Virus record (IMG/VR): IMGVR_UViG_3300030099_006113
Coordinates: 6,105-68,173 of that record
DNA length: 62,069 bases
Direction: 5' to 3' (one strand)
Source: a virus
The notes under the pieces: generated by a model
The model's input: the letters and a program-made list of their open reading frames with translations, nothing else
Told to the model about the DNA's origin: nothing
Database searches by the model: none
Position numbers and translations under genes: made by a program
Shown here: piece by piece, positions 1 through 62,069 of the stretch
Numbering within the stretch: the first letter of the stretch is position 1
Layout of the letters: each line of letters starts with the position of its first letter

Positions 1-231
1 AAGCCGAGACTTTGAAACGCTTCTTCTGGACTCTGCCCCGGCAGCGGCCTCAAGCGCCCTGCCGGTCCTGGCCTCTCTTGCCATTTCTTGCTGTATCTCT
101 CCCATAGCGATTTGTCTCATAATGGAAGAGGCTGCTTGGCCGGCCACCGCATCTTTTACCATGCGTCGCTGCTCTTCTGCTGCTGCTTGTTGACGCAGCA
201 TTTGGGTCACAAATGGGGCTACGCTAGACAT
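1..231 (-). CDS. partial virion protein, N-terminal 77 residues (phage A)
   Basis: The reading frame starts at ATG 231-229 and stays open to the left edge, so only the N-terminus is visible. The start overlaps the stop of the upstream tail gene as TGATG, which implies translational coupling. The visible part is rich in Gln, Ala, Glu and Arg and looks helical, with repeated QQAAAEEQ-like composition. By position it corresponds to the Gln-rich 567-residue protein of phage B (35,400-37,103), which also follows the large tail gene, but homology cannot be shown from this fragment. Function unknown; a virion or ejection protein is an inference from position. Confidence 0.75.
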   Translation of the reverse strand, partial: MSSVAPFVTQMLRQQAAAEEQRRMVKDAVAGQAASSIMRQIAMGEIQQEMAREARTGRALEAAAGAESRRSVSKSRL

Positions 232-3200
232 CAGTAAGTCCTGTTTTGAGATGTTTTAAAGTTTGTTGATTCAGGCCTAATCCCAACCTCGAAGGCTATG
301 CCGTTAAGGCGAGCCGCCTCAGTGGAGCCGCTTAGAACAAGCTTAATTCTTATTGCCCTGTTCTTCTGGCTGGGCATGTGTACCCGATACAGGTAAATGT
401 CACTCGGTGCTTGAGTTATGTTTAGGGTGGGTGACGCCTCGTCGCCCGTCTTGTAGTCCACATAGATTTGCGCCTCTGCCTCATGCGCTCCCATGTACTC
501 GCCCAGGTACATAAACCTGTACACCCTGTCCTTTTTCAGTATGCCCGAGGGGGAGATAAACCCGGTGTCGACAACCATGTCGTAGTTTGTGCTGTTGTCC
601 TGAAACACCGTTGTGGATTGCTCCCACTGCTTGCCATCTGCCGTCAGCCTTTGAAAGCTAGACCCGTTGTAGACTTCTGCTATCTGGTGAGCGGATGACG
701 TGTATGCAATGGTGTACCTGCTCCACTGCTGGAAGTAGTAGTTGTAGATAAGGTACTGGTCAGAGCCTGACGACGTTCCGGCGTTCGACAGCATAATCCT
801 CACCTCGTTGGTGGGATCATGGCGCAACATGTTAACGGCCAGCTTGCTGGTCCTGTCTTCGACCGAAGCACCAATGTAGTTGATGCTCATATCTCTTCCG
901 ACCAGATAGATGCCTCGCTCCCCTTGGTAGAATATGCCCACAGGAGAGTCTGTGTGGGCCGCTCCTGGCTTTGCGCCTTGCCCTGATGCAAACAGTCGAG
1001 GGGCAGGAAACGCGCCTGCACCGAGCCTGTCAGGCCCTCTCCCCGACACAAAGAAGCCATTGTCCTCGGTGAACATGACGAAGTGGTCAAGGTTGCCCTC
1101 AATGGCCGTTAGCTTTGATGCGTCACCTGGAAAGTTGATTTGAAACTCGGACGTGTCGGCAGGAAACCTGACAGCTTCACCATCTGTCAGAGGGACGGAC
1201 ATATAGACGTTATCGTCAATCGCCGCTGCAAATACCTTGTTCTGGTGTTTCACCAAGTCAGTGCAAGACCCAAAGCATCCTGATTGGGCTGTTCCATCGG
1301 TGGTGTACAGGGGCTCTGCGTTTACCACGTTAGCGTGGTCTGGGGGCATATCTACAAACGCAATTTCATCCTGAAGCCCCGTGGCTCCAATCTCATTCAA
1401 CAAGGGAAGAGACCCTACTTCGTAGAAGATGTTTCCATTGCTTTCAGTTCGATAGACAAGAATGTTCACGCCCTTGCCCGTTGGCGTGTGCGTGGCTCCT
1501 CCAATCGTATATGACTCGGTGATTCCGCCTTTTCTTGTTAGTGCAGGGGGAAGCGGCCTTACGTAAACCAAGACGCGATTTGTATTGTAAACAGCGCTGA
1601 TTGGAACAGACCCGCTTGACCCGTTTGGAAAGGTTAAAACCTCATCATTGGCGTACCCTGAACCCTGAGAAGTAATGCTATTTACGGACTGAACAGCTCC
1701 GCCAGAAACGGTTATGTTAAAAACTGCGCCCGTTCCGCTCCCGCCGCCCATTGTCACGTCAAATGTGCCGTTTGTATACCCACTGCCTCCAGTAACGGCG
1801 CCCACGGTCTTTACGCCGCCTGTCGCGATGGTGACCTCATTGAAAGGAGCTGGAGCAGAGCGATAGATGTTTCCGTTGCTATCGCCCCATTCGTAGATGA
1901 CCGAGTACTTTAGAACTAAACCGTTTGTGAATCCCCGAACCGTTCCGCCCGCAACGTAAGTGTTTGCCGATGCCCCTGATTGAACAAGACGAGATATGCT
2001 GGGCGAAACAACAAAGTCGTTCTCAAAGATTCTATCCCCATCATACCCATGCAAGACTCCGCCCGTTAAAACAAGCGAGCCGTCCGCGTCAGCGCTTGCA
2101 ATGGCTCGATCTGGGTCGAAGTCGCAAGTGACCAAACTAACGCCGAAGATGGTGTCAGGGTCATAGTTATGCGTGGTTGCCGCAACGTCTTTGGACGTGT
2201 TGATGTACCCCGCAAAACGAGATGCTCCAAACCTATACTTGTTGCTGGAGGCGTCTTTTAAAACCCTTTGAACTCCAAACCAAAGCCTACGGTTAGACTG
2301 AACAGAATCGCCGTCATCGGCAAAGGTATACTGGGCAGGGTTTAGGGTCACATACTCCGACGTCACACAAGTCGCACATTGCCCCATCTTTGTTGCGCCA
2401 ATAATCTCCCCGTTGTGATTTACAACAGCGAGCGTATTGGACAGGCCTCTTCTAAGCCTGAAATCAGGCAAGATGTCCTCGCCCAAAAGATTGTCGTTAA
2501 CCACCGACATTGCAAAGTAAAGACTGGAGCCGACCCTGAACGCATCCGATGTAATCGTCGAGCAGTAACTCATCTTGTCCTTGTAGACGGATATGGACGA
2601 TGAGGAAATTGATGAGATTGTTCTGCTGCTTATGGATATCTTGTAAATCCTGGACCAATGAGGCGAGACCCTGTCAGCAGCGCCCGCCTCCGCCGTAATG
2701 GCCGATGCACCATTTACCAGTGAGACCGGAACATAAATATCGGTTGCACCGTCAGCCAATGTGCCCGCTGTGCCAGCTAAAAGAAATAGATGACCCGAGC
2801 CCCCTTGATCGTTTGTTGCGTCAGTAAAACTAACTTGATTCGCTAGATTGTCGCTTAGAAGTGTTATGTGGACCTTTGCCGTTCCGCCCACATTCGCAGT
2901 GCATCCAAACACAATAGCGGCGGTTCCAACCGCTGCGCTATCGCTCAAGGTTTTAACAAATATCTCGCTCGGCAAGACCGTGTCGGGGCCTTTTGCATAC
3001 TGAGCAAAGGCGGCTGTAATGCTCACCGTGGCGACGGTTGTTCCGTTAAGGGCGGTTCCTGAGACCTCCAGGTACTGAATCTTAAACGCCGAACCTGTGA
3101 AATAAGCCAAGACGCCGCCGCTTGCGAGTGTTTGTGTGCCGGCGATATCAACGGAGAATATCGGGTAAGTTGCATCCAAGGCGATGTCTACGCCAGAGCC

Positions 3201-3965
3201 ACCACTGGTGTCTTGCAGCGTTGCACCCGCCGTCTTTCCTTGCGCCACTGTTGTCGACGACGTGCAGTCAATGCTTCGGTACGTTATCTTGTTGGTCGAT
3301 GGGTCTTGATAGATGAAGAATATTCGATTTGAGACTGCAAGGCATTGAGGCCTGGGGATGTCATAAAGCCTGTTGGTACCCGTGATTGCTATGTCGTAAC
3401 CAGCCAAAAGTTTGTTTGACTGTATGATGGTGCCGGTTTCTATATCTTCGGCATCATACCTTACCTGGTATTGGTTGGTCACAGCGCCAGAGCTAACCGA
3501 AGGATAAAACTGGTACTCAGCCCAGACATAAACCCTAATACCGTTTGCTTCTGCTATCTGCGCATTGCCCTGGCGACGGTCTGGGACTCGGCGCTTTACC
3601 TTGTTCTCCACCGTCATCGGCACAAAGGTGCCCTTATCTACCAAGACGTTTGTTGTCGGGGGTGCCGTTATCTTCGAGTACGCCCGGTTGCCATCAAATA
3701 CCAGTGTCTCGTTTTGATACTGAACAATGCCAACACCAGAGGAGATAGAGCCCGAGTCGCCAACCGAGCCTCCGGTCCCTGCTGCAACGTAGTTTTGCGT
3801 GCTGTTTGTCAGGACAAACCCGCCGCGCTTTCTTAATTGACCTGTTTTCTCAAAATGAACATTGTCCGCAGCCTTGAGCGAATCAATGCCAAGAGAAGGC
3901 TCTGACGCCTTTTCGTTTATGCCCTTTGCCAGCGGGAACGACAATGTCTTCTTTTGCAGAGCCAT
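231..3965 (-). CDS. large tail protein, T7 gp12-like role proposed (phage A, 1244 aa)
   Basis: The N-terminus has the pattern LAKGINEKAS...LRKRGGF, shared with the 1108-residue protein of phage B (FAKGINEKAS...ITKRGGY); both sit immediately after a ~100-residue NRVQ protein and before a Gln-rich protein. Large beta-rich proteins opening with a 'KG...KRGG' segment occur in podovirus tails as tubular or hub proteins, so this role is inferred. The ATG at 3965 overlaps the upstream stop (TGATG); an in-frame GTG 12 bases earlier is less likely. A Gly-rich insert with two GSGYxN-type repeats (about 1,590-1,830) is absent from the B protein. Confidence 0.85.
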   Translation of the reverse strand: MALQKKTLSFPLAKGINEKASEPSLGIDSLKAADNVHFEKTGQLRKRGGFVLTNSTQNYVAAGTGGSVGDSGSISSGVGIVQYQNETLVFDGNRAYSKITAPPTTNVLVDKGTFVPMTVENKVKRRVPDRRQGNAQIAEANGIRVYVWAEYQFYPSVSSGAVTNQYQVRYDAEDIETGTIIQSNKLLAGYDIAITGTNRLYDIPRPQCLAVSNRIFFIYQDPSTNKITYRSIDCTSSTTVAQGKTAGATLQDTSGGSGVDIALDATYPIFSVDIAGTQTLASGGVLAYFTGSAFKIQYLEVSGTALNGTTVATVSITAAFAQYAKGPDTVLPSEIFVKTLSDSAAVGTAAIVFGCTANVGGTAKVHITLLSDNLANQVSFTDATNDQGGSGHLFLLAGTAGTLADGATDIYVPVSLVNGASAITAEAGAADRVSPHWSRIYKISISSRTISSISSSSISVYKDKMSYCSTITSDAFRVGSSLYFAMSVVNDNLLGEDILPDFRLRRGLSNTLAVVNHNGEIIGATKMGQCATCVTSEYVTLNPAQYTFADDGDSVQSNRRLWFGVQRVLKDASSNKYRFGASRFAGYINTSKDVAATTHNYDPDTIFGVSLVTCDFDPDRAIASADADGSLVLTGGVLHGYDGDRIFENDFVVSPSISRLVQSGASANTYVAGGTVRGFTNGLVLKYSVIYEWGDSNGNIYRSAPAPFNEVTIATGGVKTVGAVTGGSGYTNGTFDVTMGGGSGTGAVFNITVSGGAVQSVNSITSQGSGYANDEVLTFPNGSSGSVPISAVYNTNRVLVYVRPLPPALTRKGGITESYTIGGATHTPTGKGVNILVYRTESNGNIFYEVGSLPLLNEIGATGLQDEIAFVDMPPDHANVVNAEPLYTTDGTAQSGCFGSCTDLVKHQNKVFAAAIDDNVYMSVPLTDGEAVRFPADTSEFQINFPGDASKLTAIEGNLDHFVMFTEDNGFFVSGRGPDRLGAGAFPAPRLFASGQGAKPGAAHTDSPVGIFYQGERGIYLVGRDMSINYIGASVEDRTSKLAVNMLRHDPTNEVRIMLSNAGTSSGSDQYLIYNYYFQQWSRYTIAYTSSAHQIAEVYNGSSFQRLTADGKQWEQSTTVFQDNSTNYDMVVDTGFISPSGILKKDRVYRFMYLGEYMGAHEAEAQIYVDYKTGDEASPTLNITQAPSDIYLYRVHMPSQKNRAIRIKLVLSGSTEAARLNGIAFEVGIRPESTNFKTSQNRTY

Positions 3966-4276
3966 CAAAACACCCACAAGCTAATGATTGAGTTTGCCGC
4001 CATTTGCAGTGGCAGGTAGTTTTTAGGGTCAACGTTTTCTTCGTTCTTGATAATAACAGTGCCTGCCACTGTGGTGGACACAACAATATACCCCTTAGGC
4101 TTTCTGTTGAGCCCATGGTACACGCGAAAGGTTTCGCTGCGGGTTACCTCGATGTCCTCAAACAACCGGCCCGCAATGATGCCTGATTGCTGAAGCTCGC
4201 TTGCAAACAGCTCTACCTTGTCCTGAACCCTGTTCAGGTCGTAGTCTTGGGTTCTATATCTTTCAACCTCGACCAT
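3965..4276 (-). CDS. conserved tail-module protein, 103 aa, NRVQ family (phage A)
   Basis: Contains an N-terminal DLNRVQDKVELFAS helix and a central HGLNRKPKGYIVV segment, ending in LWVF. The B protein at 40,456-40,773 has the same landmarks (TLNRVQERIED, HSLGRNINGYIVV, LWVF) and the same neighbours, so they are orthologous in position and sequence. Both ends are coupled: the start overlaps the stop of the 242-residue gene and the stop overlaps the start of the large tail gene, each as TGATG. Probably a structural component of the head-tail or tail region; no biochemical function is known to me. Confidence 0.85.
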   Translation of the reverse strand: MVEVERYRTQDYDLNRVQDKVELFASELQQSGIIAGRLFEDIEVTRSETFRVYHGLNRKPKGYIVVSTTVAGTVIIKNEENVDPKNYLPLQMAANSIISLWVF

Positions 4277-5004
4277 CAGTAGCTCTTGTAGTTGATGTGG
4301 TCGTCAAGGTAGACGCCAGTTCTGACGTCGGTAATTTTGGAAGACTCGCCCGCGTCTCTATTTGCGGATGCCGCCTCAAGCCGTTTGCGCAATTGCTCTT
4401 TGTAGATCATGTGAGGCTGAGTGTTGGACTCTTCCTTCATCAAGCATTTGATGGCGGCATCTACCACCAAATACTCCTCGTAGCCTTTTGCGATTTGAGG
4501 AGCAAGGCTGACAATCGTTGCGCTGGTCGACCCCGCATCAAACTGTTGAGCTTCGGGAATATAGTGCAGCTTTGCAGTTCCAGATGTTGCCGGAGAAGGA
4601 ATAAACTTAATCTTGTTTCCTTGAATGGCGTATCTGGTGTCTGCGATTCTGGATGCTACAATTGCAGGCGCATTGTACATGTTGCGCTCTTGGAAGGTAA
4701 ATCTCATCATTCGGTAGGTTAAACCGCCGGATGTAAAATCAACCCCAAGTGCTTTATAGAAGTCTGTTGGAAGTGTGCCTGGGTTGTCGGCGGGGAGCGT
4801 ATAGTCTCCAGACTTTGGGGACTCAGAGCTGTCTTTAACGTAGTAGTCTTCATACTTCGTCACCAGAAGATCGTGAATCTCTGCCATGGCCACGTTGATG
4901 TAGTCGACAACTTCCGAGTCTGAAACAAAGGTAGAGCCCACCATGTCAGCCCGCTGTCTTACGCGGGTGATGAGCTGGGCGAGGGTGGTAGTGTTATTCG
5001 GCAT
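4276..5004 (-). CDS. head-tail adaptor/tail-tube-like protein, 242 aa (phage A)
   Basis: Begins LAQLITRVRQRADMVGSTFVSDSEVVDYIN and has a matching relative in B (41,065-41,757: LELRTRARQRADAVGNNFFTDSEINDYIN). Proteins with an N-terminal 'R.RQRAD...DSE..DYIN' helix are common in podovirus-type head-completion modules, where they act as adaptor or tail-tube-like proteins. I chose ATG 5004 because GGAGGG lies six to eight bases upstream; an upstream in-frame TTG (5016) is less likely. The gene follows a strong GNRA-type hairpin and its stop overlaps the next start. Role inferred from position and family resemblance. Confidence 0.8.
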   Translation of the reverse strand: MPNNTTTLAQLITRVRQRADMVGSTFVSDSEVVDYINVAMAEIHDLLVTKYEDYYVKDSSESPKSGDYTLPADNPGTLPTDFYKALGVDFTSGGLTYRMMRFTFQERNMYNAPAIVASRIADTRYAIQGNKIKFIPSPATSGTAKLHYIPEAQQFDAGSTSATIVSLAPQIAKGYEEYLVVDAAIKCLMKEESNTQPHMIYKEQLRKRLEAASANRDAGESSKITDVRTGVYLDDHINYKSY

Positions 5005-5020
5005 CCAGCCCTCCAATAAA

Positions 5021-5045
5021 GGACCGGGGGCTTTCGCCCCCGTCC
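5021..5045 (-). terminator. GAAA-capped hairpin downstream of the head genes (phage A)
   Basis: On the minus strand GGGGGC and GCCCCC close a GAAA tetraloop, extended by GGAC/GTCC beyond one unpaired base. The sequence after it (CCTTTATT) is only weakly U-rich, so it may attenuate or protect mRNA rather than fully terminate. It lies between the small 65-residue gene and the adaptor gene, at the head/tail boundary of the operon. B has a GGGGGC/GCCCCC hairpin at a similar boundary (42,007-42,021). Confidence 0.65.
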
Positions 5046-5047
5046 AA

Positions 5048-5245
5048 TTAGTTCATACTGACGTCGTAGAGGTCCTGTAGCGCTTGCGCTACCATCTCTC
5101 CGTCGCCATCCGCGATAGCCTTGAGGAAAGCATCTCCTGCTTCTTTCTTGGCCATCCTTGAGTAGCCTTCACCCTCTTCTTTGCCTTCGGATGACTCCTT
5201 GGCTTTGTCGAGGATCATGACCGCCAGGTTACCTTGGTCGGGCAT
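5048..5245 (-). CDS. small acidic head-module protein, 65 aa (phage A)
   Basis: Short Glu/Lys/Asp-rich protein (KAKESSEGKEEGEG...) with a predicted C-terminal helix (DAFLKAIADGDGEMVAQALQDLY). The B gene at 41,757-41,987 has the same layout: an acidic, Ser-rich centre followed by a DEAFMNAAQAAMSAAKSEDASMF-like helix. Each sits between the putative decoration protein and the adaptor gene. I do not recognise a characterised family. Confidence 0.75.
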   Translation of the reverse strand: MPDQGNLAVMILDKAKESSEGKEEGEGYSRMAKKEAGDAFLKAIADGDGEMVAQALQDLYDVSMN

Positions 5246-5255
5246 TTTAGGCTCC

Positions 5256-5624
5256 TTAGGTTACACTGCTGTTTTTGAGCAGCAACATAAAAGTAAACTC
5301 ACCATCTGCTGGGGTCGCGTCTGCCGTCCCCGCAGTATCATGGGCTGCAAAAGTTACTGTTTTTGCGCTGGTGACATCATGCGCTTTTAGCCGCATAAAG
5401 TCATCGTCATCAGCACCGGCAATATTTAGAGTAGCACCTGCATGGAGCAGCCCCGAATACTTGTCATCCAGCGTGATAATTACCACACCCGTCGAAAAGT
5501 CTCCGACAGTAAAGCCTGCGCCATCAGCAACTGTGCACTCACCGCTACTCACTGTGACGCGACCTGCAATAATTTTAAGCGCGCGCTCTAGCGCTTGCAC
5601 GTTTTTAAAATCACGACTAGCCAT
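5256..5624 (-). CDS. putative head decoration/stabilising protein, 122 aa (phage A)
   Basis: The gene immediately follows the major capsid gene with a strong ribosome-binding site (AAAGGAGATGAGTT before ATG). The sequence is beta-rich with many Thr, Val, Ala and Gly residues and a central LDDKYSGLLHAGATL; the B counterpart (42,035-42,379) has LDREYNGLLSAQITP at the same point. Position after the capsid gene, size and composition suggest a decoration or minor head protein; this is inference. Confidence 0.8.
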   Translation of the reverse strand: MASRDFKNVQALERALKIIAGRVTVSSGECTVADGAGFTVGDFSTGVVIITLDDKYSGLLHAGATLNIAGADDDDFMRLKAHDVTSAKTVTFAAHDTAGTADATPADGEFTFMLLLKNSSVT

Positions 5625-5650
5625 AACTCATCTCCTTTCTTGGGTCTGAA

Positions 5651-6880
5651 TTAAGCCAATGCGATTCGGCAGTTGTAACCAGGTGCGTTGCAAGCCAGGT
5701 TTCCGTAGTACCCGAGGCGTACCTCGTAAGCATCTGCCGAATTTTCTCGAAGCATTTGGTTGTTGTCAAAGTCAAGGAACATTGGAGCTTCGCCCAAAGT
5801 GTTAAGGCTCCAGGTATCAAGCTGAAGCATCCACGCAATGTTTGGTTGCGCGTTTTGGTCAGGAATAATATCAATGATTCCTCGTGGTCCACGAAGAGCA
5901 ATTGACGCAAATCCCATATCAACGTCACGAGCCTTAACTTCGCCGTACACAACCTTAGAGCTAAGAGCTTTTTCAATGTTTGCAAACGTCTTGAAGTCAA
6001 CAAAGCAGTGAGTAGGAGCGCCACCTTCTCGACTTACGAGAGAAGCGCCTTCGATAAGAGCTTCTTCAATCGGAAGAGCGGAGCCGTCAAAACGCTGACC
6101 ACCGAGACGAGACACGTCTGTGCTTCGGTCTTGGCTAAACAGGGTCTTGTTGTTTGTATCCAGAACGCGAGGAACCCACGCTTCTAGGCCGCTAATTTTA
6201 ACATTCAAGTCGCCCTTTTGAAGCACTTGGTTATGAAGCGCCGGCGAACCTGTTGTTCCCGAAACAGTAAACGTGCCCGCCGAGCGGTCAACCGCTGTAA
6301 CCGTAAGGTCTCCACCAATCTGGTTTAGTGGATCTGGCTTACGGAATCGTGAATCCGTTGTTGATGTGGTTTGATGCTGGAAAACATTGAGCACCATGCC
6401 AACTTCAAAGTTGGTAATGTCCTCGGCGTCAGTGAGCGTATATGTACCACTAGACTCGCTTGAGACGGTTCCGATAGAGCCTGTCCCGTCCCGATACATT
6501 GACGTAGCCAAAGACCGAGTTAGCGAGTGCATTGCGCCGTCAATCTCCATGGTGGCGTAGCGCAAGAAAGCATCGCTGTCTCGCTCCGTAGCCTTGATGG
6601 ACTCGCCGGTAATGCTTGCGAATGAGTAATCCTTCACGCGTGTCAGTACAAATTGACCAAGCGAGGATGTAGAGTCTACGCCCTGACCGCTAGCGAATGT
6701 TGCACTTCGTCGCTGCGGATTTCCGAAAATCAACGGAATGGGCATATTCTCGCCGCCGAACTTTGTGTACTTCGGCATAAGGGCGAGAAGCGGATTGTCT
6801 TTATAAACCATGTTCTGGACGCGAAGGGGCTTGTAGTGCTCCTTCAGCGCCTGGGTAACTGTTGCAATGTCGAGCGCCAT
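5651..6880 (-). CDS. major capsid protein, 409 aa (phage A)
   Basis: The N-terminal region (LKEHYKPLRVQNMVYKDNPL, then GNPQRRSATFASGQ, then LTRVKDYSFASITGE) and the C-terminus (YYGNLACNAPGYNCRIALA) match the B protein at 42,391-43,632 (LVYKNNPAFAMIPK, VTRVKDYSIVSVDNE, GYYGNLLCKAPGYNCRIALA). Length, a scaffold-like gene directly upstream and a decoration-like gene downstream fit an HK97-fold major capsid protein that forms the icosahedral shell. GGAG lies seven bases before the ATG. The HK97 fold is inferred from family knowledge. Confidence 0.9.
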   Translation of the reverse strand: MALDIATVTQALKEHYKPLRVQNMVYKDNPLLALMPKYTKFGGENMPIPLIFGNPQRRSATFASGQGVDSTSSLGQFVLTRVKDYSFASITGESIKATERDSDAFLRYATMEIDGAMHSLTRSLATSMYRDGTGSIGTVSSESSGTYTLTDAEDITNFEVGMVLNVFQHQTTSTTDSRFRKPDPLNQIGGDLTVTAVDRSAGTFTVSGTTGSPALHNQVLQKGDLNVKISGLEAWVPRVLDTNNKTLFSQDRSTDVSRLGGQRFDGSALPIEEALIEGASLVSREGGAPTHCFVDFKTFANIEKALSSKVVYGEVKARDVDMGFASIALRGPRGIIDIIPDQNAQPNIAWMLQLDTWSLNTLGEAPMFLDFDNNQMLRENSADAYEVRLGYYGNLACNAPGYNCRIALA

Positions 6881-6903
6881 TTCTTAACTCCAGTAAGTGC
6901 CGG

Positions 6904-7761
6904 TTATTCCCAGCGTAAAAGCGAGGCAGCGCGCTCCAGAGACTTTTCTTTGCTCTCTAGGGCACCGCTAGACGGTTCTGTTTTCTTAGCAGTGTTTTCA
7001 TTGCTAAGTGTTTTTGGCCGTGATGATTTCGCTGTTTCGGCTTCTGGAGTCGCTTCTTCTGTTTCGGGCTCTTTTTGACTAGTGGCCCGCCACTTATCTT
7101 GCAGCTTCTTGCTGCTCAGGTATCGCTCTGCTTCGGATTCAAAATGGCTTTCAACCATTTTTGCAGCGTCTGAATACTCCATGATCTCTTTCGTGCGGAT
7201 GTAGTGCTGTTGCATAACTTCCGCGACGAGACCATAGGCATCATTCGACTGAATGAATTCGTAGTCACCACCATCGTCAACGAATTGCTTTACGTTGTCA
7301 ATTAATTTGTTGCGGGCCGCCTGGGCCTGGGCCTGCTCGCGTTGCTTGTTTTCCTCGTTGTAGGCACCTTCAAGCTTCTCGATGCGAGCACGCAAAGCCT
7401 CGTTTTCGAGCTTTAATTTCTGGTCAGCCGTGGGCTCACCCTCGTTGATGACCTGCTGCGTCAAAGCATCGTAGTCAATCCCCAGTTTTTTTATCGCCTC
7501 GTAGGGGTTTTCTTTGGCTAGTGACTGAATTCCCGAATACTCATTTTTGTATCCCTGGACTTCGTTGTACTGGGCCTCAAGCTCCTTGAGCCTCGCCTCC
7601 CTGCTGCGCAGCTCCCTCTCTCTTCTTGCAATCGCCCCAAACTGACGAGAAAAGTCTGGCTTCTCTTCGACGGCTTCGGCGACTTCGGCGGCTTCCGTTG
7701 CCGCCTCTTCGACCGCCTCTTCTACAACCTCTGCCGGTGGTGCTTCCTGCTGCTCTTCCAT
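6904..7761 (-). CDS. scaffolding protein, 285 aa (phage A)
   Basis: Highly charged protein with a low-complexity acidic N-terminus (VEEAVEEAATEAAEVAEAVEE), long coiled-coil stretches (RRERELRSREARLKELEAQY; ENEALRARIEKLEGAYNEENKQREQ) and a helical C-terminal part ending in a basic/acidic tail. It lies between portal and capsid, the usual place of the scaffold gene. The B protein (43,648-44,550) has the same architecture. It should guide procapsid assembly and leave before or during packaging. No protease gene is seen nearby. Confidence 0.85.
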   Translation of the reverse strand: MEEQQEAPPAEVVEEAVEEAATEAAEVAEAVEEKPDFSRQFGAIARRERELRSREARLKELEAQYNEVQGYKNEYSGIQSLAKENPYEAIKKLGIDYDALTQQVINEGEPTADQKLKLENEALRARIEKLEGAYNEENKQREQAQAQAARNKLIDNVKQFVDDGGDYEFIQSNDAYGLVAEVMQQHYIRTKEIMEYSDAAKMVESHFESEAERYLSSKKLQDKWRATSQKEPETEEATPEAETAKSSRPKTLSNENTAKKTEPSSGALESKEKSLERAASLLRWE

Positions 7762-7770
7762 TTAAATCTC

Positions 7771-9585
7771 CTATGTTGGCATTGGGGCGGCCACTTGCTC
7801 TTGGGCCGCCTCTTGTCCTGATAAAGCGTTTGGCCGGGCGCCCTGCTGGGCAACATCTTGCTCCATTGGTGGCGCTGCGGCCTGTTGCTGCATTGATGCG
7901 AGCATTGCGATAGAGTCCTGCAAGAACCTGCGCAGCAAATCGAGCCGAACCTCAGGCACGTTGTCTATCTTGGCCTTGAGATAGGCTGATTGGACCATTT
8001 GGATGCCCATCGCCAGGTTCATAAACGGTTCCGGCGGATTGTAGCGTCCATTGCTGATTGCTTCGTCAATAATCTTGTTAAAAAGCTCCTGAGAAGCAGT
8101 CGCCAACTGGTTTACGGCTTCCAGGTCGGGGTAATCGAGCAGGGCGCGAGCCTCTTGCTGGGTGACCATGCCCGCTTGCAGCATTTCGATGACTTTTTGG
8201 AGCTTTGCGGCCGGTGTTGTTGGCAGCAGCGACGTTGGATAGACCTTCATAACGTATTCTGCGCTCTCTAGGTCTATTTCCTTCCAGTTGATGCGCTCTA
8301 TGTTTTCATCGCCATGGCTAAACACCTCATAGGCGTCTCCGCGCTGTGCGACATCTCGTGCGATGTCAATCATCTGCTCTGCGGCTTCCAAAAAGAGGTT
8401 TTCGTAATCTTTGGCGACCATGATAAAGCGCTCGGTCTCAATGTCTTGGAACTCACGCAGCGCTACACCGGACTCAAGCCCGGCTGGCTTTTTGGACTGC
8501 GCAGCAAGCACGCTGACGCCGGCAATCTCGTATGCACGAGTAAACAGCCGGTCTAGGTGTACAAAAATTTCCCCAGACACTGTCTTGGGTACAAAAAACG
8601 TTGGTGGTGTTCCGGCATACTCAATGATGCCCCAAATCTCGTTGTTGATGTGTGCCTTGGAGATTTTAGAGCCTGCTTCGACAAAAACCTTCGGCGTGGC
8701 CAGGTGCATTTGCTCCTGAATCATGCGCAGGAGCTTGTTGATTTCTACCTGAATGCCGGTGAGCTGTTCGGCTAACCCTTGGCCAAAAAAGCCCAATAGG
8801 CGCTCGGTCCAGCGGATAAAGCAGAACGGGAAAGAGTGTCGCTCGTAGGAGTCATCCATGAGCGTGCAATTCTCAATAGCTATTACATGTCGTCCATCGT
8901 TAGACTTCTTGGACGACGGGAGGTGCCACGCTTCGATGCATACAATCTGCTCACTAGCATGATTGTACTGAGTATCATCATCTTCATAATTAGACGCTTC
9001 ATAAATCTTGTCCTTGGCCTCTGGAAATAAAGCTGCCAGTACATCCTTAGAGACCAGCTTCTGTTGGAACATCTGTCTTGGTTCTGAGTATCTGCACTCA
9101 AGATCGTCGATGATAATCTCATCAATAAAGACCCTCTCAACCTTGATGTCTCCATCTTCTTCAAAGACCTTCATGGCCCCGGTGCCAAACACGCAGGCGT
9201 CCAGGAATACCTTAGGCGCGACCTTGTAGATGCCTGACTCGTAGAACTGGCCCTCGGTAAACTTGGTTAGGAGCTTTGCCTTTTGCTGCATGCTCCAGTC
9301 GCCACCGGATGTGAGGTAGGTTGCCATGGGTTTTGCCTTGGCCACCCGCGCTGTCACCGTGTCGCACATCGATTGGATGATGTTGAGCGTAACTCGGCTC
9401 TTGGTGTTCTTCACCATGGTCATCGAGTTTTGTAGGTCTGACAAGAATGCGTTGCCGTAGAGCCGCGCATGGTTAAAATTGTCTCTTTTTCGGTACTTCT
9501 GGTTCTCTGTCAGTTGTTCAACCGTGTCAAAAACCATCTCATGCGGGTCTGTCTGGACGTTCCACCAGTATGTGCTCGGCTTCAT
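7771..9585 (-). CDS. portal protein, 604 aa (phage A)
   Basis: Long protein between terL and scaffold; its closest relative is the 607-residue B protein (44,560-46,383). Shared segments include FFGQGLAEQLTGIQVEINKL against FWGNGLAKEVKGIQVEINKL, QMHLATPKVF, SAQSKKPAGLESG and a Pro/Met-rich C-terminal tail. The IQVEIN...R.IQEQMHLA helix and PAGLESGxALRE segment are typical of the portal family found in podovirus-type genomes. It should form the dodecameric vertex through which DNA enters. GGAG precedes the ATG by seven bases. Confidence 0.9.
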   Translation of the reverse strand: MKPSTYWWNVQTDPHEMVFDTVEQLTENQKYRKRDNFNHARLYGNAFLSDLQNSMTMVKNTKSRVTLNIIQSMCDTVTARVAKAKPMATYLTSGGDWSMQQKAKLLTKFTEGQFYESGIYKVAPKVFLDACVFGTGAMKVFEEDGDIKVERVFIDEIIIDDLECRYSEPRQMFQQKLVSKDVLAALFPEAKDKIYEASNYEDDDTQYNHASEQIVCIEAWHLPSSKKSNDGRHVIAIENCTLMDDSYERHSFPFCFIRWTERLLGFFGQGLAEQLTGIQVEINKLLRMIQEQMHLATPKVFVEAGSKISKAHINNEIWGIIEYAGTPPTFFVPKTVSGEIFVHLDRLFTRAYEIAGVSVLAAQSKKPAGLESGVALREFQDIETERFIMVAKDYENLFLEAAEQMIDIARDVAQRGDAYEVFSHGDENIERINWKEIDLESAEYVMKVYPTSLLPTTPAAKLQKVIEMLQAGMVTQQEARALLDYPDLEAVNQLATASQELFNKIIDEAISNGRYNPPEPFMNLAMGIQMVQSAYLKAKIDNVPEVRLDLLRRFLQDSIAMLASMQQQAAAPPMEQDVAQQGARPNALSGQEAAQEQVAAPMPT

Positions 9586-9589
9586 TTAT

Positions 9590-9787
9590 TCACTCCACTG
9601 AATAAAAAAGGTCTTCTTCATCATCTGGAATGCTCTCATCCACCAGAGCCCCCACAGGCACGGCCTGACTATAGCGCTGGCGCGGCTTTTCCCAGAGTTC
9701 TACTTCTATATCACCAACCCTCAGACGCTTGAGCCCGTGCTCTTGTGCCAGGGCTATTATCAATTCAACGTCCATTCTGATTCCCAC
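9590..9787 (-). CDS. small protein between terL and portal, 65 aa (phage A)
   Basis: Overlaps the terL end. GTG 9787 has GGAG eight bases upstream; the in-frame ATG at 9775 is an alternative. The protein has an amphipathic start (MDVELIIALAQEHGLKRLRV), a short beta-like segment (GDIEVELWEKP) and an acidic end (DDEEDLFY). The 88-residue B protein at 46,380-46,646 sits in the same slot with a similar plan (SEIEIQFAP, then FTEEDYLYW). Function unknown. Confidence 0.7.
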   Translation of the reverse strand: MGIRMDVELIIALAQEHGLKRLRVGDIEVELWEKPRQRYSQAVPVGALVDESIPDDEEDLFYSVE

Positions 9788-11187
9788 CAGTCTTTCTCCG
9801 GCTCATATATCTTGTCTTCGATGCGCTGCATAATCTTGAACTCTTCTTGGGAGTATCCATCAGGGACGTAGTCTGTGTCGTCTTGAAATGTGTAGTGGCG
9901 GCTCTCCCGCCAGGCATAGAGGCAGGCATCGGACAGGTGGTTGTCAAACCGAGGGTCTTCCTTGCGTCGGTCTTCGTCCCATTGTAAAACATCCCATTCG
10001 GCTAAGATGCTTTGGTCTAGTACCTTCACCCTGCCTGTCGCTAGATCGTCGTTCATTAGCTCTATGTAGCTGCCCTTGTTGCGCTTTTCCGCAGCCTTCA
10101 AGGGCAGCGAATAGCGCTTTCTAAACTCCTCGACAATCGACTTACCCAGGCCCCCGGTATCGGCCACCATGGTCGTAAACCCATAGATAGCGTCCATATC
10201 CCGTATCGCCGCCGCAATATCCACCGGCAGCATGTGGCTCTTCTTGAATGCATCGACAATGTAGAAGTCAGGCAAGTCCCGACAAAAAGCCCCCACCACC
10301 AGCGCCGTCGCATCTTCGTACCCAAGGTCAATCCCGAGCACGTACTCAAAATCAAACTCATCTAGGGGTACAGACTCGACTAAGTTCTCTTCGTTGTATT
10401 TGTAAATCAGTGAGTCATCCGAGCGCACCCACTTGCCCCGCCACTCACGCAGGTAGATGGGGTTATCCTCGGCCCACCTCTTTTGCTTACGCCTCTTGGC
10501 TAGCCACTCCCCAGCATGCGGAATGTGCGGGTTCTCCATGATGGTCCAGCTGTGGGTGGAATACTCCGACCTAATCCCAGTGGTGGCCTCATAGAAAATA
10601 CCCGAGCAGTGAGCCGCCGGTGTCCCAATCATCGCAAGCGTTCCGTTGTGGTCAACAAGCGCTGGCTCCAAAACCTCTTCGATGAGCACCGACAAGTGCG
10701 GCCCGAACGACGCCGCCTCATCGATGATAACCAACCGGTACGCCGAGCCACGGAGCTTGTCGACCTCGGCCTCGTCATCCGCCCCCGCCAGAATAATTTG
10801 AGAGCCATTCTTCAGCTCCGCCACCAGTTCAGCATTGTTGAACTTGATGTTCAGCATATACTTTCGGTCGGCCTTCTTAAGCTCCGCCCACATCAGTCGC
10901 TTGGCTGACCGCCTGGTCAATGCGATGTAGGCACAGATGATGTCCGGGGTCCGACTGGCCTCTTCAAGCAGGTAATAGCACGAAGCATACGTCTTCCCGC
11001 TTCGACGGCTGCACAGCGCCGTCTTGATCTGTGACTCGTCGTCAATAAACTTGAGCTGGTAATCAAACAAGTCATTGCGCCATTTGAAAGTACGATGCCC
11101 TAGCTCGCGATTGTCTTCGAGCTTTGTCGTATCGCCAAACCGGCGAACATACTCCTGGAGTATGCTATCGGCATCATACTGCTTCAC
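9760..11187 (-). CDS. terL: terminase large subunit, 475 aa (phage A)
   Basis: ATPase motor and nuclease for DNA packaging. The Walker A-type loop CSRRSGKT is at residues 59-66, Walker B LVIIDE at 152-157, and a TPAAHCSG coupling-like segment near 189-196. The RNase H-like nuclease domain shows acidic residues D287 (LGIDLGY), D343 (VADTGG) and D415/D420 (DNHLSD). GTG at 11187 is the only reasonable start; it overlaps the end of the preceding AT-hook gene. The B terminase (46,654-48,150) has the same motifs. Which packaging type it belongs to cannot be told here. Confidence 0.95.
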   Translation of the reverse strand: MKQYDADSILQEYVRRFGDTTKLEDNRELGHRTFKWRNDLFDYQLKFIDDESQIKTALCSRRSGKTYASCYYLLEEASRTPDIICAYIALTRRSAKRLMWAELKKADRKYMLNIKFNNAELVAELKNGSQIILAGADDEAEVDKLRGSAYRLVIIDEAASFGPHLSVLIEEVLEPALVDHNGTLAMIGTPAAHCSGIFYEATTGIRSEYSTHSWTIMENPHIPHAGEWLAKRRKQKRWAEDNPIYLREWRGKWVRSDDSLIYKYNEENLVESVPLDEFDFEYVLGIDLGYEDATALVVGAFCRDLPDFYIVDAFKKSHMLPVDIAAAIRDMDAIYGFTTMVADTGGLGKSIVEEFRKRYSLPLKAAEKRNKGSYIELMNDDLATGRVKVLDQSILAEWDVLQWDEDRRKEDPRFDNHLSDACLYAWRESRHYTFQDDTDYVPDGYSQEEFKIMQRIEDKIYEPEKDWWESEWTLN

Positions 11188-11422
11188 TGACCGCCTTCTT
11201 TGGTCGCCCTCGCTTGGGCTTAATCACCGCCCCATCAATCTTCATCCATGAGACTGACGACATCGGCACGGCAAACTCACTGCCGCTATCATGCGAGACC
11301 AGCAAAAACTGCCCATCCACCTTAAGACTAAACCCCTTGGTGGCCGGGTGATTCACATCGATAAACGTCTGGTTCATCAATGGCTTTACATCCGCGTTAA
11401 ACCTAACTGCATACACCTTCAT
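11174..11422 (-). CDS. small AT-hook protein, 82 aa (phage A)
   Basis: Beta-rich N-terminal part followed by a basic C-terminal segment KPKRGRPKK, a textbook AT-hook core (RGRP) that inserts into the minor groove of AT-rich DNA. ATG 11422 is preceded by AGAGG; a TTG six bases upstream is less likely. It overlaps the GNAT gene upstream and terL downstream. There is no equivalent in B, where the GNAT gene abuts terL directly. A role in packaging or regulation is only a guess. Confidence 0.75.
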   Translation of the reverse strand: MKVYAVRFNADVKPLMNQTFIDVNHPATKGFSLKVDGQFLLVSHDSGSEFAVPMSSVSWMKIDGAVIKPKRGRPKKAVSEAV

Positions 11423-11840
11423 TGGCAAACCTCTCCAGCATGTCTAGCCGCTGCATTTGCGGCGCATACTCAAACTCAATCTTTTTCAGTATTTCTTTCG
11501 ATGGCTTGTAGGCCCCCATAATCGGCCCACTCTCCCACCCGGTCGCCTTCATCAGTGTGATGCCTACACCAAATCGCCGAAACGGCGCTTTGACATACAT
11601 GAACTGATACACGGGCAAACGATAGCACACCCACCCACAGATATCATCATCCGACCCCTCCGGAGTTGCCACAAGGATGCGGCACCCGCGCACGACCTCT
11701 CGGATGATATCAACCTGCGCCCCGTACACGAGACCCCTGGGAACATCTTTGTTTCGTCCCGCATACGACTTCACCCAAGAGGAATATACAAACGCCATAT
11801 CCTCCGGGCGCCCTTCTCTAATCCGAATCACTTCCGCCAT
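11403..11840 (-). CDS. GNAT-like acetyltransferase, 145 aa (phage A)
   Basis: The N-terminus IRIREGRPEDMAFVYSSWVKSY and the central MYVKAPFRRFGVGITLMK resemble GNAT motif A (R-x-x-G-x-G). The B protein at 48,143-48,601 has a clearer motif (LFVKKSFRGNGIGSEML) in the same place, between the small terminase candidate and terL. Such proteins are frequent next to phage terminases, but their substrates are unknown. It overlaps both neighbours in the late operon. Confidence 0.75.
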   Translation of the reverse strand: MAEVIRIREGRPEDMAFVYSSWVKSYAGRNKDVPRGLVYGAQVDIIREVVRGCRILVATPEGSDDDICGWVCYRLPVYQFMYVKAPFRRFGVGITLMKATGWESGPIMGAYKPSKEILKKIEFEYAPQMQRLDMLERFANEGVCS

Positions 11841-12168
11841 CCCCCAACTGCTTCACCGCCAGCGCCTTCTCCGCTAGCATCTGAAGCGTCTCATCATCCA
11901 TCTGACTTAGTGCGTCATCCTTCTGCATATCCTCAGCCAGCTTCAGGGCCCGCATCAGCTCCGAGACCACCTTCACATCATTCGGCTCCAACTCCCGCGC
12001 CGCCGATGTGTGGATTGCCCCCTCAAGCGCCTGTTGAATCAAGGCCAGCAGGTTGTGCCGCACCACCTCAATTGACGGCACCGACACAACTTCGGCAGGG
12101 GTGAGGACTTCTTCCTCTTCCTCCTCCGGCTCTGCCAGGAGGGCATCGACATTCCAGAAGTCAGCCAT
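11818..12168 (-). CDS. candidate terminase small subunit, 116 aa (phage A)
   Basis: Acidic N-terminus (EPEEEEEEV) and a helical remainder ending DDALSQMDDETLQMLAEKAL. The B gene at 48,594-48,926 ends SDAIAKMSNEELEKLVKKAL, a clear match in the same position upstream of GNAT and terL. Being upstream of terL and helical, it is the best candidate for the DNA-recognition subunit of the terminase. No helix-turn-helix is obvious, so the role is inferred. Confidence 0.65.
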   Translation of the reverse strand: MADFWNVDALLAEPEEEEEEVLTPAEVVSVPSIEVVRHNLLALIQQALEGAIHTSAARELEPNDVKVVSELMRALKLAEDMQKDDALSQMDDETLQMLAEKALAVKQLGDGGSDSD

Positions 12169-12409
12169 CGGTCAGCTCCAGCAGAAACTGAGCCCGGCGC
12201 TCCTTTACGATGTCCAACTGGCTTGCGTAGGCCGATGAGTAGTAGGCCCGGTTGTGGATGATCTTGCCAATCATCGAGCGACTGACCCCGAGCGCATTGG
12301 CCACCAGGTCGAGCGGAGGAAGGCAATTCGACAGGTAACCCTGTCGGAGCTTGTCAATTGAACGACGGGGAATAACCTCCGCCGAGGGTCTGCCTCTGCC
12401 ACGTGCCAT
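12161..12409 (-). CDS. small helix-turn-helix protein, 82 aa (phage A)
   Basis: First gene of the leftward late operon. Residues about 31-50 (PPLDLVANALGVSRSMIGKI) fit a helix-turn-helix with a GVS turn; the N-terminus is basic (ARGRGRPSAE). It lies directly downstream of a sigma70-type promoter with an overlapping palindrome (12,445-12,465), so it may autoregulate the operon or act as a second terminase-like DNA-binding protein. B has no counterpart. Confidence 0.75.
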   Translation of the reverse strand: MARGRGRPSAEVIPRRSIDKLRQGYLSNCLPPLDLVANALGVSRSMIGKIIHNRAYYSSAYASQLDIVKERRAQFLLELTDG

Positions 12410-12444
12410 GCTTCCTTACCATCCAGGCCCCCGAAAAGAGAGGT

Positions 12445-12465
12445 GCCATACATGTATCGTATGGC
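12445..12465. promoter_or_regulatory. operator-like inverted repeat over the -10 box (phage A)
   Basis: GCCATAC (12,445-12,451) and GTATGGC (12,459-12,465) form a perfect 7-bp inverted repeat with a 7-base spacer. It covers the -10 box of the late promoter, the classic place for a repressor site. The helix-turn-helix protein encoded just downstream is a plausible binder. Confidence 0.6.
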
Positions 12466-12484
12466 AATGCAGTGCATTTGTCAA
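12456..12484 (-). promoter_or_regulatory. sigma70-type promoter of the late operon (phage A)
   Basis: On the minus strand TTGACA (12,484-12,479), a 17-base spacer, then TACGAT (12,461-12,456). The -35 box is a perfect consensus match. Transcription would start about 40 bases before the first late gene (ATG at 12,409). Confidence 0.75.
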
Positions 12485-12514
12485 AGAGGGAATATGTTGC
12501 ACGTGAAACAAAAA

Positions 12515-12640
12515 AGAACCTGGACAAAAAACTTAGGCAAAAAATTTGAAACGGGGAGGTTAAGGCTAAGCCCTTGGAATCAAAAGGAAAGAACCTCGGC
12601 AAAAGAACCTAGGCGAAAAAATCAGAATGACCAGGTTCTT
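12515..12640 (+). repeat. AAAGAACCTnGGC-type repeats (phage A)
   Basis: AGAACCTGGAC at 12,515-12,525, then two tandem copies 14 bases apart: AAAGAACCTCGGC (12,588-12,600) and AAAGAACCTAGGC (12,602-12,614). A reversed CCAGGTTCTT follows at 12,631-12,640, and a weaker ACTTAGGC lies at 12,531. They sit in A-rich DNA upstream of the late promoter. They could be binding sites for a phage regulator or part of an origin. Confidence 0.6.
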
Positions 12641-12739
12641 TATTCCCAGGAGGGAAAAGGGTGAGGGGAAAATTAGTTTTTGTGGCTATTAACGTTAGAG
12701 GGGTCCCCGGTGTCCGGGGTGGGATATCCGATATCCAAC

Positions 12740-12807
12740 CGGTTGGTTAAACCTATCGGTTGGTTATATCGAGCGGTTGATAAAACCGACCGGTTGGTTT
12801 TGACGCA
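12740..12807 (+). repeat. four 17-bp iterons, core CGGTTGRTT (phage A)
   Basis: CGGTTGGTT begins at 12,740, 12,757 and 12,791 and CGGTTGATA at 12,774, so the four units are spaced exactly 17 bases apart. The first unit also forms the palindrome CCAACCGGTTGG (12,735-12,746). Regular phasing of direct repeats in a control region is typical of initiator-binding iterons or a multi-site operator. Confidence 0.8.
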
Positions 12808-13163
12808 ATGCGTCTGACATGCACCACATGTAGTGTAGTGCTACATAGGGCAACGTGTGGCAACGTATGGCAACCTTCAGGCTTCGCCTTCTGAGGTGAG
12901 TTCTCGGCCGGCCTAGGCCATAGGCCCAGTTAGGCCAGAAAGCCGCTCACAATCGATTCTAGGGGCCATGGCGCCCACTTGCGTCCCCTTGGGCCCTTGG
13001 GCCATGGCTAGGGCGCCCCTGGGGGGCAATTTAGGCGGTTTCACATATTTGTTGAGTGTTTTCAGGCACTTAGAGCCGAATTTGCAAGTATGCAGGGTAT
13101 CGAATTTCCGAAAAGCTTAATGAAATCAGCAGGTTAGCTCACTTATAGGTTTAATATATATAA

Positions 13164-13280
13164 TCTCTCTCTTTCTCTCTCTCTCTCTCTCCTACCGTTG
13201 CCTACCCGTTGCCCTTCCTTTGCCTCCCTGTCACCCTCCCGTTGCCTGCCTGTCTCACACTCGCTCACTCTCCCTGGGGC
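13164..13280 (+). repeat. CT microsatellite and pyrimidine-rich tract (phage A)
   Basis: A run of (CT)n with a few interruptions covers 13,164-13,192 and is followed by about 90 bases that are almost purely C and T, with a repeated TTGCC(T) unit. Such homopyrimidine strands can form triplex or unwound DNA. It directly follows the AT-rich TATATAAT segment. The open frame on the opposite strand is low complexity and was rejected as a gene. Confidence 0.6.
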
Positions 13281-13411
13281 CCAAAACAGACAAAAAACAA
13301 AGAAACGTACATTTTTCATTTTCCCCAACAATTCCACACACTTACGGCCCCATATTGCTTGCTGAGACGTCGAAAGTTTGTTGAAAACAACACCTACCGT
13401 CAAACAATTGA

Positions 13412-13441
13412 TTGACGTTCATTCTCAAGTATGACCATAAT
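13412..13441 (+). promoter_or_regulatory. sigma70-type early promoter (phage A)
   Basis: TTGACG (13,412-13,417), an 18-base spacer, then CATAAT (13,436-13,441); each box differs from consensus at one position. GTCAA (13,399-13,403) and TTGAC (13,412-13,416) form an inverted repeat overlapping the -35 box, a possible operator. The start point would be about 13,448, some 30 bases before the first early gene. Confidence 0.7.
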
Positions 13442-13479
13442 CAGGGGCGAGCAGAACACTAACCGAAAGGGTAACAATC

Positions 13480-13653
13480 ATGACACGTCGCGTCAATCGG
13501 GTCGGAAAAGCAAACAGCAATGTTAAGTATTGGTTGGGCAAAATCACATTCTACCACTTGGGTGATTCGCCTCGAATGGTCACCGCCATTGCCAAGGACT
13601 TGAAGCAAGCGTACCGCGAATTGGAGGTTGCGCAAGCCATGGCTCAACAGTAG
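13480..13653 (+). CDS. small early protein, 57 aa (phage A)
   Basis: First gene after the early promoter. It starts at ATG 13480, preceded by the recurring leader GAAAGGGTAA, and ends with TAG at 13,651. The protein is basic at its N-terminus (MTRRVNRVGKAN) and helical afterwards (MVTAIAKDLKQAYRELEVAQAM). It contains a KYWLGKITFYHLG segment that looks like a beta hairpin. I do not recognise a family. Confidence 0.7.
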   Translation: MTRRVNRVGKANSNVKYWLGKITFYHLGDSPRMVTAIAKDLKQAYRELEVAQAMAQQ

Positions 13654-13672
13654 TCCAGCCCCACAACCTAAC

Positions 13673-13704
13673 CCACCTCGGCCGCTCTATGCGGCCTTTG
13701 GTGG
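13673..13704 (+). terminator. two-tier hairpin between early genes (phage A)
   Basis: CCACC, two unpaired bases, GGCCGC, a 5-base loop, GCGGCC, TTT, then GGTGG. A hairpin of the same design (two bases on the left, TTT on the right, 5-base loop) lies at 14,325-14,358. Both stand just before an AAAGGGT leader, so they may be attenuators or processing sites rather than full terminators. Confidence 0.55.
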
Positions 13705-13735
13705 TAAGATCTAACCACAAACAAAGGGTAACATT

Positions 13736-13858
13736 ATGTCATACATCAAACTACAACGAGCCATGGCCACCAACAATCTCTCATGGGCCATGCGCCTACA
13801 CTACCGTAAAACGTTTCGTTGCACTGTGTCACAAATCATCGACGCACTAACCTACTGA
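13736..13858 (+). CDS. tiny early protein, 40 aa (phage A)
   Basis: ATG 13736 follows AAAGGGTAACATT, the same leader as its neighbours, and the frame closes at TGA 13,856. The peptide is basic with aromatic residues (SWAMRLHYRKTFRC) and has one Cys. The gene ends 12 bases before the start of the next one, whose GAGGAG ribosome-binding site begins in its stop codon. No family recognised; support comes from leader and spacing. Confidence 0.55.
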   Translation: MSYIKLQRAMATNNLSWAMRLHYRKTFRCTVSQIIDALTY

Positions 13859-13870
13859 GGAGTCAGAGCA

Positions 13871-14308
13871 ATGACATTGCAAATCACTATCGACGCACTA
13901 GCCGCTACAGCCAAGGCGACCCCCCGCTTGGTGCATTCACCCTATAAAGGTACTGAAGGCAGTCTTCGGGGTCATTGCTACGTACTATGCGAAGCGCTGA
14001 GCCAGTGCTTCAAATGGCTTAGACCCGCCTACCTCAATCATGAAATGTGGCCGGAGGGGCTAGCCCCTGGTGAGACCCACTGGTTCTTGGTGAATGAATG
14101 CGAAAGTATTGAGAATGGGGCGCAGTACTACACCCGCAAATTTGTGGACCCTACGGCGGAGCAATTCAACGGGCTTGAAATTCCGTACCACAAGGGCAAG
14201 CGCTGTGGTTATCTCACCAGTGAGCCAAGCCGCCGATGCATGGACCTTCTAAGAAAGGCCGGCATTTTCAATGAGGATGGGGCCCGCGTTTGGACGTGGA
14301 AGGGTTAG
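13871..14308 (+). CDS. papain-fold-like early protein with GHCYV/HWFL/DPTA motifs, 145 aa (phage A)
   Basis: Contains GHCYVLCEAL, THWFLVNE and FVDPTAEQF in order, which places Cys, His and Asp in a pattern seen in a widespread phage family resembling NlpC/YunG-type cysteine-peptidase folds, followed by the family's YHKGKRCGYLT segment. Catalysis is not proven. GAGGAG precedes ATG 13871. The C-terminal WTWKG and stop lie in an AAGGGTTAG sequence resembling the recurring leader. Confidence 0.7.
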   Translation: MTLQITIDALAATAKATPRLVHSPYKGTEGSLRGHCYVLCEALSQCFKWLRPAYLNHEMWPEGLAPGETHWFLVNECESIENGAQYYTRKFVDPTAEQFNGLEIPYHKGKRCGYLTSEPSRRCMDLLRKAGIFNEDGARVWTWKG

Positions 14309-14324
14309 GCCCCGCTTACATAGA

Positions 14325-14358
14325 ACCACATTGCCCGCTTTCCGCGGGCTTTTGTGGT
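14325..14358 (+). terminator. two-tier hairpin between early genes (phage A)
   Basis: ACCACA, two bases, GCCCGC, loop TTTCC, GCGGGC, TTT, then TGTGGT. It shares its layout with the element at 13,673-13,704 but has different stem sequences, so the structure rather than the sequence is kept. Confidence 0.6.
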
Positions 14359-14383
14359 GTAACCACATTGAAAGGGTGAAGAC

Positions 14384-14653
14384 GTGCCAAAATTCTTGAA
14401 CAATGTTCCCGACGATTGGAACAACTACTGGACGAGGTGTGAAGTGTGCGGCGCGCGTATCCACGCATCTGACGGTGTTTGCTGTGAACCGGAACCGGAG
14501 ACTGGTAAGGCAGGCACATTCGAGGGATTCCAAGACCAGCTGGACGGACTGAGTGAAGACCAATGGGAAACCCTACAACGTCTCATGTATGCGAGCGATT
14601 GCCCAAAGCTGTTGGCGTTCTTCGAGGGATTGGAATTGACTCCTACTGAATAA
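14384..14653 (+). CDS. small Cys-rich early protein, 89 aa (phage A)
   Basis: GTG start at 14384 after TTGAAAGGGTGAAGAC, the common early leader. Near the N-terminus CEVC (residues 19-22) and a CC pair (33-34) could bind zinc; the rest is acidic and helical (LSEDQWETLQRLMYASDCPKL). Such small zinc-ribbon proteins in early modules are often host-takeover factors, but no function can be assigned. Confidence 0.65.
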   Translation: MPKFLNNVPDDWNNYWTRCEVCGARIHASDGVCCEPEPETGKAGTFEGFQDQLDGLSEDQWETLQRLMYASDCPKLLAFFEGLELTPTE

Positions 14654-14673
14654 CTGTTGTACGATTGTTTAAC

Positions 14674-14697
14674 GCCTAGGGATTGAGCCCCCTAGGC
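14674..14697 (+). terminator. GCCTAGGG/CCCTAGGC hairpin between early genes (phage A)
   Basis: A perfect 8-bp stem with an 8-base loop, flanked by GTTGT and ACAAC that could extend it. It is the third intergenic hairpin in the early region and again precedes a TTGAAAGGGTA leader. Confidence 0.55.
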
Positions 14698-14720
14698 CAC
14701 AACTTGAAAGGGTAAACATC

Positions 14721-15446
14721 ATGGCACAGACACGCCATCACTACACCAAAAGACCGTCGGCTAACGTCAAAACTGGCCCGGTTACAGTCACTAGAACCAC
14801 AACAGAAACATGCCCAAAGTCATGCCCATTGCTTGGCAATGGCTGCTACGACCAACAAGGGAATGGCAACATACATCGGACCAAGGTTGACGCGGGCAAG
14901 TATGAGACCGTATCGGTCAGCGAGTATATGCGAGCTATTCGGAACTTTACCTACATCTACAGACACAATGAAGGCGGTGACTTATGGAACGGTAAAACAT
15001 CCGAGCATATTTGTGCTGACACGCTCAAGACATTTGCCGCGTCCAACCGATTGTACCGACGTACGCCAATTGTCTACACTCACAAGGCATGTGTAGGTAA
15101 GCGCTCACACTGGGCAATCCGAAAGAAAAACCGGGAGGCCATCAAAGATAGTGGAGCCGGGTTTGCCATCAATGCCAGCGTAGAATCACTGGCCGACGTC
15201 GACGAAGCCCTAGAGCATGGCCTAGATTGCGTGGTGGTCCTGCCCTCTGACACTGGCAAGGGGCTGACTCGCACGCCTAAGGGTAACCGGGTTGTGACAT
15301 GCCCGGCCACGTATGGCCCAACACAGTGCGTCACATGTGGGTCGGGTAGGCCCCTGTGCACTCGTAAGGACCGGGGTTACGCCATTGGGTTTCCGGCCCA
15401 CGGGGCAAGTAAGCGCAAAATCACTCTAAACATTTTGAAGGGGTAG
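14721..15446 (+). CDS. Cys-rich early protein, 241 aa (phage A)
   Basis: N-terminal TCPKSCPLLGNGCYDQQGNG is a hallmark of a phage protein family of unknown function (DUF7227-like, from memory). Further Cys residues near the C-terminus (CPATYGPTQCVTCGSGRPLCTR) suggest metal binding. A central part (INASVESLADVDEALEHGLDCVVVLP) looks like alternating alpha/beta. The leader TTGAAAGGGTAAACATC precedes ATG 14721, and the C-terminal LKG plus stop belong to the next leader. Confidence 0.7.
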   Translation: MAQTRHHYTKRPSANVKTGPVTVTRTTTETCPKSCPLLGNGCYDQQGNGNIHRTKVDAGKYETVSVSEYMRAIRNFTYIYRHNEGGDLWNGKTSEHICADTLKTFAASNRLYRRTPIVYTHKACVGKRSHWAIRKKNREAIKDSGAGFAINASVESLADVDEALEHGLDCVVVLPSDTGKGLTRTPKGNRVVTCPATYGPTQCVTCGSGRPLCTRKDRGYAIGFPAHGASKRKITLNILKG

Positions 15447-15450
15447 GGCC

Positions 15451-15633
15451 ATGGGCAAAACAACGATTGAATTTTTTCGGGGCCACCGCCGACAATGGGT
15501 GGCCGCAATTTACCACAACAGTGTTTGCGTTAGCTGGCAGACTGTCGGGACTATGCGCAACGTTCGGCGAATCATCAAGAAACAATTGGAGCCCATTGGG
15601 GCGAGCTATCGTATCTACGATTTGAAAGGGTAG
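15451..15633 (+). CDS. small basic early protein, 60 aa (phage A)
   Basis: Starts at ATG 15451 just after TTGAAGGGGTAGGGCC, whose TAG is the stop of the previous gene. Compact and basic, with FFRGHRRQWVAAIYHN and MRNVRRIIKKQLEPIG segments, consistent with a small alpha/beta nucleic-acid-interacting fold. It too ends in LKG with the stop inside the next gene's leader. No family recognised. Confidence 0.65.
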   Translation: MGKTTIEFFRGHRRQWVAAIYHNSVCVSWQTVGTMRNVRRIIKKQLEPIGASYRIYDLKG

Positions 15634-15637
15634 GACC

Positions 15638-15769
15638 ATGCAACAACTAGGGAAATTTCTAACACAAAGAGAAGCCGAGCAATTTATCAGGCGCTTAAGC
15701 AAGCCACGCCAGGCCTCGTATCTCATGATTGAGGAATGGGGTTACATCGTCGTGTATCGGGCGGATTGA
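15638..15769 (+). CDS. tiny early protein, 43 aa (phage A)
   Basis: ATG 15638 follows TTTGAAAGGGTAGGACC, and the frame ends at TGA 15,767, five bases before the converging end of the minus-strand nuclease gene. The peptide has a basic amphipathic helix (TQREAEQFIRRLSKPRQASY) and a short WGYIVVYRAD strand at the end. Support comes from the leader and the tight fit between neighbours. Confidence 0.55.
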   Translation: MQQLGKFLTQREAEQFIRRLSKPRQASYLMIEEWGYIVVYRAD

Positions 15770-15774
15770 AAATG

Positions 15775-16155
15775 TTAATCGTCGGCTTTTGGCTTCTTAT
15801 CTTGTTCTTTGTCCTCTTCGCTTGTCTCACTTCTGACTCTCTCAATTAGCCACTCTATGGCTTTATCGGCGCCTCGGGCGATGTAGGTACTCCAGCCTGC
15901 ATCGTTCAGGGCGTCCAACCATTTGCTTTGGTTGGCGCTAACGCTCCCCCCTGATTTCCTCTTGAGTTCAATGGCCGCCTGTATCGGCGCAAAGATAAGC
16001 ACATCCGGAACCCCTGACTTGACGCCCTGTCTTTTGAGCGAGGCCGCAACAACCTTGCGCCGATGACCCCCATTAGGAACGTGGCACCACAGGAACTTCC
16101 GGCCGTCGAGATATGCCGCGAGCTTCATCTGTTCTTTCTCTTCACTGTCAACCAT
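15775..16155 (-). CDS. VRR-NUC-type nuclease, 126 aa (phage A)
   Basis: The motif series HVPNGGHRR (residues 25-33), SGVPDVLIF (47-55, with D51), AIELKRKSG (61-69, with E63 and K65) and Q76 matches stand-alone VRR-NUC domains of the PD-(D/E)XK superfamily, which cut structured or flap DNA. A charged tail follows. It is the last gene of a three-gene minus-strand cassette and overlaps the prim-pol gene by eight bases. B has a different PD-(D/E)XK nuclease at 56,901-57,362, possibly a functional replacement. Confidence 0.85.
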   Translation of the reverse strand: MVDSEEKEQMKLAAYLDGRKFLWCHVPNGGHRRKVVAASLKRQGVKSGVPDVLIFAPIQAAIELKRKSGGSVSANQSKWLDALNDAGWSTYIARGADKAIEWLIERVRSETSEEDKEQDKKPKADD

Positions 16156-18232
16156 TGCCTTGGGTCCTCACATAGTATGTGGTGGGCCGACCTTTTTTCG
16201 GCTTGTGTCGTTTCATTGTCACCTGGCCCCCGTCAATCAAGTCTTTCAATATCTTCTGTCTTTGGTCCCTAGGGACTGCTCGCGTCTTTATGGTTAGGTC
16301 TGCTTGGCTTGTCCCTTCCCTGGTAATGTGGCGTAACACGCTCTTGAGCGTTCGTTCATGCTCGCTATCCGCTACACGGTCGACCACGTCAACCACCGTT
16401 GTTTTGATTTGGTTTGTCACCAGCTCACATCCCCACGCCACATCGGCTAGCGATACCTCAGGCCGCTTGAAATCAATCCCGATAGCTCGAATCATGGCTA
16501 TCTTGACGGCGTGCTCATAGGCGCGTGACCATAGAGCATCTGTGCCGCTTGAGCGATATTCAATCATCTGTCGGCGGATATTTTTCTCATAGTCGCCGAG
16601 ATATTCTTTAGCTTCCGGCGATATGGGAACCGTATGCAGGGGGATATCCATGCTCCCGTTGGCGATATCCGCGCCATGGCCTTGCTTGGATTTGATATAG
16701 GATCGCACCATTTTAAAGTAACGGATAAGGGGCTCCGGTGGTTCAAGGGTGATGGGCTCCTGACGTTCGGGCATACTGTTACCGATATCAAAGATAATCA
16801 ATCGGTTCAGGAAGCCGTCCATAACCTGGGTGCTTTTGAGCGACTCATAGAAATGGTTCGGTGTGGTGGTCCCATAAAGCGACACACATGGCTGGAAGAT
16901 ATCCACCCGTGGCCGGTTGCCATCGGTGTCGGCGTATTGCATCCCACGGAAGGTGCCCTTGGCCCTGCTGAATAGCTCCAGTAACGTGGCCATGATATCG
17001 GCCTTGTGTGTGCTGGCATGCTTAGATGTTAAGGACTTGAGCATCAACCCGAACTCATCGATAGCTAGCATAGTAGCAGGCGAGCGCTGACAATGCTTGA
17101 GCAACCCCTGAGCCGATGACATCCGGCCCGTGCCTAGCCTTTCCCCCATGCCGGACTCATTAAAGAGCTGGTCAGCACAGTGCAGCGGGTGTTCTTTTCC
17201 TGAGCCAGAGAAGCCAATCGAGCACGAATAGATATTGGTGCGCAGGTTGGTGGGGCTCCTGTAGTACCGGCCATAGAGCGTGCCTAGGATGGGCAGGGCC
17301 GCAGCCAAAGATAGCACCGGCTGGGGATATATGGCCGTGCGGTTGATGAACTCGCAGATGGCACCGAGCGCACCGGGCACCTCTAGCAGGTGAGCGGGCA
17401 CACCCTTGACGGCGATACCTTCAATGGGCTTGGGTTCAAACCCTTCATGCTCGATAGCTAGGGCGTCATCAGGATTGTTGCGCAGGTGAGTTGTGACAAC
17501 ACTTGCTAGTGTGGTGTCTAGCTCGTCTCTCTCCAGAGGGTCTGGGTTGGTATCGTTCCACTGGGTTAACAATCCCTTAATAGACTTTAGGTCATGCCCC
17601 TCGTGGATATACTGGCCCACTAGGGATGCGGCCGCGTTGTTGCGACCACCCTCTTCAACCGGCGACCCGTCGTGTGCATCCCTGACCGTCGTGGAGTCAA
17701 ATAGGTATTCTGTATTTTGTTCGACGCCGTTGTATGCGTTGATGTGCGCGATATCCTCACGACTGAGACAGGGTAGGTCGTCAAATGATTGAGCGCCGGC
17801 GGCCTTGTCTATCACCCAGCGATATCGCTTGCCGCTTGTATGCCTGGATGGCGGACCCACCACATAACCACCCATGCCCCTGACGTCCACTTTGGCGTCA
17901 ACGTTGACAGAGTTTCGAATCTCAAAATCGGACGCACCGTAGTAGAAGTGCATGCCCTTGCCAGTCTGCGCTGCCCACGGGGTGCGCGGTAGGTTATCGA
18001 TTACCCACTTGATTGACTCGCGTGAGTCAGCATCGACAACCACCACGTCTTTACCCGTGATAATACCAACGTTCGCCGTTGGCCACCTTCCCCACCAGGC
18101 CTCCACATCCTCTTGGGTCGGTGTCTCATTTTGATATTTCGCCCATGGTATGAGCGCCTTCTTTCCCTGCAATGGGATGACCCGCATCCCGTTGTCCCAC
18201 ATTGCTAATGCACTATCCAACATTGTTGCCAC
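16148..18232 (-). CDS. bifunctional primase-polymerase with C-terminal ATPase, 694 aa (phage A)
   Basis: The N-terminal prim-pol domain shows VIPLQGKKALIPW (18-30), VVVDADS with D67 and D69, and GKGMHFYY with H95, followed by DVRGMGGYVVGPP. The C-terminal half has a P-loop GFSGSGKE (340-347) and Walker B AIDEF (390-394), resembling DUF3987-type replicative ATPases. Together they should prime and unwind DNA, which fits the lack of other primases in A. GTG 18232 follows GGGGAG; ATG 18223 is an alternative. It is transcribed against the surrounding early genes. Confidence 0.85.
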   Translation of the reverse strand: MATMLDSALAMWDNGMRVIPLQGKKALIPWAKYQNETPTQEDVEAWWGRWPTANVGIITGKDVVVVDADSRESIKWVIDNLPRTPWAAQTGKGMHFYYGASDFEIRNSVNVDAKVDVRGMGGYVVGPPSRHTSGKRYRWVIDKAAGAQSFDDLPCLSREDIAHINAYNGVEQNTEYLFDSTTVRDAHDGSPVEEGGRNNAAASLVGQYIHEGHDLKSIKGLLTQWNDTNPDPLERDELDTTLASVVTTHLRNNPDDALAIEHEGFEPKPIEGIAVKGVPAHLLEVPGALGAICEFINRTAIYPQPVLSLAAALPILGTLYGRYYRSPTNLRTNIYSCSIGFSGSGKEHPLHCADQLFNESGMGERLGTGRMSSAQGLLKHCQRSPATMLAIDEFGLMLKSLTSKHASTHKADIMATLLELFSRAKGTFRGMQYADTDGNRPRVDIFQPCVSLYGTTTPNHFYESLKSTQVMDGFLNRLIIFDIGNSMPERQEPITLEPPEPLIRYFKMVRSYIKSKQGHGADIANGSMDIPLHTVPISPEAKEYLGDYEKNIRRQMIEYRSSGTDALWSRAYEHAVKIAMIRAIGIDFKRPEVSLADVAWGCELVTNQIKTTVVDVVDRVADSEHERTLKSVLRHITREGTSQADLTIKTRAVPRDQRQKILKDLIDGGQVTMKRHKPKKGRPTTYYVRTQGNG

Positions 18233-18261
18233 GACTCCCCTCCGAGCTGGCTATAGATTAT

Positions 18262-18459
18262 CTATTCGTTGTCGTCATCACCCTGCGCATTCTTCTCCAT
18301 TTCCTGCAATCCCATCACCATAGCTTGCCTCAGCACGTCACTTCGGTTAGGTTTCGCACCGGGGTAGCGGACAATGTCTTTCTCTAGAAACGGGATAAGA
18401 CTGTCTGCCAAATTAATCACTTCCTCTGAGAGCCTGAGCCCTGTTACCTTTAACGCCAT
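18262..18459 (-). CDS. ribbon-helix-helix type regulator, 65 aa (phage A)
   Basis: ALKVTGLRLSEEVINLADSL fits a short beta strand followed by a helix, then NRSDVLRQAMVMGLQEME, the usual ribbon-helix-helix dimer plan, with an acidic tail. AAGGAG lies seven bases before ATG 18459. It heads the minus-strand prim-pol cassette, beside divergent promoters and an inverted repeat (18,542-18,579), so it probably controls this switch region. Confidence 0.75.
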   Translation of the reverse strand: MALKVTGLRLSEEVINLADSLIPFLEKDIVRYPGAKPNRSDVLRQAMVMGLQEMEKNAQGDDDNE

Positions 18460-18490
18460 GCGTTAACTCCTTGTTAGTGTTACCGTTATC

Positions 18491-18519
18491 TTTGTAGCAC
18501 ACATCGGTCAGACAGTCAA
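18491..18519 (-). promoter_or_regulatory. promoter of the prim-pol cassette (phage A)
   Basis: Minus strand TTGACT (18,519-18,514), a 17-base spacer, then TACAAA (18,496-18,491), about 30 bases before the start codon of the ribbon-helix-helix gene. It explains how a minus-strand cassette is expressed inside a plus-strand region. Confidence 0.65.
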
Positions 18520-18541
18520 GCCTCGTTCTTTTTTTCTTTTT

Positions 18542-18579
18542 TTGTACACGCCTTGTCTTTTTGTGCTTGACCTGTACAA
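18542..18579. promoter_or_regulatory. TTGTAC/GTACAA inverted repeat between divergent promoters (phage A)
   Basis: TTGTAC (18,542-18,547) and GTACAA (18,574-18,579) are perfect inverted half-sites 26 bases apart; the second lies in the spacer of the rightward promoter. A plausible target of the neighbouring ribbon-helix-helix protein. Confidence 0.45.
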
Positions 18580-18595
18580 CGGCAATTGATAGATT
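18567..18595 (+). promoter_or_regulatory. rightward promoter of the second early block (phage A)
   Basis: TTGACC (18,567-18,572), a 17-base spacer, then TAGATT (18,590-18,595), about 25 bases before ATG 18619. It is divergent from the prim-pol promoter, so the two could be controlled together. Confidence 0.6.
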
Positions 18596-18618
18596 GGGAT
18601 TAACGAAAGGGGGCCGCC

Positions 18619-19026
18619 ATGGCCGATGCAAACAGAAAACCACAACCAGTTGATGTCCTAGGCTTTGAGCTAGCCAAGGCAAAAGAACTGGAAGCGAGCG
18701 CGCGTGAGAAGCGCGTGCAGATTGAACAGAAGCTAATCGAGGCGATTGGTGCCAAGGAAGAAGGCGCGACTACGCAGACGGGTAACTACTTTAAGGTCAC
18801 CACCACCGGCAAGCTGACACGCAAGTTGGATGTGAAGGCATTCAATCAGATTGCAGCGCAGCTAGGCGAGCATGCACCCGTGAAGACTACGGTCTCGCTG
18901 GATGTGCGTAAGCTCAAGAAGTTGGCAGTGGATGAGCCAGCTTTGTTCTCACTGATGCTTGACGTTATCGAGACTAAGCCAGCGAAGACAGCAGTGACAG
19001 TTGTGGAGGTGAGTGATGCAGATTGA
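18619..19026 (+). CDS. DUF7173-like early protein, 135 aa (phage A)
   Basis: The central block EQKLIEAIGAKEEGATTQTGNYFKVTTTGKLTRKLD, here quoted only in its landmarks KLIEAIG, KEEG and TTTGKLTRKLD, is typical of a phage family of unknown function placed near recombination genes. It is helical at the N-terminus (ELAKAKELEASAREKRVQIE). The leader GAAAGGGGGCCGCC precedes ATG 18619. It is the first gene of the second rightward block and overlaps the next by a few bases. Confidence 0.7.
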   Translation: MADANRKPQPVDVLGFELAKAKELEASAREKRVQIEQKLIEAIGAKEEGATTQTGNYFKVTTTGKLTRKLDVKAFNQIAAQLGEHAPVKTTVSLDVRKLKKLAVDEPALFSLMLDVIETKPAKTAVTVVEVSDAD

Positions 19027-19345
19027 ACTAACGATTGAGATTGATGACAGCGTCGTCATGTCTGCGGTTGAGAGCGGGCTAGAGTACATCAGCCAGACAT
19101 GGGGTGAGGTATCCAAGCGCCCATCCGTGATGGGGTCCTCCTGGATCGTTGTCGAGAACGACCCGGACTTGGCGGATGCAGGCAGCCATCAGACCCTGGG
19201 GCGTTTAGAGATTATCGACGGGGTGAAGCACCTGGCAATGGATGAGCCGGCAGAATACGCCAAGCTAATGACGGGTAATGCTGATGAGCACACTGGCAGC
19301 CTTATTGTCCAGTACGGGCTATGGAGTGTATCGAGATATGTCTAA
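19016..19345 (+). CDS. hypothetical early protein, 109 aa (phage A)
   Basis: ATG 19016 is five bases after GGAGGT; a GTG three bases earlier is possible. The protein is acidic with alternating strand/helix character (QIELTIEIDDSVVMSAVESGLEYI) and an MDEPAEYAKLMTG segment. Interestingly the neighbouring gene has a similar AVDEPALFSLML segment near its end, so both may bind the same partner, but this is weak. No family recognised. Confidence 0.65.
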   Translation: MQIELTIEIDDSVVMSAVESGLEYISQTWGEVSKRPSVMGSSWIVVENDPDLADAGSHQTLGRLEIIDGVKHLAMDEPAEYAKLMTGNADEHTGSLIVQYGLWSVSRYV

Positions 19346-19577
19346 TCCTTTTCCAGATACTCAGCAGGATATTGAGCGCCGTGCGATTCGTAGAGAGTTG
19401 GACCGGCTACGGGAGATGGCGCGTGCCATTGAAGATGAGGCCAGCGAGTTGGCCAACGAGATAACCAAGTTCGAGGATGGGCTTGAAGAGAGGTGGGAGA
19501 AGGAGGACGGCGATACTTTAGATGATTCTGTCGACATCCCGACCCTTGTCCGCAGACATCGAAGGAGAAACTCATGA
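19338..19577 (+). CDS. coiled-coil early protein, 79 aa (phage A)
   Basis: The start at ATG 19338 overlaps the end of the previous gene (ATGTCTAA). Residues about 10-60 form a strongly charged heptad-like helix (RRAIRRELDRLREMARAIED), and the end is basic (LVRRHRRR). Overlap at both ends shows a tightly packed operon. Function unknown; a small dimeric helical factor is likely. Confidence 0.65.
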   Translation: MSNPFPDTQQDIERRAIRRELDRLREMARAIEDEASELANEITKFEDGLEERWEKEDGDTLDDSVDIPTLVRRHRRRNS

Positions 19578-19798
19578 TGTACTACCCAAAGAGCAATGAG
19601 CTTATCTTTACAGACGAGCACGTCAAGGCACTTGCAAAGGCGCATAAGGTTTTGGCTCGTGCCCGTGATTTATTGGAGCACGTCGAAGACGGCATCGTTA
19701 TTGGCGATAACCACTACAGTATCGTCGTTGCCGAAGGTCGACTTGCGGACATTATTGAGGAACTAACACCTGGCAACGGATTGGATGTGGGGCAATGA
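19574..19798 (+). CDS. small early protein, 74 aa (phage A)
   Basis: Overlaps the previous stop as ATGA and the next gene's start by four bases. Contains an amphipathic helix (HVKALAKAHKVLARARDLLEHV) and a beta-like GIVIGDNHYSIVVAEGRL segment. It sits directly upstream of the RecA-like ATPase and may work with it. No family recognised. Confidence 0.65.
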   Translation: MMYYPKSNELIFTDEHVKALAKAHKVLARARDLLEHVEDGIVIGDNHYSIVVAEGRLADIIEELTPGNGLDVGQ

Positions 19799-20472
19799 AG
19801 TTGATTAGCACAAACCAACTAGGCCGAGAGGATAACACAAGCATCGTGGGCTACGGCCCATCGGGGGCGGGGAAGACATTTGCTATCTCGACTATCGAGG
19901 AGCCATGTCTGATCCTGAGTGCAGAGGCAGGCCTGCGTTCCTTAGCTGACTTCGATATTCCGGCTGTTGAGATTGAACACCCTGGGCAACTGGTGGACGT
20001 TCTCAATTGGCTGGCAAGCTCGAAGGAGGCCGAGCAATATACGTGGGTCTGTCTCGACTCAATCAGTGAGATTGCAGAGCAGATACTAGCGGTGGAGCTG
20101 AAGGCCAACAAGGATGGGCGTAAGGCCTATGGCGAGATGGCAACGAAGACCACATCTATAGTTCGCGCGTTTCGTGACCTGAAGAAGTGTGTGTACATGA
20201 CAGCCAAGCAGGAGCGCGTGAAAGATGAGTTTACGGGCGGCCTGGTCTGCGCGCCGGATATGCCGGGGCAGCGCATGCGTCAGCAGTTGCCTTACCTGGT
20301 GGACCACGTGTTTGCATTGCAGGCGCGCAAGGATGCCGAGGGTAAGATTCAGAGATATTTTCAAACAATGGGCGACGAGAAGTTTGTCGCTAAAAGCAGA
20401 GGTGGCAGGCTGAAGCAGTTCGTTCCGCCCAACTTGACACGTATTAACAACCTTTTGAAAGGGGTAGAGTAA
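19795..20472 (+). CDS. RecA-fold AAA ATPase, Sak4/AAA_24-like, 225 aa (phage A)
   Basis: Walker A GPSGAGKT at residues 21-28 and Walker B VCLDS ending at 89 place it with phage nucleotide-binding proteins of the AAA_24 type, several of which are single-strand annealing recombinases (Sak4). Immediately downstream is a DUF669-like protein, the usual partner with single-stranded-DNA-binding features, then a PD-(D/E)XK nuclease: a complete recombination set. The B relative at 54,514-55,260 is followed by the same partner. Confidence 0.85.
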   Translation: MKLISTNQLGREDNTSIVGYGPSGAGKTFAISTIEEPCLILSAEAGLRSLADFDIPAVEIEHPGQLVDVLNWLASSKEAEQYTWVCLDSISEIAEQILAVELKANKDGRKAYGEMATKTTSIVRAFRDLKKCVYMTAKQERVKDEFTGGLVCAPDMPGQRMRQQLPYLVDHVFALQARKDAEGKIQRYFQTMGDEKFVAKSRGGRLKQFVPPNLTRINNLLKGVE

Positions 20473-20900
20473 TGGCATATTTTTCTTTTGATACAAGCGA
20501 CATTGAAAGTGGGCTTATTCCGGACGGGACTGTCCTGAAGGTGTCGGTGGTTGACTCTGATATCGTTGAGCGCGATTGGGGCCTGCGTATGCCGGTGACG
20601 GTTGAGGTGCTTGAAGGTCAGTGGCAGGGCACCCGCATCAGCGATGGTTACAACATCAAGCACCACAAGCCAAAGGTTCAGGCCATTGGGCAAAAGCAGC
20701 TAAAGCGATTGTGTGAGGCGGTTGGCGTTGAGAGGTTTAAGGATACTCACGAGCTTCATGGCAAGCCGTTTATGCTAACCGTTAAGATTGAGGCCGGTAC
20801 CGGCGGCTACGATGACAGTAACAAGTTTGCAAAGATGGAGGCCTGCGCCGATGCGGCCGTTCCATCCAATGAAGACGGAAAGGCGCCTTGGGAGCTATGA
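20472..20900 (+). CDS. DUF669-like, putative ssDNA-binding protein, 142 aa (phage A)
   Basis: Starts FSFDTSDIESGLIPDGTVLKV and ends with an acidic KAPWEL tail, like single-stranded-DNA-binding proteins whose acidic C-terminus recruits partners. The segment YNIKHHKPKVQAIGQKQLKRLCEAVG is basic. In B the equivalent (55,254-55,742) also ends in an acidic/helical segment and follows the ATPase. The ATG directly follows the ATPase stop, inside a TTGAAAGGGGTAGAG leader. Confidence 0.75.
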   Translation: MAYFSFDTSDIESGLIPDGTVLKVSVVDSDIVERDWGLRMPVTVEVLEGQWQGTRISDGYNIKHHKPKVQAIGQKQLKRLCEAVGVERFKDTHELHGKPFMLTVKIEAGTGGYDDSNKFAKMEACADAAVPSNEDGKAPWEL

Positions 20901-21730
20901 CCAAGTTTGTGTTCGACCCTGACGGGGACGTTGCACGGGCCATCGATGATGACAGGGCGAGTAAGCAGGGAGACGGCCAACGCGCACACTTGGGCTGCTC
21001 CATTATCGGACGGGACTGTCCCCGCGAGATCTGGTACTCGTTTAGATGGGCCGCGCAAGTTCAATGGTCGGGTCGAATGCTACGCCTTTTTGACCGAGGG
21101 CAGAGAGAAGAAGTCACTCTCGTCTCTCTTCTTCGGGCCATCGGCTGCGAGGTCTGGGATCACACCCCCCACGGTGATCAATACCGGGTCTCGTTCGCCG
21201 ATGGTTACATCGGTGGCAGTGTGGACGGGATAGCCAAGGGGATACCTAACGACCCGGACACGCCATACCTTCTTGAGTTCAAGACGCACAATGACAAGAG
21301 CTTTCAGGAGCTAAAGAAGAAAGGCATGATTGAGTCTAAGCCAGCTCACCATGCGCAGATGCAGCTATACATGAAGGGCCTCAATCTTCGGGACGGATTG
21401 TATATGGCTGTGAATAAGAACGATGATGAACTGTATACAGAGCACGTTACTTATGATGAGAGCGTGGCTAGGGAGTATCTCGGCAGGGGGCTGGATATTG
21501 TGGAGTCCCGTGTCCCATTGCCAAAGATATCCAATCGTCCAGACTGGTATCAGTGCAAGTGGTGTCACTATTCGGGGCAGTGCCACAAGGGGCTGCCACT
21601 ATCGAAGAACTGTAGGACTTGTGAGCACGTCCGCATGCCAGGAGCAGGCAAGTGGGAATGCGGGCTTACGAGCAAAGAGCTGTCAGTAACAGAGCAAAAG
21701 AATGGGTGTGAAGAATGGAAGTCAGTCTAA
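20897..21730 (+). CDS. PD-(D/E)XK nuclease, Cas4/RecB-like, 277 aa (phage A)
   Basis: GGSVDG (D110), LLEFKT (E127, K129) and HHAQMQLYM (Q154) form the nuclease core expected for RecB/Cas4-type exonucleases. A C-terminal Cys cluster (CKWCHYSGQC, then CRTC) could hold an iron-sulfur cluster as in Cas4. It overlaps the previous stop as ATGA. With the ATPase and DUF669-like protein upstream it fits a recombination pathway that resects DNA ends. No equivalent with this architecture exists in B. Confidence 0.85.
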   Translation: MTKFVFDPDGDVARAIDDDRASKQGDGQRAHLGCSIIGRDCPREIWYSFRWAAQVQWSGRMLRLFDRGQREEVTLVSLLRAIGCEVWDHTPHGDQYRVSFADGYIGGSVDGIAKGIPNDPDTPYLLEFKTHNDKSFQELKKKGMIESKPAHHAQMQLYMKGLNLRDGLYMAVNKNDDELYTEHVTYDESVAREYLGRGLDIVESRVPLPKISNRPDWYQCKWCHYSGQCHKGLPLSKNCRTCEHVRMPGAGKWECGLTSKELSVTEQKNGCEEWKSV

Positions 21731-23310
21731 GGGGATATCAGCAAGAGGCCGTCGATGCGGTGGTCAAGTACTTGCTGGAGAAGAAAGGCAACCCATTGGT
21801 TGCGCTGCCCACTGGGTCGGGCAAGAGTCATGTGCAGGCAGGGATAATTAAGGAACTTCTTCGGCGATATCCTCGCACGCAAATCATATGCTTAACGCAC
21901 GTCAAAGAGCTTATCGAGCAAAACGTAGAGAAGCTTAAGCTCTACATTCCGGGCGCTGATATCGGCGTCTACTCGGCGGGCCTAGGCAGAAAAGAATTAG
22001 GGCGACAGATAACCTTTGCCGGCATTCAGTCCATTTACTTGAGGGATATTGAAACCCCACACATCGTCATTATCGATGAGTGCCACCTTGTCCCCAAAGA
22101 CGGCAGCGGCATGTATCGTCAATTCCTTGGCGCATTGAAAGACGTAAACCCGAACGTGCGTGTCATAGGTTTGACGGCCACCCCGTACAGGATGCGAGGC
22201 GGCATGCTGACCGGTGGCAAGGGTAAGGTGTTTGACTGCATCGCCTACAACTTGCCAGTGCAGCGACTTATCGACGAAGGAGTTTTGTGCAGCGTAAAGA
22301 GCGCTGAAACATCTTCGAGCATCGATACGTCAAAGGTGAAAATCCAGGCAGGCGAATACAATATTAAGCAGCTTGGCTCAGTGGCGGATGAGGAGCACGT
22401 GACCGGGGCTGCCATCAAAGATGCGTTTAAGCATGGCCACAATCGCCGCAGTTGGCTTTTCTTCTGTGTATCAGTTGCTCATACCAACCACGTAGCAGAC
22501 GCCCTCAGAAGGGCAGGTGTAACCGCTGCGCCCATTACTGGAGAGACGCTTCCGGAGGATAGGGCCAAGTGGATTGCTGATTACAAGAAAGGCGATATCA
22601 AAGCACTGGTGAACTGCAACGTTCTGACCACCGGGTTCGATGCACCGGAGACAGATATGATTGTCCTGCTCCGGCCCACTGTATCTCCAGGGCTCTATGT
22701 CCAGATGGTTGGCAGGGGCATGCGCCCGGCAGAGGGCAAGAACGATTGCTTGGTCCTGGATTATGGTGGCAACATCTCACGACATGGCCCCATCGACGAT
22801 GTGGCGATGCCGGTGGAGTCGAGTGGCAAGGGTGAAGCTCCAGTTAAGTTCTGCCCCATCTGCCTGGCTGAGTGTCACTTGTCTCTGCGGATGTGCGAGG
22901 AGTGTGGCCATGAGTTTCAAATGGAAGAGAAGGAGCTAGGCAAGAAGGCTAGTAAGCTTGCGCTCCTAAAGGGGCAGAGGCCGACCATAATCAGGAAGGT
23001 AACCAGGGTAGAGTACAAGCCACACAAGAGCAAAGCGGGCAACATGACACTGCGCGTCGATTATTGGTTTAAGTATCAATTTATAGCCAGTGAGTGGATA
23101 TGCTTAGAGCATCGGGATTTCGCAAGACACAAGGCAGAGAAGTGGTGGATCCGCAGGGATAAGTATATCGATCACGTAAGCGATGTCCCAAAGACTGTGG
23201 CGGAGGCCATGATATTCGTCGATGATTTACTGCTACCGAACACTGTCGATGTGCGCAACAATGGGAGATATGACGAGATTGTCGGACATGATTTTGTTCA
23301 TGAGATTTAA
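21715..23310 (+). CDS. SF2 DNA helicase, 531 aa (phage A)
   Basis: Q-motif-like LRGYQQEAVDAV at the start, motif I LPTGSGKS (31-38), motif II DECH (121-124), motif III GLTATP (152-157) and motif VI QMVGRGMRPAEG. A zinc-finger-like CPICLAECHL...CEECGHEF follows, then a beta-rich C-terminal part. Such helicases act in phage replication or recombination. It overlaps the nuclease gene by 16 bases. B lacks it and has a DnaC-like loader instead. Confidence 0.9.
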   Translation: MEVSLRGYQQEAVDAVVKYLLEKKGNPLVALPTGSGKSHVQAGIIKELLRRYPRTQIICLTHVKELIEQNVEKLKLYIPGADIGVYSAGLGRKELGRQITFAGIQSIYLRDIETPHIVIIDECHLVPKDGSGMYRQFLGALKDVNPNVRVIGLTATPYRMRGGMLTGGKGKVFDCIAYNLPVQRLIDEGVLCSVKSAETSSSIDTSKVKIQAGEYNIKQLGSVADEEHVTGAAIKDAFKHGHNRRSWLFFCVSVAHTNHVADALRRAGVTAAPITGETLPEDRAKWIADYKKGDIKALVNCNVLTTGFDAPETDMIVLLRPTVSPGLYVQMVGRGMRPAEGKNDCLVLDYGGNISRHGPIDDVAMPVESSGKGEAPVKFCPICLAECHLSLRMCEECGHEFQMEEKELGKKASKLALLKGQRPTIIRKVTRVEYKPHKSKAGNMTLRVDYWFKYQFIASEWICLEHRDFARHKAEKWWIRRDKYIDHVSDVPKTVAEAMIFVDDLLLPNTVDVRNNGRYDEIVGHDFVHEI

Positions 23311-23373
23311 GTGTGGTTGCTCGCCACACCAGGCGGCGGCCAGGTTTTAACACCCTTTCACCTGGTCGTCGCC
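23311..23373 (+). terminator. paired intergenic hairpins after the helicase gene (phage A)
   Basis: GTGTGG/CCACAC (23,311-23,329) directly follows the helicase stop. A second hairpin pairs 23,332-23,345 with 23,360-23,373 over 14 positions, two of them G-T wobbles. No U-run follows, so attenuation or mRNA processing is more likely than full termination. Confidence 0.55.
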
Positions 23374-23407
23374 GACAACAAGAAAGGGAGGTGCAGAGGG
23401 AGGGACT

Positions 23408-23677
23408 ATGCACGCCAAGACAAAAGTACCGTTTGATCGGTCGGGGGAGCCGTCCTGCGGGGCGGGGGTCATTACAGTAACAGCCTATGGAAAAGACTTA
23501 GACCAAGCCATAGAGCGCCACCATGCAATGAAGAATGACAAGTGCATGCGGGGCGATCCTATCGCGGAAAAAGTCGGCAAGCGTTGGCGGGTACTATGGA
23601 AGGAAGATATTCGAAAGTTAGCAGATGTTCTCCCATTTCCGGGGGGATGGAGAAAAAATACAAAGAAAGGGAAATAG
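23408..23677 (+). CDS. small early protein, 89 aa (phage A)
   Basis: Begins after a strong AGGGAGGG ribosome-binding sequence. The core VITVTAYGKDLDQAIERHH, ending in GKRWRVLWKED, resembles the B protein at 57,307-57,615 (SITITQFGKTKEEAEDRYI, GYSVKWKEK); both lie directly upstream of the same membrane protein gene. Looks like a small alpha/beta fold. Function unknown. Confidence 0.7.
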   Translation: MHAKTKVPFDRSGEPSCGAGVITVTAYGKDLDQAIERHHAMKNDKCMRGDPIAEKVGKRWRVLWKEDIRKLADVLPFPGGWRKNTKKGK

Positions 23678-23678
23678 A

Positions 23679-24188
23679 GTGAATGAAAATGAAAATCAAC
23701 AACAGCAGCAACCAATGCCCATCCAGGCGCAGAGCGCTCCAACCTATGGGCAAGTCTTTTTTATGTGGTGGTTCCACCCGATTAACCTTCTTGCATACGC
23801 TGTTATCTTTACCGTTGGAATGCTCACTACGACTGCTTTCAGTTACGCGGTCGGCCTGGAGCGCGATGCTCTTAAGAGCGTCCTCGGCAAAGACTTGGCT
23901 ATTGCGCATAAGACAACTCTGTTTAAGTTTAACGGATACCGCATCGTTAGGGAGCGCGATACTCCCGGAACCAAGTACTCGCCAGGGGAGATTGTCAGGA
24001 ACATTGAGTCCCGACAGCGCGTTGATGAGGTACGAGAAGACGAGCGGTTTGGACACGCGTCACGAATTGGGGCGATCAAGGCTAAGGCCGACGTTTACTC
24101 AGCTAGAGGCCGACACTCAAACCAAGCACTGGAGCATCTCGATGACGAGGAGATTGCGAACCTCGATCAGTACGGACTCCTAGACTAG
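23679..24188 (+). CDS. conserved membrane protein, 169 aa (phage A)
   Basis: GTG 23679 follows AGAAAGGGAAATAGA. After a Gln-rich N-terminus there is MWWFHPINLLAYAVIFTVG, a membrane segment, then SYAVGLERDALKSVLGKDLAI and GYRIVRERDTPGTKYSPGE. The B protein at 57,619-58,113 is nearly superimposable (MWWFHPINAIVYLIIFTTG, SYAVGLERDAL, GYRIVRERDTPG). It is the last early gene in both phages, just before the convergent terminator. The soluble part probably faces the cytoplasm. A role in superinfection control or lysis timing is a guess. Confidence 0.8.
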   Translation: MNENENQQQQQPMPIQAQSAPTYGQVFFMWWFHPINLLAYAVIFTVGMLTTTAFSYAVGLERDALKSVLGKDLAIAHKTTLFKFNGYRIVRERDTPGTKYSPGEIVRNIESRQRVDEVREDERFGHASRIGAIKAKADVYSARGRHSNQALEHLDDEEIANLDQYGLLD

Positions 24189-24202
24189 CACGCAAATAAA
24201 CT

Positions 24203-24249
24203 GACCACAGATGAAGTACAGGCCAAGCATCAGTACTTCATCTTTGGTC
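24203..24249. terminator. bidirectional terminator between convergent operons (phage A)
   Basis: A 17-base arm (24,203-24,219) pairs with 24,233-24,249 with a single mismatch around a 13-base loop. It is followed by TAGTTTTCTTCTTC on the plus strand and overlaps the stop codon of the last minus-strand gene. Placed exactly where the early and lysis operons meet. Confidence 0.85.
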
Positions 24250-24917
24250 TAGTTTTCTTCTTCGCTTTCTTCTTTGCCTTTACCTTCTTCGGCATTGTTT
24301 TCTTCTTGCCCTTCATAAAACCATTTTTCATCATAGCAATAGTTCCTTGATGTGTTTGAGTAGTACACTTCTTCACAGGCTTCCCAGTCGGGCGGGCCCT
24401 GTATCTTGGTCAGAGACTGGTCTGTCCATAGTATCCTATTGTTGGGCATTGAACAGTATTGCCCGTTCTCTAGCGCTAGCACGTTTTGGCTTTTATGTTC
24501 TCTCGGCACGGATGCACATGTTGGCATTAAATGGCCATCTGCATCACACTGGTCGATAGTGCAGATGTATGTGCCATTGATTAGTTCGTTCCCAATCTTT
24601 ACCTTCGCATCAAGATGCCTAAGAGCGTCTTTAACAATCGTAGTGATATACCAGGTATCAATATCCCAAAGAGCCAAATCAGACTGCTTAAACCTAAGAT
24701 CGCCTTCTCTGTCGTGGACAAAGGCCTCAATGGGTAGCTTGTCATAGAGCGCGCCGTTTTCTAGCAGTGTCTCAAAGAGAAGCGCTCTGTGCTTCTGGGC
24801 TTTAACGCTAACCCAGTACCCCTTGATAAAATCGCCGTGACCCTTTTTTTGATTGTACAAAAATTCTTTGCGAACCCACAAGGGTTCTAATGGCAAGTTT
24901 GCTACGAGGAAGCTCAC
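24249..24917 (-). CDS. conserved phage protein SFLVANLPLEP family, 222 aa (phage A)
   Basis: The N-terminus SFLVANLPLEPLWVRKEFLYNQ and later blocks (KGYWVSVKAQKHRALLFETLL, ALYDKLPIEAFVHD, ENGQYCSMPNNRILW) define a family common in aquatic phages and of unknown function. GTG 24917 with upstream GGAGTTGGCC aligns with the GTG start of the B gene (58,726-59,457). The Glu/Lys/Asn-rich C-terminal tail is low complexity. Last gene of the lysis operon in A; in B another gene follows. Confidence 0.8.
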   Translation of the reverse strand: MSFLVANLPLEPLWVRKEFLYNQKKGHGDFIKGYWVSVKAQKHRALLFETLLENGALYDKLPIEAFVHDREGDLRFKQSDLALWDIDTWYITTIVKDALRHLDAKVKIGNELINGTYICTIDQCDADGHLMPTCASVPREHKSQNVLALENGQYCSMPNNRILWTDQSLTKIQGPPDWEACEEVYYSNTSRNYCYDEKWFYEGQEENNAEEGKGKEESEEEN

Positions 24918-24932
24918 GGCCAACTCCTATAT

Positions 24933-25139
24933 CTATTTTGACTTACGACGCTTGCGCTTCCCTTGCGCGACGCGGGACCGCTCAACAGCCTTAACATCTA
25001 TTTTTTCACCCCTCTTATAAGCTGCGGCGGTGCGTTTAATTTCGGCCGCTTTGGCGCGAGGACTCTTAGCGCCTAAAGTGTATTTCGCCGGAACGCCATG
25101 CTTATAGGGCTGCTTACGCTTTCTTTTTTTTCTTACCAC
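24933..25139 (-). CDS. small Lys/Arg-rich protein, 68 aa (phage A)
   Basis: Starts with a basic run (VRKKRKRKQPYKHG), has the block GVPAKYTLGAKSPRAKAAEI typical of tiny phage proteins, and ends KRKRRKSK. GTG 25139 overlaps the end of the preceding gene; GGAGAGGCGGCG lies upstream. Its charge suggests nucleic acid or virion binding. It occupies the slot taken in B by the 84-residue basic protein (59,454-59,708). Confidence 0.7.
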   Translation of the reverse strand: MVRKKRKRKQPYKHGVPAKYTLGAKSPRAKAAEIKRTAAAYKRGEKIDVKAVERSRVAQGKRKRRKSK

Positions 25140-25371
25140 CGCCGCCTCTCCTCAAATCAGTGTCATGTTTTTTTGAGCCGCGAATGTAACTATTTACTCG
25201 ACCCATCGCCCACGCAGCCATCGGTACGTTGCGGCTTCCGCTACTCAAATAGGCGGCCTGACCGCGCTTATACACTTTACGAAGCGTGGCGACACTGTGT
25301 CCGCTCTTTGATGCCTTTGCTCTTAACTGGGCGGCAACACTGCCGCCCGATTTCTTTTTCTTCACTGCCAT
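25114..25371 (-). CDS. small Lys-rich protein, 85 aa (phage A)
   Basis: Begins MAVKKKKSGGSVAAQLRAK and carries a KSGHSVATLRKVYKRGQAAYLSSGSRNVPM-type block (landmarks only) ending in a Gly/Lys run. ATG 25371 lies one base after the stop of the previous 58-residue gene, whose product shares the MAVKKKK start. Strongly basic; part of a chain of tiny basic proteins. Function unknown. Confidence 0.7.
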   Translation of the reverse strand: MAVKKKKSGGSVAAQLRAKASKSGHSVATLRKVYKRGQAAYLSSGSRNVPMAAWAMGRVNSYIRGSKKHDTDLRRGGGGKKKKKA

Positions 25372-25372
25372 G

Positions 25373-25549
25373 TCATCGTCCAACTTTTTTCATGGCCAAC
25401 TTATGCGCTGCCGTAAAGGTTTTCCCGCCCCTCATCGATTTTCGCATTTCCGACATGTGTTTTTTTGTGTGATGGGCACTGTGTTTTTTTAGGGCAGACT
25501 CTTGTCTGCTTGTAAGTTTTTTCTGGGCTTTCTTTTTCTTCACTGCCAT
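25373..25549 (-). CDS. tiny Lys/His-rich protein, 58 aa (phage A)
   Basis: ATG 25549 to TGA 25,375-25,373; too short for usual cutoffs but fits exactly between neighbours (CACC after the previous stop, one base before the next ATG). The sequence includes LTSRQESALKKHSAHHTKKH and a C-terminal FTAAHKLAMKKVG, a pattern I know from small aquatic-phage proteins. Basic, helical, function unknown. Confidence 0.7.
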   Translation of the reverse strand: MAVKKKKAQKKLTSRQESALKKHSAHHTKKHMSEMRKSMRGGKTFTAAHKLAMKKVGR

Positions 25550-25553
25550 GGTG

Positions 25554-25817
25554 TCACCAATTCTTGCACGACCAGTAACGGGCCGTAAGTTTTGAGGGTG
25601 GCTTGCTGTCGCATTTGTGTCGGGCCCGAAAAGACTTGCGTCTGGCCGGACTGCTTTTTTTAATTCTCATATTGGGATCGCCAAATCTAATCGTCTTGGT
25701 CTTATTGCCTTCCTTGGCAACAACGACAAACTTCTTTGGCCCACCCGGTGTCCGCTTCGGACGATTGTAGGCCCTGACTCCCGCGCGAGCAAGCTTTGGG
25801 TCTTTCTTCTTTGGCAT
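25554..25817 (-). CDS. small basic protein, PKKKDPKLARAG family, 87 aa (phage A)
   Basis: ATG 25817 overlaps the stop of the peptidoglycan-enzyme gene (TGATG) and follows GGAGGAG. PKKKDPKLARAGVRAYNRPKRTPG at the start and SPARRKSFRARHKC...LTARYWSCKNW at the end define a phage family with two conserved Cys. The B relative (40,778-41,065) sits in the tail operon instead, so this gene has moved between operons. Possibly a DNA- or virion-associated protein. Confidence 0.8.
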   Translation of the reverse strand: MPKKKDPKLARAGVRAYNRPKRTPGGPKKFVVVAKEGNKTKTIRFGDPNMRIKKSSPARRKSFRARHKCDSKPPSKLTARYWSCKNW

Positions 25818-26383
25818 CACCACTCCTCCAGCAACGTATAGCTAAACGACTTATATCCCAGAGTAGCTATTTGCATTCGCGCCAGGCGCATCATTTCATC
25901 AAAGTCTGATTCGTTCGCCAGTACTTGGCAACCAGCTGACCATCTATCTACGCGAGTAGAATGTTCGCCCGCTTTGTGAAGATTAATACCAAAGAAGCCA
26001 GTATCCACATCGCCCTTCATGTCGAGATTTCCGTCCCTGTCAGCATCGCGCCATACAGTTACTTCGCCACCCCTTTGGCATAGGGCTTCGTATTTGCCAG
26101 CGTGTGAATCTATTTCCCAGATACCAGGATAATGACCAGGGCACAGGATAGCGGTGCCTTTTACTTGAAGAGGGTTGAGCAGGTAGTATTGACCAGGGTC
26201 AGTCGTTGCTGTCCAATAATGCGCCATCCACTGACCGCCCTGCCTGTACGTGCATGTCAGCATGTCGTCGAACTTGTTTGGCGCACCGTTTCTTTTTCGC
26301 ACACCTACAATATTCAGATCGTATTGGCCGTCGAAGACAGGGTGACCCATCGCCTTCTTCCGCGCTAGTATTGGGGGCAGCAT
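25817..26383 (-). CDS. putative peptidoglycan-acting enzyme (endolysin-like), 188 aa (phage A)
   Basis: Contains FFGINLHKAG followed by DRWSAGCQVL, reminiscent of the His...Ser-x-Gly-Cys active-site arrangement of L,D-transpeptidase/carboxypeptidase-like lysis proteins. An earlier RDADRDGNLDMKGD stretch could bind calcium. It follows the holin gene, so it is the best endolysin candidate. ATG 26383 immediately follows the stop of the -1 frame extension of the holin. The B copy (60,031-60,597) differs at few residues. Confidence 0.75.
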   Translation of the reverse strand: MLPPILARKKAMGHPVFDGQYDLNIVGVRKRNGAPNKFDDMLTCTYRQGGQWMAHYWTATTDPGQYYLLNPLQVKGTAILCPGHYPGIWEIDSHAGKYEALCQRGGEVTVWRDADRDGNLDMKGDVDTGFFGINLHKAGEHSTRVDRWSAGCQVLANESDFDEMMRLARMQIATLGYKSFSYTLLEEW

Positions 26384-26611
26384 CTAAAACCTCCACTTGA
26401 GTCCTGCCGTTGTCTGCCAATTCAATGCCTCGTTTATTTCTACGCCCGCATCAACGAACGCGCTTAGTCCCTCAGTAATTTCGCCACTAACTGACGCAAA
26501 GGCTTCGGCGCGTACTTCAGAAGAAGAAGAGCCGAGAACACGTAAGCCGAGGTCAAGAGCACCACCAGATACGTCCCTTGCCGCAACGGCATCCCTTATT
26601 CCTCCGGCGAC
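26384..26611 (-). CDS. -1 frame extension of the holin, 75 codons (phage A)
   Basis: After slippage at A-AAA-AAG the -1 frame reads VAGGIRDAVAARD onward for 75 codons to TAG at 26,386-26,384, directly before the endolysin ATG. The frame has no ATG, GTG or TTG before its last 15 or so codons, so it is unlikely to be made alone. Between A and B (60,598-60,825) most base changes fall in the third position of this frame, and about 60 of 75 residues agree. The product ends in LKWRF. The fused protein would be about 148 residues: a holin with an added C-terminal domain of unknown role. Confidence 0.75.
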   Translation of the reverse strand, partial: VAGGIRDAVAARDVSGGALDLGLRVLGSSSSEVRAEAFASVSGEITEGLSAFVDAGVEINEALNWQTTAGLKWRF

Positions 26612-26829
26612 TTTTTTACCTGTGACACCGCCTCCGCAGACGCAAGGGCTCGTTTTACTGTGGCCCTAGACTGAGAGTAGCTGGCCCCACAAACAGCAGC
26701 TAGGATAGGTCCGCCAACTTGAGCCCACTGTGAGTCGGAGAAGATGGCACAGAGGATGCCACCGCACATTCCCAGAAGGGTCATTAGGAACTCTGAACTC
26801 CTCAGGCCATTAGTCTTGCCTTGAATCAT
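26596..26829 (-). CDS. holin, zero-frame product, 77 aa (phage A)
   Basis: Two hydrophobic segments (FLMTLLGMCGGILCAIF and VGGPILAAVCGASYS) separated by a SDSQWAQ turn and followed by a charged tail, the class II holin plan with the common WAQ...YSQSRATVK ending. It overlaps the upstream coiled-coil gene by 20 bases and lies before the endolysin candidate. The frame ends at TAA 26,598-26,596, but a slippery A-AAA-AAG four codons before the stop allows a -1 extension. Confidence 0.85.
   Translation of the reverse strand: MIQGKTNGLRSSEFLMTLLGMCGGILCAIFSDSQWAQVGGPILAAVCGASYSQSRATVKRALASAEAVSQVKKSPEE
26611..26635 (-). promoter_or_regulatory. -1 ribosomal frameshift signal in the holin gene (phage A)
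   Basis: Slippery heptamer A-AAA-AAG (26,617-26,611) in the correct phase (GTA AAA AAG), with an internal Shine-Dalgarno sequence GGAGG (26,635-26,631) 13 bases upstream. E. coli dnaX uses the same heptamer and an upstream Shine-Dalgarno stimulator. I see no strong conserved downstream hairpin. The same elements at the same spacing occur in B. Confidence 0.75.
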
Positions 26830-27100
26830 CTCGCTCTCTCCTGTCCCGCTCTACTGCGTCTTTGATATCCATGCGGCGAATAATTTCATACGTATTGCTT
26901 AACGCCTCGCGCGTCTTTTCGCTTACGTCGTTAACCCTGTCACTCAATGCCTCAATCTTTTCTTCGTTGACTGCTAGCTTAGACGCCAACCCGTTACCGT
27001 TATGCTTCGGGTTTCGCTTGTCACTGAATCGCTCGGCTAGGCGCATCCCAACAACGATTGCCGCAACAACGCCCCCGCCGAGTGCCGATTCAGGGTCCAC
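26810..27100 (-). CDS. membrane-anchored coiled-coil protein, spanin-like, 96 aa (phage A)
   Basis: GTG 27100 (VDPESALGGG) is preceded by GAGGG and lies one base after the upstream stop; B uses the same GTG at 61,314. A short hydrophobic segment (GGGVVAAIVVGMRLAERF) is followed by a long charged coiled coil (VNEEKIEALSDRVNDVSEKT). One membrane segment plus coiled coil beside holin and endolysin suggests an inner-membrane spanin or lysis accessory protein, by analogy only. Confidence 0.75.
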   Translation of the reverse strand: MDPESALGGGVVAAIVVGMRLAERFSDKRNPKHNGNGLASKLAVNEEKIEALSDRVNDVSEKTREALSNTYEIIRRMDIKDAVERDRRERDDSRQD

Positions 27101-27101
27101 G

Positions 27102-27347
27102 TCAGCCCTCGCTCGCCGTAGCGTCTTCAACCGTGTGGCCGCCTTCGGACATCTTGGCTTTTAGCGCTTCAATAGCGCTATCAATCAGCGATGTAACGCC
27201 TTCACCTTCAAGCGGTAGGTTGACGCCGAAGCGCGTATTGTCGACTTCAGGAAGTGTCGCAATCGCTTGGCATGATGCACTGACGCCGCCATCTGCAATT
27301 GATTTTGTAATAGTCACCTGTACGGTGTGTAAGGTTTTAGTCGCCAT
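27102..27347 (-). CDS. small conserved protein, 81 aa (phage A)
   Basis: Beta-rich start (TLHTVQVTITKSIADGG), a middle segment ATLPEVDNTRFGVNLPLEG, and a helix SLIDSAIEALKAKM before a charged end. It overlaps the tail-fibre stop by 11 bases (ATGGCGACTAA). The B copy (61,316-61,561) is almost identical. Position after the tail fibre and before the lysis genes could mean a fibre-assembly or virion protein; unproven. Confidence 0.75.
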   Translation of the reverse strand: MATKTLHTVQVTITKSIADGGVSASCQAIATLPEVDNTRFGVNLPLEGEGVTSLIDSAIEALKAKMSEGGHTVEDATASEG

Positions 27348-28851
27348 TTTTTAGCTCCTGAATTTGAGTATGCATTTCTTGCAAGGCTTTTGTTAAGACT
27401 GCAACTAAATGCCCGTAAGACATCGACTTGCTGCCGTTTTCACCGAACACAACTTCGGGAATAATTTGCTCTACTTCTTGAGCAATAAAACCGATGTCTG
27501 CTTGGCCTGTTTTTTTGTAATCGTAACCAACGGGCCTTAGCTGCAAAACAGTTTCAAGGCCGTATGGAATTGTCTCAATATCGGACTTTAACGCAATGTC
27601 GGAAGCATCTGTGAATACTCCGGCAGCCGTTAGTTTTGCACCGCTGTCGTCAAGAATTGAATCACCAGTGCCTGCATTTTGAATTTCCAGTGCAACGGGA
27701 TTGTTGGTCGAATCATTTTGATCAACAACGACACAGGGCACGTTAGCGCCATCCGGGCAGTTGACTTGAAGTTGCCCGCTTGCATCAACACACTCGTGAT
27801 TTACGCCAAGCTTGTGATCATGGTCTACATTTATCGCAACCGAGTTTTGCATAATCAGAAAAAACATGTCGGCGTTGGTCCCGCCGCCATGCGTGTAGCG
27901 CAACTCTCCCGCCATCGAGTTTTGCGGATCTCCGAATGCAATTGTGTTGCGCGAAGTATTATTGCTTAGAAGTGAAATCCCTGGATGCGTGTTAGCCTCA
28001 ATAACCAGCATGTCTGCATGAGTGTTTGCGGAGCCGATTCCGGTGTCATCTTCTTTGATGTGGATTCCATTTGACGCGCAGATAGGCGAGCTTTCGGAAC
28101 CTGTGCTTAGTTTGCCACCGTCGAAAATACGGATAACGCTATCGTTTTGAATTCGAAGCCGCTCTGAGTTTGCAACTTGAAGCCTCAGTGAACCGGTGCC
28201 CTGATCGAAGGCTATTCCATCCGGTGTGCCACCAGTATTCTCATCGATAAAATACAGGCAGCCTTTGCCGTTTGTAGGTGTCAGGATTGAAATGCCTGTG
28301 TTGCCGCTGCCCTCCACAATCAAATCATCAGCGTCTGCATGGACGTCGCTAGAGGTTGCGGCTGAGTCGCCGGTTTTAAGGTGCAGCGAGCCCGCACCAC
28401 TGCCAAGACTGGTGGTCTCGCCGCCCGTCGTAATTTTACCATCTTGAAACACAGCCAAGTGGGTAGCGCTGTCGTTTGCAATCCCAAAGTTTGCGCCGGA
28501 GGATTTTAATCTGAATGCGATGTCGCCTTGAGATATTCCGAGAATGCCGTTTGAGCCTGCGCCGCTTACGTTTAAAACTGTAAAAAAATCATTTGTTGCG
28601 CCGCTCGGATCAGCCTCGACTCGAAACTCGCCATCAACGCTCAGAGTTCTAGAAAACGTAGGTTCGCCAATGTGAACATGCGCACCACCGCCCCCTAGAA
28701 TTACCCTTTCGGCTGAATCAGTGGTGTCAATTGCTAGGTAATTTTTATCGTCAATTGAATCAATCTCAAGCGCAGTGGTGTTGTTATCAGGAACAGCAAT
28801 AGTGCCCCCGCCAAGCGCGTTACCAAAGATAACTATATTTGCATCTGCCAT
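27337..28851 (-). CDS. tail fibre/spike with C-terminal S74 chaperone peptidase, 504 aa
   Basis: The long middle part is rich in Gly, Asp, Ser and Thr with beta-repeat character (LRLQVANSERLRIQNDS; ILGISQGDIAFRLKSSG), as in trimeric fibres. The last 88 residues match the S74 intramolecular chaperone: S417 in SDIALKSDIE with K422, then LRPVGYDYK, ADIGFIAQEV and a C-terminal coiled coil. The domain trimerises the fibre and then cuts itself off at the Ser. The 77-bp repeat (27,779-27,855) lies in this gene, so its N-terminal part may belong to genome B and its C-terminal part to A. Confidence 0.85.
   Translation of the reverse strand: MADANIVIFGNALGGGTIAVPDNNTTALEIDSIDDKNYLAIDTTDSAERVILGGGGAHVHIGEPTFSRTLSVDGEFRVEADPSGATNDFFTVLNVSGAGSNGILGISQGDIAFRLKSSGANFGIANDSATHLAVFQDGKITTGGETTSLGSGAGSLHLKTGDSAATSSDVHADADDLIVEGSGNTGISILTPTNGKGCLYFIDENTGGTPDGIAFDQGTGSLRLQVANSERLRIQNDSVIRIFDGGKLSTGSESSPICASNGIHIKEDDTGIGSANTHADMLVIEANTHPGISLLSNNTSRNTIAFGDPQNSMAGELRYTHGGGTNADMFFLIMQNSVAINVDHDHKLGVNHECVDASGQLQVNCPDGANVPCVVVDQNDSTNNPVALEIQNAGTGDSILDDSGAKLTAAGVFTDASDIALKSDIETIPYGLETVLQLRPVGYDYKKTGQADIGFIAQEVEQIIPEVVFGENGSKSMSYGHLVAVLTKALQEMHTQIQELKNGD
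27779..27855. repeat. 77-bp exact direct repeat, left copy (genome joint)
   Basis: Identical to 61,993-62,069, the last 77 bases of the window. Base 27,778 is G where 61,992 is A, so identity starts exactly there, and it runs to the end of the sequence. A length of exactly 77 matches a common assembler k-mer, which suggests that 27,856-62,069 is a closed circle and that the joint to A is a graph artefact or shared node. Confidence 0.9.
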
Positions 28852-28859
28852 GACTTACC

Positions 28860-29189
28860 TCACTTAACTGCTGTAATGTCTACCTTAAGAGCCCCGCCAC
28901 TACATGACGAACCAGTGTCATCACGGGTAACCACCAGGTGGGTAAGCTTCATGTCAAAGTTAGTTACGCTCAAAACGTTTTGAGTTAAATCAATGGTTTG
29001 AATGTCTGCTCTTGTACCAGTGGCGCCATTTGGCTCTTCAAAAACATATTTAACTTTTAGTCGGACGTTTGTAGATGCAGAGTGAGCAACAAGGGTGATG
29101 CTTGAATGGTTTCTAATCTTGAGCTCAAGGATGTCTGTTTCTGTAAGAGTAGACGCAGGGATAGTTTCTCTGTGAGTAAATGTACGCAT
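28860..29189 (-). CDS. small beta-rich structural-type protein, 109 aa
   Basis: Sits directly upstream of the tail-fibre gene with GGAGGATCTAA before the ATG. The sequence is beta-rich (TLTETDILELKIRNHSSITL; LKVKYVFEEPNG; THLVVTRDDTG) and ends SGGALKVDITAVK. Such short all-beta proteins are often adaptor or decoration proteins for fibres. It is first in the operon after a promoter at 29,251-29,280. No family recognised; by the joint analysis it belongs to genome B. Confidence 0.7.
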   Translation of the reverse strand: MRTFTHRETIPASTLTETDILELKIRNHSSITLVAHSASTNVRLKVKYVFEEPNGATGTRADIQTIDLTQNVLSVTNFDMKLTHLVVTRDDTGSSCSGGALKVDITAVK

Positions 29190-29250
29190 TTAGATCCTCC
29201 TATGGGCCAACAATGGCCAGGGCATATTTTCACCCTAAATGGATAGTAAA

Positions 29251-29280
29251 ATTATAGCCTAAAAAGTTAGCCCTCAACAA
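29251..29280 (-). promoter_or_regulatory. sigma70-type promoter for the fibre/lysis operon
   Basis: On the minus strand TTGTTG (29,280-29,275), an 18-base spacer, then a perfect TATAAT (29,256-29,251), about 60 bases before the 109-residue gene. The -35 box lies in the last codons of the 1084-residue gene, so the operon can also be read through. Confidence 0.65.
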
Positions 29281-32200
29281 TAGAAGACATTATTTCCCCT
29301 GTATTTGTTGCATTTTTCATTGGCTTAAATGAGGGCGGCCTTCCAGCTCCTCTTTGTTCTTGCGAAAAATTACCCATTAATCTGGACATTGTTGAAGCAT
29401 TGACAGCTGGAATGTCAAATAACTGACCAAGCGCTAGCTTGTCTGGTCTTGTAAGGTTTTTGTTTACATCAGGATCTGACAATGCCTGCATAACTTCAGA
29501 TCTAAATTCGTTATAAAACTGCGGTGATGTTTCTTTTACTGCGTCTATTACTTCTCTTGTAAGCGTATTATCTGCCAACCCATTTCCAATGGCGGTATAT
29601 GGATCTTCAAGGGCCTCGAGTATTCTTGCAAACTTTGCCATCTGCAATGAAGAGGGGAAAGGATCTTCATCAAATACAGAGGATATTCCAGCAGTAGGTA
29701 TGTTTCTATATGCGTACATGATTCTTTTACGCAAAACTTGTTTCATTATTGGTCTAATGTCACTGGTCTCATCTCCAAATGGAGAAGTAGCGGCATCAAG
29801 AAATTGCTCCATTGAGGTTGCATCTGTAGCTAAAAATGTAAGCAACTGCTTTGTTTCATCAAACTGTTCTTTTTGAATTGCCTCTGACCTAAATTCCTCT
29901 AGCAAATCTTTTCTTTTTTTATCTCTGGCTATTTCTTTTTTAAGCCCTTCTGGGTCTCTATATGCAGTCATAGGAAGAACAAAAGATCTTGCAATTGGCC
30001 TTTTCGGTATCTTGTCTTTTCCGCCAGTAGCCAGTTGTTTCATGTAGTTATTTACAAGATCTTTAGCCTGTTTTTGTCCGCTTTGAACCATGTGCTCCAT
30101 AAAGTACAATCTTCCAGCTGCACTCGTAGGATCAACAACAGCCTCAGCAACATTAACAGCAGCCCCAAGTGGCAGGCTATAAAGATATGCAAAGGGAAGA
30201 AATGGAGTCATTCTTCTAAAGAAATACTCATTTGCATTATGAGTTTGACCCTGAACCTGAGACCAACGCATAGCTGACTCAAGGTCTTCAGTTAAGAATC
30301 TTTTTAGTCTCTGTGTATTCTTTTGGGATTTCTTAACTCTTTTTAGTATTTCAGAATAGTAAGGCCGTATGCTTGTTTCACCTGGCTTAAACTCTTTACC
30401 AATGTACTCCATTAGCTTCTTTGTAAAAGCTGGTTTAAGTTTTCTATCGAAGTTATGGCTAGATAAAAGCTCTGACAGAACTTCTGCACCTAGTGAATGG
30501 TGTCTTTCCATTATCCCGGTTTTGGAATTAATATTTGTTCTGTTTAAACTTTTTAGCCAGGCAAGAACCTTTGCTTCATCTGCAAATGTTTCAAGACCTT
30601 CTTTTGCAAAGAACCCATCTTGGAATTGTTTATGGAGCTCGGCATAATCTTTTCTTTTTCTTCTGAACTGATTATTCCACATAGCAAGCTCACCAAACAA
30701 TTCTTGGTCATTCATAAAACCCTTTGCTGATGCTTCAACAGTATTCATTGCTTCTTCTGATGCATTGCCAGCAGTAAGGCCTTTAAGCCCACCAAAGTCT
30801 TTAAACTTAGTGTGATATATGTTGTTTATATCTTCAGCTCTTTTAAATGCAGCAGTAGACAGCCTTTTACTGTAAATTCCAGTAGCGCCCATTTGCTCCA
30901 GCAAGTTAATAAAAGCCTCAACATCGCCCTTACTAGCATGCACTCTAAGGCTTGATTGAATTTCAACAAGAGTCGGTCCTCTATTACCCATTCTGCTTTT
31001 AATGGCCTGAGCAAGACCGTCTCTTCCCTCAATCTTAATATTGCTTAAAAGATTAACCCAGCCAGCGGGGTTTATTGTTTTTGACTCTTTTATGCCTGTA
31101 GCCTTGCCTATGTTTGGCTCAAATATGCCGCTCATTTGTTGAGACCTTGTTGTCCATGCCTCTCTTAACTCTTTTGTTGCTGCTCCATTTCTTATTGGAA
31201 ATTGTCTTTTTAAAAAATGAGCTTGTTCTACAGCTGTATCACTAAGCATTTTAAATCTTTTAAGAGTTTCCAGAATGGAAGCATGCTCAGACCCACCAAG
31301 CATTTTAGATATAAACTCTTTGCTTATGCCCCTTCTGTCTGCCTGCTGAAGAATGTCTTCTATTAAAAAAGACTCATCTAGTGTTTTAGTCATCGATGAA
31401 GCAATGTCTTTTAAATGACCAGTTAATCTTTTTGCGTCTCTTCTTGCTTTTTGACCATCTTTACCGAGAGAGAACATAAGCTGGGCTTCTCGGATCTCAG
31501 ATGCAGATGCGCCTTGCTTTTGCATTGTAACTGCAATTTTTGCTAAAGAATCTGTTGTTGCTTTTGATATTTTTGAATTAGCAGCAAGCTGATAAACACT
31601 ACCCAAAGATCCAGTAGTTGCTGTTGCAATTCTTCCTAATAAAGGCAAACCGCCACTGAACCCCGCACCAAGAGCCGAGTTCAATATAGCATCAGAGCCC
31701 ATTCGGTTAACCATTGCTTCAACAGCATCTTCATTTGCAAGAGCAGCCTCAGACAGTCCCTGTCCAGCAGAATACAGGCCACCCTCAACAAGAGCCGCAG
31801 CAGCCCCACCAACAGTGCCTTTCATTAGGTCCGCAGTAAAAGGCGCAACATCATTTAAGGACTTCCCTTTTAGCCCTGGGATTGCTTTAGATGTTCCCTT
31901 GCCAACTAAACTTGAAACAGCTTTTTGAGTAGCAATACCAGCTCTAGAAGCTAATCCTGGTGCAGCCCCAGCGACTGTTTTTAATGCGCTTGTTCCTGGA
32001 GCACCAATAGCAACTCTTTTTAGCGTTTCCTTTGTACCAAGTCTTGCCCCAGCAGCCGTTGCTTTTGCAGACTGAGCAAATGCTGAAGCGCCACCAGATA
32101 AAATTGCCTGAATAACAGCAGAGCCAATACCGGCTCCATGATAAACGCCAGGGTTGTATTTTTGAATTTTTGCATATTTATCTGCAAGGTCATCGCTAAG

Positions 32201-32521
32201 GAGCCTAGTTACATAAGGGACTGCACCAAACGTAGAGTAATCTGCAATACCAAGAGCAGCAGCGGCTAATGAAGAATCTCCATATTCTTGTTTTTCAAGT
32301 AACTTAAAGGCTTCTGAATCAGAAAGATAATTAGCCCCTTTAAACATAAGCTCTCTTGCTTCGGAGCCGCTTACTCTGGAGATTTCTCCACTTCTATTTC
32401 TAAGATAAACTTTATCATTTGAAGGAAAATCAAAACCTTGCCCAAGAATTTTTCTTGCAACTTCACTAGAGCTAACATCGGTAAGCTCATTTGTTTCTGT
32501 GTTTATAATTCTAACTGGCAT
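29267..32521 (-). CDS. large internal virion/ejection-type protein, 1084 aa (phage B)
   Basis: Starts PVRIINTETNELTDVSSSEV. It then has a hydrophobic Gly/Ala-rich region (SAVIQAILSGGASAFAQSAK; GGAAAALVEGGLYSAGQGLS), long charged helices, and a further apolar part (FLPFAYLYSLPLGAAVNVAE) before a helical C-terminal third. Such proteins are packaged in the head and ejected with the DNA in podoviruses. It lies last in a row of four virion-type genes. No lytic or enzymatic motif is evident. Confidence 0.75.
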   Translation of the reverse strand: MPVRIINTETNELTDVSSSEVARKILGQGFDFPSNDKVYLRNRSGEISRVSGSEARELMFKGANYLSDSEAFKLLEKQEYGDSSLAAAALGIADYSTFGAVPYVTRLLSDDLADKYAKIQKYNPGVYHGAGIGSAVIQAILSGGASAFAQSAKATAAGARLGTKETLKRVAIGAPGTSALKTVAGAAPGLASRAGIATQKAVSSLVGKGTSKAIPGLKGKSLNDVAPFTADLMKGTVGGAAAALVEGGLYSAGQGLSEAALANEDAVEAMVNRMGSDAILNSALGAGFSGGLPLLGRIATATTGSLGSVYQLAANSKISKATTDSLAKIAVTMQKQGASASEIREAQLMFSLGKDGQKARRDAKRLTGHLKDIASSMTKTLDESFLIEDILQQADRRGISKEFISKMLGGSEHASILETLKRFKMLSDTAVEQAHFLKRQFPIRNGAATKELREAWTTRSQQMSGIFEPNIGKATGIKESKTINPAGWVNLLSNIKIEGRDGLAQAIKSRMGNRGPTLVEIQSSLRVHASKGDVEAFINLLEQMGATGIYSKRLSTAAFKRAEDINNIYHTKFKDFGGLKGLTAGNASEEAMNTVEASAKGFMNDQELFGELAMWNNQFRRKRKDYAELHKQFQDGFFAKEGLETFADEAKVLAWLKSLNRTNINSKTGIMERHHSLGAEVLSELLSSHNFDRKLKPAFTKKLMEYIGKEFKPGETSIRPYYSEILKRVKKSQKNTQRLKRFLTEDLESAMRWSQVQGQTHNANEYFFRRMTPFLPFAYLYSLPLGAAVNVAEAVVDPTSAAGRLYFMEHMVQSGQKQAKDLVNNYMKQLATGGKDKIPKRPIARSFVLPMTAYRDPEGLKKEIARDKKRKDLLEEFRSEAIQKEQFDETKQLLTFLATDATSMEQFLDAATSPFGDETSDIRPIMKQVLRKRIMYAYRNIPTAGISSVFDEDPFPSSLQMAKFARILEALEDPYTAIGNGLADNTLTREVIDAVKETSPQFYNEFRSEVMQALSDPDVNKNLTRPDKLALGQLFDIPAVNASTMSRLMGNFSQEQRGAGRPPSFKPMKNATNTGEIMSSIVEG

Positions 32522-32531
32522 TTAATTACCC

Positions 32532-34451
32532 TTAATCACCAAAGAATAAACTTCCAGATGCTTGTGCTTTATTCTCAGCGCTCATTAATCTTCTTTCTAA
32601 GGCCATTTTTCTTAGCCTATTGTCGTAAAACATTGATTCTTCAAAGTTAAGATTGTTTTCCTGAACGTCTTTAAACAGTTTTGATGGATCTTGAATTCCT
32701 ATCGTAGACATCCACGGAAGAAGAATAGGCTTGTTAGTCTCGCTGGTCAGCAAGTACCTAGTCATTGTTTGACCAACAACATCCATTTCAAACTTTTTAA
32801 GAACTGCCCTAATTTGGCTCAAATTATTACGAGCAAGAAAGCCCATAACGTCTTCTGTAAATTGCTGTTCTGACTCTGCAAGGTTACCCTTGTCTAGAGT
32901 TCTTGCGTATTGGCGAGCCAACAATCTTCCATTTTGCTGAAGCCTATCTGCAATGCTAAAAGGAAAATATTTCTTTGCATCAAAGTCTGCAACGATTCGA
33001 TCAATACTTCTTCCAGTATCACCACTTTCTCTTTCAAGAATATCGACAATTGCCAGAGCCTCCTGAAGGTTAGACATTGCCCTGTCGCTAGAAGTGTAAA
33101 ATTCTTTATCGGCAGTTGTTAGCTCTGCAATCTTTTTTTCTTTTGGTGCAGCTAAAGCTTTACTCATCTCTAAACGCATTAGCTTCATGCCATGCTCTCT
33201 TTGTTGAGCAGCAGAAGCAGCAGAAAGAGTTGCAGTTCTTTGACCAACTTCCTTAATTGCTTGATCCTTAAGAGCTGAAGCAAGCTTGTAGTTTGTAAGT
33301 TGCTCTTCATATTTGATGTCTTTTTTAAAAACAGAAAGAGCTGCTTGGTACTTTGGATTTGTAGCAAATTGAGCCAACTCTGGCTTAGCTGCAATTTGAT
33401 CAACAGCTGCACCAAACCTCCTCAACATAGCACCCCTGTAAACATTCATTTGATCTACAGTAGAATCAAAACGAGAAATTACAGCATTCAAACTATCTTG
33501 GCGGGCTTGTCTTTTTTCTGCTCTAAATGTAGCCATTTGACTGGCTTCCATTCTTTTAGCTTTAAAATCTGAATCAACAGCTTTAAAGAATGCAGTCATA
33601 AAGTAGTTTGGAATCTTACCCTCAGTACCAATACTTAAAAAGGTATTAAGAAATGTACCTGCAAGCCAAAAAACAGTGCTTGCTGTTTTTTTTGCACTGA
33701 AGTCATCATTATCGTCAAAGAATCCAATAAGGTCCCCAAAGGTGCCTGGAGCAGCTGGGGGTTTTTCATTCTTAAATGCCTTAAGTGTTTGCTCTGTTAG
33801 GTCATTAAATTTTTCTTGAGTAACTTTAGATATCTCACGAACAGCTTTTTCTTCACTTAAAGCAGCTTCATATTTTTCTTGCTGAAGCTTTTCGATGTCT
33901 TGAGCCGCTTCTAGCTCAAAAGTGTATTGCTCTAGTCTTTGCTCTTCTTCAAATTCTTTTAATTGTTTTTGCGTACTTGAGTATTTCCTGGTTGCTTTCT
34001 CTAGTTCTTGTGACCTATTTTTAATTTTACTATCTAGCCCTGCAAGTTTTTCGCTGTAAGCAACAGGGTCAGAATCAAGAAAACCAGTTAGCTCTTTTGA
34101 AGCAGCAGAAAATCTTTCAGCCTCTGCATATGTAGAAGCAGATGTTATATCTGGATTTCCATACAGCCTTGGGTCAATTCCTAGCTCACTTAGTGACATT
34201 TGCTTTTCATCATCACTAAGATCAATTGACTGACGTTTACCTAAATCATTGCCAGCAATTACCGCGTTTGTTTCGGCGCTTTTTTCAACCCTTTTGTCTG
34301 ACTCATCCATCATGGCTTTGGATCTTTTATCTCCAAGCCTACTGGACTCCATTTGGCTTTTAGCAACGTATCTTGCAAACTCGGGATTTTGAGGATCTGG
34401 CTCAGAGCTCATAAAAGGAATAGAAGAAAGTACTGATGGCACAACTGTCAT
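32532..34451 (-). CDS. coiled-coil internal virion-type protein, 639 aa (phage B)
   Basis: Mostly helical and very charged (LEKATRKYSSTQKQLKEFEE; LQQEKYEAALSEEKAVREIS), with one apolar segment near the middle (TVFWLAGTFLNTFLSIG) and more coiled coil after it (ATFRAEKRQARQDSLNAVIS). The size, helical content and position between two other virion-type genes resemble internal core proteins of podoviruses. AGGGG precedes the ATG. The A counterpart lies outside the window. Confidence 0.7.
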   Translation of the reverse strand: MTVVPSVLSSIPFMSSEPDPQNPEFARYVAKSQMESSRLGDKRSKAMMDESDKRVEKSAETNAVIAGNDLGKRQSIDLSDDEKQMSLSELGIDPRLYGNPDITSASTYAEAERFSAASKELTGFLDSDPVAYSEKLAGLDSKIKNRSQELEKATRKYSSTQKQLKEFEEEQRLEQYTFELEAAQDIEKLQQEKYEAALSEEKAVREISKVTQEKFNDLTEQTLKAFKNEKPPAAPGTFGDLIGFFDDNDDFSAKKTASTVFWLAGTFLNTFLSIGTEGKIPNYFMTAFFKAVDSDFKAKRMEASQMATFRAEKRQARQDSLNAVISRFDSTVDQMNVYRGAMLRRFGAAVDQIAAKPELAQFATNPKYQAALSVFKKDIKYEEQLTNYKLASALKDQAIKEVGQRTATLSAASAAQQREHGMKLMRLEMSKALAAPKEKKIAELTTADKEFYTSSDRAMSNLQEALAIVDILERESGDTGRSIDRIVADFDAKKYFPFSIADRLQQNGRLLARQYARTLDKGNLAESEQQFTEDVMGFLARNNLSQIRAVLKKFEMDVVGQTMTRYLLTSETNKPILLPWMSTIGIQDPSKLFKDVQENNLNFEESMFYDNRLRKMALERRLMSAENKAQASGSLFFGD

Positions 34452-34453
34452 AA

Positions 34454-35389
34454 TTAACCCCTAAGCATTTCAGCGGCAGTTTTAAGGCCACCGGCTCTAG
34501 CAGTTCTTCCCATAAAATTAGAACTTCCAGATGTTCCTGGAATTAAACGACCAGCAGTTGCACCTATTGCAGAACCGACAGCAGCACCAACAGGGCCACC
34601 AATAGCCATCCCAGCAGCACCACCAGCAGCAGCACCACCACCGCTAGCAACAGATCTAGCAGCGCCTCTTGGCGATCCAGAAATAAGCGCAGATCCAGCA
34701 GCAGTAAGGCCTTGAGTAATTGGACCACCTACAACTTCGCTAACTTCTTTAGATAGCCCAAGATTTGACAGAGCAGCATCAATTCCTTTTTGAACTGTTT
34801 CTTGACTAACAGCTGCTACCGCACTTCCTATGGCTGCTTTTCTTTGATCTTTATCTTTAATAGCCATTGCAGAGCCAATTCTAGTTCCAAAAGTTGCAGC
34901 TCTTTCAAACTTAGAAACTCTCTTTTGTCTTTCTTCTATTATTTTGCCTGTCTCTACCTGTGCTTTTTTTGCTTTTTCTTCAATTTTTTTTACCTCTTGA
35001 GTCTTTAAGGTATTTGCTTGTCTTCTTTCATTAATATTAGCCTGAGTTGCTGCCATTATCTGATCAGCTGGATTACTCGAACCTTCCATTGAAGCGAGGC
35101 TTTGACCTCTTGTAGGTCGTGTTTGCGAGAGCCTAGACATAATTGCTTCGTCAGACTCAGTATTGCGCAGCATTTCTCCAACTGGCTGCCTATTTAAAGC
35201 TGTTGGATTTGTAACAGATGGGGCAGTTTTAAATTGAGACTGACTACCCACCTCTCCTGCGCCAAAAGCATACGGAGTAATGTTTCGAAGAGATTCATCT
35301 TTCCTCATTAGGCTAGCAGCACCACGCTCAGCAGAACCAAGCCTATAAGCATGAAGAGGCGTAGGAATATTTTTTTTAGGCATAAACAT
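34454..35389 (-). CDS. glycine-zipper virion-type protein, 311 aa (phage B)
   Basis: A helical charged middle (KTQEVKKIEEKAKKAQVETG) is followed by a Gly/Ala zipper: GGAAAGGAAGMAIGGPVGAA and VGSAIGATAGRLIPG. Such zippers insert in or cross membranes and are found in phage ejection proteins. AAGGAGTGGTAA lies directly before ATG 35389. Function inferred from composition and place. Confidence 0.7.
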   Translation of the reverse strand: MFMPKKNIPTPLHAYRLGSAERGAASLMRKDESLRNITPYAFGAGEVGSQSQFKTAPSVTNPTALNRQPVGEMLRNTESDEAIMSRLSQTRPTRGQSLASMEGSSNPADQIMAATQANINERRQANTLKTQEVKKIEEKAKKAQVETGKIIEERQKRVSKFERAATFGTRIGSAMAIKDKDQRKAAIGSAVAAVSQETVQKGIDAALSNLGLSKEVSEVVGGPITQGLTAAGSALISGSPRGAARSVASGGGAAAGGAAGMAIGGPVGAAVGSAIGATAGRLIPGTSGSSNFMGRTARAGGLKTAAEMLRG

Positions 35390-35399
35390 TTACCACTCC

Positions 35400-37103
35400 T
35401 TAAAGACCGGGAAATCCGGGAAGTCCACCTAGAACATCTGAAACTTCATCTGCAGTAGCTTCAGCGCCTTCTCCGGGTGAGTCAAAGCCTTGATTTCCGC
35501 CTTGATTACCTAATGGATCTGCACCAATAACACCTTCGACATAGCCTGGTAGGTCTTGACCAATAAGCTGACGAACTGCATCAAGCTCTTCGTTTAGCTG
35601 CTCACCACTTGATTCCCAGAACCAACCCTGTTCCATGACATATTTACCAAGCTCAACAATTGCACCTTCTCTAGCTGCCCAGTAACGATAGGTTAGTTCT
35701 TCTTTAAGTTGAGCCATTTCCGTATCAACTCTTTGTTCTGCGAGCTCAAGACTTACACCTTGTTGAGTTAGTGCAGAAAGCAAAGAGTTTCTTGTAGACT
35801 CAAGCTGAGCGTTTACTTGAGCTTCAGCAATTGTTCTTGCTTGTTCCATTTGGGCATTGCTTAGCTCTGCCTCTTGTTGAAAGCTTGCTTCCTGAGTAAA
35901 TCTTTGTTGCTCAAGCTGAACGCGTTGAGTTTCCATTTGTTGCTCAAACTGAGCATTCTGAAGGTCTGTTTGTTGTGTTAATTGAGCTACTATTTCATTA
36001 ACACTTTGATCGAATCCAGCCTGTTGGAGAACTCTTGCTTGCTCTTGTTCAGCTGCTAAAATATTTGACTGTTGATCAAACTGAGCTTGAGTAATTTCAG
36101 CACGTGCTTCCATTTCAGCAGCAGCCATTTCAGCTTCTTGCTCCATTGCAGCCTGGCGAATTAAACGTTCTTGTTCTTGAGAGCTTGCTTGCATTTCTGC
36201 TTGTTGCTCTAACTCGGCTTGTCTGATAGCTTCCTGTTGTTGCAGCTCAGCAGTTGTAAGTGTTGCTTGTTGTTCAAGCTGTGCTTGTTGAGTTGCAACG
36301 CCAAGATCTTGTCCCCTCATTTGACCGGCTGCACCACCAAGAGCTTGAAGAGCTTCTAACTGTTGCCTTGCAGCAGCTTCTTGGACTCCTCGCTCAACTT
36401 CTTGCACTCCTTGAACTCCAGCACGCAACAAAGCTGCCGTAGGAACGCCTCTTTGAGTAGCTAGCTGAGAGATTACGTTTTGAATTCCTCGTTCTCTTTG
36501 TTGCTCGAGTACTGGACTTAATTGACCTGAAGCCATGGCAGAAAGAGCTTCAATCTGTTGGGACTGGGCATCTCTTGCTTGTTGGTCTTGTGCTTGAATT
36601 TCAGCAGATCCAATAGCTCCAATACCTTCTATTTCTGAAGCAGCAGGGCCTTGAGCAGCAGTAATTTCTGCAGCAGTTGGGCCTGTTGGAGTTTGAACAT
36701 CAGCAGCAACAGGTAATGAAACATCGCCAATATCAGCAGCTTCAAGATTTTGAGCAGCTTGTGATTCAAAAGTTGCAGCTGTTCCTGGTGTAGCGGCCTG
36801 AATGTTTTGACCTGTTACCTGTTGTCCAGTCCCAAGATCTGCACCTTCACGCTCAAGAACTTGATTCGTTATATCTGCAACACCTTGCTGATTAAAACTT
36901 CCTTGAAATGGGCGATCAGGCGCAGTGGTACCTTGTCCCATGGGGCCATAGTCTATTTCAGTAGGTGGAGGATTGGCTCCTTCAGGAAGTGGTTGAGGAG
37001 CAAAGCCAGAATAATCAAGCTCTTCTTCTTCTTCTTCTTCTACTCCAACGCCAAACGGATTGGCCAACTCGCCAAATTTAGGCTGTGGTATAGAGTCTGC
37101 CAT
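35400..37103 (-). CDS. Gln-rich long coiled-coil virion-type protein, 567 aa (phage B)
   Basis: Residues about 180-470 form an almost unbroken helix rich in Gln, Ala and Glu, with approximate repeats of the type AELEQQAEMQASSQEQERLI and AEMEARAEITQAQFDQQSNI. The N-terminus is acidic and Pro-rich (EEEEEELDYSGFAPQPLPEG), the C-terminus Gly-rich and disordered. It follows the large tail gene. The truncated A gene at the left edge occupies the same slot. Likely virion component; coiled-coil filament or ejection protein. Confidence 0.75.
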   Translation of the reverse strand: MADSIPQPKFGELANPFGVGVEEEEEEELDYSGFAPQPLPEGANPPPTEIDYGPMGQGTTAPDRPFQGSFNQQGVADITNQVLEREGADLGTGQQVTGQNIQAATPGTAATFESQAAQNLEAADIGDVSLPVAADVQTPTGPTAAEITAAQGPAASEIEGIGAIGSAEIQAQDQQARDAQSQQIEALSAMASGQLSPVLEQQRERGIQNVISQLATQRGVPTAALLRAGVQGVQEVERGVQEAAARQQLEALQALGGAAGQMRGQDLGVATQQAQLEQQATLTTAELQQQEAIRQAELEQQAEMQASSQEQERLIRQAAMEQEAEMAAAEMEARAEITQAQFDQQSNILAAEQEQARVLQQAGFDQSVNEIVAQLTQQTDLQNAQFEQQMETQRVQLEQQRFTQEASFQQEAELSNAQMEQARTIAEAQVNAQLESTRNSLLSALTQQGVSLELAEQRVDTEMAQLKEELTYRYWAAREGAIVELGKYVMEQGWFWESSGEQLNEELDAVRQLIGQDLPGYVEGVIGADPLGNQGGNQGFDSPGEGAEATADEVSDVLGGLPGFPGL

Positions 37104-37129
37104 TTCTTAACTCCCTAAAATCTATCTAG

Positions 37130-40100
37130 TTACACCCTAGTTACACCAGCGCTTGAGTCGCCAATTGTTCTAGTTAGGTTGTAAACTGTTTCGTCTATGC
37201 TGTGTATCTGGCTATTAGGCAGAGATTGATTAAATTTATCCTCTGTATTAGCCATACGATAAATGCCTTTTTTACCACCAGTTTCTATAACTAGCGAACT
37301 AAGGGTAAATCCTTGAAGGGCAGAAAGGGTGCTATTTGAATCTGAGTCAAATATTTCAAACTTTAATGATTGGCATTTTTGGCGAGTTAAATGACCTCTT
37401 AACTGGAAACTGCCTTCAGCGGCTGGATCAAACTCAAGCTTAAAAATATCTACAGGAGCTACGTCATGATAATCATAATAAACATATATATTTAAATCAA
37501 AGTCTTCGCTTCCTACAATTTTACCAAGAAGGGCAAACTTATAAGCCCTTGCAAATCCTTGTATCTCATTTAAATGAATCCAACCTGTTTTAATCTTTAA
37601 CGGCATAAATGCCGATTGATTAAGGGTTTTAATGTCTGATCTTTCACCCCATAAATCATTTCCTGAAGTAGTCATGTAGACTATATTTTCAATTGAAAAC
37701 ATTCCAGAAAAAGTCTCAAGGCTAGATAGGGTGCTATATTCATAATGAGACCATTGGTTAAAGAATGAGTTATAGGCCATTACTTTTTTGTTTAGCAAAA
37801 ACCTAATTGTGCTTGTTGGCTGGTTTTGAATAATTTCTTTTACAATGTTGTCATCAAGTCTTTCAGAAGATGCATAAGCTTGACTTTGAGAGAATCCAAC
37901 AGTGTCCTCAACCATTGCACCAATAAATTCAACTTGCCCTTGGAATATTCGGTAGATGCCTTTTATGCTTTGGAAATAAAGGCCTGAGTCAGTATTAAGA
38001 GTAGGGGATCCTTTAATTGCACCAATACTATTGCTGATTAATCTTGGTGTAAAATAAGACCCTGAACCTGACTTTGATGGGCCATCTCCACTAATTACGT
38101 ATATTGATTTTTCTCTAAAGATATAGAGATCACCGCCAGCACTACCCAAGGCTGTAGGTTTATCATCCAAGGACCCATCAAGAGGAATAAAGAAAGAGTC
38201 TGAAAATGAAACACCAAAGCCTTCAACGTATTCTTTTGAAAACAAAATGCGATTATCTTCAGTAATAGCAAAAATTCTATTTCTGTGTTCTTTTATATAA
38301 AAACAAGCAGGCACAATTACATCAGCAAGTTCATTTGCATCTGTATAAAGAGATGCCCCAACTGCAACAACTGCATCTGAAAATGTATCAGCAAAGGTTG
38401 AGGTTCCTCCGCTATAGTCACTTTGGCCAGAAACTGTAGCAACTTTATTGTATAGATTTCCATCAGCCTGTGTTCTGTAGATGGAAACATAATAGTCATC
38501 ATGCTTTACCATCATTCCAATTTGCTCAAAGGTAATTACTGTTGAATCATTTGAGCTCATAGCAACAGAGACAGGGTCAGAAGGCTCTGACCTATAAAGA
38601 TTACCGTTAACGTCTTCTCTTTCAAATACAATTTTATACTTGTATGTCTTGTTAGACGTCATACTTCCAGACGTTCCACTAACAGCGACAGATGTAATTT
38701 CAGGCTTTGGCAAACCAGAAAGACTTACAATGTTCCCTCCATCGTCCTGGTACATTGCATTGCCAAAAGTAAAAAATACATTATCTCCAACAGCAGAGTG
38801 CCTTGTTCCATATGATGGCACACCTGTTGTAATTTTAATAATTTCGATAATAGAATTAGGAACAGCTTCTACTTCAGTAGCTGATGTTGGAAATGTGTTA
38901 ATGTTTGTAGTTCTTGGGACAGCTGTATAGAACTCTTCCGGGGTATTACCAGAGCTAGAGTATCCAACAACTTTGCATGGCCCAAAAGGAGAATACTCTG
39001 GACGATATGATTGAGTTAAAGATCTTCCAACAATTGTACCACTACTGTTATTCGTATCAACGTGAAAGCTTACGGTAGACAGCTCTTTGTTTGAGCTATA
39101 GGCATTGCTTCCTCCAAATATCGTTATAAATTTGTTAGTCGTATTTTCATACTGGAACCCTTGAACAGAAGATCTTCCTCTTCCTAAACTTAATGCTGAA
39201 GAAATACTAACCGATGGGCCTGATGTAGGACGTGTAATTCTGTAAATTGACTGAGTTATTGAGTTTTCATTAGGTCCATCCTCAAACATTAAAGCAACAG
39301 AATCTATAGAATCATCATAAAGAGGTTCATGATCAACAAACCCATGGGGCTGGAAGTAAGTTGAAGAATTAGTAAAGTTTGAATGATTTGCACCTGTTGA
39401 TGGATTTATATCAACAGAAGAAAGCCGAATAGTAGTTCCAGTTCTGTATGCAATATAATACTTACTAACAGCAGATGAAAACGTAGTTCCTGCTGTAGAG
39501 TGACCAAGTACAAGCCTTGTTTCTGGAGCCGTGCTACCAAGGCCATCAGAAATATCAGTAGAGTTTACTGGTGAAAAACTGCCATCAGGATCACTGTCTA
39601 TAACATAACGAACAGAATGGGTTCCTGAATTGTTTTTATAATAAACAACTACAATTCCATCAATATCATCTGAGTCAGCATGTAAAACATCAAACCATTG
39701 CTGAGACGTTGTTTGGTTGTAGTCATTCGTTGAACCACCAATAACCACTCCATTACCAGCGAGAGAAGGCATTGTTACAGAAGAAGTCCCAATGCTTAAA
39801 TGGTCCCTTCTTAGTTCATAGTTGCTTCCATTTTTATACTCATAATAAACATTAAAGCATCCGTTTGAACTAGAGTGAGCACCAGCGCTAACTACTTTAA
39901 TTTTGCCCTGATAAGTATATTGAGCAGCGCTTCCTGTTCTTGCCTCTGATGTAGCAACAACAGTCATTCCTTCTCTTTCTATAAGATTAACAACATGGCT
40001 ATAGTTCTTTGCTCTATTAGTGTAATCGTAATCAACCTTTAAATATGCAACGCATATGTAATCACCAAAAATTGCAATGCTTGGGGCTTCTTCATGGTGC

Positions 40101-40456
40101 AATGAGTTGCCTGAAGACCCTGAAAAAATCTCAGTAGAAAAAGCAGAGTAAAAGCCTACATCGTTAATTGCACCAAACTTTGCAGCTGAAAGAGCATTAC
40201 CTAATCGATATAGTTTGTTTTTAGCATAGCCAAGATAAATAGAATCTCTGAAGGGGAAAGAAGTGGTAAGTTCACCTTGATCTGTAATTAATAAATCAGA
40301 AGATGAATAACCGCCTCTTTTTGTAATCTCTCCACCCTTGCTAAATACACCATTTCTTAAATCTGAAAGCTCTCCAACTGGCAAATAATGGCTCGAGGCT
40401 TTTTCATTTATACCCTTAGCAAAAGGAACGTTTATTAATCTTTTGTTTAAAACCAT
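37130..40456 (-). CDS. large tail protein, T7 gp12-like role proposed (phage B, 1108 aa)
   Basis: Orthologue of the A protein at 231-3,965: FAKGINEKASSHYLPVGELS and ITKRGGY at the start, then a beta-rich body with repeated short strands. A late KTGWIHLNEIQGFARAYKFA matches the A segment around DTGFISPSGILKKDRVYRFM. The ATG at 40456 overlaps the upstream stop (TGATG), the same coupling as in A. It lacks the GSGY-repeat insert of the A protein. Likely forms the tail tube or hub. Confidence 0.85.
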   Translation of the reverse strand: MVLNKRLINVPFAKGINEKASSHYLPVGELSDLRNGVFSKGGEITKRGGYSSSDLLITDQGELTTSFPFRDSIYLGYAKNKLYRLGNALSAAKFGAINDVGFYSAFSTEIFSGSSGNSLHHEEAPSIAIFGDYICVAYLKVDYDYTNRAKNYSHVVNLIEREGMTVVATSEARTGSAAQYTYQGKIKVVSAGAHSSSNGCFNVYYEYKNGSNYELRRDHLSIGTSSVTMPSLAGNGVVIGGSTNDYNQTTSQQWFDVLHADSDDIDGIVVVYYKNNSGTHSVRYVIDSDPDGSFSPVNSTDISDGLGSTAPETRLVLGHSTAGTTFSSAVSKYYIAYRTGTTIRLSSVDINPSTGANHSNFTNSSTYFQPHGFVDHEPLYDDSIDSVALMFEDGPNENSITQSIYRITRPTSGPSVSISSALSLGRGRSSVQGFQYENTTNKFITIFGGSNAYSSNKELSTVSFHVDTNNSSGTIVGRSLTQSYRPEYSPFGPCKVVGYSSSGNTPEEFYTAVPRTTNINTFPTSATEVEAVPNSIIEIIKITTGVPSYGTRHSAVGDNVFFTFGNAMYQDDGGNIVSLSGLPKPEITSVAVSGTSGSMTSNKTYKYKIVFEREDVNGNLYRSEPSDPVSVAMSSNDSTVITFEQIGMMVKHDDYYVSIYRTQADGNLYNKVATVSGQSDYSGGTSTFADTFSDAVVAVGASLYTDANELADVIVPACFYIKEHRNRIFAITEDNRILFSKEYVEGFGVSFSDSFFIPLDGSLDDKPTALGSAGGDLYIFREKSIYVISGDGPSKSGSGSYFTPRLISNSIGAIKGSPTLNTDSGLYFQSIKGIYRIFQGQVEFIGAMVEDTVGFSQSQAYASSERLDDNIVKEIIQNQPTSTIRFLLNKKVMAYNSFFNQWSHYEYSTLSSLETFSGMFSIENIVYMTTSGNDLWGERSDIKTLNQSAFMPLKIKTGWIHLNEIQGFARAYKFALLGKIVGSEDFDLNIYVYYDYHDVAPVDIFKLEFDPAAEGSFQLRGHLTRQKCQSLKFEIFDSDSNSTLSALQGFTLSSLVIETGGKKGIYRMANTEDKFNQSLPNSQIHSIDETVYNLTRTIGDSSAGVTRV

Positions 40457-40773
40457 CAGAATACCCACAAGTCTACGGTCACAGTGCCGCTAGCAGTAAG
40501 CAATAATGTTGTGCTTGGGTTATCGTTTGTGTCTTGAAGATCAAAAACATGCTGAGCAGCATTTCGCCTTACAACAATATAACCGTTGATATTTCTTCCA
40601 AGACTATGGGAAACAATAGAAGTTGTTCCAGGGGAAAGGCTTTGGTTTTTAATTAGCTGGCCATCAATAATAAGAGAATCTGCAATAGGAAGTATTGCAT
40701 CCTCAATTCGCTCTTGCACCCTGTTTAAAGTTTCATCAGGGGTTGAAAATCTTTCAAATCTTCTAAGAGCCAT
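40456..40773 (-). CDS. conserved tail-module protein, 105 aa, NRVQ family (phage B)
   Basis: TLNRVQERIEDAILPIAD at the N-terminus, HSLGRNINGYIVVRRN in the middle and LWVF at the end align with the A protein at 3,965-4,276. It is coupled to the large tail gene by TGATG. Upstream lies the small basic PKKKDP-type gene that in A sits in the lysis operon. Confidence 0.85.
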   Translation of the reverse strand: MALRRFERFSTPDETLNRVQERIEDAILPIADSLIIDGQLIKNQSLSPGTTSIVSHSLGRNINGYIVVRRNAAQHVFDLQDTNDNPSTTLLLTASGTVTVDLWVF

Positions 40774-40777
40774 AACC

Positions 40778-41065
40778 CTACCACTTTACTTTATGTGACC
40801 AATACCTTGCGCTCAGTTTACTTGGGTTGCTGTCCTGTGCATTGTGCCTTGCATAGTAAGATTTTTTTCTGGCTTTATCTTTTGCTGTTTTTGGGTTCTT
40901 GCCAGCACCACGCACACCCTGCTGCCCAAATCGAATTGTTTTAACCTTATCGCCAACCTTTGCCACAACAACATGAGACTTTGTTTTATGACCAGGAGTT
41001 CTTTTGGGCTTGTTGTATCCGCTCACTCCAGCTCTAGCCAAACGCGGATCTTTTTTTTTCGCCAT
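40778..41065 (-). CDS. small basic protein, AKKKDPRLARAG family, 95 aa (phage B)
   Basis: ATG 41065 overlaps the stop of the adaptor gene (TAATG) and follows TTGGAG. AKKKDPRLARAGVSGYNKPKRTPG and LSARYWSHKVKW match the A protein at 25,554-25,817, except that the two conserved Cys of A (RHKC, WSCK) are Asn/Ala- and His-type residues here, so metal binding is not conserved. Being in the tail operon suggests a virion role. Confidence 0.8.
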   Translation of the reverse strand: MAKKKDPRLARAGVSGYNKPKRTPGHKTKSHVVVAKVGDKVKTIRFGQQGVRGAGKNPKTAKDKARKKSYYARHNAQDSNPSKLSARYWSHKVKW

Positions 41066-41757
41066 TAGTAACTCCAACGAGAAGCGGGAAGAATGCCTGT
41101 TGTTTCATCTGTAATGCCAAATGGTTCAGCTGCATCTCTGTTACTTGCGGCGTTTTCAATTCTAGCAGTAATTCTACTAAGCTCGCGCTCAAATGGCGAT
41201 GTAGATGTTTCTTCTTTCTGAAGCATTTTCATTGCCGCAACAATCACTGCATACTCTTCCCAGTTCAAAGCAATTGATGAAGACACTGAATCAGAGTCGG
41301 ATGAAAGCTTTTGAAAAGAAGGCACATAATGGATTGTAATAGAATCGGTGCTGTTTGGAGTAGGAATAAAAACAACGTTATCGCCACGAATAGAATATTC
41401 ATAAGCGGCATATCCCCTGTTATTATACAGAACGTCATTATAAGCGTATTTGTTTCTGTCCGGAAATGAGAATCTTTTAACTCGCACTATGTCGTTACCA
41501 TAAGAGGCATCAACCCCAATAACCTTGTAAAAGTCATCAAGTCCTATTGAGTTAAATGAATACTCACCAGTGCCAGATGTTAGAGAAAAGGACACAGAGC
41601 TGATGTAGTAATCTTCAAACTTCATAACCAAAAGGTCATGCAGTTCACCAAGTCCTGTGTTGATGTAATCATTGATCTCAGAATCAGTGAAAAAATTGTT
41701 ACCTACAGCATCGGCTCTTTGCCTTGCTCGGGTCCTTAACTCTAACAGTGTAGACAT
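41065..41757 (-). CDS. head-tail adaptor/tail-tube-like protein, 230 aa (phage B)
   Basis: Opens with LELRTRARQRADAVGNNFFT and DSEINDYIN, aligned with the A protein at 4,276-5,004. Later shared blocks include IRGDNVVFIPTP against IQGNKIKFIPSP and IHYVPSFQKL against LHYIPEAQQF. Near the C-terminus RIENAASNRDAAEPFGITDETTG matches A. Coupled to both neighbours by TAATG overlaps. Confidence 0.85.
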   Translation of the reverse strand: MSTLLELRTRARQRADAVGNNFFTDSEINDYINTGLGELHDLLVMKFEDYYISSVSFSLTSGTGEYSFNSIGLDDFYKVIGVDASYGNDIVRVKRFSFPDRNKYAYNDVLYNNRGYAAYEYSIRGDNVVFIPTPNSTDSITIHYVPSFQKLSSDSDSVSSSIALNWEEYAVIVAAMKMLQKEETSTSPFERELSRITARIENAASNRDAAEPFGITDETTGILPASRWSY

Positions 41758-41987
41758 TATTCGTCCTTTTCAAGTCCGCCCATTGAACTCATTAGATGAA
41801 TATCAATTGCGTCCTTTAGAGCATCTGCAAACATAGAAGCATCTTCTGACTTAGCCGCAGACATTGCTGCCTGGGCTGCATTCATAAATGCCTCGTCTGC
41901 TGAGTCCATAGACTCAGATTCTTCAGACGGTCCTTCTTCTGGTTTGCCGCCACCAAGAATGACAGCAACAGATGACTTCGGTTTCAT
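41757..41987 (-). CDS. small acidic head-module protein, 76 aa (phage B)
   Basis: ATG 41987 has AGGAG five bases upstream; the longer frame starting at 42,038 would run through a hairpin and was not chosen. The protein has an acidic centre (PEEGPSEESESMDSADEAF) and a helical C-terminus, the same plan as the A gene at 5,048-5,245. Function unknown. Confidence 0.75.
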   Translation of the reverse strand: MKPKSSVAVILGGGKPEEGPSEESESMDSADEAFMNAAQAAMSAAKSEDASMFADALKDAIDIHLMSSMGGLEKDE

Positions 41988-42006
41988 AGCTGCTCCTGTT
42001 GGATCA

Positions 42007-42021
42007 GGGGGCATAGCCCCC
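42007..42021 (-). terminator. GGGGGC/GCCCCC hairpin at the head-gene boundary (phage B)
   Basis: A perfect 6-bp G-C stem with a 3-base loop, between the decoration-type gene and the small acidic gene. A has a hairpin with the same stem at 5,026-5,041, one gene further along. No U-run; probable attenuator or mRNA-stability element. Confidence 0.55.
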
Positions 42022-42034
42022 GTTTCCAAATCAA

Positions 42035-42379
42035 TCACGCATCACCGCGTGTAAGGACAAGAAGAAAATAGAAAGGAACTGCCTGGGCAGTTGTTCCATC
42101 ACCATCATATGTTTGAAATGCTACAGTTGCTCCTGCCGCAGAAGCAGGAAAAGCGCTAACTGCGTCAACAACACCAATTACATCGCCACTTGTATGAAGC
42201 GGTGTAATTTGAGCAGAAAGAAGTCCATTGTACTCACGGTCAAGCGTAAGCGTATAAAGACTAGTTCCTGACAAGGCTACTGAAAATCCACTGCCAGCAG
42301 TAACAGATCCATCAGCAGCAATAGTACCAGCAATAACTTCAATGTTATCGCTTTCAGAACTCATATTAGGAAAACCCAT
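42035..42379 (-). CDS. putative head decoration/stabilising protein, 114 aa (phage B)
   Basis: ATG 42379 follows AAGGAGAGTAGTT and lies 11 bases after the capsid stop. Beta-rich sequence with LDREYNGLLSAQITPL in the centre, matching LDDKYSGLLHAGATLN in A, and a VPFYFLLVLTRG end corresponding to FTFMLLLKNS. Role inferred from place next to the capsid gene. Confidence 0.8.
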   Translation of the reverse strand: MGFPNMSSESDNIEVIAGTIAADGSVTAGSGFSVALSGTSLYTLTLDREYNGLLSAQITPLHTSGDVIGVVDAVSAFPASAAGATVAFQTYDGDGTTAQAVPFYFLLVLTRGDA

Positions 42380-42390
42380 AACTACTCTCC

Positions 42391-43632
42391 TTATGCCAGC
42401 GCAATGCGGCAGTTGTAACCAGGAGCCTTGCAAAGCAAGTTTCCGTAGTAACCCCAGCGGTACTCAACACCATCTTCGTTTGCCTGCCGGATACCAGTGA
42501 GGCCATCCATATCAAGCATACGAGGAGCAGAGCCAAGGGACTTAAATTCCCAAGTATCAAGCTGAAGCAAGTAAGCTACATTGATTGGGCAGTTATGATC
42601 TGCATAACACTCAACCATTCCAGTTGGAGTAGCAACGCTAAGGCTTGAGAAACCAAATGATGCAGAGTCTTCACCAGCGCCATAGCGACGGCGATGATTT
42701 GCACCAGCAACAGCAGCACGGCCTTCGAGGTCAAGCGCAAGCTCAGCCCAGTCTGTTGGGTTCATAAACAAAGCATCAGGACGGCCACCTTCACGAGCAA
42801 CCTTAACGCCTGCTTTAATAATAGTGTCCATCATGCTGCTTGAAAAACTCTCACGCTGACCACCAAGGCGGGTGCTATCAAGAGTTCTATCAACACCAAA
42901 AAATGAATCAGATGTAACAGTAGCAGGCAGCCAAGCATCAAGACCGGCAAGCTTAATGTTTGATCCACCATTTGCAGCATCACCCTCAACATAAAGAAAA
43001 TCATCCGCTGAAAGGCTTGGAATTGCAGTTGTTCCAGCAATGCTCGTAGTCAATACATCATTGTCTCGGTCAACAGCAGTAACTTCAAGCACTCCGCTAT
43101 AAAGAGCGCTACCATCAGTTGCACTTGCCTTTAGTCGCATGCCAACTTCAAAGTTAATTGCATGACCAGCAACAAGCTCAATGCTTGTATTGCCAAGGCT
43201 TGGACTTGCATGGATTTGACCAATAGAGCCAGTGCCACTGCGGTAGATATCTCGTCCCATTGTTCGGGCAAGAGCATGGAGCGCAGAGTCAGTCTTTGCT
43301 TTTGCTACATCAAGGAGAGATCCTTCATTACCATCAGCAGCAAGCAACGTTTCGTTGTCTACACTAACGATTGAATAATCTTTTACTCGAGTAACAACAA
43401 AATCTTCAATCTTTGTTCCACCACGGTTGTTTTGAGCTGTTGCAAAGCTAGCGCTTCGACCTGTAGTAAGGCCATATTCAACAGCATACGTAGCGTTTCG
43501 CCCTGGAAAACTAGTGTTTTTAGGGATCATCGCAAAAGCTGGGTTGTTTTTGTAAACAAGATTTTCCACCTTCTTATACGGGTACATGTGCTTCATGGCC
43601 GCATCGAAGTTGGTCAAGTTAAAGGAAGCCAT
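42391..43632 (-). CDS. major capsid protein, 413 aa (phage B)
   Basis: Aligns along its length with the A capsid: VENLVYKNNPAFAMIPKNTS, VVTRVKDYSIVSVDNETLL, IYRSGTGSIGQ, TRLGGQRESF and the C-terminal GYYGNLLCKAPGYNCRIALA. Like A it lies between scaffold and decoration genes. Both proteins end in the same GYNCRIALA. Confidence 0.9.
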   Translation of the reverse strand: MASFNLTNFDAAMKHMYPYKKVENLVYKNNPAFAMIPKNTSFPGRNATYAVEYGLTTGRSASFATAQNNRGGTKIEDFVVTRVKDYSIVSVDNETLLAADGNEGSLLDVAKAKTDSALHALARTMGRDIYRSGTGSIGQIHASPSLGNTSIELVAGHAINFEVGMRLKASATDGSALYSGVLEVTAVDRDNDVLTTSIAGTTAIPSLSADDFLYVEGDAANGGSNIKLAGLDAWLPATVTSDSFFGVDRTLDSTRLGGQRESFSSSMMDTIIKAGVKVAREGGRPDALFMNPTDWAELALDLEGRAAVAGANHRRRYGAGEDSASFGFSSLSVATPTGMVECYADHNCPINVAYLLQLDTWEFKSLGSAPRMLDMDGLTGIRQANEDGVEYRWGYYGNLLCKAPGYNCRIALA

Positions 43633-43647
43633 TGCTTCACTCCTTTT

Positions 43648-44550
43648 TTAGCTGAACAGCTTGCCTTTATACATTTCGCGGATTTGCTCGTAAGACATAT
43701 CCTCAACAGCTGTTCTAGTTGGTTGTTCTTTCCATGAGGAGGACAGGGTGGCTTGTGGTCCCTTCACTTGTTGACTTGCTAGTCCTGGATTGTATCGCTT
43801 GAATTTTTCAATAACTGCTGGGTCATTGTAAAACTCTGTTTCATTCTTCTTTAGTGCTGTTTCTAGCTTTGAAAAAGCCTGCTCAAGCGTAAGCTGTTCA
43901 CCAGTATCTCGATAATGTTCTCCCATGCCTTGAGCAATTTCTTGAGCACTTAGAGATTCCGTTACAAGAGGATAAGACTCTGCGTTGCTGCTTCTGAAAT
44001 TATCAACGTTTGAAACGAACTTATTGATAGCGGCTTGTTGCTTTTGTTTTTCTGCTCTTAGCGTTTCTTGCTTTTCTTTTTCAGCTAACTGAGTTTTCAG
44101 TTTAGCTAGCTCCATCTGAGTCTTTTCGATTTTTACTGAGTCTGAGTCTTGAATGGCTCCCTCAAGCGCAGACTCTGCAAGCATCCTTTGAAAGTTTAGC
44201 GGATCAATTCCTTGTTCCTTGAGATACTTGTTTGGGTTTGAGCGAAGAAGCTCTTGGTTTTGAGCGGCTTTTTCAGCCTGGCTCTGAGCGTTCCTTAGCT
44301 CAATTTCTTTCTTTTTAAGCTCAATCTCATGTGCTCTTTTTTGTCGGTCATATTTAACCTTGTCGAGAAACTCTTTTCTTTTCTCACTGACAGGCTCCTC
44401 AGCACTTTCTTCAACTTGCTGAGCTTCTTGGGCAACAGGCTCTGAAGTTTCTTCTGAGAAAATATTAAAGCTTTCTGGTGCTGCTTCACCCATTGTTTGG
44501 GGTGCAACTGGCTGCTTGCTAGTACTTGTTGTTTCTACTGCTTCAGACAT
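43648..44550 (-). CDS. scaffolding protein, 300 aa (phage B)
   Basis: Acidic, disordered N-terminus (EETSEPVAQEAQQVEESAEE), long coiled coils (QKRAHEIELKKKEIELRNAQ; QMELAKLKTQLAEKEKQETL) and a C-terminal helical segment, as in the A scaffold. The segment SNPNKYLKEQGIDPLNFQRM corresponds to ENPYEAIKKLGIDYDALTQQ in A. Between portal and capsid. Confidence 0.85.
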   Translation of the reverse strand: MSEAVETTSTSKQPVAPQTMGEAAPESFNIFSEETSEPVAQEAQQVEESAEEPVSEKRKEFLDKVKYDRQKRAHEIELKKKEIELRNAQSQAEKAAQNQELLRSNPNKYLKEQGIDPLNFQRMLAESALEGAIQDSDSVKIEKTQMELAKLKTQLAEKEKQETLRAEKQKQQAAINKFVSNVDNFRSSNAESYPLVTESLSAQEIAQGMGEHYRDTGEQLTLEQAFSKLETALKKNETEFYNDPAVIEKFKRYNPGLASQQVKGPQATLSSSWKEQPTRTAVEDMSYEQIREMYKGKLFS

Positions 44551-44559
44551 TCAAATCTC

Positions 44560-46383
44560 CTAGATAGGTAATCCACCTGGTGGCATGCCTGGTGGTAAAG
44601 CTGGCGATCCAGGGGCTCCTCCCATTGGAGCAGCTCCAGGCATCGGTTGTGGTGGTTGCGCCATTTGAATCAAAGCTTCTGCTTGAGAAATCCATCGCCT
44701 AAGTAGCTCTAGTCTTTCTTCAGGTACCTGGTTTAAGATTGCCAGGTTATATGCTTGTTGAAATCGGACAATTCCATACTCAAGATTCATGTATGGCTCA
44801 GGTGACACAAAGTTTCCGTTTTCAACCATTTCCTCAATGGCCATATCAAGCACTTCGATATGGGCATTTTTAAGCTTGTTTGCTCTTTCAAGATCAGGAA
44901 AATCTAAAAGCCTATGAGCTTCTTCTTTTGTGAACAATCCATTCTGAGTCATCTCAGTAACAGATGCTAGCTTTGCTGCTGGGGTCTGAGGCAATGAGCC
45001 AATTGGTTTGATTTGCATGACATACTGATCTTCATCGAGATCTACATCACCCCATGAAATTTTATCTAAACCAGACTTAGAATCAAAACTCATGGATGTG
45101 TAAGGAGAGCCTGGACTGTGAAGGTCCCTTACAAGATCAATAATTTTTTCTGCTGTTTTTATGAAAAGGCTCTCATACGATTGGCCAACAACCATAAAAC
45201 GCTCTGACTCAATGTCTGAAAACTCTCTAAGAGCTCGGCCAGATTCAAGACCCGCTGGCTTTTTAGATTGAGCAGAAAGCTGAGAAATGCCTGTCATCTC
45301 ATAAGCACGGGCAACAAGTCGGTCTAGGTGTGCAAACATCTCACCAGAAACAGCCCTGGGCACAAAAAACTGAGGAGGGCTACCCCTGTATTTTATTGCT
45401 CCCCAAACTCTATTGTTTAAATGAGACTGCACAATCCTACTAGTGTCTTCAATAAACACCTTGGGAGTTGCTAGGTGCATTTGCTCTTGGATCCTAGCAA
45501 GGAGCTTATTAATCTCTACCTGAATACCTTTTACTTCCTTTGCCAGGCCATTACCCCAGAAAGAATTAGGGTCTTCAGTCCAACGAACAAAGACAAAAGG
45601 AAAATGGTGCTTCTCATATTCACCATCATAAAGAGTCACGTTTTCAGTGCATATAACGTGTCTGCCGTCTTTTGCTTCTGGCCCAGAGGGCAAGTGCCAA
45701 GCCTCATGGCAAAACACCATATCATTGTCTCGAGTATTATCACTGTAGCTATCGTTCTGAGACTCAATGACTTCCATCAGAATCTCTTCCCTTTTATCCG
45801 GGAACATCTCAGCTAAAACATGCTTTGAGACTTTTTTAGTCTGGAACATCTGCCGGGGCATTGAGCCAAACTCAGACTCATAATGATCAATTGTGATCTC
45901 ATGAAGAGGGACACGCTCAATCTTTACTTTGCCAAACTCAGAGAAAACCTTAAGAATTCCTGTTCCAGTAATGCATGAATCAAGAAAACATTTTTGAGCT
46001 AATGGATAAATATCAAGAGAGTAAAATTGTCCCTGTATAAACTTGTTAAAGTTCTTTGCTTTTTTCTTCTGAGAGAAATCACCGCCTTCAGTTAAAAAAC
46101 TAATTGCAGGTTTATGCTTTGCAATCTTGGCAGTAGCAGCCTGGCATATAGAGTGGATAATGTTAAAAGTAAGTCGAGGTTGACGCATCATGGCATAACC
46201 AGTTGATGCAATGTATCCCTTGTAACTTACAGGCTGGCCATTATAGAGGCCTGAGTGAGTTGCAGCTTCAGAGTAAAAAGATTCCTGCTCCTCTCTTAAT
46301 ACAGAGATAAAGCTGGAGATTTGATCGGCTGGCTCACTATCTGCCTGCCACCAAAACTTATTATCGTATACTCCGTAGCTCAT
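44560..46383 (-). CDS. portal protein, 607 aa (phage B)
   Basis: Shares FWGNGLAKEVKGIQVEINKL, IQEQMHLATPKVFIE and SAQSKKPAGLESGRALREF with the A portal and has a Pro/Gly/Met-rich C-terminal tail. The start overlaps the 88-residue gene as ATGA. Forms the packaging vertex together with the terminase. Confidence 0.9.
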   Translation of the reverse strand: MSYGVYDNKFWWQADSEPADQISSFISVLREEQESFYSEAATHSGLYNGQPVSYKGYIASTGYAMMRQPRLTFNIIHSICQAATAKIAKHKPAISFLTEGGDFSQKKKAKNFNKFIQGQFYSLDIYPLAQKCFLDSCITGTGILKVFSEFGKVKIERVPLHEITIDHYESEFGSMPRQMFQTKKVSKHVLAEMFPDKREEILMEVIESQNDSYSDNTRDNDMVFCHEAWHLPSGPEAKDGRHVICTENVTLYDGEYEKHHFPFVFVRWTEDPNSFWGNGLAKEVKGIQVEINKLLARIQEQMHLATPKVFIEDTSRIVQSHLNNRVWGAIKYRGSPPQFFVPRAVSGEMFAHLDRLVARAYEMTGISQLSAQSKKPAGLESGRALREFSDIESERFMVVGQSYESLFIKTAEKIIDLVRDLHSPGSPYTSMSFDSKSGLDKISWGDVDLDEDQYVMQIKPIGSLPQTPAAKLASVTEMTQNGLFTKEEAHRLLDFPDLERANKLKNAHIEVLDMAIEEMVENGNFVSPEPYMNLEYGIVRFQQAYNLAILNQVPEERLELLRRWISQAEALIQMAQPPQPMPGAAPMGGAPGSPALPPGMPPGGLPI

Positions 46384-46646
46384 GAGTTATTAGCACTCCA
46401 GTAAAGGTAATCCTCTTCCGTAAAACCAAGGTCGTCTTTAGATTCATCGCTTATCTTCTTTTGCTGTGCTGCGTCATAGTTAGAGAAGTTAAACTCTTTT
46501 GGCTGCTCTTCGGCTGCTTTAAGGAAATCCATATTGGGCGCAAATTGAATCTCAATTTCCGAGTCCTTGTATTTGGCAACATTATGCTCTGAAAGCATTT
46601 TTAACATACTTTTCAGTTTTTTTGTAGAAGGACTATTTTCACTCAT
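46380..46646 (-). CDS. small protein between terL and portal, 88 aa (phage B)
   Basis: Helical N-terminus (STKKLKSMLKMLSEHNVAKY), a short SEIEIQFAP strand and an acidic C-terminus with FTEEDYLYW. It parallels the A protein at 9,590-9,787 in place and plan. Its end overlaps the portal start. Function unknown. Confidence 0.75.
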   Translation of the reverse strand: MSENSPSTKKLKSMLKMLSEHNVAKYKDSEIEIQFAPNMDFLKAAEEQPKEFNFSNYDAAQQKKISDESKDDLGFTEEDYLYWSANNS

Positions 46647-46653
46647 TTTTTCC

Positions 46654-48150
46654 TCAGTTTACCCACAGATCTTCTTCTGAAATCCCAATTCCCCATAGAT
46701 CTGGATCATACTTATCCTGGCTGTCTCTCTCAAGAAGATTATCAGCAATACGCTCCTCAAGCTGCTTGAAGTAATCTTTTGTACCCACTTCGGGTCCCGA
46801 TCCCTCATATTCATGTAGAAAGTGACGACTTTCTGTCCAAGCATAAAGAGCGGCATCCGAAAGGTGATTATCAAACCTTCTATCTTCTGCTGTTCTTGAT
46901 TTGTTGTACTGTAGCTTGTCCCACTCTTTTAGCAGGTCCATTCCACTGGCTACTTTGATTACACCGTTCTTGATGTCTGAGTTCATGAGTTTAATCATGC
47001 CCATTTTGTCGGATGACTTTTTGGCTGGCTTAATTGGTAGCCCAGAGCGCTCTTTGAATGTCTCAAGCAACATTCTTGATGAACCACCGCCAGTATCCAT
47101 TACAATGGAAGAGAAATCATAATCGCCCATAAATGCGTGGATTTTTTCTTCAACCTCAGAAGTCAGCATCTTGGTTTGCTTGTATTCATCAATGAAGAAA
47201 AGGAATGGATGATCTGGTGACCAAGCAGCGACGACAAAGGCGGTAGCATCATGGTAACCGAGGTCGATACCGAGGACGAACTCCCAGTCATTACTTTCGG
47301 GAGTATCCTCAAGCAAGTTGTCCTCAGAGTACTCGTAGACGATATCTTGGTCGTTTCTTACCCAGAGTCCCAAGTACTCGCGCTTATAGGAGGAATCAGT
47401 TGGGTCAAGAACCCCACTTTTGATGTCAGCCTCTATGGATCTGACAGCGTGCGCCATGTAGGGATTATTTTTAACTGTCCACCTGTGAACTGAAAAGCTG
47501 TATTTATCCTTTTCAGTAATGTCATAAAAAAATCCTGAACAAGAACTATTAGGCGTAGAAATTAAAACCAGTGCGCCGTCTCTATCAAGCAAAGCAGGAG
47601 TTAAAACTTCGTTTACGAGCTCGCGTAAGTTGATGTTAAAAAAAGCAGCTTCATCAAGAACAGCCAAGGAAAATGCTGCACCGCGTAATTTATCCACGTC
47701 ACTTGCATCGTTGGCACCAGTAAAAAGAATCTGAGATCCATTAGGAAAGGTAGCTACAAGGTCTGCATTATTAAACTTAATACCAATCCTAAATCTTTGG
47801 TTAGCCTCCTTAAGGGAAGCCCACAAAATCCTTTTAGCCGCCTCTCTTGTCCTAGCAATGTAGACACACATGGTGCCTTCGTTCTCAAGGGCCTCTTTGA
47901 TTAAATAACGCCCTGCAGCATAACTCTTTCCACTTCTTCGACTGCATATAGCAGCCTTCCTCTTTGAAGGGTCGTTAATGAAATCAAGCTGCTCTTTAAA
48001 CAAGTTACGAGTCATGTTGAGCATTCGGCTATGCTCAGATCTTCGCTGGGCTTTGTTCTTAGAGGGACCGGTATGGCCAGACCTGGACACAAAAGCCTCA
48101 TAAAGCTCTCGACTAGTAAGGCTAATCGTTGGCAGCTTGGTCTTAGCCAT
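46654..48150 (-). CDS. terL: terminase large subunit, 498 aa (phage B)
   Basis: ICSRRSGKSYAAG is the Walker A-type loop and LAVLDEAAFF the Walker B; LISTPNSSCSGFF corresponds to the coupling segment. The nuclease acids appear in LGIDLGYHDATAFVV, VMDTGGGSSRM and DNHLSDAALYAW, each matching A. I chose ATG 48150, which overlaps the GNAT stop (ATGGCTAA); an upstream in-frame start at 48,189 would add 13 residues. Confidence 0.95.
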   Translation of the reverse strand: MAKTKLPTISLTSRELYEAFVSRSGHTGPSKNKAQRRSEHSRMLNMTRNLFKEQLDFINDPSKRKAAICSRRSGKSYAAGRYLIKEALENEGTMCVYIARTREAAKRILWASLKEANQRFRIGIKFNNADLVATFPNGSQILFTGANDASDVDKLRGAAFSLAVLDEAAFFNINLRELVNEVLTPALLDRDGALVLISTPNSSCSGFFYDITEKDKYSFSVHRWTVKNNPYMAHAVRSIEADIKSGVLDPTDSSYKREYLGLWVRNDQDIVYEYSEDNLLEDTPESNDWEFVLGIDLGYHDATAFVVAAWSPDHPFLFFIDEYKQTKMLTSEVEEKIHAFMGDYDFSSIVMDTGGGSSRMLLETFKERSGLPIKPAKKSSDKMGMIKLMNSDIKNGVIKVASGMDLLKEWDKLQYNKSRTAEDRRFDNHLSDAALYAWTESRHFLHEYEGSGPEVGTKDYFKQLEERIADNLLERDSQDKYDPDLWGIGISEEDLWVN

Positions 48151-48601
48151 AAGCAACTCTTTGCTCTTCAGGCGAAGACATAAGCTCAAATATAAAAGCA
48201 GGAAGAAGACTACTTACAAAACGAGTGTGCCATTTAGACCGAGCATCCATTTTCTGCATATGAAAGGACCAATAAGAGCAAAAAACAGGGTTATCTCTAT
48301 TACGCACTGTGTCAGGGTATACCTCATTGAGCATTTCACTGCCAATACCATTACCTCTGAAGCTTTTTTTAACAAAAAGAAAGTGCAGTAATTTTGTTTC
48401 TTCTATCTGGCCATAGGCAATCCAGCCTAAAATATGGTCAGCATCGTCTCGGTCGCAGTAAATAAGGACTTTTTCGTCCTCAATAACTTTATCAATGAGG
48501 TGCCTAGTCATAGCAGTTACTGCTTTTGTGGGGCATTTCACAGATCTAATCCACGAATCATAGACAAAATCGTGGTCAATGGGTCTGATTCCTCTAATCA
48601 T
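48143..48601 (-). CDS. GNAT-like acetyltransferase, 152 aa (phage B)
   Basis: IRGIRPIDHDFVYDSWIRSV at the start, then LHFLFVKKSFRGNGIGSEML, which contains the GNAT acetyl-CoA motif R-G-N-G-I-G, and a C-terminal AYG. It sits between the small terminase candidate and terL as in A. The substrate is unknown; conservation in both genomes argues for a packaging- or takeover-related task. Confidence 0.85.
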   Translation of the reverse strand: MIRGIRPIDHDFVYDSWIRSVKCPTKAVTAMTRHLIDKVIEDEKVLIYCDRDDADHILGWIAYGQIEETKLLHFLFVKKSFRGNGIGSEMLNEVYPDTVRNRDNPVFCSYWSFHMQKMDARSKWHTRFVSSLLPAFIFELMSSPEEQRVAYG

Positions 48602-48926
48602 TGCTTGCCTTCCTTTCCCGAAGTGCCTTTTTCACGAGCTTTTCCAGCTCTTCATTCGACATCTTAGCAATAGCATCAGACTTTAATTGCGATTCAATCT
48701 CTAACAATCGCTTTAAACCCCCGAAACAACTGTCTAATTTCTGCATATCTTTATTATCTAGCTCGCCATTATTGTCTACCTTGTCTTTTAAAAGGGATAT
48801 CTGGCTTTCTGTTATGTGAAATAAATCATCCCAAAGCTTATGCTTGTCTCTTGATTGAACAATCTGAGGCTTCTGCCCCATTACGCTGTAGGAACCAGTG
48901 GCTCTAGTCTTTTTTGTAGCTGTCAT
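48594..48926 (-). CDS. candidate terminase small subunit, 110 aa (phage B)
   Basis: Basic N-terminus (TATKKTRATGSYSVMGQKP) followed by helices (LWDDLFHITESQISLLKDKV) and the C-terminal SDAIAKMSNEELEKLVKKAL that matches the A gene at 11,818-12,168. First gene of the B late operon; unlike A, no helix-turn-helix gene precedes it. No good Shine-Dalgarno is visible, which hints at a leaderless or poorly translated start. Confidence 0.65.
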   Translation of the reverse strand: MTATKKTRATGSYSVMGQKPQIVQSRDKHKLWDDLFHITESQISLLKDKVDNNGELDNKDMQKLDSCFGGLKRLLEIESQLKSDAIAKMSNEELEKLVKKALRERKASND

Positions 48927-49576
48927 AAGAAAAGATTAGACGATGATTTGATCTACAGGCAAGTCAAAGCTAGAATACAAAGACCCCACAGCTACGGAGT
49001 AGACGCCAGTGACCCAACGGGTCACCCTTTAGGCGGACACGCAACCCTTGTCGCCCTTCTGTCCGTTTCGTACCTAACGATAAGACATTACCCAGTTGGA
49101 TATCGGCAAGGGCAACGGGCGTAGCTCACCGTTGCAGCACAATATAGGTATCCAATCCTACGGGCTTTTTAGGTCAATCCGAGGGGGGGTGCTTGAGGGA
49201 TCTCGATAACGCACTGCGATAAACGAAAATTAGGCAAAAATTCGTAGAGGGTATTTAACACTCTATTGACTTTGCTCTCTGGGGGGTACCCCCTGACTAT
49301 ATTGCACTGTAACCGGCAGTAGCGGATGTCCACTGTCATTCCTTGGGCCGTCAGACCTCCGCTCATCGCTCGGCCTGGTCGCTCCGCGAGTGAATTACAC
49401 CTCACGAAAATAAACAACTTTCCCATGTTTTCCCTGTATTCCTTGGTATTTTAACCTTTCGTACAGATCAAAACAGTTCGGTTAATTCACAAAAGGTGCC
49501 CGGATACGTTCGTCACTTCCCACCCTCCCACCCTACGGCGTGCGTTGCCCTCACGATGCCTCCGGCGGCGCCTACC

Positions 49577-50247
49577 CGGCGGGGGCAAACGTGCGACGTT
49601 TGATCCGACACCCCCGCCCCCTAGAGAACCTGCGACTCTCGAGCAGGACTACCGACGCTCCCGAAGCCATTGAGTACAATGTCTCCGACAGCTTACGAGT
49701 CCTGCACTCGGCCACACGTTCTCTCCACCGCAAGTCCGAGAACCTTGGCAATGTTCTTCGCGGGATCTGCATGCCTCATTAGTCGATAGGCCCGCTCAAT
49801 GGACTAACGACGCCTGAGTACAGGCTTACGAGTCCATGGGCAGCTACCTGCATCTCTCCGGGATACTATCAAGCTGAATTACCCGCTAGAATCAGAGCCA
49901 CTAACGACGCCTCCGGCTTACGAGTGGCCCTAGATTCGCTACCAGCTCAGAACACTCCGGGCAGGCGAGTACGCCCGCCTTGCCTCGGAATCGGACGTAG
50001 GGTTGTGACAGGAAGGTCTAATCCTACACTCCTGTGCTCTATCTATCTCTATCTCTCGAATTAATCGGCGTGAGTCTACCAGCCGTCGTCGGGCGGTAAA
50101 GGACGGGCGAGTACGCCCGCCAGCCTCTGCGAATAGACACAAAAGATACGGAGTACCGTACTTTTGCATCGATTCTTGATTCTGGTTAACGAAGGCCCAC
50201 ACGACTGCTTGGCTGAGTACAGCCAATCAGGCGCTTAATCGGGCCTT
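49577..50247 (+). ncRNA. candidate large structured RNA with six AGTA-loop hairpins (phage B)
   Basis: Hairpins with different stems but the same loop: CATTG-AGTA-CAATG (49,667-49,680), GCCTG-AGTA-CAGGC (49,811-49,824), GGCG-AGTA-CGCC (49,963-49,974), CGGGCG-AGTA-CGCCCG (50,103-50,118), TACGG-AGTA-CCGTA (50,146-50,159) and TTGGCTG-AGTA-CAGCCAA (50,208-50,225). The last is enclosed by an 8-bp stem (50,190-50,197 with 50,240-50,247). An 8-bp stem GGCGGGGG/CCCCCGCC (49,577-49,617) encloses AAACGT/ACGTTT, and ACAGGA/TCCTGT lies near 50,010-50,035. Different stems around one loop indicate selection on structure. Strand is assumed; AGNN loops are known RNA tetraloops. A DNA-level origin role is the alternative. 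Confidence 0.55.
49643..49927 (+). repeat. three copies of a covarying ACT-AMCGAC / TTACG-AGT internal-loop hairpin (phage B)
   Basis: Copy 1: CAGGACT (49,643-49,649) with AGTCCTG (49,697-49,703). Copy 2: ATGGACT (49,798-49,804) with AGTCCAT (49,830-49,836). Copy 3: GCCACT (49,896-49,901) with AGTGGC (49,922-49,927). In each, the outer stem is followed by A(A/C)CGAC on the left and preceded by TTACG on the right, around an inner stem (GCT/AGC, GCC/GGC). Outer stems differ with both arms changing together. Copies 1 and 2 are capped by AGTA hairpins, copy 3 by TCC. Confidence 0.7.
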
Positions 50248-50365
50248 CTAATCCTTGACCGTCCTCCTCCGTCTGGGTCTGCAAGGCCTCACTTAATTCA
50301 AGAAGAAATCGTAAAAAACATAAACAAAACTTACGGTTTCGTAACACTCAAAAAAGGAAGACAAC

Positions 50366-50998
50366 ATGTCATTGACTCAAAAGTTACTAGCTAAGCACGG
50401 CGCTAAGATGTCCAACAAAGCACTGTCCGCTGCAACAACTGGCCAGCACAAGCCAGCGCCTCTTGACCAGTCTCGCCTGTCCATTGCCTTCGAATTCATT
50501 GAGGTGGTAGCCACCATCCAGGTGATGTTTGAGCGTCAAATGGCTCCCGCAGGGTCAGGTGAAGCCTGCAAGGAAGCATGGAAGGAAATCAAGCAGGCTC
50601 TTCGCAAGCCTAGCGGTGAACACGGCCGCTTTTGGCGCGAGATACACACAGCCTGCGACGCGCACGGCGTCGACTGGTTCGCAGACGGCGGCGCTGACGC
50701 TAAGCTGGCTGCGGTCCACTCCATCCGGGTATCACGCGGAGACGTTACGGAAGACGGTCGTGAGGCTCCGACCCCGGACATGGCGGACTTGCCCCAGGAT
50801 CCCGAGCCGCGATGGATTGACTGTCCGGCACCGGACGTCACCGACGCCGTGCACGAGGACTACGACGAGGTCCAGGCTAACCGACTCAGCGAGGTCGGGG
50901 CGCACTTCGCCGCAGTTGCGGAGGATGTCGCGTCGTACGGACGCATGTGCAACGGGGTCTGGGTGATGGATCACCTGGACACCGACCCGCTCCTCTAA
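50366..50998 (+). CDS. hypothetical first early protein, 210 aa (phage B)
   Basis: ATG 50366 follows AAAAAAGGAAGACAAC. The protein has a helical N-terminal half (IAFEFIEVVATIQVMFERQM) and an acidic, Pro-rich C-terminal half (EAPTPDMADLPQDPEPRWID). Its second half is clearly richer in G and C, with a different codon choice from later B genes, suggesting recent acquisition. A good terminator follows, so it forms its own transcription unit. No family recognised. Confidence 0.75.
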   Translation: MSLTQKLLAKHGAKMSNKALSAATTGQHKPAPLDQSRLSIAFEFIEVVATIQVMFERQMAPAGSGEACKEAWKEIKQALRKPSGEHGRFWREIHTACDAHGVDWFADGGADAKLAAVHSIRVSRGDVTEDGREAPTPDMADLPQDPEPRWIDCPAPDVTDAVHEDYDEVQANRLSEVGAHFAAVAEDVASYGRMCNGVWVMDHLDTDPLL

Positions 50999-51012
50999 GC
51001 TTCTTCCAACAT

Positions 51013-51052
51013 CCCCTGGCCCGCTATCGCGGGTTCGGGGGTTCCTTTTTTT
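51013..51052 (+). terminator. rho-independent terminator after the first early gene (phage B)
   Basis: CCCC and CCCGC pair with GCGGG and GGGG around a TATC loop, followed by TTCC and a run of seven T (51,046-51,052). It separates the 210-residue gene from the rest of the early operon. Confidence 0.85.
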
Positions 51053-51255
51053 ATGTTCGCTCCTCTAAAAGAAAATAAAAAAAAGGAAATAAACAAAACG
51101 AACTAAAGCTCTTCGAGTTTTCGAAATAAAAAAAAGAAAACAAAAAAAACGAATTGCGTAAGTTCCTTCATCGCTCGCTGCCCTCGCTGGGGAGCATTGG
51201 GGTCGTCGTGCGCTAAAACCTCTCATAGCGAAAAATCTTTACAGAAAGTAAATCC
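51053..51255 (+). repeat. A-rich spacer with two 30-bp near-identical tracts (phage B)
   Basis: 51,073-51,102 and 51,124-51,153 are 30-base A-rich tracts, both starting AAATAAAAAAAAG and ending AAAACGAA, differing at three positions and separated by 21 bases. AAAGCTCTTCGAG lies between them. The phased A-tracts could bend DNA upstream of the next early gene. A later stretch (51,160-51,230) is GC-richer with no clear element. No gene. Confidence 0.55.
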
Positions 51256-51621
51256 ATGAAAAGAAACGGCTCAATCAAGAACGCAGGAAGAGTCAGCAAG
51301 TGGCTCTACCAAGAGTTCAAGTCTCTCTATGAGGAAACGATTAACAGCTTAGTCCACGAAGCAAGGCGAAGCAGGTTTGTAGCTGACCGTTTGGTTGAGC
51401 GTGGATTTGCTGAAATAACAACAGATCACCCCTCTTCGCCAACAGTCAAAATAACCAACGAAGGCGTCAGGTACTGCATTACCAACTACGGTATAAAAGA
51501 CTGCCCTTGCAGTCAGTGCCTGGACGTAAAAAACCTAAGCGGAGACCTGAACGTTGTTGGCTCGTTCTGGGACTGGGGAGTCATCGATGACTTCGGAGAA
51601 GTTTACCTCCGTAAAAAATGA
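51256..51621 (+). CDS. hypothetical early protein with winged-helix-like core, 121 aa (phage B)
   Basis: Helical first half (GRVSKWLYQEFKSLYEETIN; EARRSRFVADRLVERGFAEI) followed by a short strand (TVKITNEGVRYCITNYGI), which resembles a winged helix. A CPCSQC Cys cluster could bind metal. AGAAAG lies a few bases before ATG 51256. No family recognised. Confidence 0.65.
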   Translation: MKRNGSIKNAGRVSKWLYQEFKSLYEETINSLVHEARRSRFVADRLVERGFAEITTDHPSSPTVKITNEGVRYCITNYGIKDCPCSQCLDVKNLSGDLNVVGSFWDWGVIDDFGEVYLRKK

Positions 51622-51633
51622 AAGGATAGAAAA

Positions 51634-51789
51634 ATGAACGATTATTACAAGAAGATGGGTTGGAACCAGAAACAAATCGAACAGCACATATCCATGATGA
51701 GCTCAATGCACAGCCATCAACTAGTCAGTGTTGTACCTCAGAAAGAACAAATAAATGAAAAAGAAAGGAGCAAGGAATTTAATGGATAA
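51634..51789 (+). CDS. tiny early protein, 51 aa (phage B)
   Basis: ATG 51634 follows AAAGGATAGAAAA, 12 bases after the previous stop; TAA at 51,787. The peptide is polar, rich in Lys, Gln, Met and His (MNDYYKKMGWNQKQIEQHIS). Its stop overlaps another possible ATG (51,782). Confidence 0.5.
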   Translation: MNDYYKKMGWNQKQIEQHISMMSSMHSHQLVSVVPQKEQINEKERSKEFNG

Positions 51790-51856
51790 ATTAAATCCCA
51801 AAAATATGTTTAAAGAAAATCTGCTAAAAAGGTTTCTAAAAATTATCTTGATGTAG
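51782..51856 (+). CDS. possible 24-residue peptide (phage B)
   Basis: ATG 51782 overlaps the previous stop and has AAGGA six bases upstream. The basic, hydrophobic peptide (MFKENLLKRFLKIILM) could be an amphipathic helix. Support is only the ribosome-binding site and overlap; it may be chance. Confidence 0.25.
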   Translation: MDKLNPKNMFKENLLKRFLKIILM

Positions 51857-51894
51857 TATCCTAAAAACAACTTGAAGCAAAGAAGGAGGCGATT

Positions 51895-52155
51895 ATGCCT
51901 GAAGCAAACAAAGAAACTCTTAGAACTTCCTACCCAACCCATGATGTTTTTTCACTGGTGGACCATGCCACTGGCACAAAATGGATTAACATTGGGGTTG
52001 CCTTTACGAACCGAGATAGCTCGTTGAACATCGTCCTTGATGTCCTGCCGATGCCCGGGAGTAGGGTAAACGTTCGCAAGAAAGAACCTCGCTACAAAAA
52101 CCCACCCCTCAAGGAACAAGCAGTTTCTTGCTCTGAAGATAGCGTTTTCTTCTAA
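51895..52155 (+). CDS. hypothetical early protein, 86 aa (phage B)
   Basis: Strong AAGGAGGCGATT ribosome-binding site before ATG 51895. Beta-rich centre (TKWINIGVAFTNRDSSLNIV; LDVLPMPGSRVNVRKKEPRY) and a Ser/Cys-containing end. The terminator that follows (52,203-52,235) makes it the last gene of its unit. The type of short beta-barrel is common in early phage genes; no family assigned. Confidence 0.7.
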   Translation: MPEANKETLRTSYPTHDVFSLVDHATGTKWINIGVAFTNRDSSLNIVLDVLPMPGSRVNVRKKEPRYKNPPLKEQAVSCSEDSVFF

Positions 52156-52202
52156 CGGTTGAAACACTGAGCAACAGGCGACAGCCTGCAGCAACCATTC
52201 AA

Positions 52203-52235
52203 CTGGGGCCCAGCAGACGCGGGCCCTAGTTTTTT
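52203..52235 (+). terminator. rho-independent terminator (phage B)
   Basis: CTGGGGCCC (52,203-52,211) and GGGCCCTAG (52,221-52,229) form the stem, directly followed by six T. It ends the short early unit before the recombination/replication block. Confidence 0.8.
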
Positions 52236-52256
52236 ATCTATGAGGAGTTGGGAGCA

Positions 52257-52424
52257 ATGGAAGACAGTGAAGATCAGTCAAAAGCTTATGACAAAGCCTG
52301 TCTCTATCATGATCTATGCGTGGCCATTGAGCGTTTGATGCTTGTTCACGGAGTCTCACATTGGGACTTACGTAAAGTAATTGACCTTGAGATGATGAAA
52401 GCTGAGGGAGTCACAGATGGCTAA
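52257..52424 (+). CDS. small early protein, 55 aa (phage B)
   Basis: ATG 52257 follows GGGAGCA; the stop overlaps the start of the next gene by eight bases. Acidic start and a helical body (YHDLCVAIERLMLVHGVSHW). First gene after the terminator; its promoter is not clear to me. Function unknown. Confidence 0.6.
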   Translation: MEDSEDQSKAYDKACLYHDLCVAIERLMLVHGVSHWDLRKVIDLEMMKAEGVTDG

Positions 52425-52662
52425 AGAAAGAGACTATATGCTGACATGGCAGCGCAATATGTCTTACGAAAAAAGCAGGCCACCTGAAGACCCAAAGGAA
52501 AAACAAGAAAGAATTGACTACTACAAATCCCGCATCGACAAAACTAAGTGTTGGGTTTGTCGCAAAAAACTAAACAGCCAAGAAGCACAAAACACTTACA
52601 GGGAGACTCCTTACTGCAAGGAGCATCACCCCAGGACATGGCAGATAAAATGGGAGCAATGA
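52417..52662 (+). CDS. small zinc-finger-like protein, 81 aa (phage B)
   Basis: CWVC (about residues 45-48) and a later YCKEHH could form a Cys2-Cys/His zinc site. The rest is charged (EDPKEKQERIDYYKSRIDKT). Overlaps its upstream neighbour and, as ATGA, its downstream one. A treble-clef type small DNA-binding protein is plausible. Confidence 0.65.
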   Translation: MAKERDYMLTWQRNMSYEKSRPPEDPKEKQERIDYYKSRIDKTKCWVCRKKLNSQEAQNTYRETPYCKEHHPRTWQIKWEQ

Positions 52663-52808
52663 AAAACATCTTAATAAAGATGCAGCAAGGAGAGTTACTT
52701 ACTGTTCACGAGCGAGCGGTAGTAAATCAAGCCTACTTTACACCTTCAAACAGCGATGAGGAAAAGAATGATAACTGTGTCGAAGAAAGTACCAGCGAAG
52801 CTGACTGA
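52659..52808 (+). CDS. tiny early protein, 49 aa (phage B)
   Basis: ATG 52659 overlaps the previous stop (ATGA) with GGGAGC upstream. The sequence ILIKMQQGELLTVHERAVVN resembles a short helix-turn-helix, followed by an acidic tail (SDEEKNDNCVEESTSEAD). Overlaps the following gene in another frame. Confidence 0.55.
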   Translation: MKNILIKMQQGELLTVHERAVVNQAYFTPSNSDEEKNDNCVEESTSEAD

Positions 52809-53127
52809 TTTAACTTTGGAAATAACAGCAGGTGGCATGAAAGATATTGTTGCGGTTCATATCGAACGAGCAGCAAGAATCATAAGATGTAAAAAAGATG
52901 CGATGGCTCAAGTAGATCCATCTAAAATAGAAAGTTATCCGGTCGAAGTATTTAATGCTGTCAAAGATCTTAAAAACTTTTTCACCGTAATCCTTGATGA
53001 CGGCCTTTATAAGGCACCCGTCTTTGATGAGGAAGAGCTCTACTTGGCATTTCTGCTTTGTGGACATCTAGAACGCAGTCAGTTTGACTGGCTGCGCAAA
53101 TTAGCCGCAGACCAAAACATGAACTGA
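52768..53127 (+). CDS. hypothetical early protein, 119 aa (phage B)
   Basis: ATG 52768 has GAGG six bases upstream; an earlier in-frame ATG at 52,756 has none. Helical middle part (MKDIVAVHIERAARIIRCKK; PVEVFNAVKDLKNFFTVILD) and end (LAFLLCGHLERSQFDWLRKL). Lies before the ArdC-like gene. No family recognised. Confidence 0.65.
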   Translation: MITVSKKVPAKLTDLTLEITAGGMKDIVAVHIERAARIIRCKKDAMAQVDPSKIESYPVEVFNAVKDLKNFFTVILDDGLYKAPVFDEEELYLAFLLCGHLERSQFDWLRKLAADQNMN

Positions 53128-53140
53128 AGCGAGGAAAGAA

Positions 53141-53959
53141 ATGAGTAAGAAGGTACAAGAAATTGTAACGAGCAAGATTATTGAGGCTCTTGAAGCGGGA
53201 GTGGCTCCATGGAGAAAGACATGGAAAACGGCAAGATCCAAGAACCTGATTAGCGGTCGTCCATATTCAGGTGCCAATGCCCTGCTTACTCATCCGATGG
53301 TTACAGGATTCAAGGAGCCATCCTTTGTAACCAAGAATCAAATCAAACAAATGGGCATGAAGGTTAAAGAGGGTGAGAGATACATTCCTATTATTTTTTA
53401 TGGAACTGGTAAAAACAAAGAGACGGAAAAATCATTCCGTTTTCAAAGATTTTATCCTGTTTATAACGTTGAACAAATTGAAGGATTTGAGATCTCAGAA
53501 CAGAAAGAAAACAGAGAAGAATGCATCAACAAGAATGCTGAAGAAATAATTGCAGAATGGGCAGGTAAACTACCAATTAGGTATGGCAATCATAACCCAT
53601 GCTACTCTCCAATGGTTGATACAATCTTTATGCCTGAAATAAAATCCTTTGAATCAGATGCTGAGTATTACAGCACAATATTCCATGAGTTATCTCATGC
53701 GACTGGTCATGGATCTAGGCTTAACCGCGAAAGCGTTGCCTCACTAAAGAGGGACTCTCACAAGTATTCTGAAGAGGAACTTGTAGCAGAGTTAGGTAGT
53801 GCATTCCTCTGCCATTACACAGGCGTTGAAGGCGTATTCGACAACCAAGCGAGCTACTGTCAGAACTGGCTTTATGCCCTTAAGAATGACCGTAGCATTA
53901 TCCTGCGAGCCGCAAGGCAAGCAGATAAATCTTTTAAACTAATAATTGGAGAATCTTAA
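53141..53959 (+). CDS. ArdC-like antirestriction/ssDNA-binding metallopeptidase, 272 aa (phage B)
   Basis: The N-terminal ssDNA-binding domain is recognised by IIEALEAGVAPWRKTW, PYSGANALL and FVTKNQIKQMGMKVKEGE. A zincin domain follows with HELSHATGH (H182, E183, H186) and EEELVAELGSAFLC as the likely third-ligand helix. ArdC proteins protect incoming DNA from restriction or help process single strands. GAGG precedes the ATG. A has no equivalent in the window. Confidence 0.9.
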   Translation: MSKKVQEIVTSKIIEALEAGVAPWRKTWKTARSKNLISGRPYSGANALLTHPMVTGFKEPSFVTKNQIKQMGMKVKEGERYIPIIFYGTGKNKETEKSFRFQRFYPVYNVEQIEGFEISEQKENREECINKNAEEIIAEWAGKLPIRYGNHNPCYSPMVDTIFMPEIKSFESDAEYYSTIFHELSHATGHGSRLNRESVASLKRDSHKYSEEELVAELGSAFLCHYTGVEGVFDNQASYCQNWLYALKNDRSIILRAARQADKSFKLIIGES

Positions 53960-53960
53960 A

Positions 53961-54230
53961 ATGGAAATTTCAACATGTCGTGTATGTGATGATGTTCTTG
54001 TCAAAGAAGACTACGAATGGATTGGGACATATACAACAATATGCAGAAACTGTTGGCATAAACCAGTACTTGAAATGGAGCAGCAAATTAAACACTTAAA
54101 GCTACGCCTTTCTGAGGCAAGAAAAGACTTAAAAGAAGCAGAGAAAGAAAAAAGAAATGAGCGCAAAAAAGCAAGGAAAAAGCCAGTCCACAAGGACAAA
54201 CAAAAGCAACCAATCTTACAGCGGGTTTGA
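53961..54230 (+). CDS. zinc-ribbon plus coiled-coil protein, 89 aa (phage B)
   Basis: CRVC and CRNC pairs in the first 40 residues make a zinc ribbon; then a charged helix (EQQIKHLKLRLSEARKDLKE) and a basic tail (RKKARKKPVHKDKQKQ). ATG 53961 is two bases after the ArdC-like stop with GGAG upstream. Possible transcription- or DNA-binding accessory factor. Confidence 0.65.
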   Translation: MEISTCRVCDDVLVKEDYEWIGTYTTICRNCWHKPVLEMEQQIKHLKLRLSEARKDLKEAEKEKRNERKKARKKPVHKDKQKQPILQRV

Positions 54231-54271
54231 TGGATTCAGATGGGCTGAGCCATCACCAGAGGAGTTTTACC

Positions 54272-54517
54272 ATGTCGGTCCAGGACCTCTACACATTTCT
54301 CCGGAACTATCAGAGCGCCCTAGCCTTGCTGGTGGGATCACAGCAGGAGAACAAGTTCACAAAGAACATAGACGAGGTGTGCAAAGTGTTAAGCGCATTG
54401 ATGGTTCTTTACGGAAAACACACAAGCACAATGGAAGTGATAGACAAGCTTCATGACGATGCTCATGAGTTGTATTGTTCTAACTCTCAAGAACTTGATT
54501 ACAGGGAAAGCACATGA
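54272..54517 (+). CDS. small helical protein, 81 aa (phage B)
   Basis: ATG 54272 has GAGGAG seven bases upstream; ATG 54230, overlapping the previous stop (TGATG), would add 14 residues. The protein is helical (VQDLYTFLRNYQSALALLVG; KVLSALMVLYGKHTSTMEVI). It overlaps the ATPase gene that follows by four bases. Another frame from 54,157 covers the same DNA but is less well supported. Confidence 0.6.
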   Translation: MSVQDLYTFLRNYQSALALLVGSQQENKFTKNIDEVCKVLSALMVLYGKHTSTMEVIDKLHDDAHELYCSNSQELDYREST

Positions 54518-55260
54518 GTAGATTTGAAATTAATTTACCAGATGAAAAGCTCCGCATAAAGCCACCTAGGTCAATCTATTACGGGCCACCCAAGATTGGT
54601 AAGTCTACATTTGCCAGCAAGTTTCCATCTCCCATTTTTATTCAAGCAGAAGATGGTGTGTCTGGCCTAAATGTTTCCAAGATACCAAGGACTCCTTTGG
54701 TTTCGTGGGATGAGCTCATGAAATGCTGTGATCAAGTACTTAAATCACCCCATGAAATGAAAACCTTGGTTGTAGATACTATCGACCGAGTTGAGCACTT
54801 ATCTCGCCAGTGGGTTCTTAAGCATACATATTCAAATAACAAAAAAGACTTTATGGCTTACTTCAAAGGACCAGTTGAAGCAGGTCAGAAGATATCCGAG
54901 CTACTCGCTTGTCTTGATCAGATCAGAGATGAGCGAGGAATGAATATCATTGTTCTTAGTCATGAAGGTCTGCACAAAGGGGCTGATGAGCTTGGCGAAG
55001 AGTTCAAGAAAACGGCCCCATCTGTTTCTCGCTATGCATGGGAGCAGCTACACAACTGGGCAGATCAAATAGGCCACATCACGAATGACTTCAGAGTTGT
55101 TCAAGGTAAGGCACGTCAGGCCAACAAAGGCAGACACATTGTATTTTCGGGTCACCCAGGCAAAGAGGCCGGTACTCGAGCTGGCTATGAAATGCCAAAA
55201 GAAATCAAACTAAACTTTGAGGAATATCTCAAACACACAAAGGAGTACCTTGCATGCTAG
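54514..55260 (+). CDS. RecA-fold AAA ATPase, Sak4/AAA_24-like, 248 aa (phage B)
   Basis: Walker A YGPPKIGKST (residues 23-32) and Walker B TLVVDTID (84-91, with D88). MNIIVLSHEG corresponds to the sensor strand. It belongs with the A ATPase at 19,795-20,472 and is again followed by the DUF669-like gene. Probably a single-strand annealing recombinase or recombination mediator. Confidence 0.85.
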   Translation: MSRFEINLPDEKLRIKPPRSIYYGPPKIGKSTFASKFPSPIFIQAEDGVSGLNVSKIPRTPLVSWDELMKCCDQVLKSPHEMKTLVVDTIDRVEHLSRQWVLKHTYSNNKKDFMAYFKGPVEAGQKISELLACLDQIRDERGMNIIVLSHEGLHKGADELGEEFKKTAPSVSRYAWEQLHNWADQIGHITNDFRVVQGKARQANKGRHIVFSGHPGKEAGTRAGYEMPKEIKLNFEEYLKHTKEYLAC

Positions 55261-55742
55261 TACAACCACCAGAAGGTATGTCAAAAGCAAAACAAATGAA
55301 CACCCGTTTTCAGCCTGGAGTTTACCTTTACGAGGTACAGCAGGCAGATCTTGAGTGGGATATTAACGGTGATAACACTTGGCATGAAGACAGCACTATT
55401 GAGGACAGCTCAATGAAAGAAGGTGCTCGTCGCCGAGTTGTTCTTACTATCTCCCTTTCTAATCCAGATAATACTGAACCATTCACAAATAAGGTTTGGT
55501 GTTATTTTGAATCTCATAACCGATGGAAGCATGATTCTTTATGCTCCTCGCAGGGCAAAGACCCTGATGAGCCAATGCAGTACAAGGATGAATTTGGGGA
55601 CATTGTTCTTGAGCATGGCCTTGTAAGCATGAAGAAAGATGGATCTTATCTTGACGTTCAACGATTTATCAAGAAAGACCAGGAAGCTATTGATGCAATG
55701 GTAGAGTCAATCGAGGAAGCTAGACAAACAATCCCATTCTGA
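55254..55742 (+). CDS. DUF669-like, putative ssDNA-binding protein, 162 aa (phage B)
   Basis: Overlaps the ATPase stop (ATGCTAG) with AAGGAGTACCTTGC before the ATG. FQPGVYLYEVQQADLEWD and the RRVVLTISLSNPDNTEPFTN block suggest a beta-barrel; the end is acidic/helical (EAIDAMVESIEEARQTIPF). Same order as in A (20,472-20,900). Confidence 0.75.
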   Translation: MLVQPPEGMSKAKQMNTRFQPGVYLYEVQQADLEWDINGDNTWHEDSTIEDSSMKEGARRRVVLTISLSNPDNTEPFTNKVWCYFESHNRWKHDSLCSSQGKDPDEPMQYKDEFGDIVLEHGLVSMKKDGSYLDVQRFIKKDQEAIDAMVESIEEARQTIPF

Positions 55743-55750
55743 GGTGAGCA

Positions 55751-56191
55751 ATGGTAAGAATCACAAAGTCTCAAATTGATAAGCTAAGAAAAGGCGTGCA
55801 GATGATCATTGATATTCTTGATGAGCTAGATGCTATGCCTGCAAAGAATCGCTTTCGACAAGATGCTTTTGAGGTTCTTTCCTACTATCAAAAAGTTCAC
55901 CCCAGGAAGGGCCGTAACGTTGTTGCTGGTCACCCATCATTCAAGCTCATCATTGCAAGACTAAAAGACGGGTTCTCTGTCTCGGAATTGAACAAAGCAA
56001 TTGATGGCAACTTGAAAGATGAGTGGCACAGCAGCAACCCTGGCGGCCATGGTCTTACCTACGTATTTAGAAACCAAGAAAAAGTAGAACGATTCATTGA
56101 AGTAGCGGGTGGTAAAACACCAAACAAAAAAGGAAACCATGCAGGCAGCAAGGAGTTTAAGCATGGCAAGCAAAGACTTGACTTCGATTAG
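55751..56191 (+). CDS. replisome-organizer-like protein, 146 aa (phage B)
   Basis: FIARLKDGFSVSELNKAIDG-like sequence (IIARLKDGFSVSELNKAIDG), KDEWHSSNPGG and VFRNQEKVERFIE match the C-terminal domain found in phage replication-initiation proteins and helicase-loader partners. The N-terminus is basic and helical. It overlaps the DnaC-like gene, its expected partner. It may recognise the B origin. Confidence 0.75.
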   Translation: MVRITKSQIDKLRKGVQMIIDILDELDAMPAKNRFRQDAFEVLSYYQKVHPRKGRNVVAGHPSFKLIIARLKDGFSVSELNKAIDGNLKDEWHSSNPGGHGLTYVFRNQEKVERFIEVAGGKTPNKKGNHAGSKEFKHGKQRLDFD

Positions 56192-56876
56192 TGAGCAAGT
56201 GATGAGCGCCTATGAGCGTCTCAAGAACGATGGAAGAATTGAGATTGTAGATGAATCAAAGTTTGAAATGGATCTTGAAAGTGTTTCTAAGTTTGACTTG
56301 CTTTCATCTCAGGGTTTACCAAAAAGACTTTTGAAGAATCTTCATTCATCTTTTCAGTCTACCTATGCAACTAAAAGTGTTGATGAGTTTCATGGATCTG
56401 ATGATAACGCCTGGTGTCTTGTTTTGTCTGGAGACAAAGGTTGCGGCAAAAGCACCGCAGCAGCTTATTGGCTGTACAGCATCCTAACCTACCCTCGAAC
56501 AGAGTATGACAAAAGAAGAGTCACCACCAAGACTCGCCGATGGTACTCCTCTTCTCGTATACAAAGAATCTCTGATTACAAAGAGAATGGATCTGAGCTC
56601 GAGAAATTGTTTGTTGTCCCTCATCTGGTTATTGATGATCTTGGAGTGGAGTACCTTGATGCCAAAGGATACACCCAGAAGAGATTTGATGAGATCCTTG
56701 ATGAGCGATACAGCAACTTTCGCAAGACCCTAATTACCACTAACCTGAATGCAAGAGACTTCAGGGATAGATATGGAACCCGGATCTTTGATAGAATCAG
56801 GGAGGGACTTTCAAGCGGGGGAGCATTTGTCGAAATCGGAGAAAAATCTTACAGGGCAGAAAAGAATGGTAAGTGA
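56163..56876 (+). CDS. DnaC-like helicase loader ATPase, 237 aa (phage B)
   Basis: Walker A GDKGCGKST (90-98) and Walker B LVIDDLG (155-161), then a TTNLNARDFRDRYGTRIFDRI segment carrying sensor and arginine-finger residues (landmarks TTNL and GTRIFDRI). This is the DnaC/IstB layout: it should load the host replicative helicase. ATG 56163 has AAGGAG seven bases upstream. B therefore relies on host helicase where A encodes its own prim-pol/ATPase. Confidence 0.85.
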   Translation: MASKDLTSISEQVMSAYERLKNDGRIEIVDESKFEMDLESVSKFDLLSSQGLPKRLLKNLHSSFQSTYATKSVDEFHGSDDNAWCLVLSGDKGCGKSTAAAYWLYSILTYPRTEYDKRRVTTKTRRWYSSSRIQRISDYKENGSELEKLFVVPHLVIDDLGVEYLDAKGYTQKRFDEILDERYSNFRKTLITTNLNARDFRDRYGTRIFDRIREGLSSGGAFVEIGEKSYRAEKNGK

Positions 56877-56900
56877 GTTTAGACTGCCTGGAGATAAAAC

Positions 56901-57362
56901 GTGGATGAAGGCCATATCCAAATGGCCAATGAGCAGGGAAGAACAGGAAGCGAGGCTAAGGAGAACATGGGGAAGCTCAGTAGAAATAAGGGTGCCAGGT
57001 TCGAAAGATTCGTTGCCAACAAACTCAAAAGAGTCTTCGGGGAAAACACCACAAGAAGCTCAGGCCAGTGCTTTAGTGGGGACACAAGGGCCGATGTCGA
57101 CTGCCCAGAAATCTGGGTCGAGTGCAAAGTTGGCAAAAGGCCAAACATCAAAGCAGCGCTTGAACAAGCAGAAGAAGCTGCCGGAAGTTCCGGGTCAGAG
57201 AAAACTGCTGTAGCAATATGCAAATGGGATAGAGGGGAACCAATAGCCTCAATGAGATTGGATGATTTTATAGATATACTTTGTCGTGCTTACTTGGGGG
57301 GAAACAATGGAAGCATGGGAACTAGCATATGTGAACAAGAGGATGTCAATTCCAGTAGCTAA
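56901..57362 (+). CDS. PD-(D/E)XK resolvase-like nuclease, 153 aa (phage B)
   Basis: RNKGARFERFVANKLKRVFG followed by DVDCPEIWVECKVGKRPN gives the E...D...E-x-K core of Holliday-junction-resolvase-like nucleases. The start is uncertain: ATG 56901 fits the spacing after the DnaC-like stop, while ATG 56967 has AAGGAG close upstream and begins directly at the domain (GKLSRNKG). Takes the role that the VRR-type nuclease may play in A. Confidence 0.75.
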   Translation: MDEGHIQMANEQGRTGSEAKENMGKLSRNKGARFERFVANKLKRVFGENTTRSSGQCFSGDTRADVDCPEIWVECKVGKRPNIKAALEQAEEAAGSSGSEKTAVAICKWDRGEPIASMRLDDFIDILCRAYLGGNNGSMGTSICEQEDVNSSS

Positions 57363-57615
57363 AGAAAAGCATTCTGGATGTAGCTCAATAACAATTACCC
57401 AGTTTGGGAAAACAAAAGAAGAAGCTGAAGATAGATATATATCCACTGTAGACGAAACAAAGAGACTGTCTGAACCTTGTTATGAAAAAATAAGTAAAGG
57501 CTACTCTGTAAAGTGGAAAGAAAAAGCGTGTTTAGAACCAAAAACAACTTGGACATGGAAAAAATCAAGCAGAAGATATGAGCTATCTAAAAACAAAAAC
57601 AAGCATGAGGAATAA
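57307..57615 (+). CDS. small early protein, 102 aa (phage B)
   Basis: ATG 57307 follows GGGGGGAAACA. The core SSITITQFGKTKEEAEDRYI and SKGYSVKWKEK resemble the A protein at 23,408-23,677; both precede the conserved membrane protein gene. Overlaps the nuclease gene. Function unknown. Confidence 0.65.
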   Translation: MEAWELAYVNKRMSIPVAKEKHSGCSSITITQFGKTKEEAEDRYISTVDETKRLSEPCYEKISKGYSVKWKEKACLEPKTTWTWKKSSRRYELSKNKNKHEE

Positions 57616-57618
57616 AAA

Positions 57619-58113
57619 ATGGAACAAGAAGAACAACAGGTACATCAATTACCACCAAGAAAGCCTAGTTACTCAGAGATTGCAATCATGTGGTGGTTCC
57701 ACCCAATCAACGCTATTGTTTATCTTATTATTTTTACCACGGGCATTCTTACTACTGGGGCGTTTAGCTATGCCGTTGGTCTTGAGAGGGATGCACTTCG
57801 TAATATCCTTGGTGAAGATCTGGCTATCTCACATAAAGAAGTTCTTTACAGGGGATTTGGTTATAGGATTGTTAGGGAAAGAGACACGCCAGGGCAAATC
57901 TATAGCCCAGGTGAAGTGCTCGTCAATCTCGAATCTAGAGAGTCAGTTAAAAGAGTTCGAGAAGATGAAAGGTTTGACCGTTCGGCACGAGTTGGGGCAG
58001 TTAAAGCTGAGGCCGAACGCTACTCCGCTAGAGACAGATACACAGAAAGATATGTCAATCATCTTAGCGACGAGGACGCTGAGACGCTCTCTGAAATAGG
58101 TTTAATTGATTAA
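57619..58113 (+). CDS. conserved membrane protein, 164 aa (phage B)
   Basis: IMWWFHPINAIVYLIIFTTG is the membrane segment; FSYAVGLERDALRNILGEDL and FGYRIVRERDTPGQIYSPGE follow, aligned with the A protein (23,679-24,188). The first ~20 residues are Gln/Glu-rich and differ in sequence but not in type. Last gene of the early operon. Confidence 0.8.
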   Translation: MEQEEQQVHQLPPRKPSYSEIAIMWWFHPINAIVYLIIFTTGILTTGAFSYAVGLERDALRNILGEDLAISHKEVLYRGFGYRIVRERDTPGQIYSPGEVLVNLESRESVKRVREDERFDRSARVGAVKAEAERYSARDRYTERYVNHLSDEDAETLSEIGLID

Positions 58114-58363
58114 ATAAATTGTCCGGGCAAGTCTTTCCAGGTTCATGCCCCGGCTGCGGTTCCAAGTCAGGATTAAATGTTTATGGGCCCCGGGAGCCTG
58201 CTTAACCAGCCGCACTCACGATTTAACGAGGGGTGGACCTTTCCTTACCCGCCCCTTGTAGGTCTCGTCAGGCAATTTTTTGTCATGTTGTTTTTTGCCT
58301 GGCGAGGCCGCTTAAACTAAAGCACACATGTAAATTCCACATATGAAATACAAGCCAACCATT
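58114..58363. terminator. intergenic terminator region between convergent operons (phage B)
   Basis: CCGGG...CA pairs with TGCCCCGG (58,123-58,153), just after the membrane protein stop. A stronger hairpin pairs 58,261-58,275 with 58,295-58,309 over 15 positions with wobble pairs, with a T-rich 19-base loop. The part between (58,160-58,255) has no recognisable gene or RNA. By position this replaces the terminator at 24,203-24,249 in A. Confidence 0.6.
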
Positions 58364-58747
58364 TTATGTTCCAAAGATTAAAACATCACAGTCAACAGCA
58401 GCACTATTCGCAACAAGAGCAAGATTGTTTGCCACTGTGAAGTCTGTGATAATTAAAAATCCTCCAGCATGAACTCTTATCACATTGTCATTCGTGCTGT
58501 TTCCTGCACTTCTGAATGTTGCTGTAACGTAATTTGTTGAGTCATTGTTTTTAACGACGACTGCTGTTGCCGAGGAAAGATGGCTTGTCGTTACTGTAGT
58601 TCCTCCAGTATTTGCCTGCACTTCCATGTGCATAAACTCATCTGGTGTTACTGCATATTCTGCTGGATTAAATGAGACCTTTGGTGACTTGTAAGTAGAA
58701 AAGGTAGAGTAGGTGCCTTCTAGCTCTAGCTTTGCGTAGTCTGCCAT
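58364..58747 (-). CDS. beta-rich structural-type protein, 127 aa (phage B)
   Basis: CTAGGAGATAATAA precedes ATG 58747, which overlaps the previous gene by 22 bases. The sequence is beta-rich (TATFRSAGNSTNDNVIRVHA; GGFLIITDFTVANNLALVAN). Last gene of the B lysis operon; A has none at this place. A virion surface or adaptor role is a guess from composition. Confidence 0.7.
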   Translation of the reverse strand: MADYAKLELEGTYSTFSTYKSPKVSFNPAEYAVTPDEFMHMEVQANTGGTTVTTSHLSSATAVVVKNNDSTNYVTATFRSAGNSTNDNVIRVHAGGFLIITDFTVANNLALVANSAAVDCDVLIFGT

Positions 58748-59457
58748 TTATTATCTCCTAGTATCCCATCTTCTTGCTGGTTTTCTTTTTTGGCATTGTT
58801 TTCTTCTTTGCCTTTTTCTTTACCTTCTTCATTGGCTTGCTCTTCATCGCCTTCATAGAACCATTTTTCATCATGACAGTAATTCCTTAATGTGTTTGAA
58901 AAGTATACTTCTTCGCATGCTTCAAAGTCTGGTGGACCTTGTACTTTGGTTAGACTTTGTTCAGTCCAGAGAATTCTGTTGTTAGGCATTGAGCAGTATT
59001 GGCCATTCTCTAGGGCTAGTATGTTTTGGCTCTTGTGCTCTTTAGGTATAGATGCGCATGTTGGCATTAGCTCTCCGTTGGCATCACATTGATCTACAGT
59101 GCAAATGTATGTACCGCCAACTAGCTCGTTCCCAATCCTTACCTTTGCGTCAAGGTGCCTAAGAGCGTCTTTAACAATCGTAGTAATAAACCAGGTATCA
59201 ATATCCCAAAGAGCAAGATCAGACTGCTCAAACCTAAAATCGCCTTCTCTGTCGTGGACAAAGGCCTCAATGGGTAGCTTGTCATAAAGAGCGCCATTCT
59301 CGAGTAAAGTCTCAAACAAAAGAGCTCGATGTTTCTGGGCCTTAACGCTTACCCAGTAACCCTTCATGAATTCTCCATGGCCTTTCTTTCCATTGTAAAG
59401 GAATTCCTTCCTTACAAAGACAGGCTCAAGGGGTAAGTTTGCTACTAAAAAACTCAC
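58726..59457 (-). CDS. conserved phage protein SFLVANLPLEP family, 243 aa (phage B)
   Basis: GTG 59457 overlaps the previous stop (GTGA). SFLVANLPLEPVFVRKEFLY, the KGYWVSVKAQKHRALLFETL block and ENGQYCSMPNNRILW match the A protein (24,249-24,917) closely. The C-terminal tail is again a Lys/Glu/Asn-rich low-complexity segment but longer. Function unknown. Confidence 0.8.
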   Translation of the reverse strand: MSFLVANLPLEPVFVRKEFLYNGKKGHGEFMKGYWVSVKAQKHRALLFETLLENGALYDKLPIEAFVHDREGDFRFEQSDLALWDIDTWFITTIVKDALRHLDAKVRIGNELVGGTYICTVDQCDANGELMPTCASIPKEHKSQNILALENGQYCSMPNNRILWTEQSLTKVQGPPDFEACEEVYFSNTLRNYCHDEKWFYEGDEEQANEEGKEKGKEENNAKKENQQEDGILGDNKWQTTQS

Positions 59458-59708
59458 TTCCTGTGTCTCCTGGTTTTTTTAGCAATCTTCTTTGGTTGCT
59501 TGCTATGCTGCTTGCCCTTCTTAGTGTCTGCCCTTTTCTTTCTTGATGTGGCAGCATACTCGGAAGCAGAGAGAGACTTGATCGCAGATGTCGGGAGATA
59601 TCTTTCACCAGTAGCCTTTGGACCCTGAGTACTAGGCTTACCTGATTTAGTTCTCCACTTTTGCTTGCCCCATTTTTTAAGGCTTTTCTGTGGTTTCTTA
59701 AGGGCCAT
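59454..59708 (-). CDS. small Lys-rich protein, 84 aa (phage B)
   Basis: KSLKKWGKQKWRTKSGKPST, TGERYLPTSAIKSLSASEYA and a C-terminal KKTRRHRK belong to a basic phage/virus family (DUF5872-like, from memory). The A operon has a different basic protein in this slot. Likely a nucleic-acid- or virion-associated protein. Confidence 0.75.
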   Translation of the reverse strand: MALKKPQKSLKKWGKQKWRTKSGKPSTQGPKATGERYLPTSAIKSLSASEYAATSRKKRADTKKGKQHSKQPKKIAKKTRRHRK

Positions 59709-59710
59709 AT

Positions 59711-59839
59711 CTATTTCTTCTTTTTCTTGGAAACCTTCTTCTTTTTCCTGGAAATACCCTCAAGCGTCTTAGCCTGTGAAGCATGCAGCTTTGATGCTTT
59801 TTTTAGGCCCTTGATTACTTTTTTAATTTTTTTTTGCAT
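59711..59839 (-). CDS. tiny Lys-rich protein, 42 aa (phage B)
   Basis: ATG 59839 overlaps the previous stop (TAATG), TAG at 59,713-59,711, two bases before the next ATG. Sequence IKKVIKGLKKASKLHASQAK and a Lys-run end. The pattern resembles tiny aquatic-phage proteins. Exact fit between neighbours supports it. Confidence 0.65.
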   Translation of the reverse strand: MQKKIKKVIKGLKKASKLHASQAKTLEGISRKKKKVSKKKKK

Positions 59840-60030
59840 TAGTTTTTATAACCTCCGCCAGCGGCTTTGTATTGCTTAGCCAGCATTTGAGCTTTTCTTG
59901 CAGACCATTGGCCTGGTTTACCACCTTTTCCGCCTGCTTTGATTTTATTGAAAAGCCTTTTACGCATAGCTGGCTTTGTATAGTTGCCAGACTGATTGAC
60001 TTTGCTTTTTGTTTTTCTCTTTGCAGCCAT
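59839..60030 (-). CDS. small basic protein, SARKAQMLAKQYKAAGGGYK family, 63 aa (phage B)
   Basis: ATG 60030 directly follows the TAG of the endolysin-type gene. KSKVNQSGNYTKPAMRKRLF and QWSARKAQMLAKQYKAAGGG define a family common in aquatic phages, of unknown function. In A the PKKKDPK gene takes this place. Confidence 0.75.
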   Translation of the reverse strand: MAAKRKTKSKVNQSGNYTKPAMRKRLFNKIKAGGKGGKPGQWSARKAQMLAKQYKAAGGGYKN

Positions 60031-60597
60031 CTACCATTCCTCAAGTAGCGTGTATGAGAATGACTCACAGCCGAGTGTAGCTATTTGCATTCTTGCAAGC
60101 CTCATCATCTCATCGAAGTCTGACTCATTAGCCAATACCTGGCAACCAGCAGACCATCTATCTACTCTTGAGCTGCTTTCACCTGCTTTATGACAATTGA
60201 TTCCAAAGAAGCCAGTGTCCTTTGGTCCATTCATATCTGCCTGGTTGTCCCTGTCGGCATCTCTCCATACGGTAACTTCGGCTCCTCTTTGGCAGAGTGC
60301 TTCATACTTGCCAGCATGTAAGCCAATCTCCCATACTCCCGGGTAATGGCCAGGGCAGAGTATTGCTGTTCCTTTTATTTGTAGAGGATTTAGCAGGTAA
60401 TACTGACCAGGATCAGTAGTAGCGGTCCAGTAATGAGCCATCCATTGGCCACCCTGGCGATACGTGCAGGTTAACATGTCGTCGAATTTGTTTGGCGCAC
60501 CGTTTTTTTTTCTCACACCTACAATGTTGAGATCGTATTGTCCGTCGAAGACAGGGTAACCCATCGCCTTCTTCTGGGCTAATATTGGGGGCAGCAT
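60031..60597 (-). CDS. putative peptidoglycan-acting enzyme (endolysin-like), 188 aa (phage B)
   Basis: Nearly identical to the A protein (25,817-26,383), with FFGINCHKAG and DRWSAGCQVL as the His...Ser-Gly-Cys motif; note Cys beside the His here where A has Leu. ATG 60597 follows the stop of the -1 frame extension without gap. Likely endolysin of the operon. Confidence 0.75.
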   Translation of the reverse strand: MLPPILAQKKAMGYPVFDGQYDLNIVGVRKKNGAPNKFDDMLTCTYRQGGQWMAHYWTATTDPGQYYLLNPLQIKGTAILCPGHYPGVWEIGLHAGKYEALCQRGAEVTVWRDADRDNQADMNGPKDTGFFGINCHKAGESSSRVDRWSAGCQVLANESDFDEMMRLARMQIATLGCESFSYTLLEEW

Positions 60598-60825
60598 CTA
60601 AAACCTCCACTTTATTCCTGCCGTTGTTTGCCAATCTAAACCTTCATTCAACTCTATGCCTGCATCAACAAAGGCACTTAACCCTTCAGTAATTTCTCCG
60701 CTAATCTCTGCAAAGGCTTCGGCGCGTACTTCAAAAGCACTAGACCCGAGAACACGTAAGCCGAGATCAAAAGCACCGTTAGACGCGTTCCTCGACTTAA
60801 CGGCATCTCTTATTCCTCCGGCGAC
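60598..60825 (-). CDS. -1 frame extension of the holin, 75 codons (phage B)
   Basis: Reads VAGGIRDAVKSRN onward to TAG at 60,600-60,598, the same length as in A, ending IKWRF. No start codon is available in the frame near its beginning. Codon-by-codon comparison with A shows mostly third-position changes (for example GAC/GAT, GCG/GCA, GGA/GGG, TTC/TTT, CAG/CAA), so this frame, not the overlapping ATG frame, is under protein-level selection. Confidence 0.75.
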   Translation of the reverse strand, partial: VAGGIRDAVKSRNASNGAFDLGLRVLGSSAFEVRAEAFAEISGEITEGLSAFVDAGIELNEGLDWQTTAGIKWRF

Positions 60826-61043
60826 TTTTTTACTTGAGACACAGCCTCCGCAGATGCAAGAGCTCGTTTTACTGTAGCCCTGGATTGAGAGTAGCTAGCC
60901 CCACAAACAGCAGCTAGGATAGGCCCTCCGACTTGAGCCCACTGGGAATCGGAGAAGATGGCACAGAGGCAACCACCAATCATACCTAATAATGTCATTA
61001 GGAACTCTGAACTCTTAAGGCCGTTAGTCTTGCCTTGAATCAT
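60810..61043 (-). CDS. holin, zero-frame product, 77 aa (phage B)
   Basis: Two membrane segments (FLMTLLGMIGGCLCAIF and VGGPILAAVCGASYS) and the same QVKKSPEE tail as A. Differs from A mainly at LKS/LRS and Ile/Cys positions. Stop at 60,812-60,810, with the slippery site four codons earlier. Confidence 0.85.
   Translation of the reverse strand: MIQGKTNGLKSSEFLMTLLGMIGGCLCAIFSDSQWAQVGGPILAAVCGASYSQSRATVKRALASAEAVSQVKKSPEE
60825..60849 (-). promoter_or_regulatory. -1 ribosomal frameshift signal in the holin gene (phage B)
   Basis: A-AAA-AAG at 60,831-60,825 in the GTA AAA AAG phase, with GGAGG (60,849-60,845) 13 bases upstream, exactly as in A, although the bases between differ at several positions. 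Confidence 0.75.
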
Positions 61044-61314
61044 CGCGTTCTCTCCTATCCCGCTCTACTGCGTCTTTGATATCCATGCGGCGAATAATCT
61101 CATACGTATTGCTCAACGCCTCACGCGTCTTGTCGCTTACATCGTCAACCCTGTCGCTTAACGCCTCTAGCTTTTCCTCGTTAACCGCTAGCTTAGATGC
61201 AAGTCCATTGCCGTTATGCTTTGGGTTTCGCTTGTCACTGAATCTTTCGGCCAGGCGCATGCCTACAACGATTGCCGCAACAACGCCCCCGCCGAGTGCC
61301 GATTCAGGATCCAC
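61024..61314 (-). CDS. membrane-anchored coiled-coil protein, spanin-like, 96 aa (phage B)
   Basis: GTG 61314 (VDPESALGGG), one base after the previous stop. GGGVVAAIVVGMRLAERF then the coiled coil VNEEKLEALSDRVDDVSDKT; almost identical to A. Overlaps the holin gene by 20 bases. Confidence 0.75.
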   Translation of the reverse strand: MDPESALGGGVVAAIVVGMRLAERFSDKRNPKHNGNGLASKLAVNEEKLEALSDRVDDVSDKTREALSNTYEIIRRMDIKDAVERDRRERDDSRQD

Positions 61315-61315
61315 G

Positions 61316-61561
61316 TTAGTCCTCGCTTGCCGTTGCGTCTTCGACGGTGTGGCCGCCTTCGCTCATTTTGGCTTTTAGCGCGTCAACGGCACTGTCAATT
61401 AGCGATGTGACGCCGTCGCCTTCAAGCGGTAGGTTAACGCCGAAGCGCGTGTTGTCCACTTCAGGTAGCGTTGCAATTGCTTGACATGATGCGCTTACGC
61501 TGTTGTCAGCGATTGATTTAGTGATAGTCACCTGGACGGTGTGTAAGGTTTTAGTCGCCAT
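61316..61561 (-). CDS. small conserved protein, 81 aa (phage B)
   Basis: TLHTVQVTITKSIADNSVSA and the FGVNLPLEGDGVTSLIDSAV block match the A protein (27,102-27,347). Overlaps the fibre gene stop by 11 bases. Function unknown. Confidence 0.75.
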   Translation of the reverse strand: MATKTLHTVQVTITKSIADNSVSASCQAIATLPEVDNTRFGVNLPLEGDGVTSLIDSAVDALKAKMSEGGHTVEDATASED

Positions 61562-62069
61562 TTTTCAACTCCTGGATTTGGCCATGCATCTCTTGCAGGG
61601 CGCGGGTCAAGACAGCAACCAGATGCCCGTAAGACATCGACTTGCTGCCGTTTTCGCCAAAAACAACCTCGGGAATAATTTGCTCAACCTCTTGAGCGAT
61701 AAAGCCGATGTCTGCTTGGCCGGTTTTTTTGTAGTCGTAACCAACGGGCCTTAGCTGCAAAACAGTTTCAAGACCGTAAGGGATTGTCTCAATGTCAGAC
61801 TTTAACGCAACGTCAGAAGCATCCGTGAAAACTCCGGCAGCAGTTAGCTTTGCACCGCTGTCGTCAAGGATTGAATCACCAGTCCCTGCATTCTGAATTT
61901 CTAGTGCAACGGGATTGTTGGTCGAATCATTCTGATCGACAACGACACACGGCACGTTGGCGCCGTCCGGGCAATTGACTTGCAGCTGCCCACTTGCATC
62001 AACACACTCGTGATTTACGCCAAGCTTGTGATCATGGTCTACATTTATCGCAACCGAGTTTTGCATAAT
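61551..62069 (-). CDS. partial tail fibre, C-terminal part with S74 chaperone domain (phage B)
   Basis: The frame enters from the right edge and covers the last ~172 residues: fibre sequence, then SDVALKSDIETI with the catalytic Ser/Lys, LRPVGYDYK and ADIGFIAQEV. If 27,856-62,069 is circular, the missing N-terminal part is at 27,856-28,851, giving a complete gene across the joint. Confidence 0.85.
   Translation of the reverse strand: MMQNSVAINVDHDHKLGVNHECVDASGQLQVNCPDGANVPCVVVDQNDSTNNPVALEIQNAGTGDSILDDSGAKLTAAGVFTDASDVALKSDIETIPYGLETVLQLRPVGYDYKKTGQADIGFIAQEVEQIIPEVVFGENGSKSMSYGHLVAVLTRALQEMHGQIQELKNGD
61993..62069. repeat. 77-bp exact direct repeat, right copy (window end)
   Basis: Identical to 27,779-27,855 and ends exactly at the window end. 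The base before it (A at 61,992) differs from the left copy. See the left copy for interpretation. Confidence 0.9.

Follow-up and report, generated by a model that had tools for sequence, protein, structure and literature searches.

A small membrane-protein gene next to a viral endolysin, here called ORF1, is very likely decoded by programmed -1 frameshifting, and it is very probable that this decoding, function apart, belongs to a three-product architecture comprising ORF1, a fusion of ORF1 to a -1-frame extension, and an overlapping short frame, ORF2. By sequence comparison among relatives, the slippery heptamer, the -1 frame and ORF2 are all conserved. The first-pass annotation had proposed that a frameshift fuses a conserved C-terminal domain to a holin and that the product could tune lysis timing as an antiholin does; comparative sequence strongly supports the frameshift and the conserved domain, whereas nothing specific supports the antiholin role, and ORF2 was missing from that account.

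The window, meaning the whole stretch of 62,069 nucleotides that was analysed, covers positions 6105-68173 of a source contig (G000) of 68,173 bases, in which two related phage genomes, A and B, of about 34 kb each lie collinear and head to tail. One tail-fibre gene of phage B is split by the contig ends, which would fit either a circular contig of two genomes or a chimeric assembly. The lysis regions of the two phages (24237-27855 in A and 58783-62069 in B) are 80-85% identical in DNA, far closer than most of their structural proteins, which share only about 25-50% of residues, suggesting exchange of the lysis module. In phage A, the locus sits on the minus strand between tail fibre-like and endolysin genes. 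ORF1 (26829-26596) encodes a 77-aa holin-like membrane protein with a strong first and a weak second predicted transmembrane (TM) segment; the extension (26384-26611, 75 codons plus TAG) would complete a fusion of about 148 aa; ORF2 (26464-26592), which starts just past the ORF1 stop and overlaps the extension, encodes 42 aa in the zero frame; and the endolysin (25817-26383, 188 aa) matches phrog_3000 (E 9e-35) and the endolysin family phrog_33083 (1.9e-17). Phage B carries copies on the same strand of ORF1 (60810-61043, with A AAA AAG at 60831-60825), the extension (60598-60825) and ORF2 (60678-60806). Also adjoining the lysis genes is a small upstream protein (26810-27130, minus strand) with one predicted TM segment and a coiled-coil-like tail; a similar type of gene precedes ORF1 in four relatives (L012, L052, L034 and L029), and its product is a possible partner resembling an inner-membrane spanin or XhlA. 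Past the endolysin lies a run of short ORFs very rich in lysine and arginine (24933-25823, minus strand), three of which match PHROGs of unknown function, and near the lysis genes a 224-aa product (24249-24923, minus strand) matches phrog_3704, annotated 'ferredoxin' (E 1.6e-55).

That this is a lysis cassette is supported by the endolysins encoded after the extension, which are of two unrelated kinds: a phrog_33083-like enzyme in phage A and its close phage B copy, and M15 peptidases (phrog_894, PF08291) in L012 and L052. In these two relatives the unrelated M15 type, replacing the endolysin, lies at 4447-4869 of L031 (the L012 contig) and at 4199-4675 of L052. ORF1 looks like a holin in being a small protein with TM segments beside an endolysin, except in the L051-type group, where no endolysin is adjacent. 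For phage A the putative label 'holin' is drawn from size, predicted TM segments and position beside the endolysin; profile searches gave no match for its ORF1. An L051-type ORF1 weakly matches the holin family phrog_9987 (E 0.017). ORF1 itself is under purifying selection (dN/dS 0.07 in 12 gap-free close relatives), and its second TM segment is weak in the close groups (hydropathy 0.7-1.0).

How widely is the arrangement shared? A search of IMG/VR returned 14 close relatives first, and distant ones were then found via the extension and subsequently via two other ORF1 types. Together with phages A and B, 46 further distinct sequences make 48, falling into at least five sequence groups with three ORF1 types that have little sequence in common or none. 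No relatives were found in GTDB genomes or in 50,697 cultured phage records, one search of which gave chance-level matches only, and phage A ORF1, extension and ORF2 had no convincing match in PHROG or Pfam. In all 48, the ORF1 stop is preceded at 3-33 nt by an in-phase heptamer, and an extension of about 70-80 codons is present. In phage A the heptamer A AAA AAG (26617-26611, minus strand) stands in phase four codons before the stop, as first proposed: the gene ends ...CAG GTA AAA AAG TCG CCG GAG GAA TAA, with SPEE between heptamer and stop. The letters of the heptamer vary among relatives, with other X_XXY_YYZ sequences at the same position, and its place and the -1 frame are constant: G_GGA_AAG occurs 15 times, A_AAA_AAG 13, C_CCU_UUG eight, G_GGA_AAC four, A_AAA_AAA three (followed by AC or AG), A_AAC_CCC/U three, and C_CCA_AAG and C_CCU_UUA once each; the A_AAC_CCN sites were assigned by eye, as a scan limited to Y = A/T does not pick them up. 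Random synonymous recoding that keeps the protein yields any X_XXY_YYZ (Y = A/T) in the eligible stretch of phage A in about 5% of cases, and 2-21% per group, so chance does not account for a heptamer in 48 of 48 sequences from several groups, despite their non-independence. G_GGA_AAC and G_GGA_AAG are shift sites used in other viruses (PMC5009743). C_CCU_UUG, A_AAC_CCC and A_AAC_CCU are more poorly documented as shift sites, which counts against the reading.

The -1 frame bears the marks of a coding sequence. In phage A it is open from 26611 to a TAG at 26386-26384 that directly abuts the endolysin ATG at 26383, in agreement with the 75 open codons reported initially. Past the ORF2 stop, dN/dS among the 12 gap-free close relatives is 0.06 in the -1 frame versus 1.25 and 2.9 in the others, with an excess of third-position changes (P 1e-5). 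The L094-L114 group (18 members) gives 0.29 in the -1 frame versus 0.86 and 1.9; an ORF1 dN/dS from this comparison was discarded as invalid, indels having displaced its alignment.

ORF2 is probably a third conserved product with one TM helix. Within the extension, synonymous change in the 12 close relatives falls from 0.69 to 0.26 inside ORF2 (permutation P 5e-5), and because this drop indicates that ORF2 is itself conserved, three products are likely. Independently, third-position variability in the L094-L114 group is 0.15 over the ORF2 TM segment versus 0.39 and 0.42. ORF2 is also more hydrophobic than recoded controls that preserve the extension in all groups tested (P 0.0003-0.02; phage A, P 0.001). 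The signals at its start vary from one group to another, and in some members they are weak.

Candidate stimulatory signals flank the heptamer. The GGAGG placed 13 bases upstream by the first-pass annotation was located at 26635-26631 (minus strand), and ORF1 codons 65-66 (GCG GAG, forming GCGGAGG) are nucleotide-invariant in 13 sequences, whereas of 44 degenerate codons with an invariant amino acid only 5 are also invariant in DNA. Most other groups have GAGG-like bases ahead of the heptamer, with weak ones in L054 and L060. Downstream, a possible two-part hairpin in the close group (26546-26608, minus strand) has 92.6% of cells paired versus 29-53% for slid versions, with modest covariation and a weak single-sequence z score in phage A; downstream structure is weak in many members and strong in some only. 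In L088, L089 and L110, a long hairpin begins 5 nt after A_AAC_CCC, and its stem shows compensatory changes (CTGAACGC/GCGTTCAG, CTGACCGC/GCGGTCAG and CTGACTGC/GCAGTCAG). This hairpin is very stable (z -6.0 in L088 and -3.6 in L089), far more so than in other members.

What might the extension do? Its predicted form, an amphipathic beta-meander whose C-terminus is outer-membrane-protein-like, does not obviously suggest an antiholin domain. AF2 predicts a five-strand beta-meander for phage A (pLDDT 80.6) and for a second, divergent member sharing about 36% of residues or less (pLDDT 83.2), both modelled as the extension alone, the fusion being encoded in two frames, and the beta amphipathic moment exceeds that of shuffled sequences in all groups (z 2.1-5.4). 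The C-terminus has a W followed after a few residues by G[LIM][KRE] and a final aromatic residue (GLKWRF in phage A). It persists in L010 and L015, in which this stretch does not also serve as the Shine-Dalgarno (SD) sequence of the next gene. Such an ending resembles the C-terminal signal of outer-membrane proteins. In Foldseek searches with the extension, trimeric autotransporter anchors, porins and cyanophage OMP-like proteins headed the match lists or were frequent in them; no E value was below 0.001, and the top rows, YadA/Hia-like trimeric autotransporter anchors, had E above 0.1. The best VIA-align match against the PDB (Z 8) was generic, with outer-membrane proteins mixed with soluble beta proteins, and was therefore not taken as proof. 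No signal peptide is present. A simple pattern scan found no lipobox, the outer-membrane lipoprotein signal of spanins, in the products, and no candidate lies near the lysis genes on the same strand.

Our leading reading, favoured over holin timing though held tentatively, is that the fusion, made in small amounts, has a spanin-like role late in lysis, either working on the outer membrane or connecting the two membranes; the predicted beta-meander and C-terminus point to an envelope function no less than to an antiholin. Charges around the two hydrophobic segments of ORF1 favour a cytoplasmic C-terminus by the positive-inside rule, which argues against an outer-membrane role unless the weak second TM segment fails to insert. 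The missing signal peptide and lipobox, the non-significant Foldseek matches and the generic Z scores likewise count against it. The main competitor accepts the frameshift and makes the fusion an antiholin-like timer that joins holin oligomers and delays triggering, as the fusion, presumably a minority species with the entire ORF1 membrane domain, would be equipped to do. Holin and antiholin are made from one gene in lambda S105/S107. We consider this reading rather unlikely, since an inhibitor alone would not need an added domain: to our knowledge, the two members of a one-gene pair come from dual starts and are told apart by a few residues, whereas recoding here adds a conserved 75-aa beta domain with a near-invariant C-terminal motif, the likeness being confined to two products with a common membrane domain. 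The papers searched, in which subscription journals were largely uncovered, hold no precedent for a holin/antiholin frameshift.

The remaining alternatives dispense with ribosomal frameshifting. A standalone extension gene, translated from a start and ribosome-binding site of its own with no fusion, is very improbable. Such a gene would find a start in L011-L013, which have a -1-frame ATG at extension codon 5 or 6, preceded in L011 and L012 by AGAGG-like bases, and in some relatives with an early TTG or GTG. Yet these three keep G_GGA_AAG, as all ATG-bearing members keep a heptamer, and the frame is kept with no ATG, GTG or TTG near its start in phages A and B, L005 and the L051-type group; the frame in phage A, first described as lacking a usable start codon, has none of these codons until a TTG near its end. 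Relatives that had exchanged the heptamer for a start codon would have contradicted the original proposal; instead, another heptamer replaces A_AAA_AAG where it is missing, and most such relatives have no good start codon in the -1 frame. Still less credible is a fusion arising from RNA polymerase slippage: runs of six to nine A occur in some members, but most have GGGAAAG, CCCTTTG, GGGAAAC, CCCAAAG or AAACCCC, with runs of a few bases at most, which argues against slippage on long runs as the general cause, and all the heptamers permit tandem tRNA re-pairing in -1. A reading in which the second protein is really ORF2, with its SD-like sequence and conserved zero-frame TM segment, and the open -1 frame is accidental can be practically dismissed, since past the ORF2 stop the -1 frame alone is open and selected, and groups with little else in common retain the extension C-terminus.

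The system has partial counterparts elsewhere. E. coli dnaX likewise combines A_AAA_AAG, an SD-like element upstream and a possible hairpin downstream, but its shift yields a shorter product with no lysis role, whereas here the product is longer and the heptamers vary. In the tail assembly chaperone of lambda (G/GT), too, a small phage gene undergoes a conserved -1 shift close to its 3' end, at a site that varies among relatives; here the gene encodes a membrane protein beside an endolysin, and the locus is not just upstream of a tape-measure gene, so a tail chaperone of this type was rejected. If the outer-membrane reading is true, the fusion would resemble unimolecular spanins in being a single chain that touches both membranes, but it has no lipobox, its inner-membrane part comes first and its beta domain last, and its activity is putative. 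The Phage_OMP family (PF24653), a cyanophage OMP-like beta barrel, resembles the extension in its beta-meander and in ending ...GLKYKF, compared with GLKWRF. Membership was rejected, as the extension scores 13.6 bits against a gathering cut-off of 27, and the P-SSM4 member is a gene of its own with a signal-peptide-like start; in the records searched, PF24653 matched nothing apart from the cyanophage.

We propose that ribosomes translating ORF1 would reach the in-phase tandem slippery heptamer a few codons before the stop, where the shift is probably aided by the SD-like sequence upstream and at times by a hairpin downstream. Unshifted ribosomes would make the 77-aa protein and terminate beside the ORF2 start, possibly reinitiating on ORF2; a fraction would shift to -1 and make the fusion of about 148 aa, joining the ORF1 membrane domain to the 75-aa amphipathic beta domain, then terminate where the endolysin gene begins, and could go on to translate it by reinitiation. 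From these two endpoints we infer that the shift rate could set three outputs, so that one stretch of mRNA would determine the ratio of three membrane proteins of a lysis cassette. It is a speculative and rather doubtful further step to see here a new lysis system, in which a frameshift joins a holin to an outer-membrane beta domain and so makes a single-chain inner-to-outer membrane lysis protein at a low fixed ratio to the holin, along with a third lysis protein from the same bases.

Among dsDNA phages, the most familiar cases of conserved -1 frameshifting lie in tail assembly genes. Such a shift in a lysis cassette, with bases read in two frames and three predicted products, would, if true, mean that phages set the ratios of lysis proteins by recoding too. 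Standard gene finding would truncate ORF1 and miss the extension, which would explain how such genes are overlooked. The beta domain is a candidate for the outer-membrane step in phages in which no spanin was recognised here, and the holders of this layout form a large, widespread group of uncultured viruses.

Follow-up and report, generated by a model that had tools for sequence, protein, structure and literature searches.

Does the virus record IMGVR_UViG_3300030099_006113, 68,173 bp in full, describe a single molecule, or two phages that were joined during assembly? The window, that is, the whole stretch of DNA analyzed here (62,069 nucleotides), comprises bases 6105-68173 of this record; positions below are those of the window unless given as record positions. 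The question arises from a repeat: positions 27779-27855 are identical to positions 61993-62069 over exactly 77 bp (repeat v), the bases that precede the two copies differ (G versus A), and the last base of the second copy is the end of both the window and the record. A second 77-bp repeat, u, links record positions 1-77 to window positions 28621-28697 (record 34725-34801), with a mismatch at base 78, so that each end of the record coincides with one of the two repeats. Across the word lengths tested, the word at either end of the record has two occurrences for lengths of up to 77 and a single one from 78 upward; the end overlaps thus have one fixed length k and are flush with the contig ends (77 bp, unique at 78).

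The window contains no direct repeat longer than 48 bp other than v and no inverted repeat of at least 25 bp, and an exact search of IMG/VR with v produced no match. In a packaged phage genome, a terminal direct repeat is the same sequence at both genome ends and usually lies outside genes. Such a repeat is ruled out here, given that the record ends are different 77-mers, each recurring inside the fiber gene.

Two loops in the k=77 graph

A de Bruijn graph with k=77 was built from the record sequence. Its only branching vertices are u and v (two per strand), and it has no dead ends except at a gap of N. The graph is a figure-eight of three edges, through which the record is the walk A-E-B:

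27779..27855, no strand: 77-mer v, copy 1, exact repeat; A meets the shared segment E
61993..62069, no strand: 77-mer v, copy 2, exact repeat; B and the record both end here
28621..28697, no strand: 77-mer u, copy 2, with exact 77-bp identity to copy 1, which lies before the window at record 1-77 and starts A
Record 1-33959: edge A of the k=77 graph, 33,959 bp, u to v
Record 33883-34801 (window 27779..28697), no strand: edge E, 919 bp, v to u, inside the fiber gene and in both loops, bounded by v and u
Record 34725-68173: edge B of the k=77 graph, 33,449 bp, u to v
1..27855 (record 6105-33959), no strand: genome A, the part within the window; A begins at record base 1
27856..62069, no strand: genome B, one full loop including E, 34,214 bp

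When closed, loop A measures 34,724 bp and loop B 34,214 bp, with G+C contents of 51.7% and 42.9%, respectively. Each loop contains one terminase, one portal, one capsid, and one intact 504-aa fiber and, taken alone, is a complete genome (A with a gap of 10 N). The gene order is parallel in A and B: terminase, portal, capsid, large virion proteins, fiber, endolysin. The gap, which we take to be a scaffolding gap, occupies record positions 6095-6104 inside a 175-aa gene of A, directly before the start of the window; its two sides do not overlap, which rules out closing it by overlap. Genes located on the two genomes include:

7771..9585, minus strand: portal protein of A
44560..46383, minus strand: portal protein of B
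9760..11187, minus strand: terminase large subunit of A (PHROG 2), 43% identical to that of B
46654..48189, minus strand: terminase large subunit of B (PHROG 2)
25817..26383, minus strand: endolysin-like gene of A, 90% identical to that of B at the amino acid level
60031..60597, minus strand: endolysin-like gene of B

The original prediction, made on the window, had described the 77-bp repeat as exact, with a mismatch before both copies and the window ending at the last repeated base, and had delimited 27856-62069 as a closed 34,214-bp unit, B, with one set of core phage genes; both descriptions are confirmed. The accompanying claim that A lacks the internal virion genes and the fiber N-terminus proved to be a window-edge effect: these genes of A lie within record positions 1-6335, a stretch largely cut off by the window's start at record base 6105. 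A is not a broken phage either, as it spans from one border of E to the other and closes into its full loop. As for the joint itself, the k=77 overlap stands, but the lone 77-mer gives way to a shared 919-bp fiber segment with a 77-mer at each border; because the joint is this segment, the crossing from A to B has no definable position within E.

The fiber gene compared with the rest of the genomes

E is the middle of the tail-fiber gene, which is unbroken, at 504 aa, across the closure in both loops:

27337..28851, minus strand: fiber gene across the joint, composed of the C-terminal part of A, E, and the N-terminal part of B; 504 aa, with an S74 chaperone domain near the C-terminus
61551..62069, minus strand: C-terminal part of the fiber of B itself, continuing at 27856-28851 upon loop closure; 504 aa

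The fibers of A and B share 94% amino acid identity. Beside E, 66 of 154 bases differ in the part before it, and 50 of 442 in the part after it, which contains the Peptidase_S74 chaperone domain (dS about 0.64). In the alignment of the homologous stretch of A and B leading to v (2,069 columns, 84.5% identical), v is the longest exact run, and the next longest is 44. The core proteins are about 24-43% identical where alignable (terminase, 43%; capsid, 39%; the large internal protein, 24%, over a portion of the protein). The fiber region is thus far more alike between A and B than the core genes are, as in a shared module. The fiber protein used as a query produced no match in IMG/VR.

Assembly joint, joint molecule, or merged fiber versions

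We consider it very probable that the record is one walk through the k=77 figure-eight graph and that two complete circular phages sharing E were joined by the assembler. Two co-occurring phages, each assembling as a circle, would have in common a 919-bp piece of the fiber gene that is identical or almost so; the assembler would have kept a single copy of E, entered it from A, exited into B and, after one round of B, ended at the 77-mer at which B leads back into E. We infer that loops A and B are separate molecules, and the identity of the assembler and its k would follow from the repeat length; 77 is a common last k of assemblers. As an artifact, the joint is ordinary and of a known kind: metaSPAdes and MEGAHIT contigs carry maxK end overlaps, one cause of which is sequence common to different genomes (PMC10914622). 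The likeness to the COBRA study (PMC10914622) lies in a contig-end overlap of exactly one k-mer length that stems from sequence common to genomes; the difference is that here the assembler would have passed through the shared region, leaving both genomes in one record with no break.

The relatives found in IMG/VR have one gene set each (B-type records of 31.9, 35.3, and 37.5 kb; the A-type records are partial), and the two-genome record stands apart from them. Two other genomes show putative closures of their own, namely G002, with a 106-bp exact repeat at its ends, and G016, in which bases 1-126 recur at 39223-39348, near its end.

A true heterodimer of about 68.9 kb, in which co-infecting phages recombined at E into a joint A+B molecule (a concatemer or cointegrate), would look the same in the graph: one circle with two copies of E gives an identical k=77 graph, so that sequence alone does not tell the two arrangements apart, and E would be a natural site for homologous recombination. 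Such a molecule would, however, hold two complete complements of packaging and capsid genes, against one set in about 32-37 kb in the relatives, and a real molecule does not need both repeat lengths to fit one common k. Two circles are strongly favored by how large the relatives are and by the presence of two full gene sets, and we regard the heterodimer as highly improbable. The original prediction had proposed two different co-occurring phages joined in assembly, with a real hybrid being less likely; both points are supported, but not the incompleteness of A, and the original interpretation is thus right in part.

A separate concern is that E might not be truly common, the assembler having merged differing mid-fiber versions into one path so that only the two 77-mers are identical. 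The assembly holds a single copy of E, with the identity of A and B over it never directly seen, and the C-terminal part of the fiber differs at the 50 positions given above, all of which would fit such merging. Yet both borders would still need exact 77-bp matches, of which about 0.01 are expected per border in a stretch of this size at 11% divergence by our own estimate, and a differing version of sufficient length would normally yield contig ends of its own rather than ends flush with E. This explanation therefore appears unlikely, and E is probably a real shared piece of the fiber gene. Small differences between A and B within E may still have been merged, because their identity over this segment is known only through the assembly.

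Possible exchange of fiber parts, and known systems

Under the assembly of two phages that share E, this segment would have become common to A and B through a recent recombinational exchange of the fiber shaft, which hints at a recent swap of a putative host-recognition part between the two phages. The endolysin suggests a longer history. Its synonymous sites are saturated between A and B despite the 90% protein identity; it is present in 8 of the 27 relative records and in none of the 12 B-type ones, most of which are partial; and the endolysin tree resolves one fork only and yields no direction of transfer. Set against the identity of E, the divergence of the endolysin and its absence in B-type relatives suggest a putative transfer of the fiber/endolysin region into B by at least two steps, one of them older and the other, which moved E, much more recent. 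The G+C content of this region in B is 50.0%, compared with 42.5% in the rest of B (a level that 29 of 588 windows of B reach is the 50.0%), which suggests, if weakly when taken alone, an A-like source.

A second knotted assembly is G020, IMG/VR record 3300030117_006378 (41,234 bp), the last 76 bases of which (41159-41234) recur at 154-229. An A-type fiber N-terminus is encoded at the start of G020, and a B-type one, which shares 91% identity with B across residues 1-65, at its end; both enter one shaft at DTTDSAERVILG. G020 thus resembles the record studied here in its repeat between end and interior, in the fiber codons involved, and in the two N-terminal types. It differs in that the overlap is 76 bp rather than 77, the second N-terminal version is represented by only 153 bp, the fiber is 680-681 aa long with a different shaft, and the portal and capsid are of another sequence type; tblastn detects no match between the portal and capsid genes of G020 and the proteins of A or B. 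That the fork recurs at these codons with another shaft supports genuine swapping of fiber parts at the linker, for which the two records would be two cases; in IMG/VR, G020 was the only match to the linker pattern. A more general proposition, which we offer tentatively and consider rather doubtful, is that co-occurring phages with different core genes share a pool of fiber shafts, each attachable to one or the other of two N-terminal adapter types, and that swaps at one conserved linker, DTTDSAERVILG..A.VHIG.PT, are frequent enough to tie assembly graphs at that codon position.

Two further genes merit mention. A gene at 24249-24923 (A) and 58726-59457 (B), 88% identical between the two, carries the PHROGs label 'ferredoxin', an auxiliary gene family of cyanophages; it is about 42% identical to cyanophage homologs and occurs also in G020 and G017, and the label looks doubtful for the gene of A and B. 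At 53141-53959, B encodes an ArdC-type antirestriction protein with ArdcN and zincin-like metallopeptidase domains.

No GenBank phage matched the capsid proteins of A and B, a result that marks A and B as new phages of a little-sampled group. The terminase has only distant matches among GenBank phages, the best being about 26-27% identical among the matches listed. In bacterial genomes, one MAG contig was matched; named Acidiferrobacteraceae bacterium (Tara Red Sea), it encodes a terminase 58% identical to that of B and provides a weak hint of habitat or host.

The record is best handled as two complete phage genomes; left joined, it would convey a doubled genome size, false gene duplication, and false linkage. 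The joint is mildly interesting as a marker of fiber exchange, in that it marks a putative host-recognition piece common to phages that differ in base composition and core genes, and the sharing of this piece makes a common host a testable prediction. The recurrence of a contig-end k-mer inside the same contig may offer a cheap means of finding fiber swaps in assembled viral data.

Phages are already known to exchange adhesin modules. A host-recognition module is common to the otherwise unlike Alteromonas phages A5, V22, and P24 (PMC10579305), in which, as in A and B, the fiber and adjoining genes are alike and the other genes differ. The Alteromonas phages, however, show no similarity elsewhere, and their module is old (58.8% similar), whereas A and B are distantly homologous, have their genes in parallel order, and carry a fiber stretch of 919 bp that appears identical.

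Follow-up and report, generated by a model that had tools for sequence, protein, structure and literature searches.

A noncoding block of about 700 nt (positions 49605-50305, minus strand) was identified in the window, that is, the whole 62,069-nt stretch of viral DNA analysed here, and appears from sequence comparison to represent a new family within an established class, the large structured phage RNAs. The block is conserved in several phages, and its secondary structure covaries. The family is considered new because the Rfam models do not identify the RNA as GOLLD, ROOL or pRNA. Nothing in Rfam matched the RNA at the gathering threshold or at permissive ones, and the GOLLD model gave no hit up to E<=5; a PhotoRC-I hit on the minus strand (E=0.21), which is below threshold and overlaps a single hairpin region, was rejected. 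The isolated-phage collection gave short chance matches only. The first-pass annotation had proposed a previously undescribed structured RNA, with covarying homologues as a check; such homologues were found, and the proposal was upheld. The family would belong to uncultured tailed phages of marine-type metagenomes.

Genomic setting and the repeated hairpins

The 5' end of the RNA would be at 50305 and its 3' end at about 49605, as estimated from conservation. It lies upstream of a probable terS (48594-48926) and of terL (46654-48189), and an acetyltransferase gene runs in the same direction. A noncoding block at 49090-49300, upstream of terS, is conserved in most of the terminase relatives (ACACCCTCCATGAATTTTT...GCGCAGTGCGTTA...CACCCCCCC) and is a candidate cos/pac site. 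The palindrome GGGGGTACCCCC (49283-49295) is followed by a T-rich run in most relatives and is therefore terminator-like; in the window the T run is absent. A divergent ORF of 210 aa (50366-50998) has 60.8% GC in a phage of 43.5% GC; it has no Pfam or PHROG match, and was perhaps imported along with the RNA block. The window itself (1-62069) contains two related sets of phage genes in head-to-tail order, with terL at 9760-11187 and 46654-48189, and positions 25793-27855 and 60004-62069 are 85% identical; tandem prophages, a concatemer or an assembly chimera are candidate readings. In the first of these two phages, the corresponding intergenic region (12440-13870) has no RNA match and instead contains ACCGGTTGGTT-type repeats.

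The GC content of the RNA region is 55.6%, versus 43.5% in the surrounding phage. It was first described as free of genes; the listed short ORFs are not conserved as coding, because relatives differ by 25- and 59-nt indels. The six hairpins sharing one tip, from which the first-pass annotation started, were all found: GAGTAC stands at the tip of perfect hairpins at 49672, 49816, 49967, 50109, 50151 and 50215, and in each the stem continues for 3-6 perfect pairs past the closing G-C. Region 49605-50305 has seven tetraloop hairpins with stems of 4 bp or more, and six of them have this tip; whereas 500 dinucleotide shuffles of the same region gave at most two hairpins with an identical tip. Across both strands of the window, no second tip has three copies inside 560 nt. 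The window contains 28 copies of the hexamer GAGTAC against an expectation of 16.5 +/- 4, and outside the block the sole copy with as many as 3 flanking pairs is at 55243. The stems had been described as having nothing in common, which is correct for four of them; however, those at 49967 and 50109 are near copies (90% match across 21 nt), and at least one whole-hairpin duplication is therefore likely.

Predicted architecture and strand of the RNA

The predicted 5' domain (50056-50301) is closed by UUGAAUUAA (50301-50293) paired with UUAAUUCGA (50064-50056), and has a four-way-junction core that is also present in the related loci L023, L010 and L011. The layout shared with these three loci includes helix H1 (GAGGACGGUCAAGGA/UCCUUUACCGCCC), the junction, and helix H3 (AAUCGAUGCAAAAG..CUUUUGUGUCUAUU); two variable hairpins, H2 and H4, complete the domain. 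H1 (50079-50276; strands 50276-50252 and 50103-50079) covaries in its inner part across five phages, with both sides changed at pairs 4-93 and 14-83. H3 (50131-50175; strands 50175-50156 and 50151-50131) ends in the tip gUACUc.

The 3' domain (49608-50002), which is specific to one clade, is composed of long-range helices enclosing three arms. In the pairwise consensus these helices are 50002-49999/49621-49618, 49996-49991/49739-49734, 49988-49980/49751-49743 and 49954-49942/49764-49752. Every arm contains one internal-loop module, ACUCGUAAGC opposite GCGUCGKUAGU. Arm 1 (49889-49937) has the module as ACUCGUAAGC...GCGUCGUUAGU and is capped by a cGGAg triloop; arm 2 (49794-49841) has the same module and the tip gUACUc; and arm 3 (49643-49705) has the module in the GCGUCGGUAGU form, also with the tip gUACUc. 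Three copies of the module are present in the window, three in the related locus L031, and two in the covered part of L022. The module model R2 found no convincing copy outside these three loci.

On the minus strand the six tips read gUACUc. They belong to hairpin a (CAUUgUACUcAAUG, 49668-49681), b (GCCUgUACUcAGGC, 49812-49825), c (49960-49979), d (GGCGGGCgUACUcGCCCGUC, 50102-50121), e (50147-50160, the tip of H3) and f (50209-50226). Hairpin c is longer on this strand, with 8 bp when G-U is allowed. Where the hairpins can be compared, the tip is retained in every case, four in L031 and two in L022, despite differing stems. For example, the pair beside the closing pair in arm 3 (hairpin a) is U-A in the window, G-C in L031 and U-G in L022, and the loop is unchanged; in hairpin d, a C to U change in L031 gives a G-U pair. 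The expectation that relatives with the same gene order would have the hairpins was borne out in part: two of the six are absent from L031, namely c (within a 25-nt indel) and f (inside a missing 59-nt stretch), and several relatives that share the gene order have no RNA match at all.

The equivalent tips in L023, L010 and L011, including that of hairpin e, are different (CGUG, CUUG, CCUG, GAAG or triloops). Within these phages, other tips are found on more than one stem: L023 has two copies each of cGCAg and cTCTg, and L011 has two of cGCAg. The pattern suggests selection on a tip that is uniform within a lineage and different across lineages, with small counts outside the window's group. No conserved unpaired AGUA partner for a kissing interaction with UACU was found within the RNA on inspection by eye, and a literature search found no paper on a 'UACU tetraloop'. 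The H3 tip of L011 is apparently expanded relative to L010 into three tandem perfect hairpins (L011:3914-3950; GTGCG-CCTG-CGCAC, CCC-GAA-GGG and GCCAC-GCA-GTGGC). The upstream regions of L010 and L023 also have many short GCGAAGC- and GCGCAGCGC-like hairpins, dispersed in noncoding DNA.

Three lines of evidence favour a minus-strand RNA, which would be in the same direction as terS, the acetyltransferase gene and terL. Firstly, the fold z-scores against shuffles are -6.6 (window) and -5.7 (L031) on the minus strand, versus -3.1 and -1.3 on the plus strand; comparison over a wider stretch agrees with this order. Secondly, when the structure was predicted from one sequence without reference to the other, changed pairs of the minus structures were kept in the other phage in 22 of 41 (null p 0.02) and 23 of 44 cases (p<0.0005); whereas the plus structures kept 7 of 34 and 8 of 31, which is not significant and no better than chance. 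Thirdly, two neighbouring G-U pairs in H3 are conserved in all five phages, and their plus-strand equivalents would be A-C mismatches. The plus-strand AGNN tetraloop of the first-pass annotation is thus unsupported, as the favoured strand has g-UACU-c and not G-AGUA-C at the tip. A promoter scan gave no match on the minus strand. In L031 the 5' end of the RNA directly adjoins the start of the divergent gene, so that a promoter there would fall inside this gene.

Covariation was evaluated in two alignments. In the five-phage alignment of the 5' domain (A6), five pairs changed on both sides, and the covariation score was reached in 3 of 500 shuffles; slid versions scored lower. In the four-row alignment A3, seven pairs changed on both sides and 99.8% of the cells were standard pairs; the slid controls gave far lower values. 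Since two of these rows had also served to optimise the A3 structure, the substitution test above is the independent one. The 5'-domain alignment was trimmed by hand, leaving out H2, H4 and an L011 insertion, so the model R1 built from it leans towards its own members; R1 recovered the untrimmed member loci, and their top-scoring matches lay on the expected strand.

Distribution and exchange between phages

Relatives were collected with the module pattern, which found L002, L003 and L004, and with two terminase searches, which gave 70 and 80 loci. Only six phage contigs carry the RNA, and in three of them divergence is too great for the 3' domain to be shared. L031 (on the same contig as L004) is 84.5% identical to the window across 49608-50190; the terL DNA is 70% identical. 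L022 covers the 3' part of the RNA, and L023, L010 and L011 share the 5' domain. No other locus matched R1, including some twenty terminase relatives in which the upstream region is present.

Several weaker candidates were rejected. A pattern scan of the genome collection gave two matches, one terminator-like and one apparently coding, which were judged to be chance. The loose module pattern found 19 more single-match viral contigs, mostly without flanking pairs, likewise judged to be chance; the loose H3 pattern found 11 more contigs, none of which scored with R1. A further terminase search revealed no new homologues, and a literature search on structured RNA upstream of terminase found nothing matching. 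A different conserved noncoding stretch occupies the same position in L020 (1563-1830), L018 and L035, with about 80% identity and repeated CTCCCGCG..GCGT units. It was tested as a distant version of the RNA and was not accepted, because its fold z-scores of about 0 to -2 are close to chance.

The carriers are not a single clade by terL; in that tree the window is placed nearest to L008, and L022 pairs with L031 as its sister. Comparison of the RNA gives a different kinship: the window and L022 share 91% identity in the RNA versus 85% for L031 and L022, whereas their terL DNA identities are 69% and 84%, respectively. Because this kinship conflicts with the terminase tree, the RNA is read as moving between phages, exchanged as a unit. 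L008 and L012 were scored as non-carriers, and upstream coverage falls short at both, so the number of changes on the tree is approximate; the identity contrast is independent of both loci. Moreover, the GC content of the RNA is near 55% in four of five carriers (50% in L010), and that of the carriers themselves ranges from 43 to 52%.

Candidate functions and alternatives

GOLLD is an ornate RNA of phages and prophages, often longer than 800 nt and of unknown function; half of the molecule is conserved and the other half variable (PMC12286853). ROOL is also a large ornate RNA of phages and prophages, in which some stems are optional between homologues; the present element is similar to both in length, phage location and complexity (PMC12286853). 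However, the 3' region is the most widely shared in GOLLD, whereas here it is the 5' domain, and the element adjoins packaging genes. GOLLD often lies near tRNA genes and ROOL near tRNA islands; whereas ARAGORN found no tRNA in the window, and neither has a matching Rfam model here. The three identical internal-loop modules and the repeated identical tips also distinguish the element from ROOL. GOLLD forms a homo-oligomeric RNA nanocage, phi29 packaging RNA is bound to the portal/motor, and leaders of the put and 6S type make RNA polymerase read through terminators.

By analogy, we lean slightly towards a scaffold RNA comparable to GOLLD and ROOL. The RNA would be transcribed, probably alongside the late genes, and might act in trans as a stable scaffold. 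The identical tips and the three modules may be docking points present in multiple copies, which would serve either RNA-RNA contacts at the tertiary or quaternary level or the binding of a repeated protein to the RNA; a tip that is uniform within a lineage and different between lineages would be explained by this role.

The main rival, itself rather unlikely, is a cis-acting leader of the late operon, in which the terS/terL transcript would begin with the RNA, and the RNA would control terminator read-through in the manner of HK022 put or of lambda pR'-6S (upstream of tR'). The element is directly upstream of a phage operon in the same orientation. The layout would fit such leaders in most relatives, where a conserved terminator-like site, GGGGGTACCCCC with its T-rich run, lies between the RNA position and terS. 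However, many relatives have the same operon and the terminator-like site and no RNA match, and the window's own site is without the T run. Known put or 6S leaders are several-fold smaller than the RNA of about 700 nt; moreover, it occurs patchily, and its exchange between phages suggests an independent module. A more doubtful proposal is that loop identity might be an assembly or recognition code in a horizontally exchanged, self-assembling RNA, where the majority of a lineage's tips have one loop; the code would be common to many hairpins and switched as a set between lineages. The loops would then be gUACUc here and the cGCAg, cTCTg or cGAAg triloops that recur among L010, L011 and L023.

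There is little probability of a DNA-level element, with minus-strand hairpins formed in ssDNA at a replication or packaging origin, as the first-pass annotation had also suggested. The block is noncoding, between divergent operons and near the conserved cos-like block, and some tips in other relatives, cGAAg and cGCAg, are GNA-type triloops, a class with very high stability in DNA; however, the helices spanning about 400 nt, the conserved G-U pairs and the substitutions preserved through G-U make this reading disfavoured. Slighter still is the chance of a packaging RNA, one that would join the motor as phi29 pRNA does and be its analogue in function. Both are structured RNAs encoded by phages, and the element is close to the packaging genes and the cos/pac-like block; however, it is patchy among phages with 60-85% identical terminases, has no match to the Rfam pRNA models, and is much larger (about 700 nt versus about 120-170 nt for phi29-type pRNA). 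Least probable is a plus-strand RNA with AGNN-type G-AGUA-C loops, such as a leader of the divergent early gene at 50366, whose 5' UTR begins in or beside the block: the six hairpins are equally perfect on that strand, whereas its weak fold scores, its pairs not preserved beyond chance and the G-U pairs that turn into A-C all argue against it.

Large structured phage RNAs are few, and the element would add an uncatalogued family beside packaging genes. The architecture of repeated tips and repeated modules would be an unusual trait of such a family. Tips and stems have evolved independently of each other among its relatives, which would provide a ready-made natural test of loop function.
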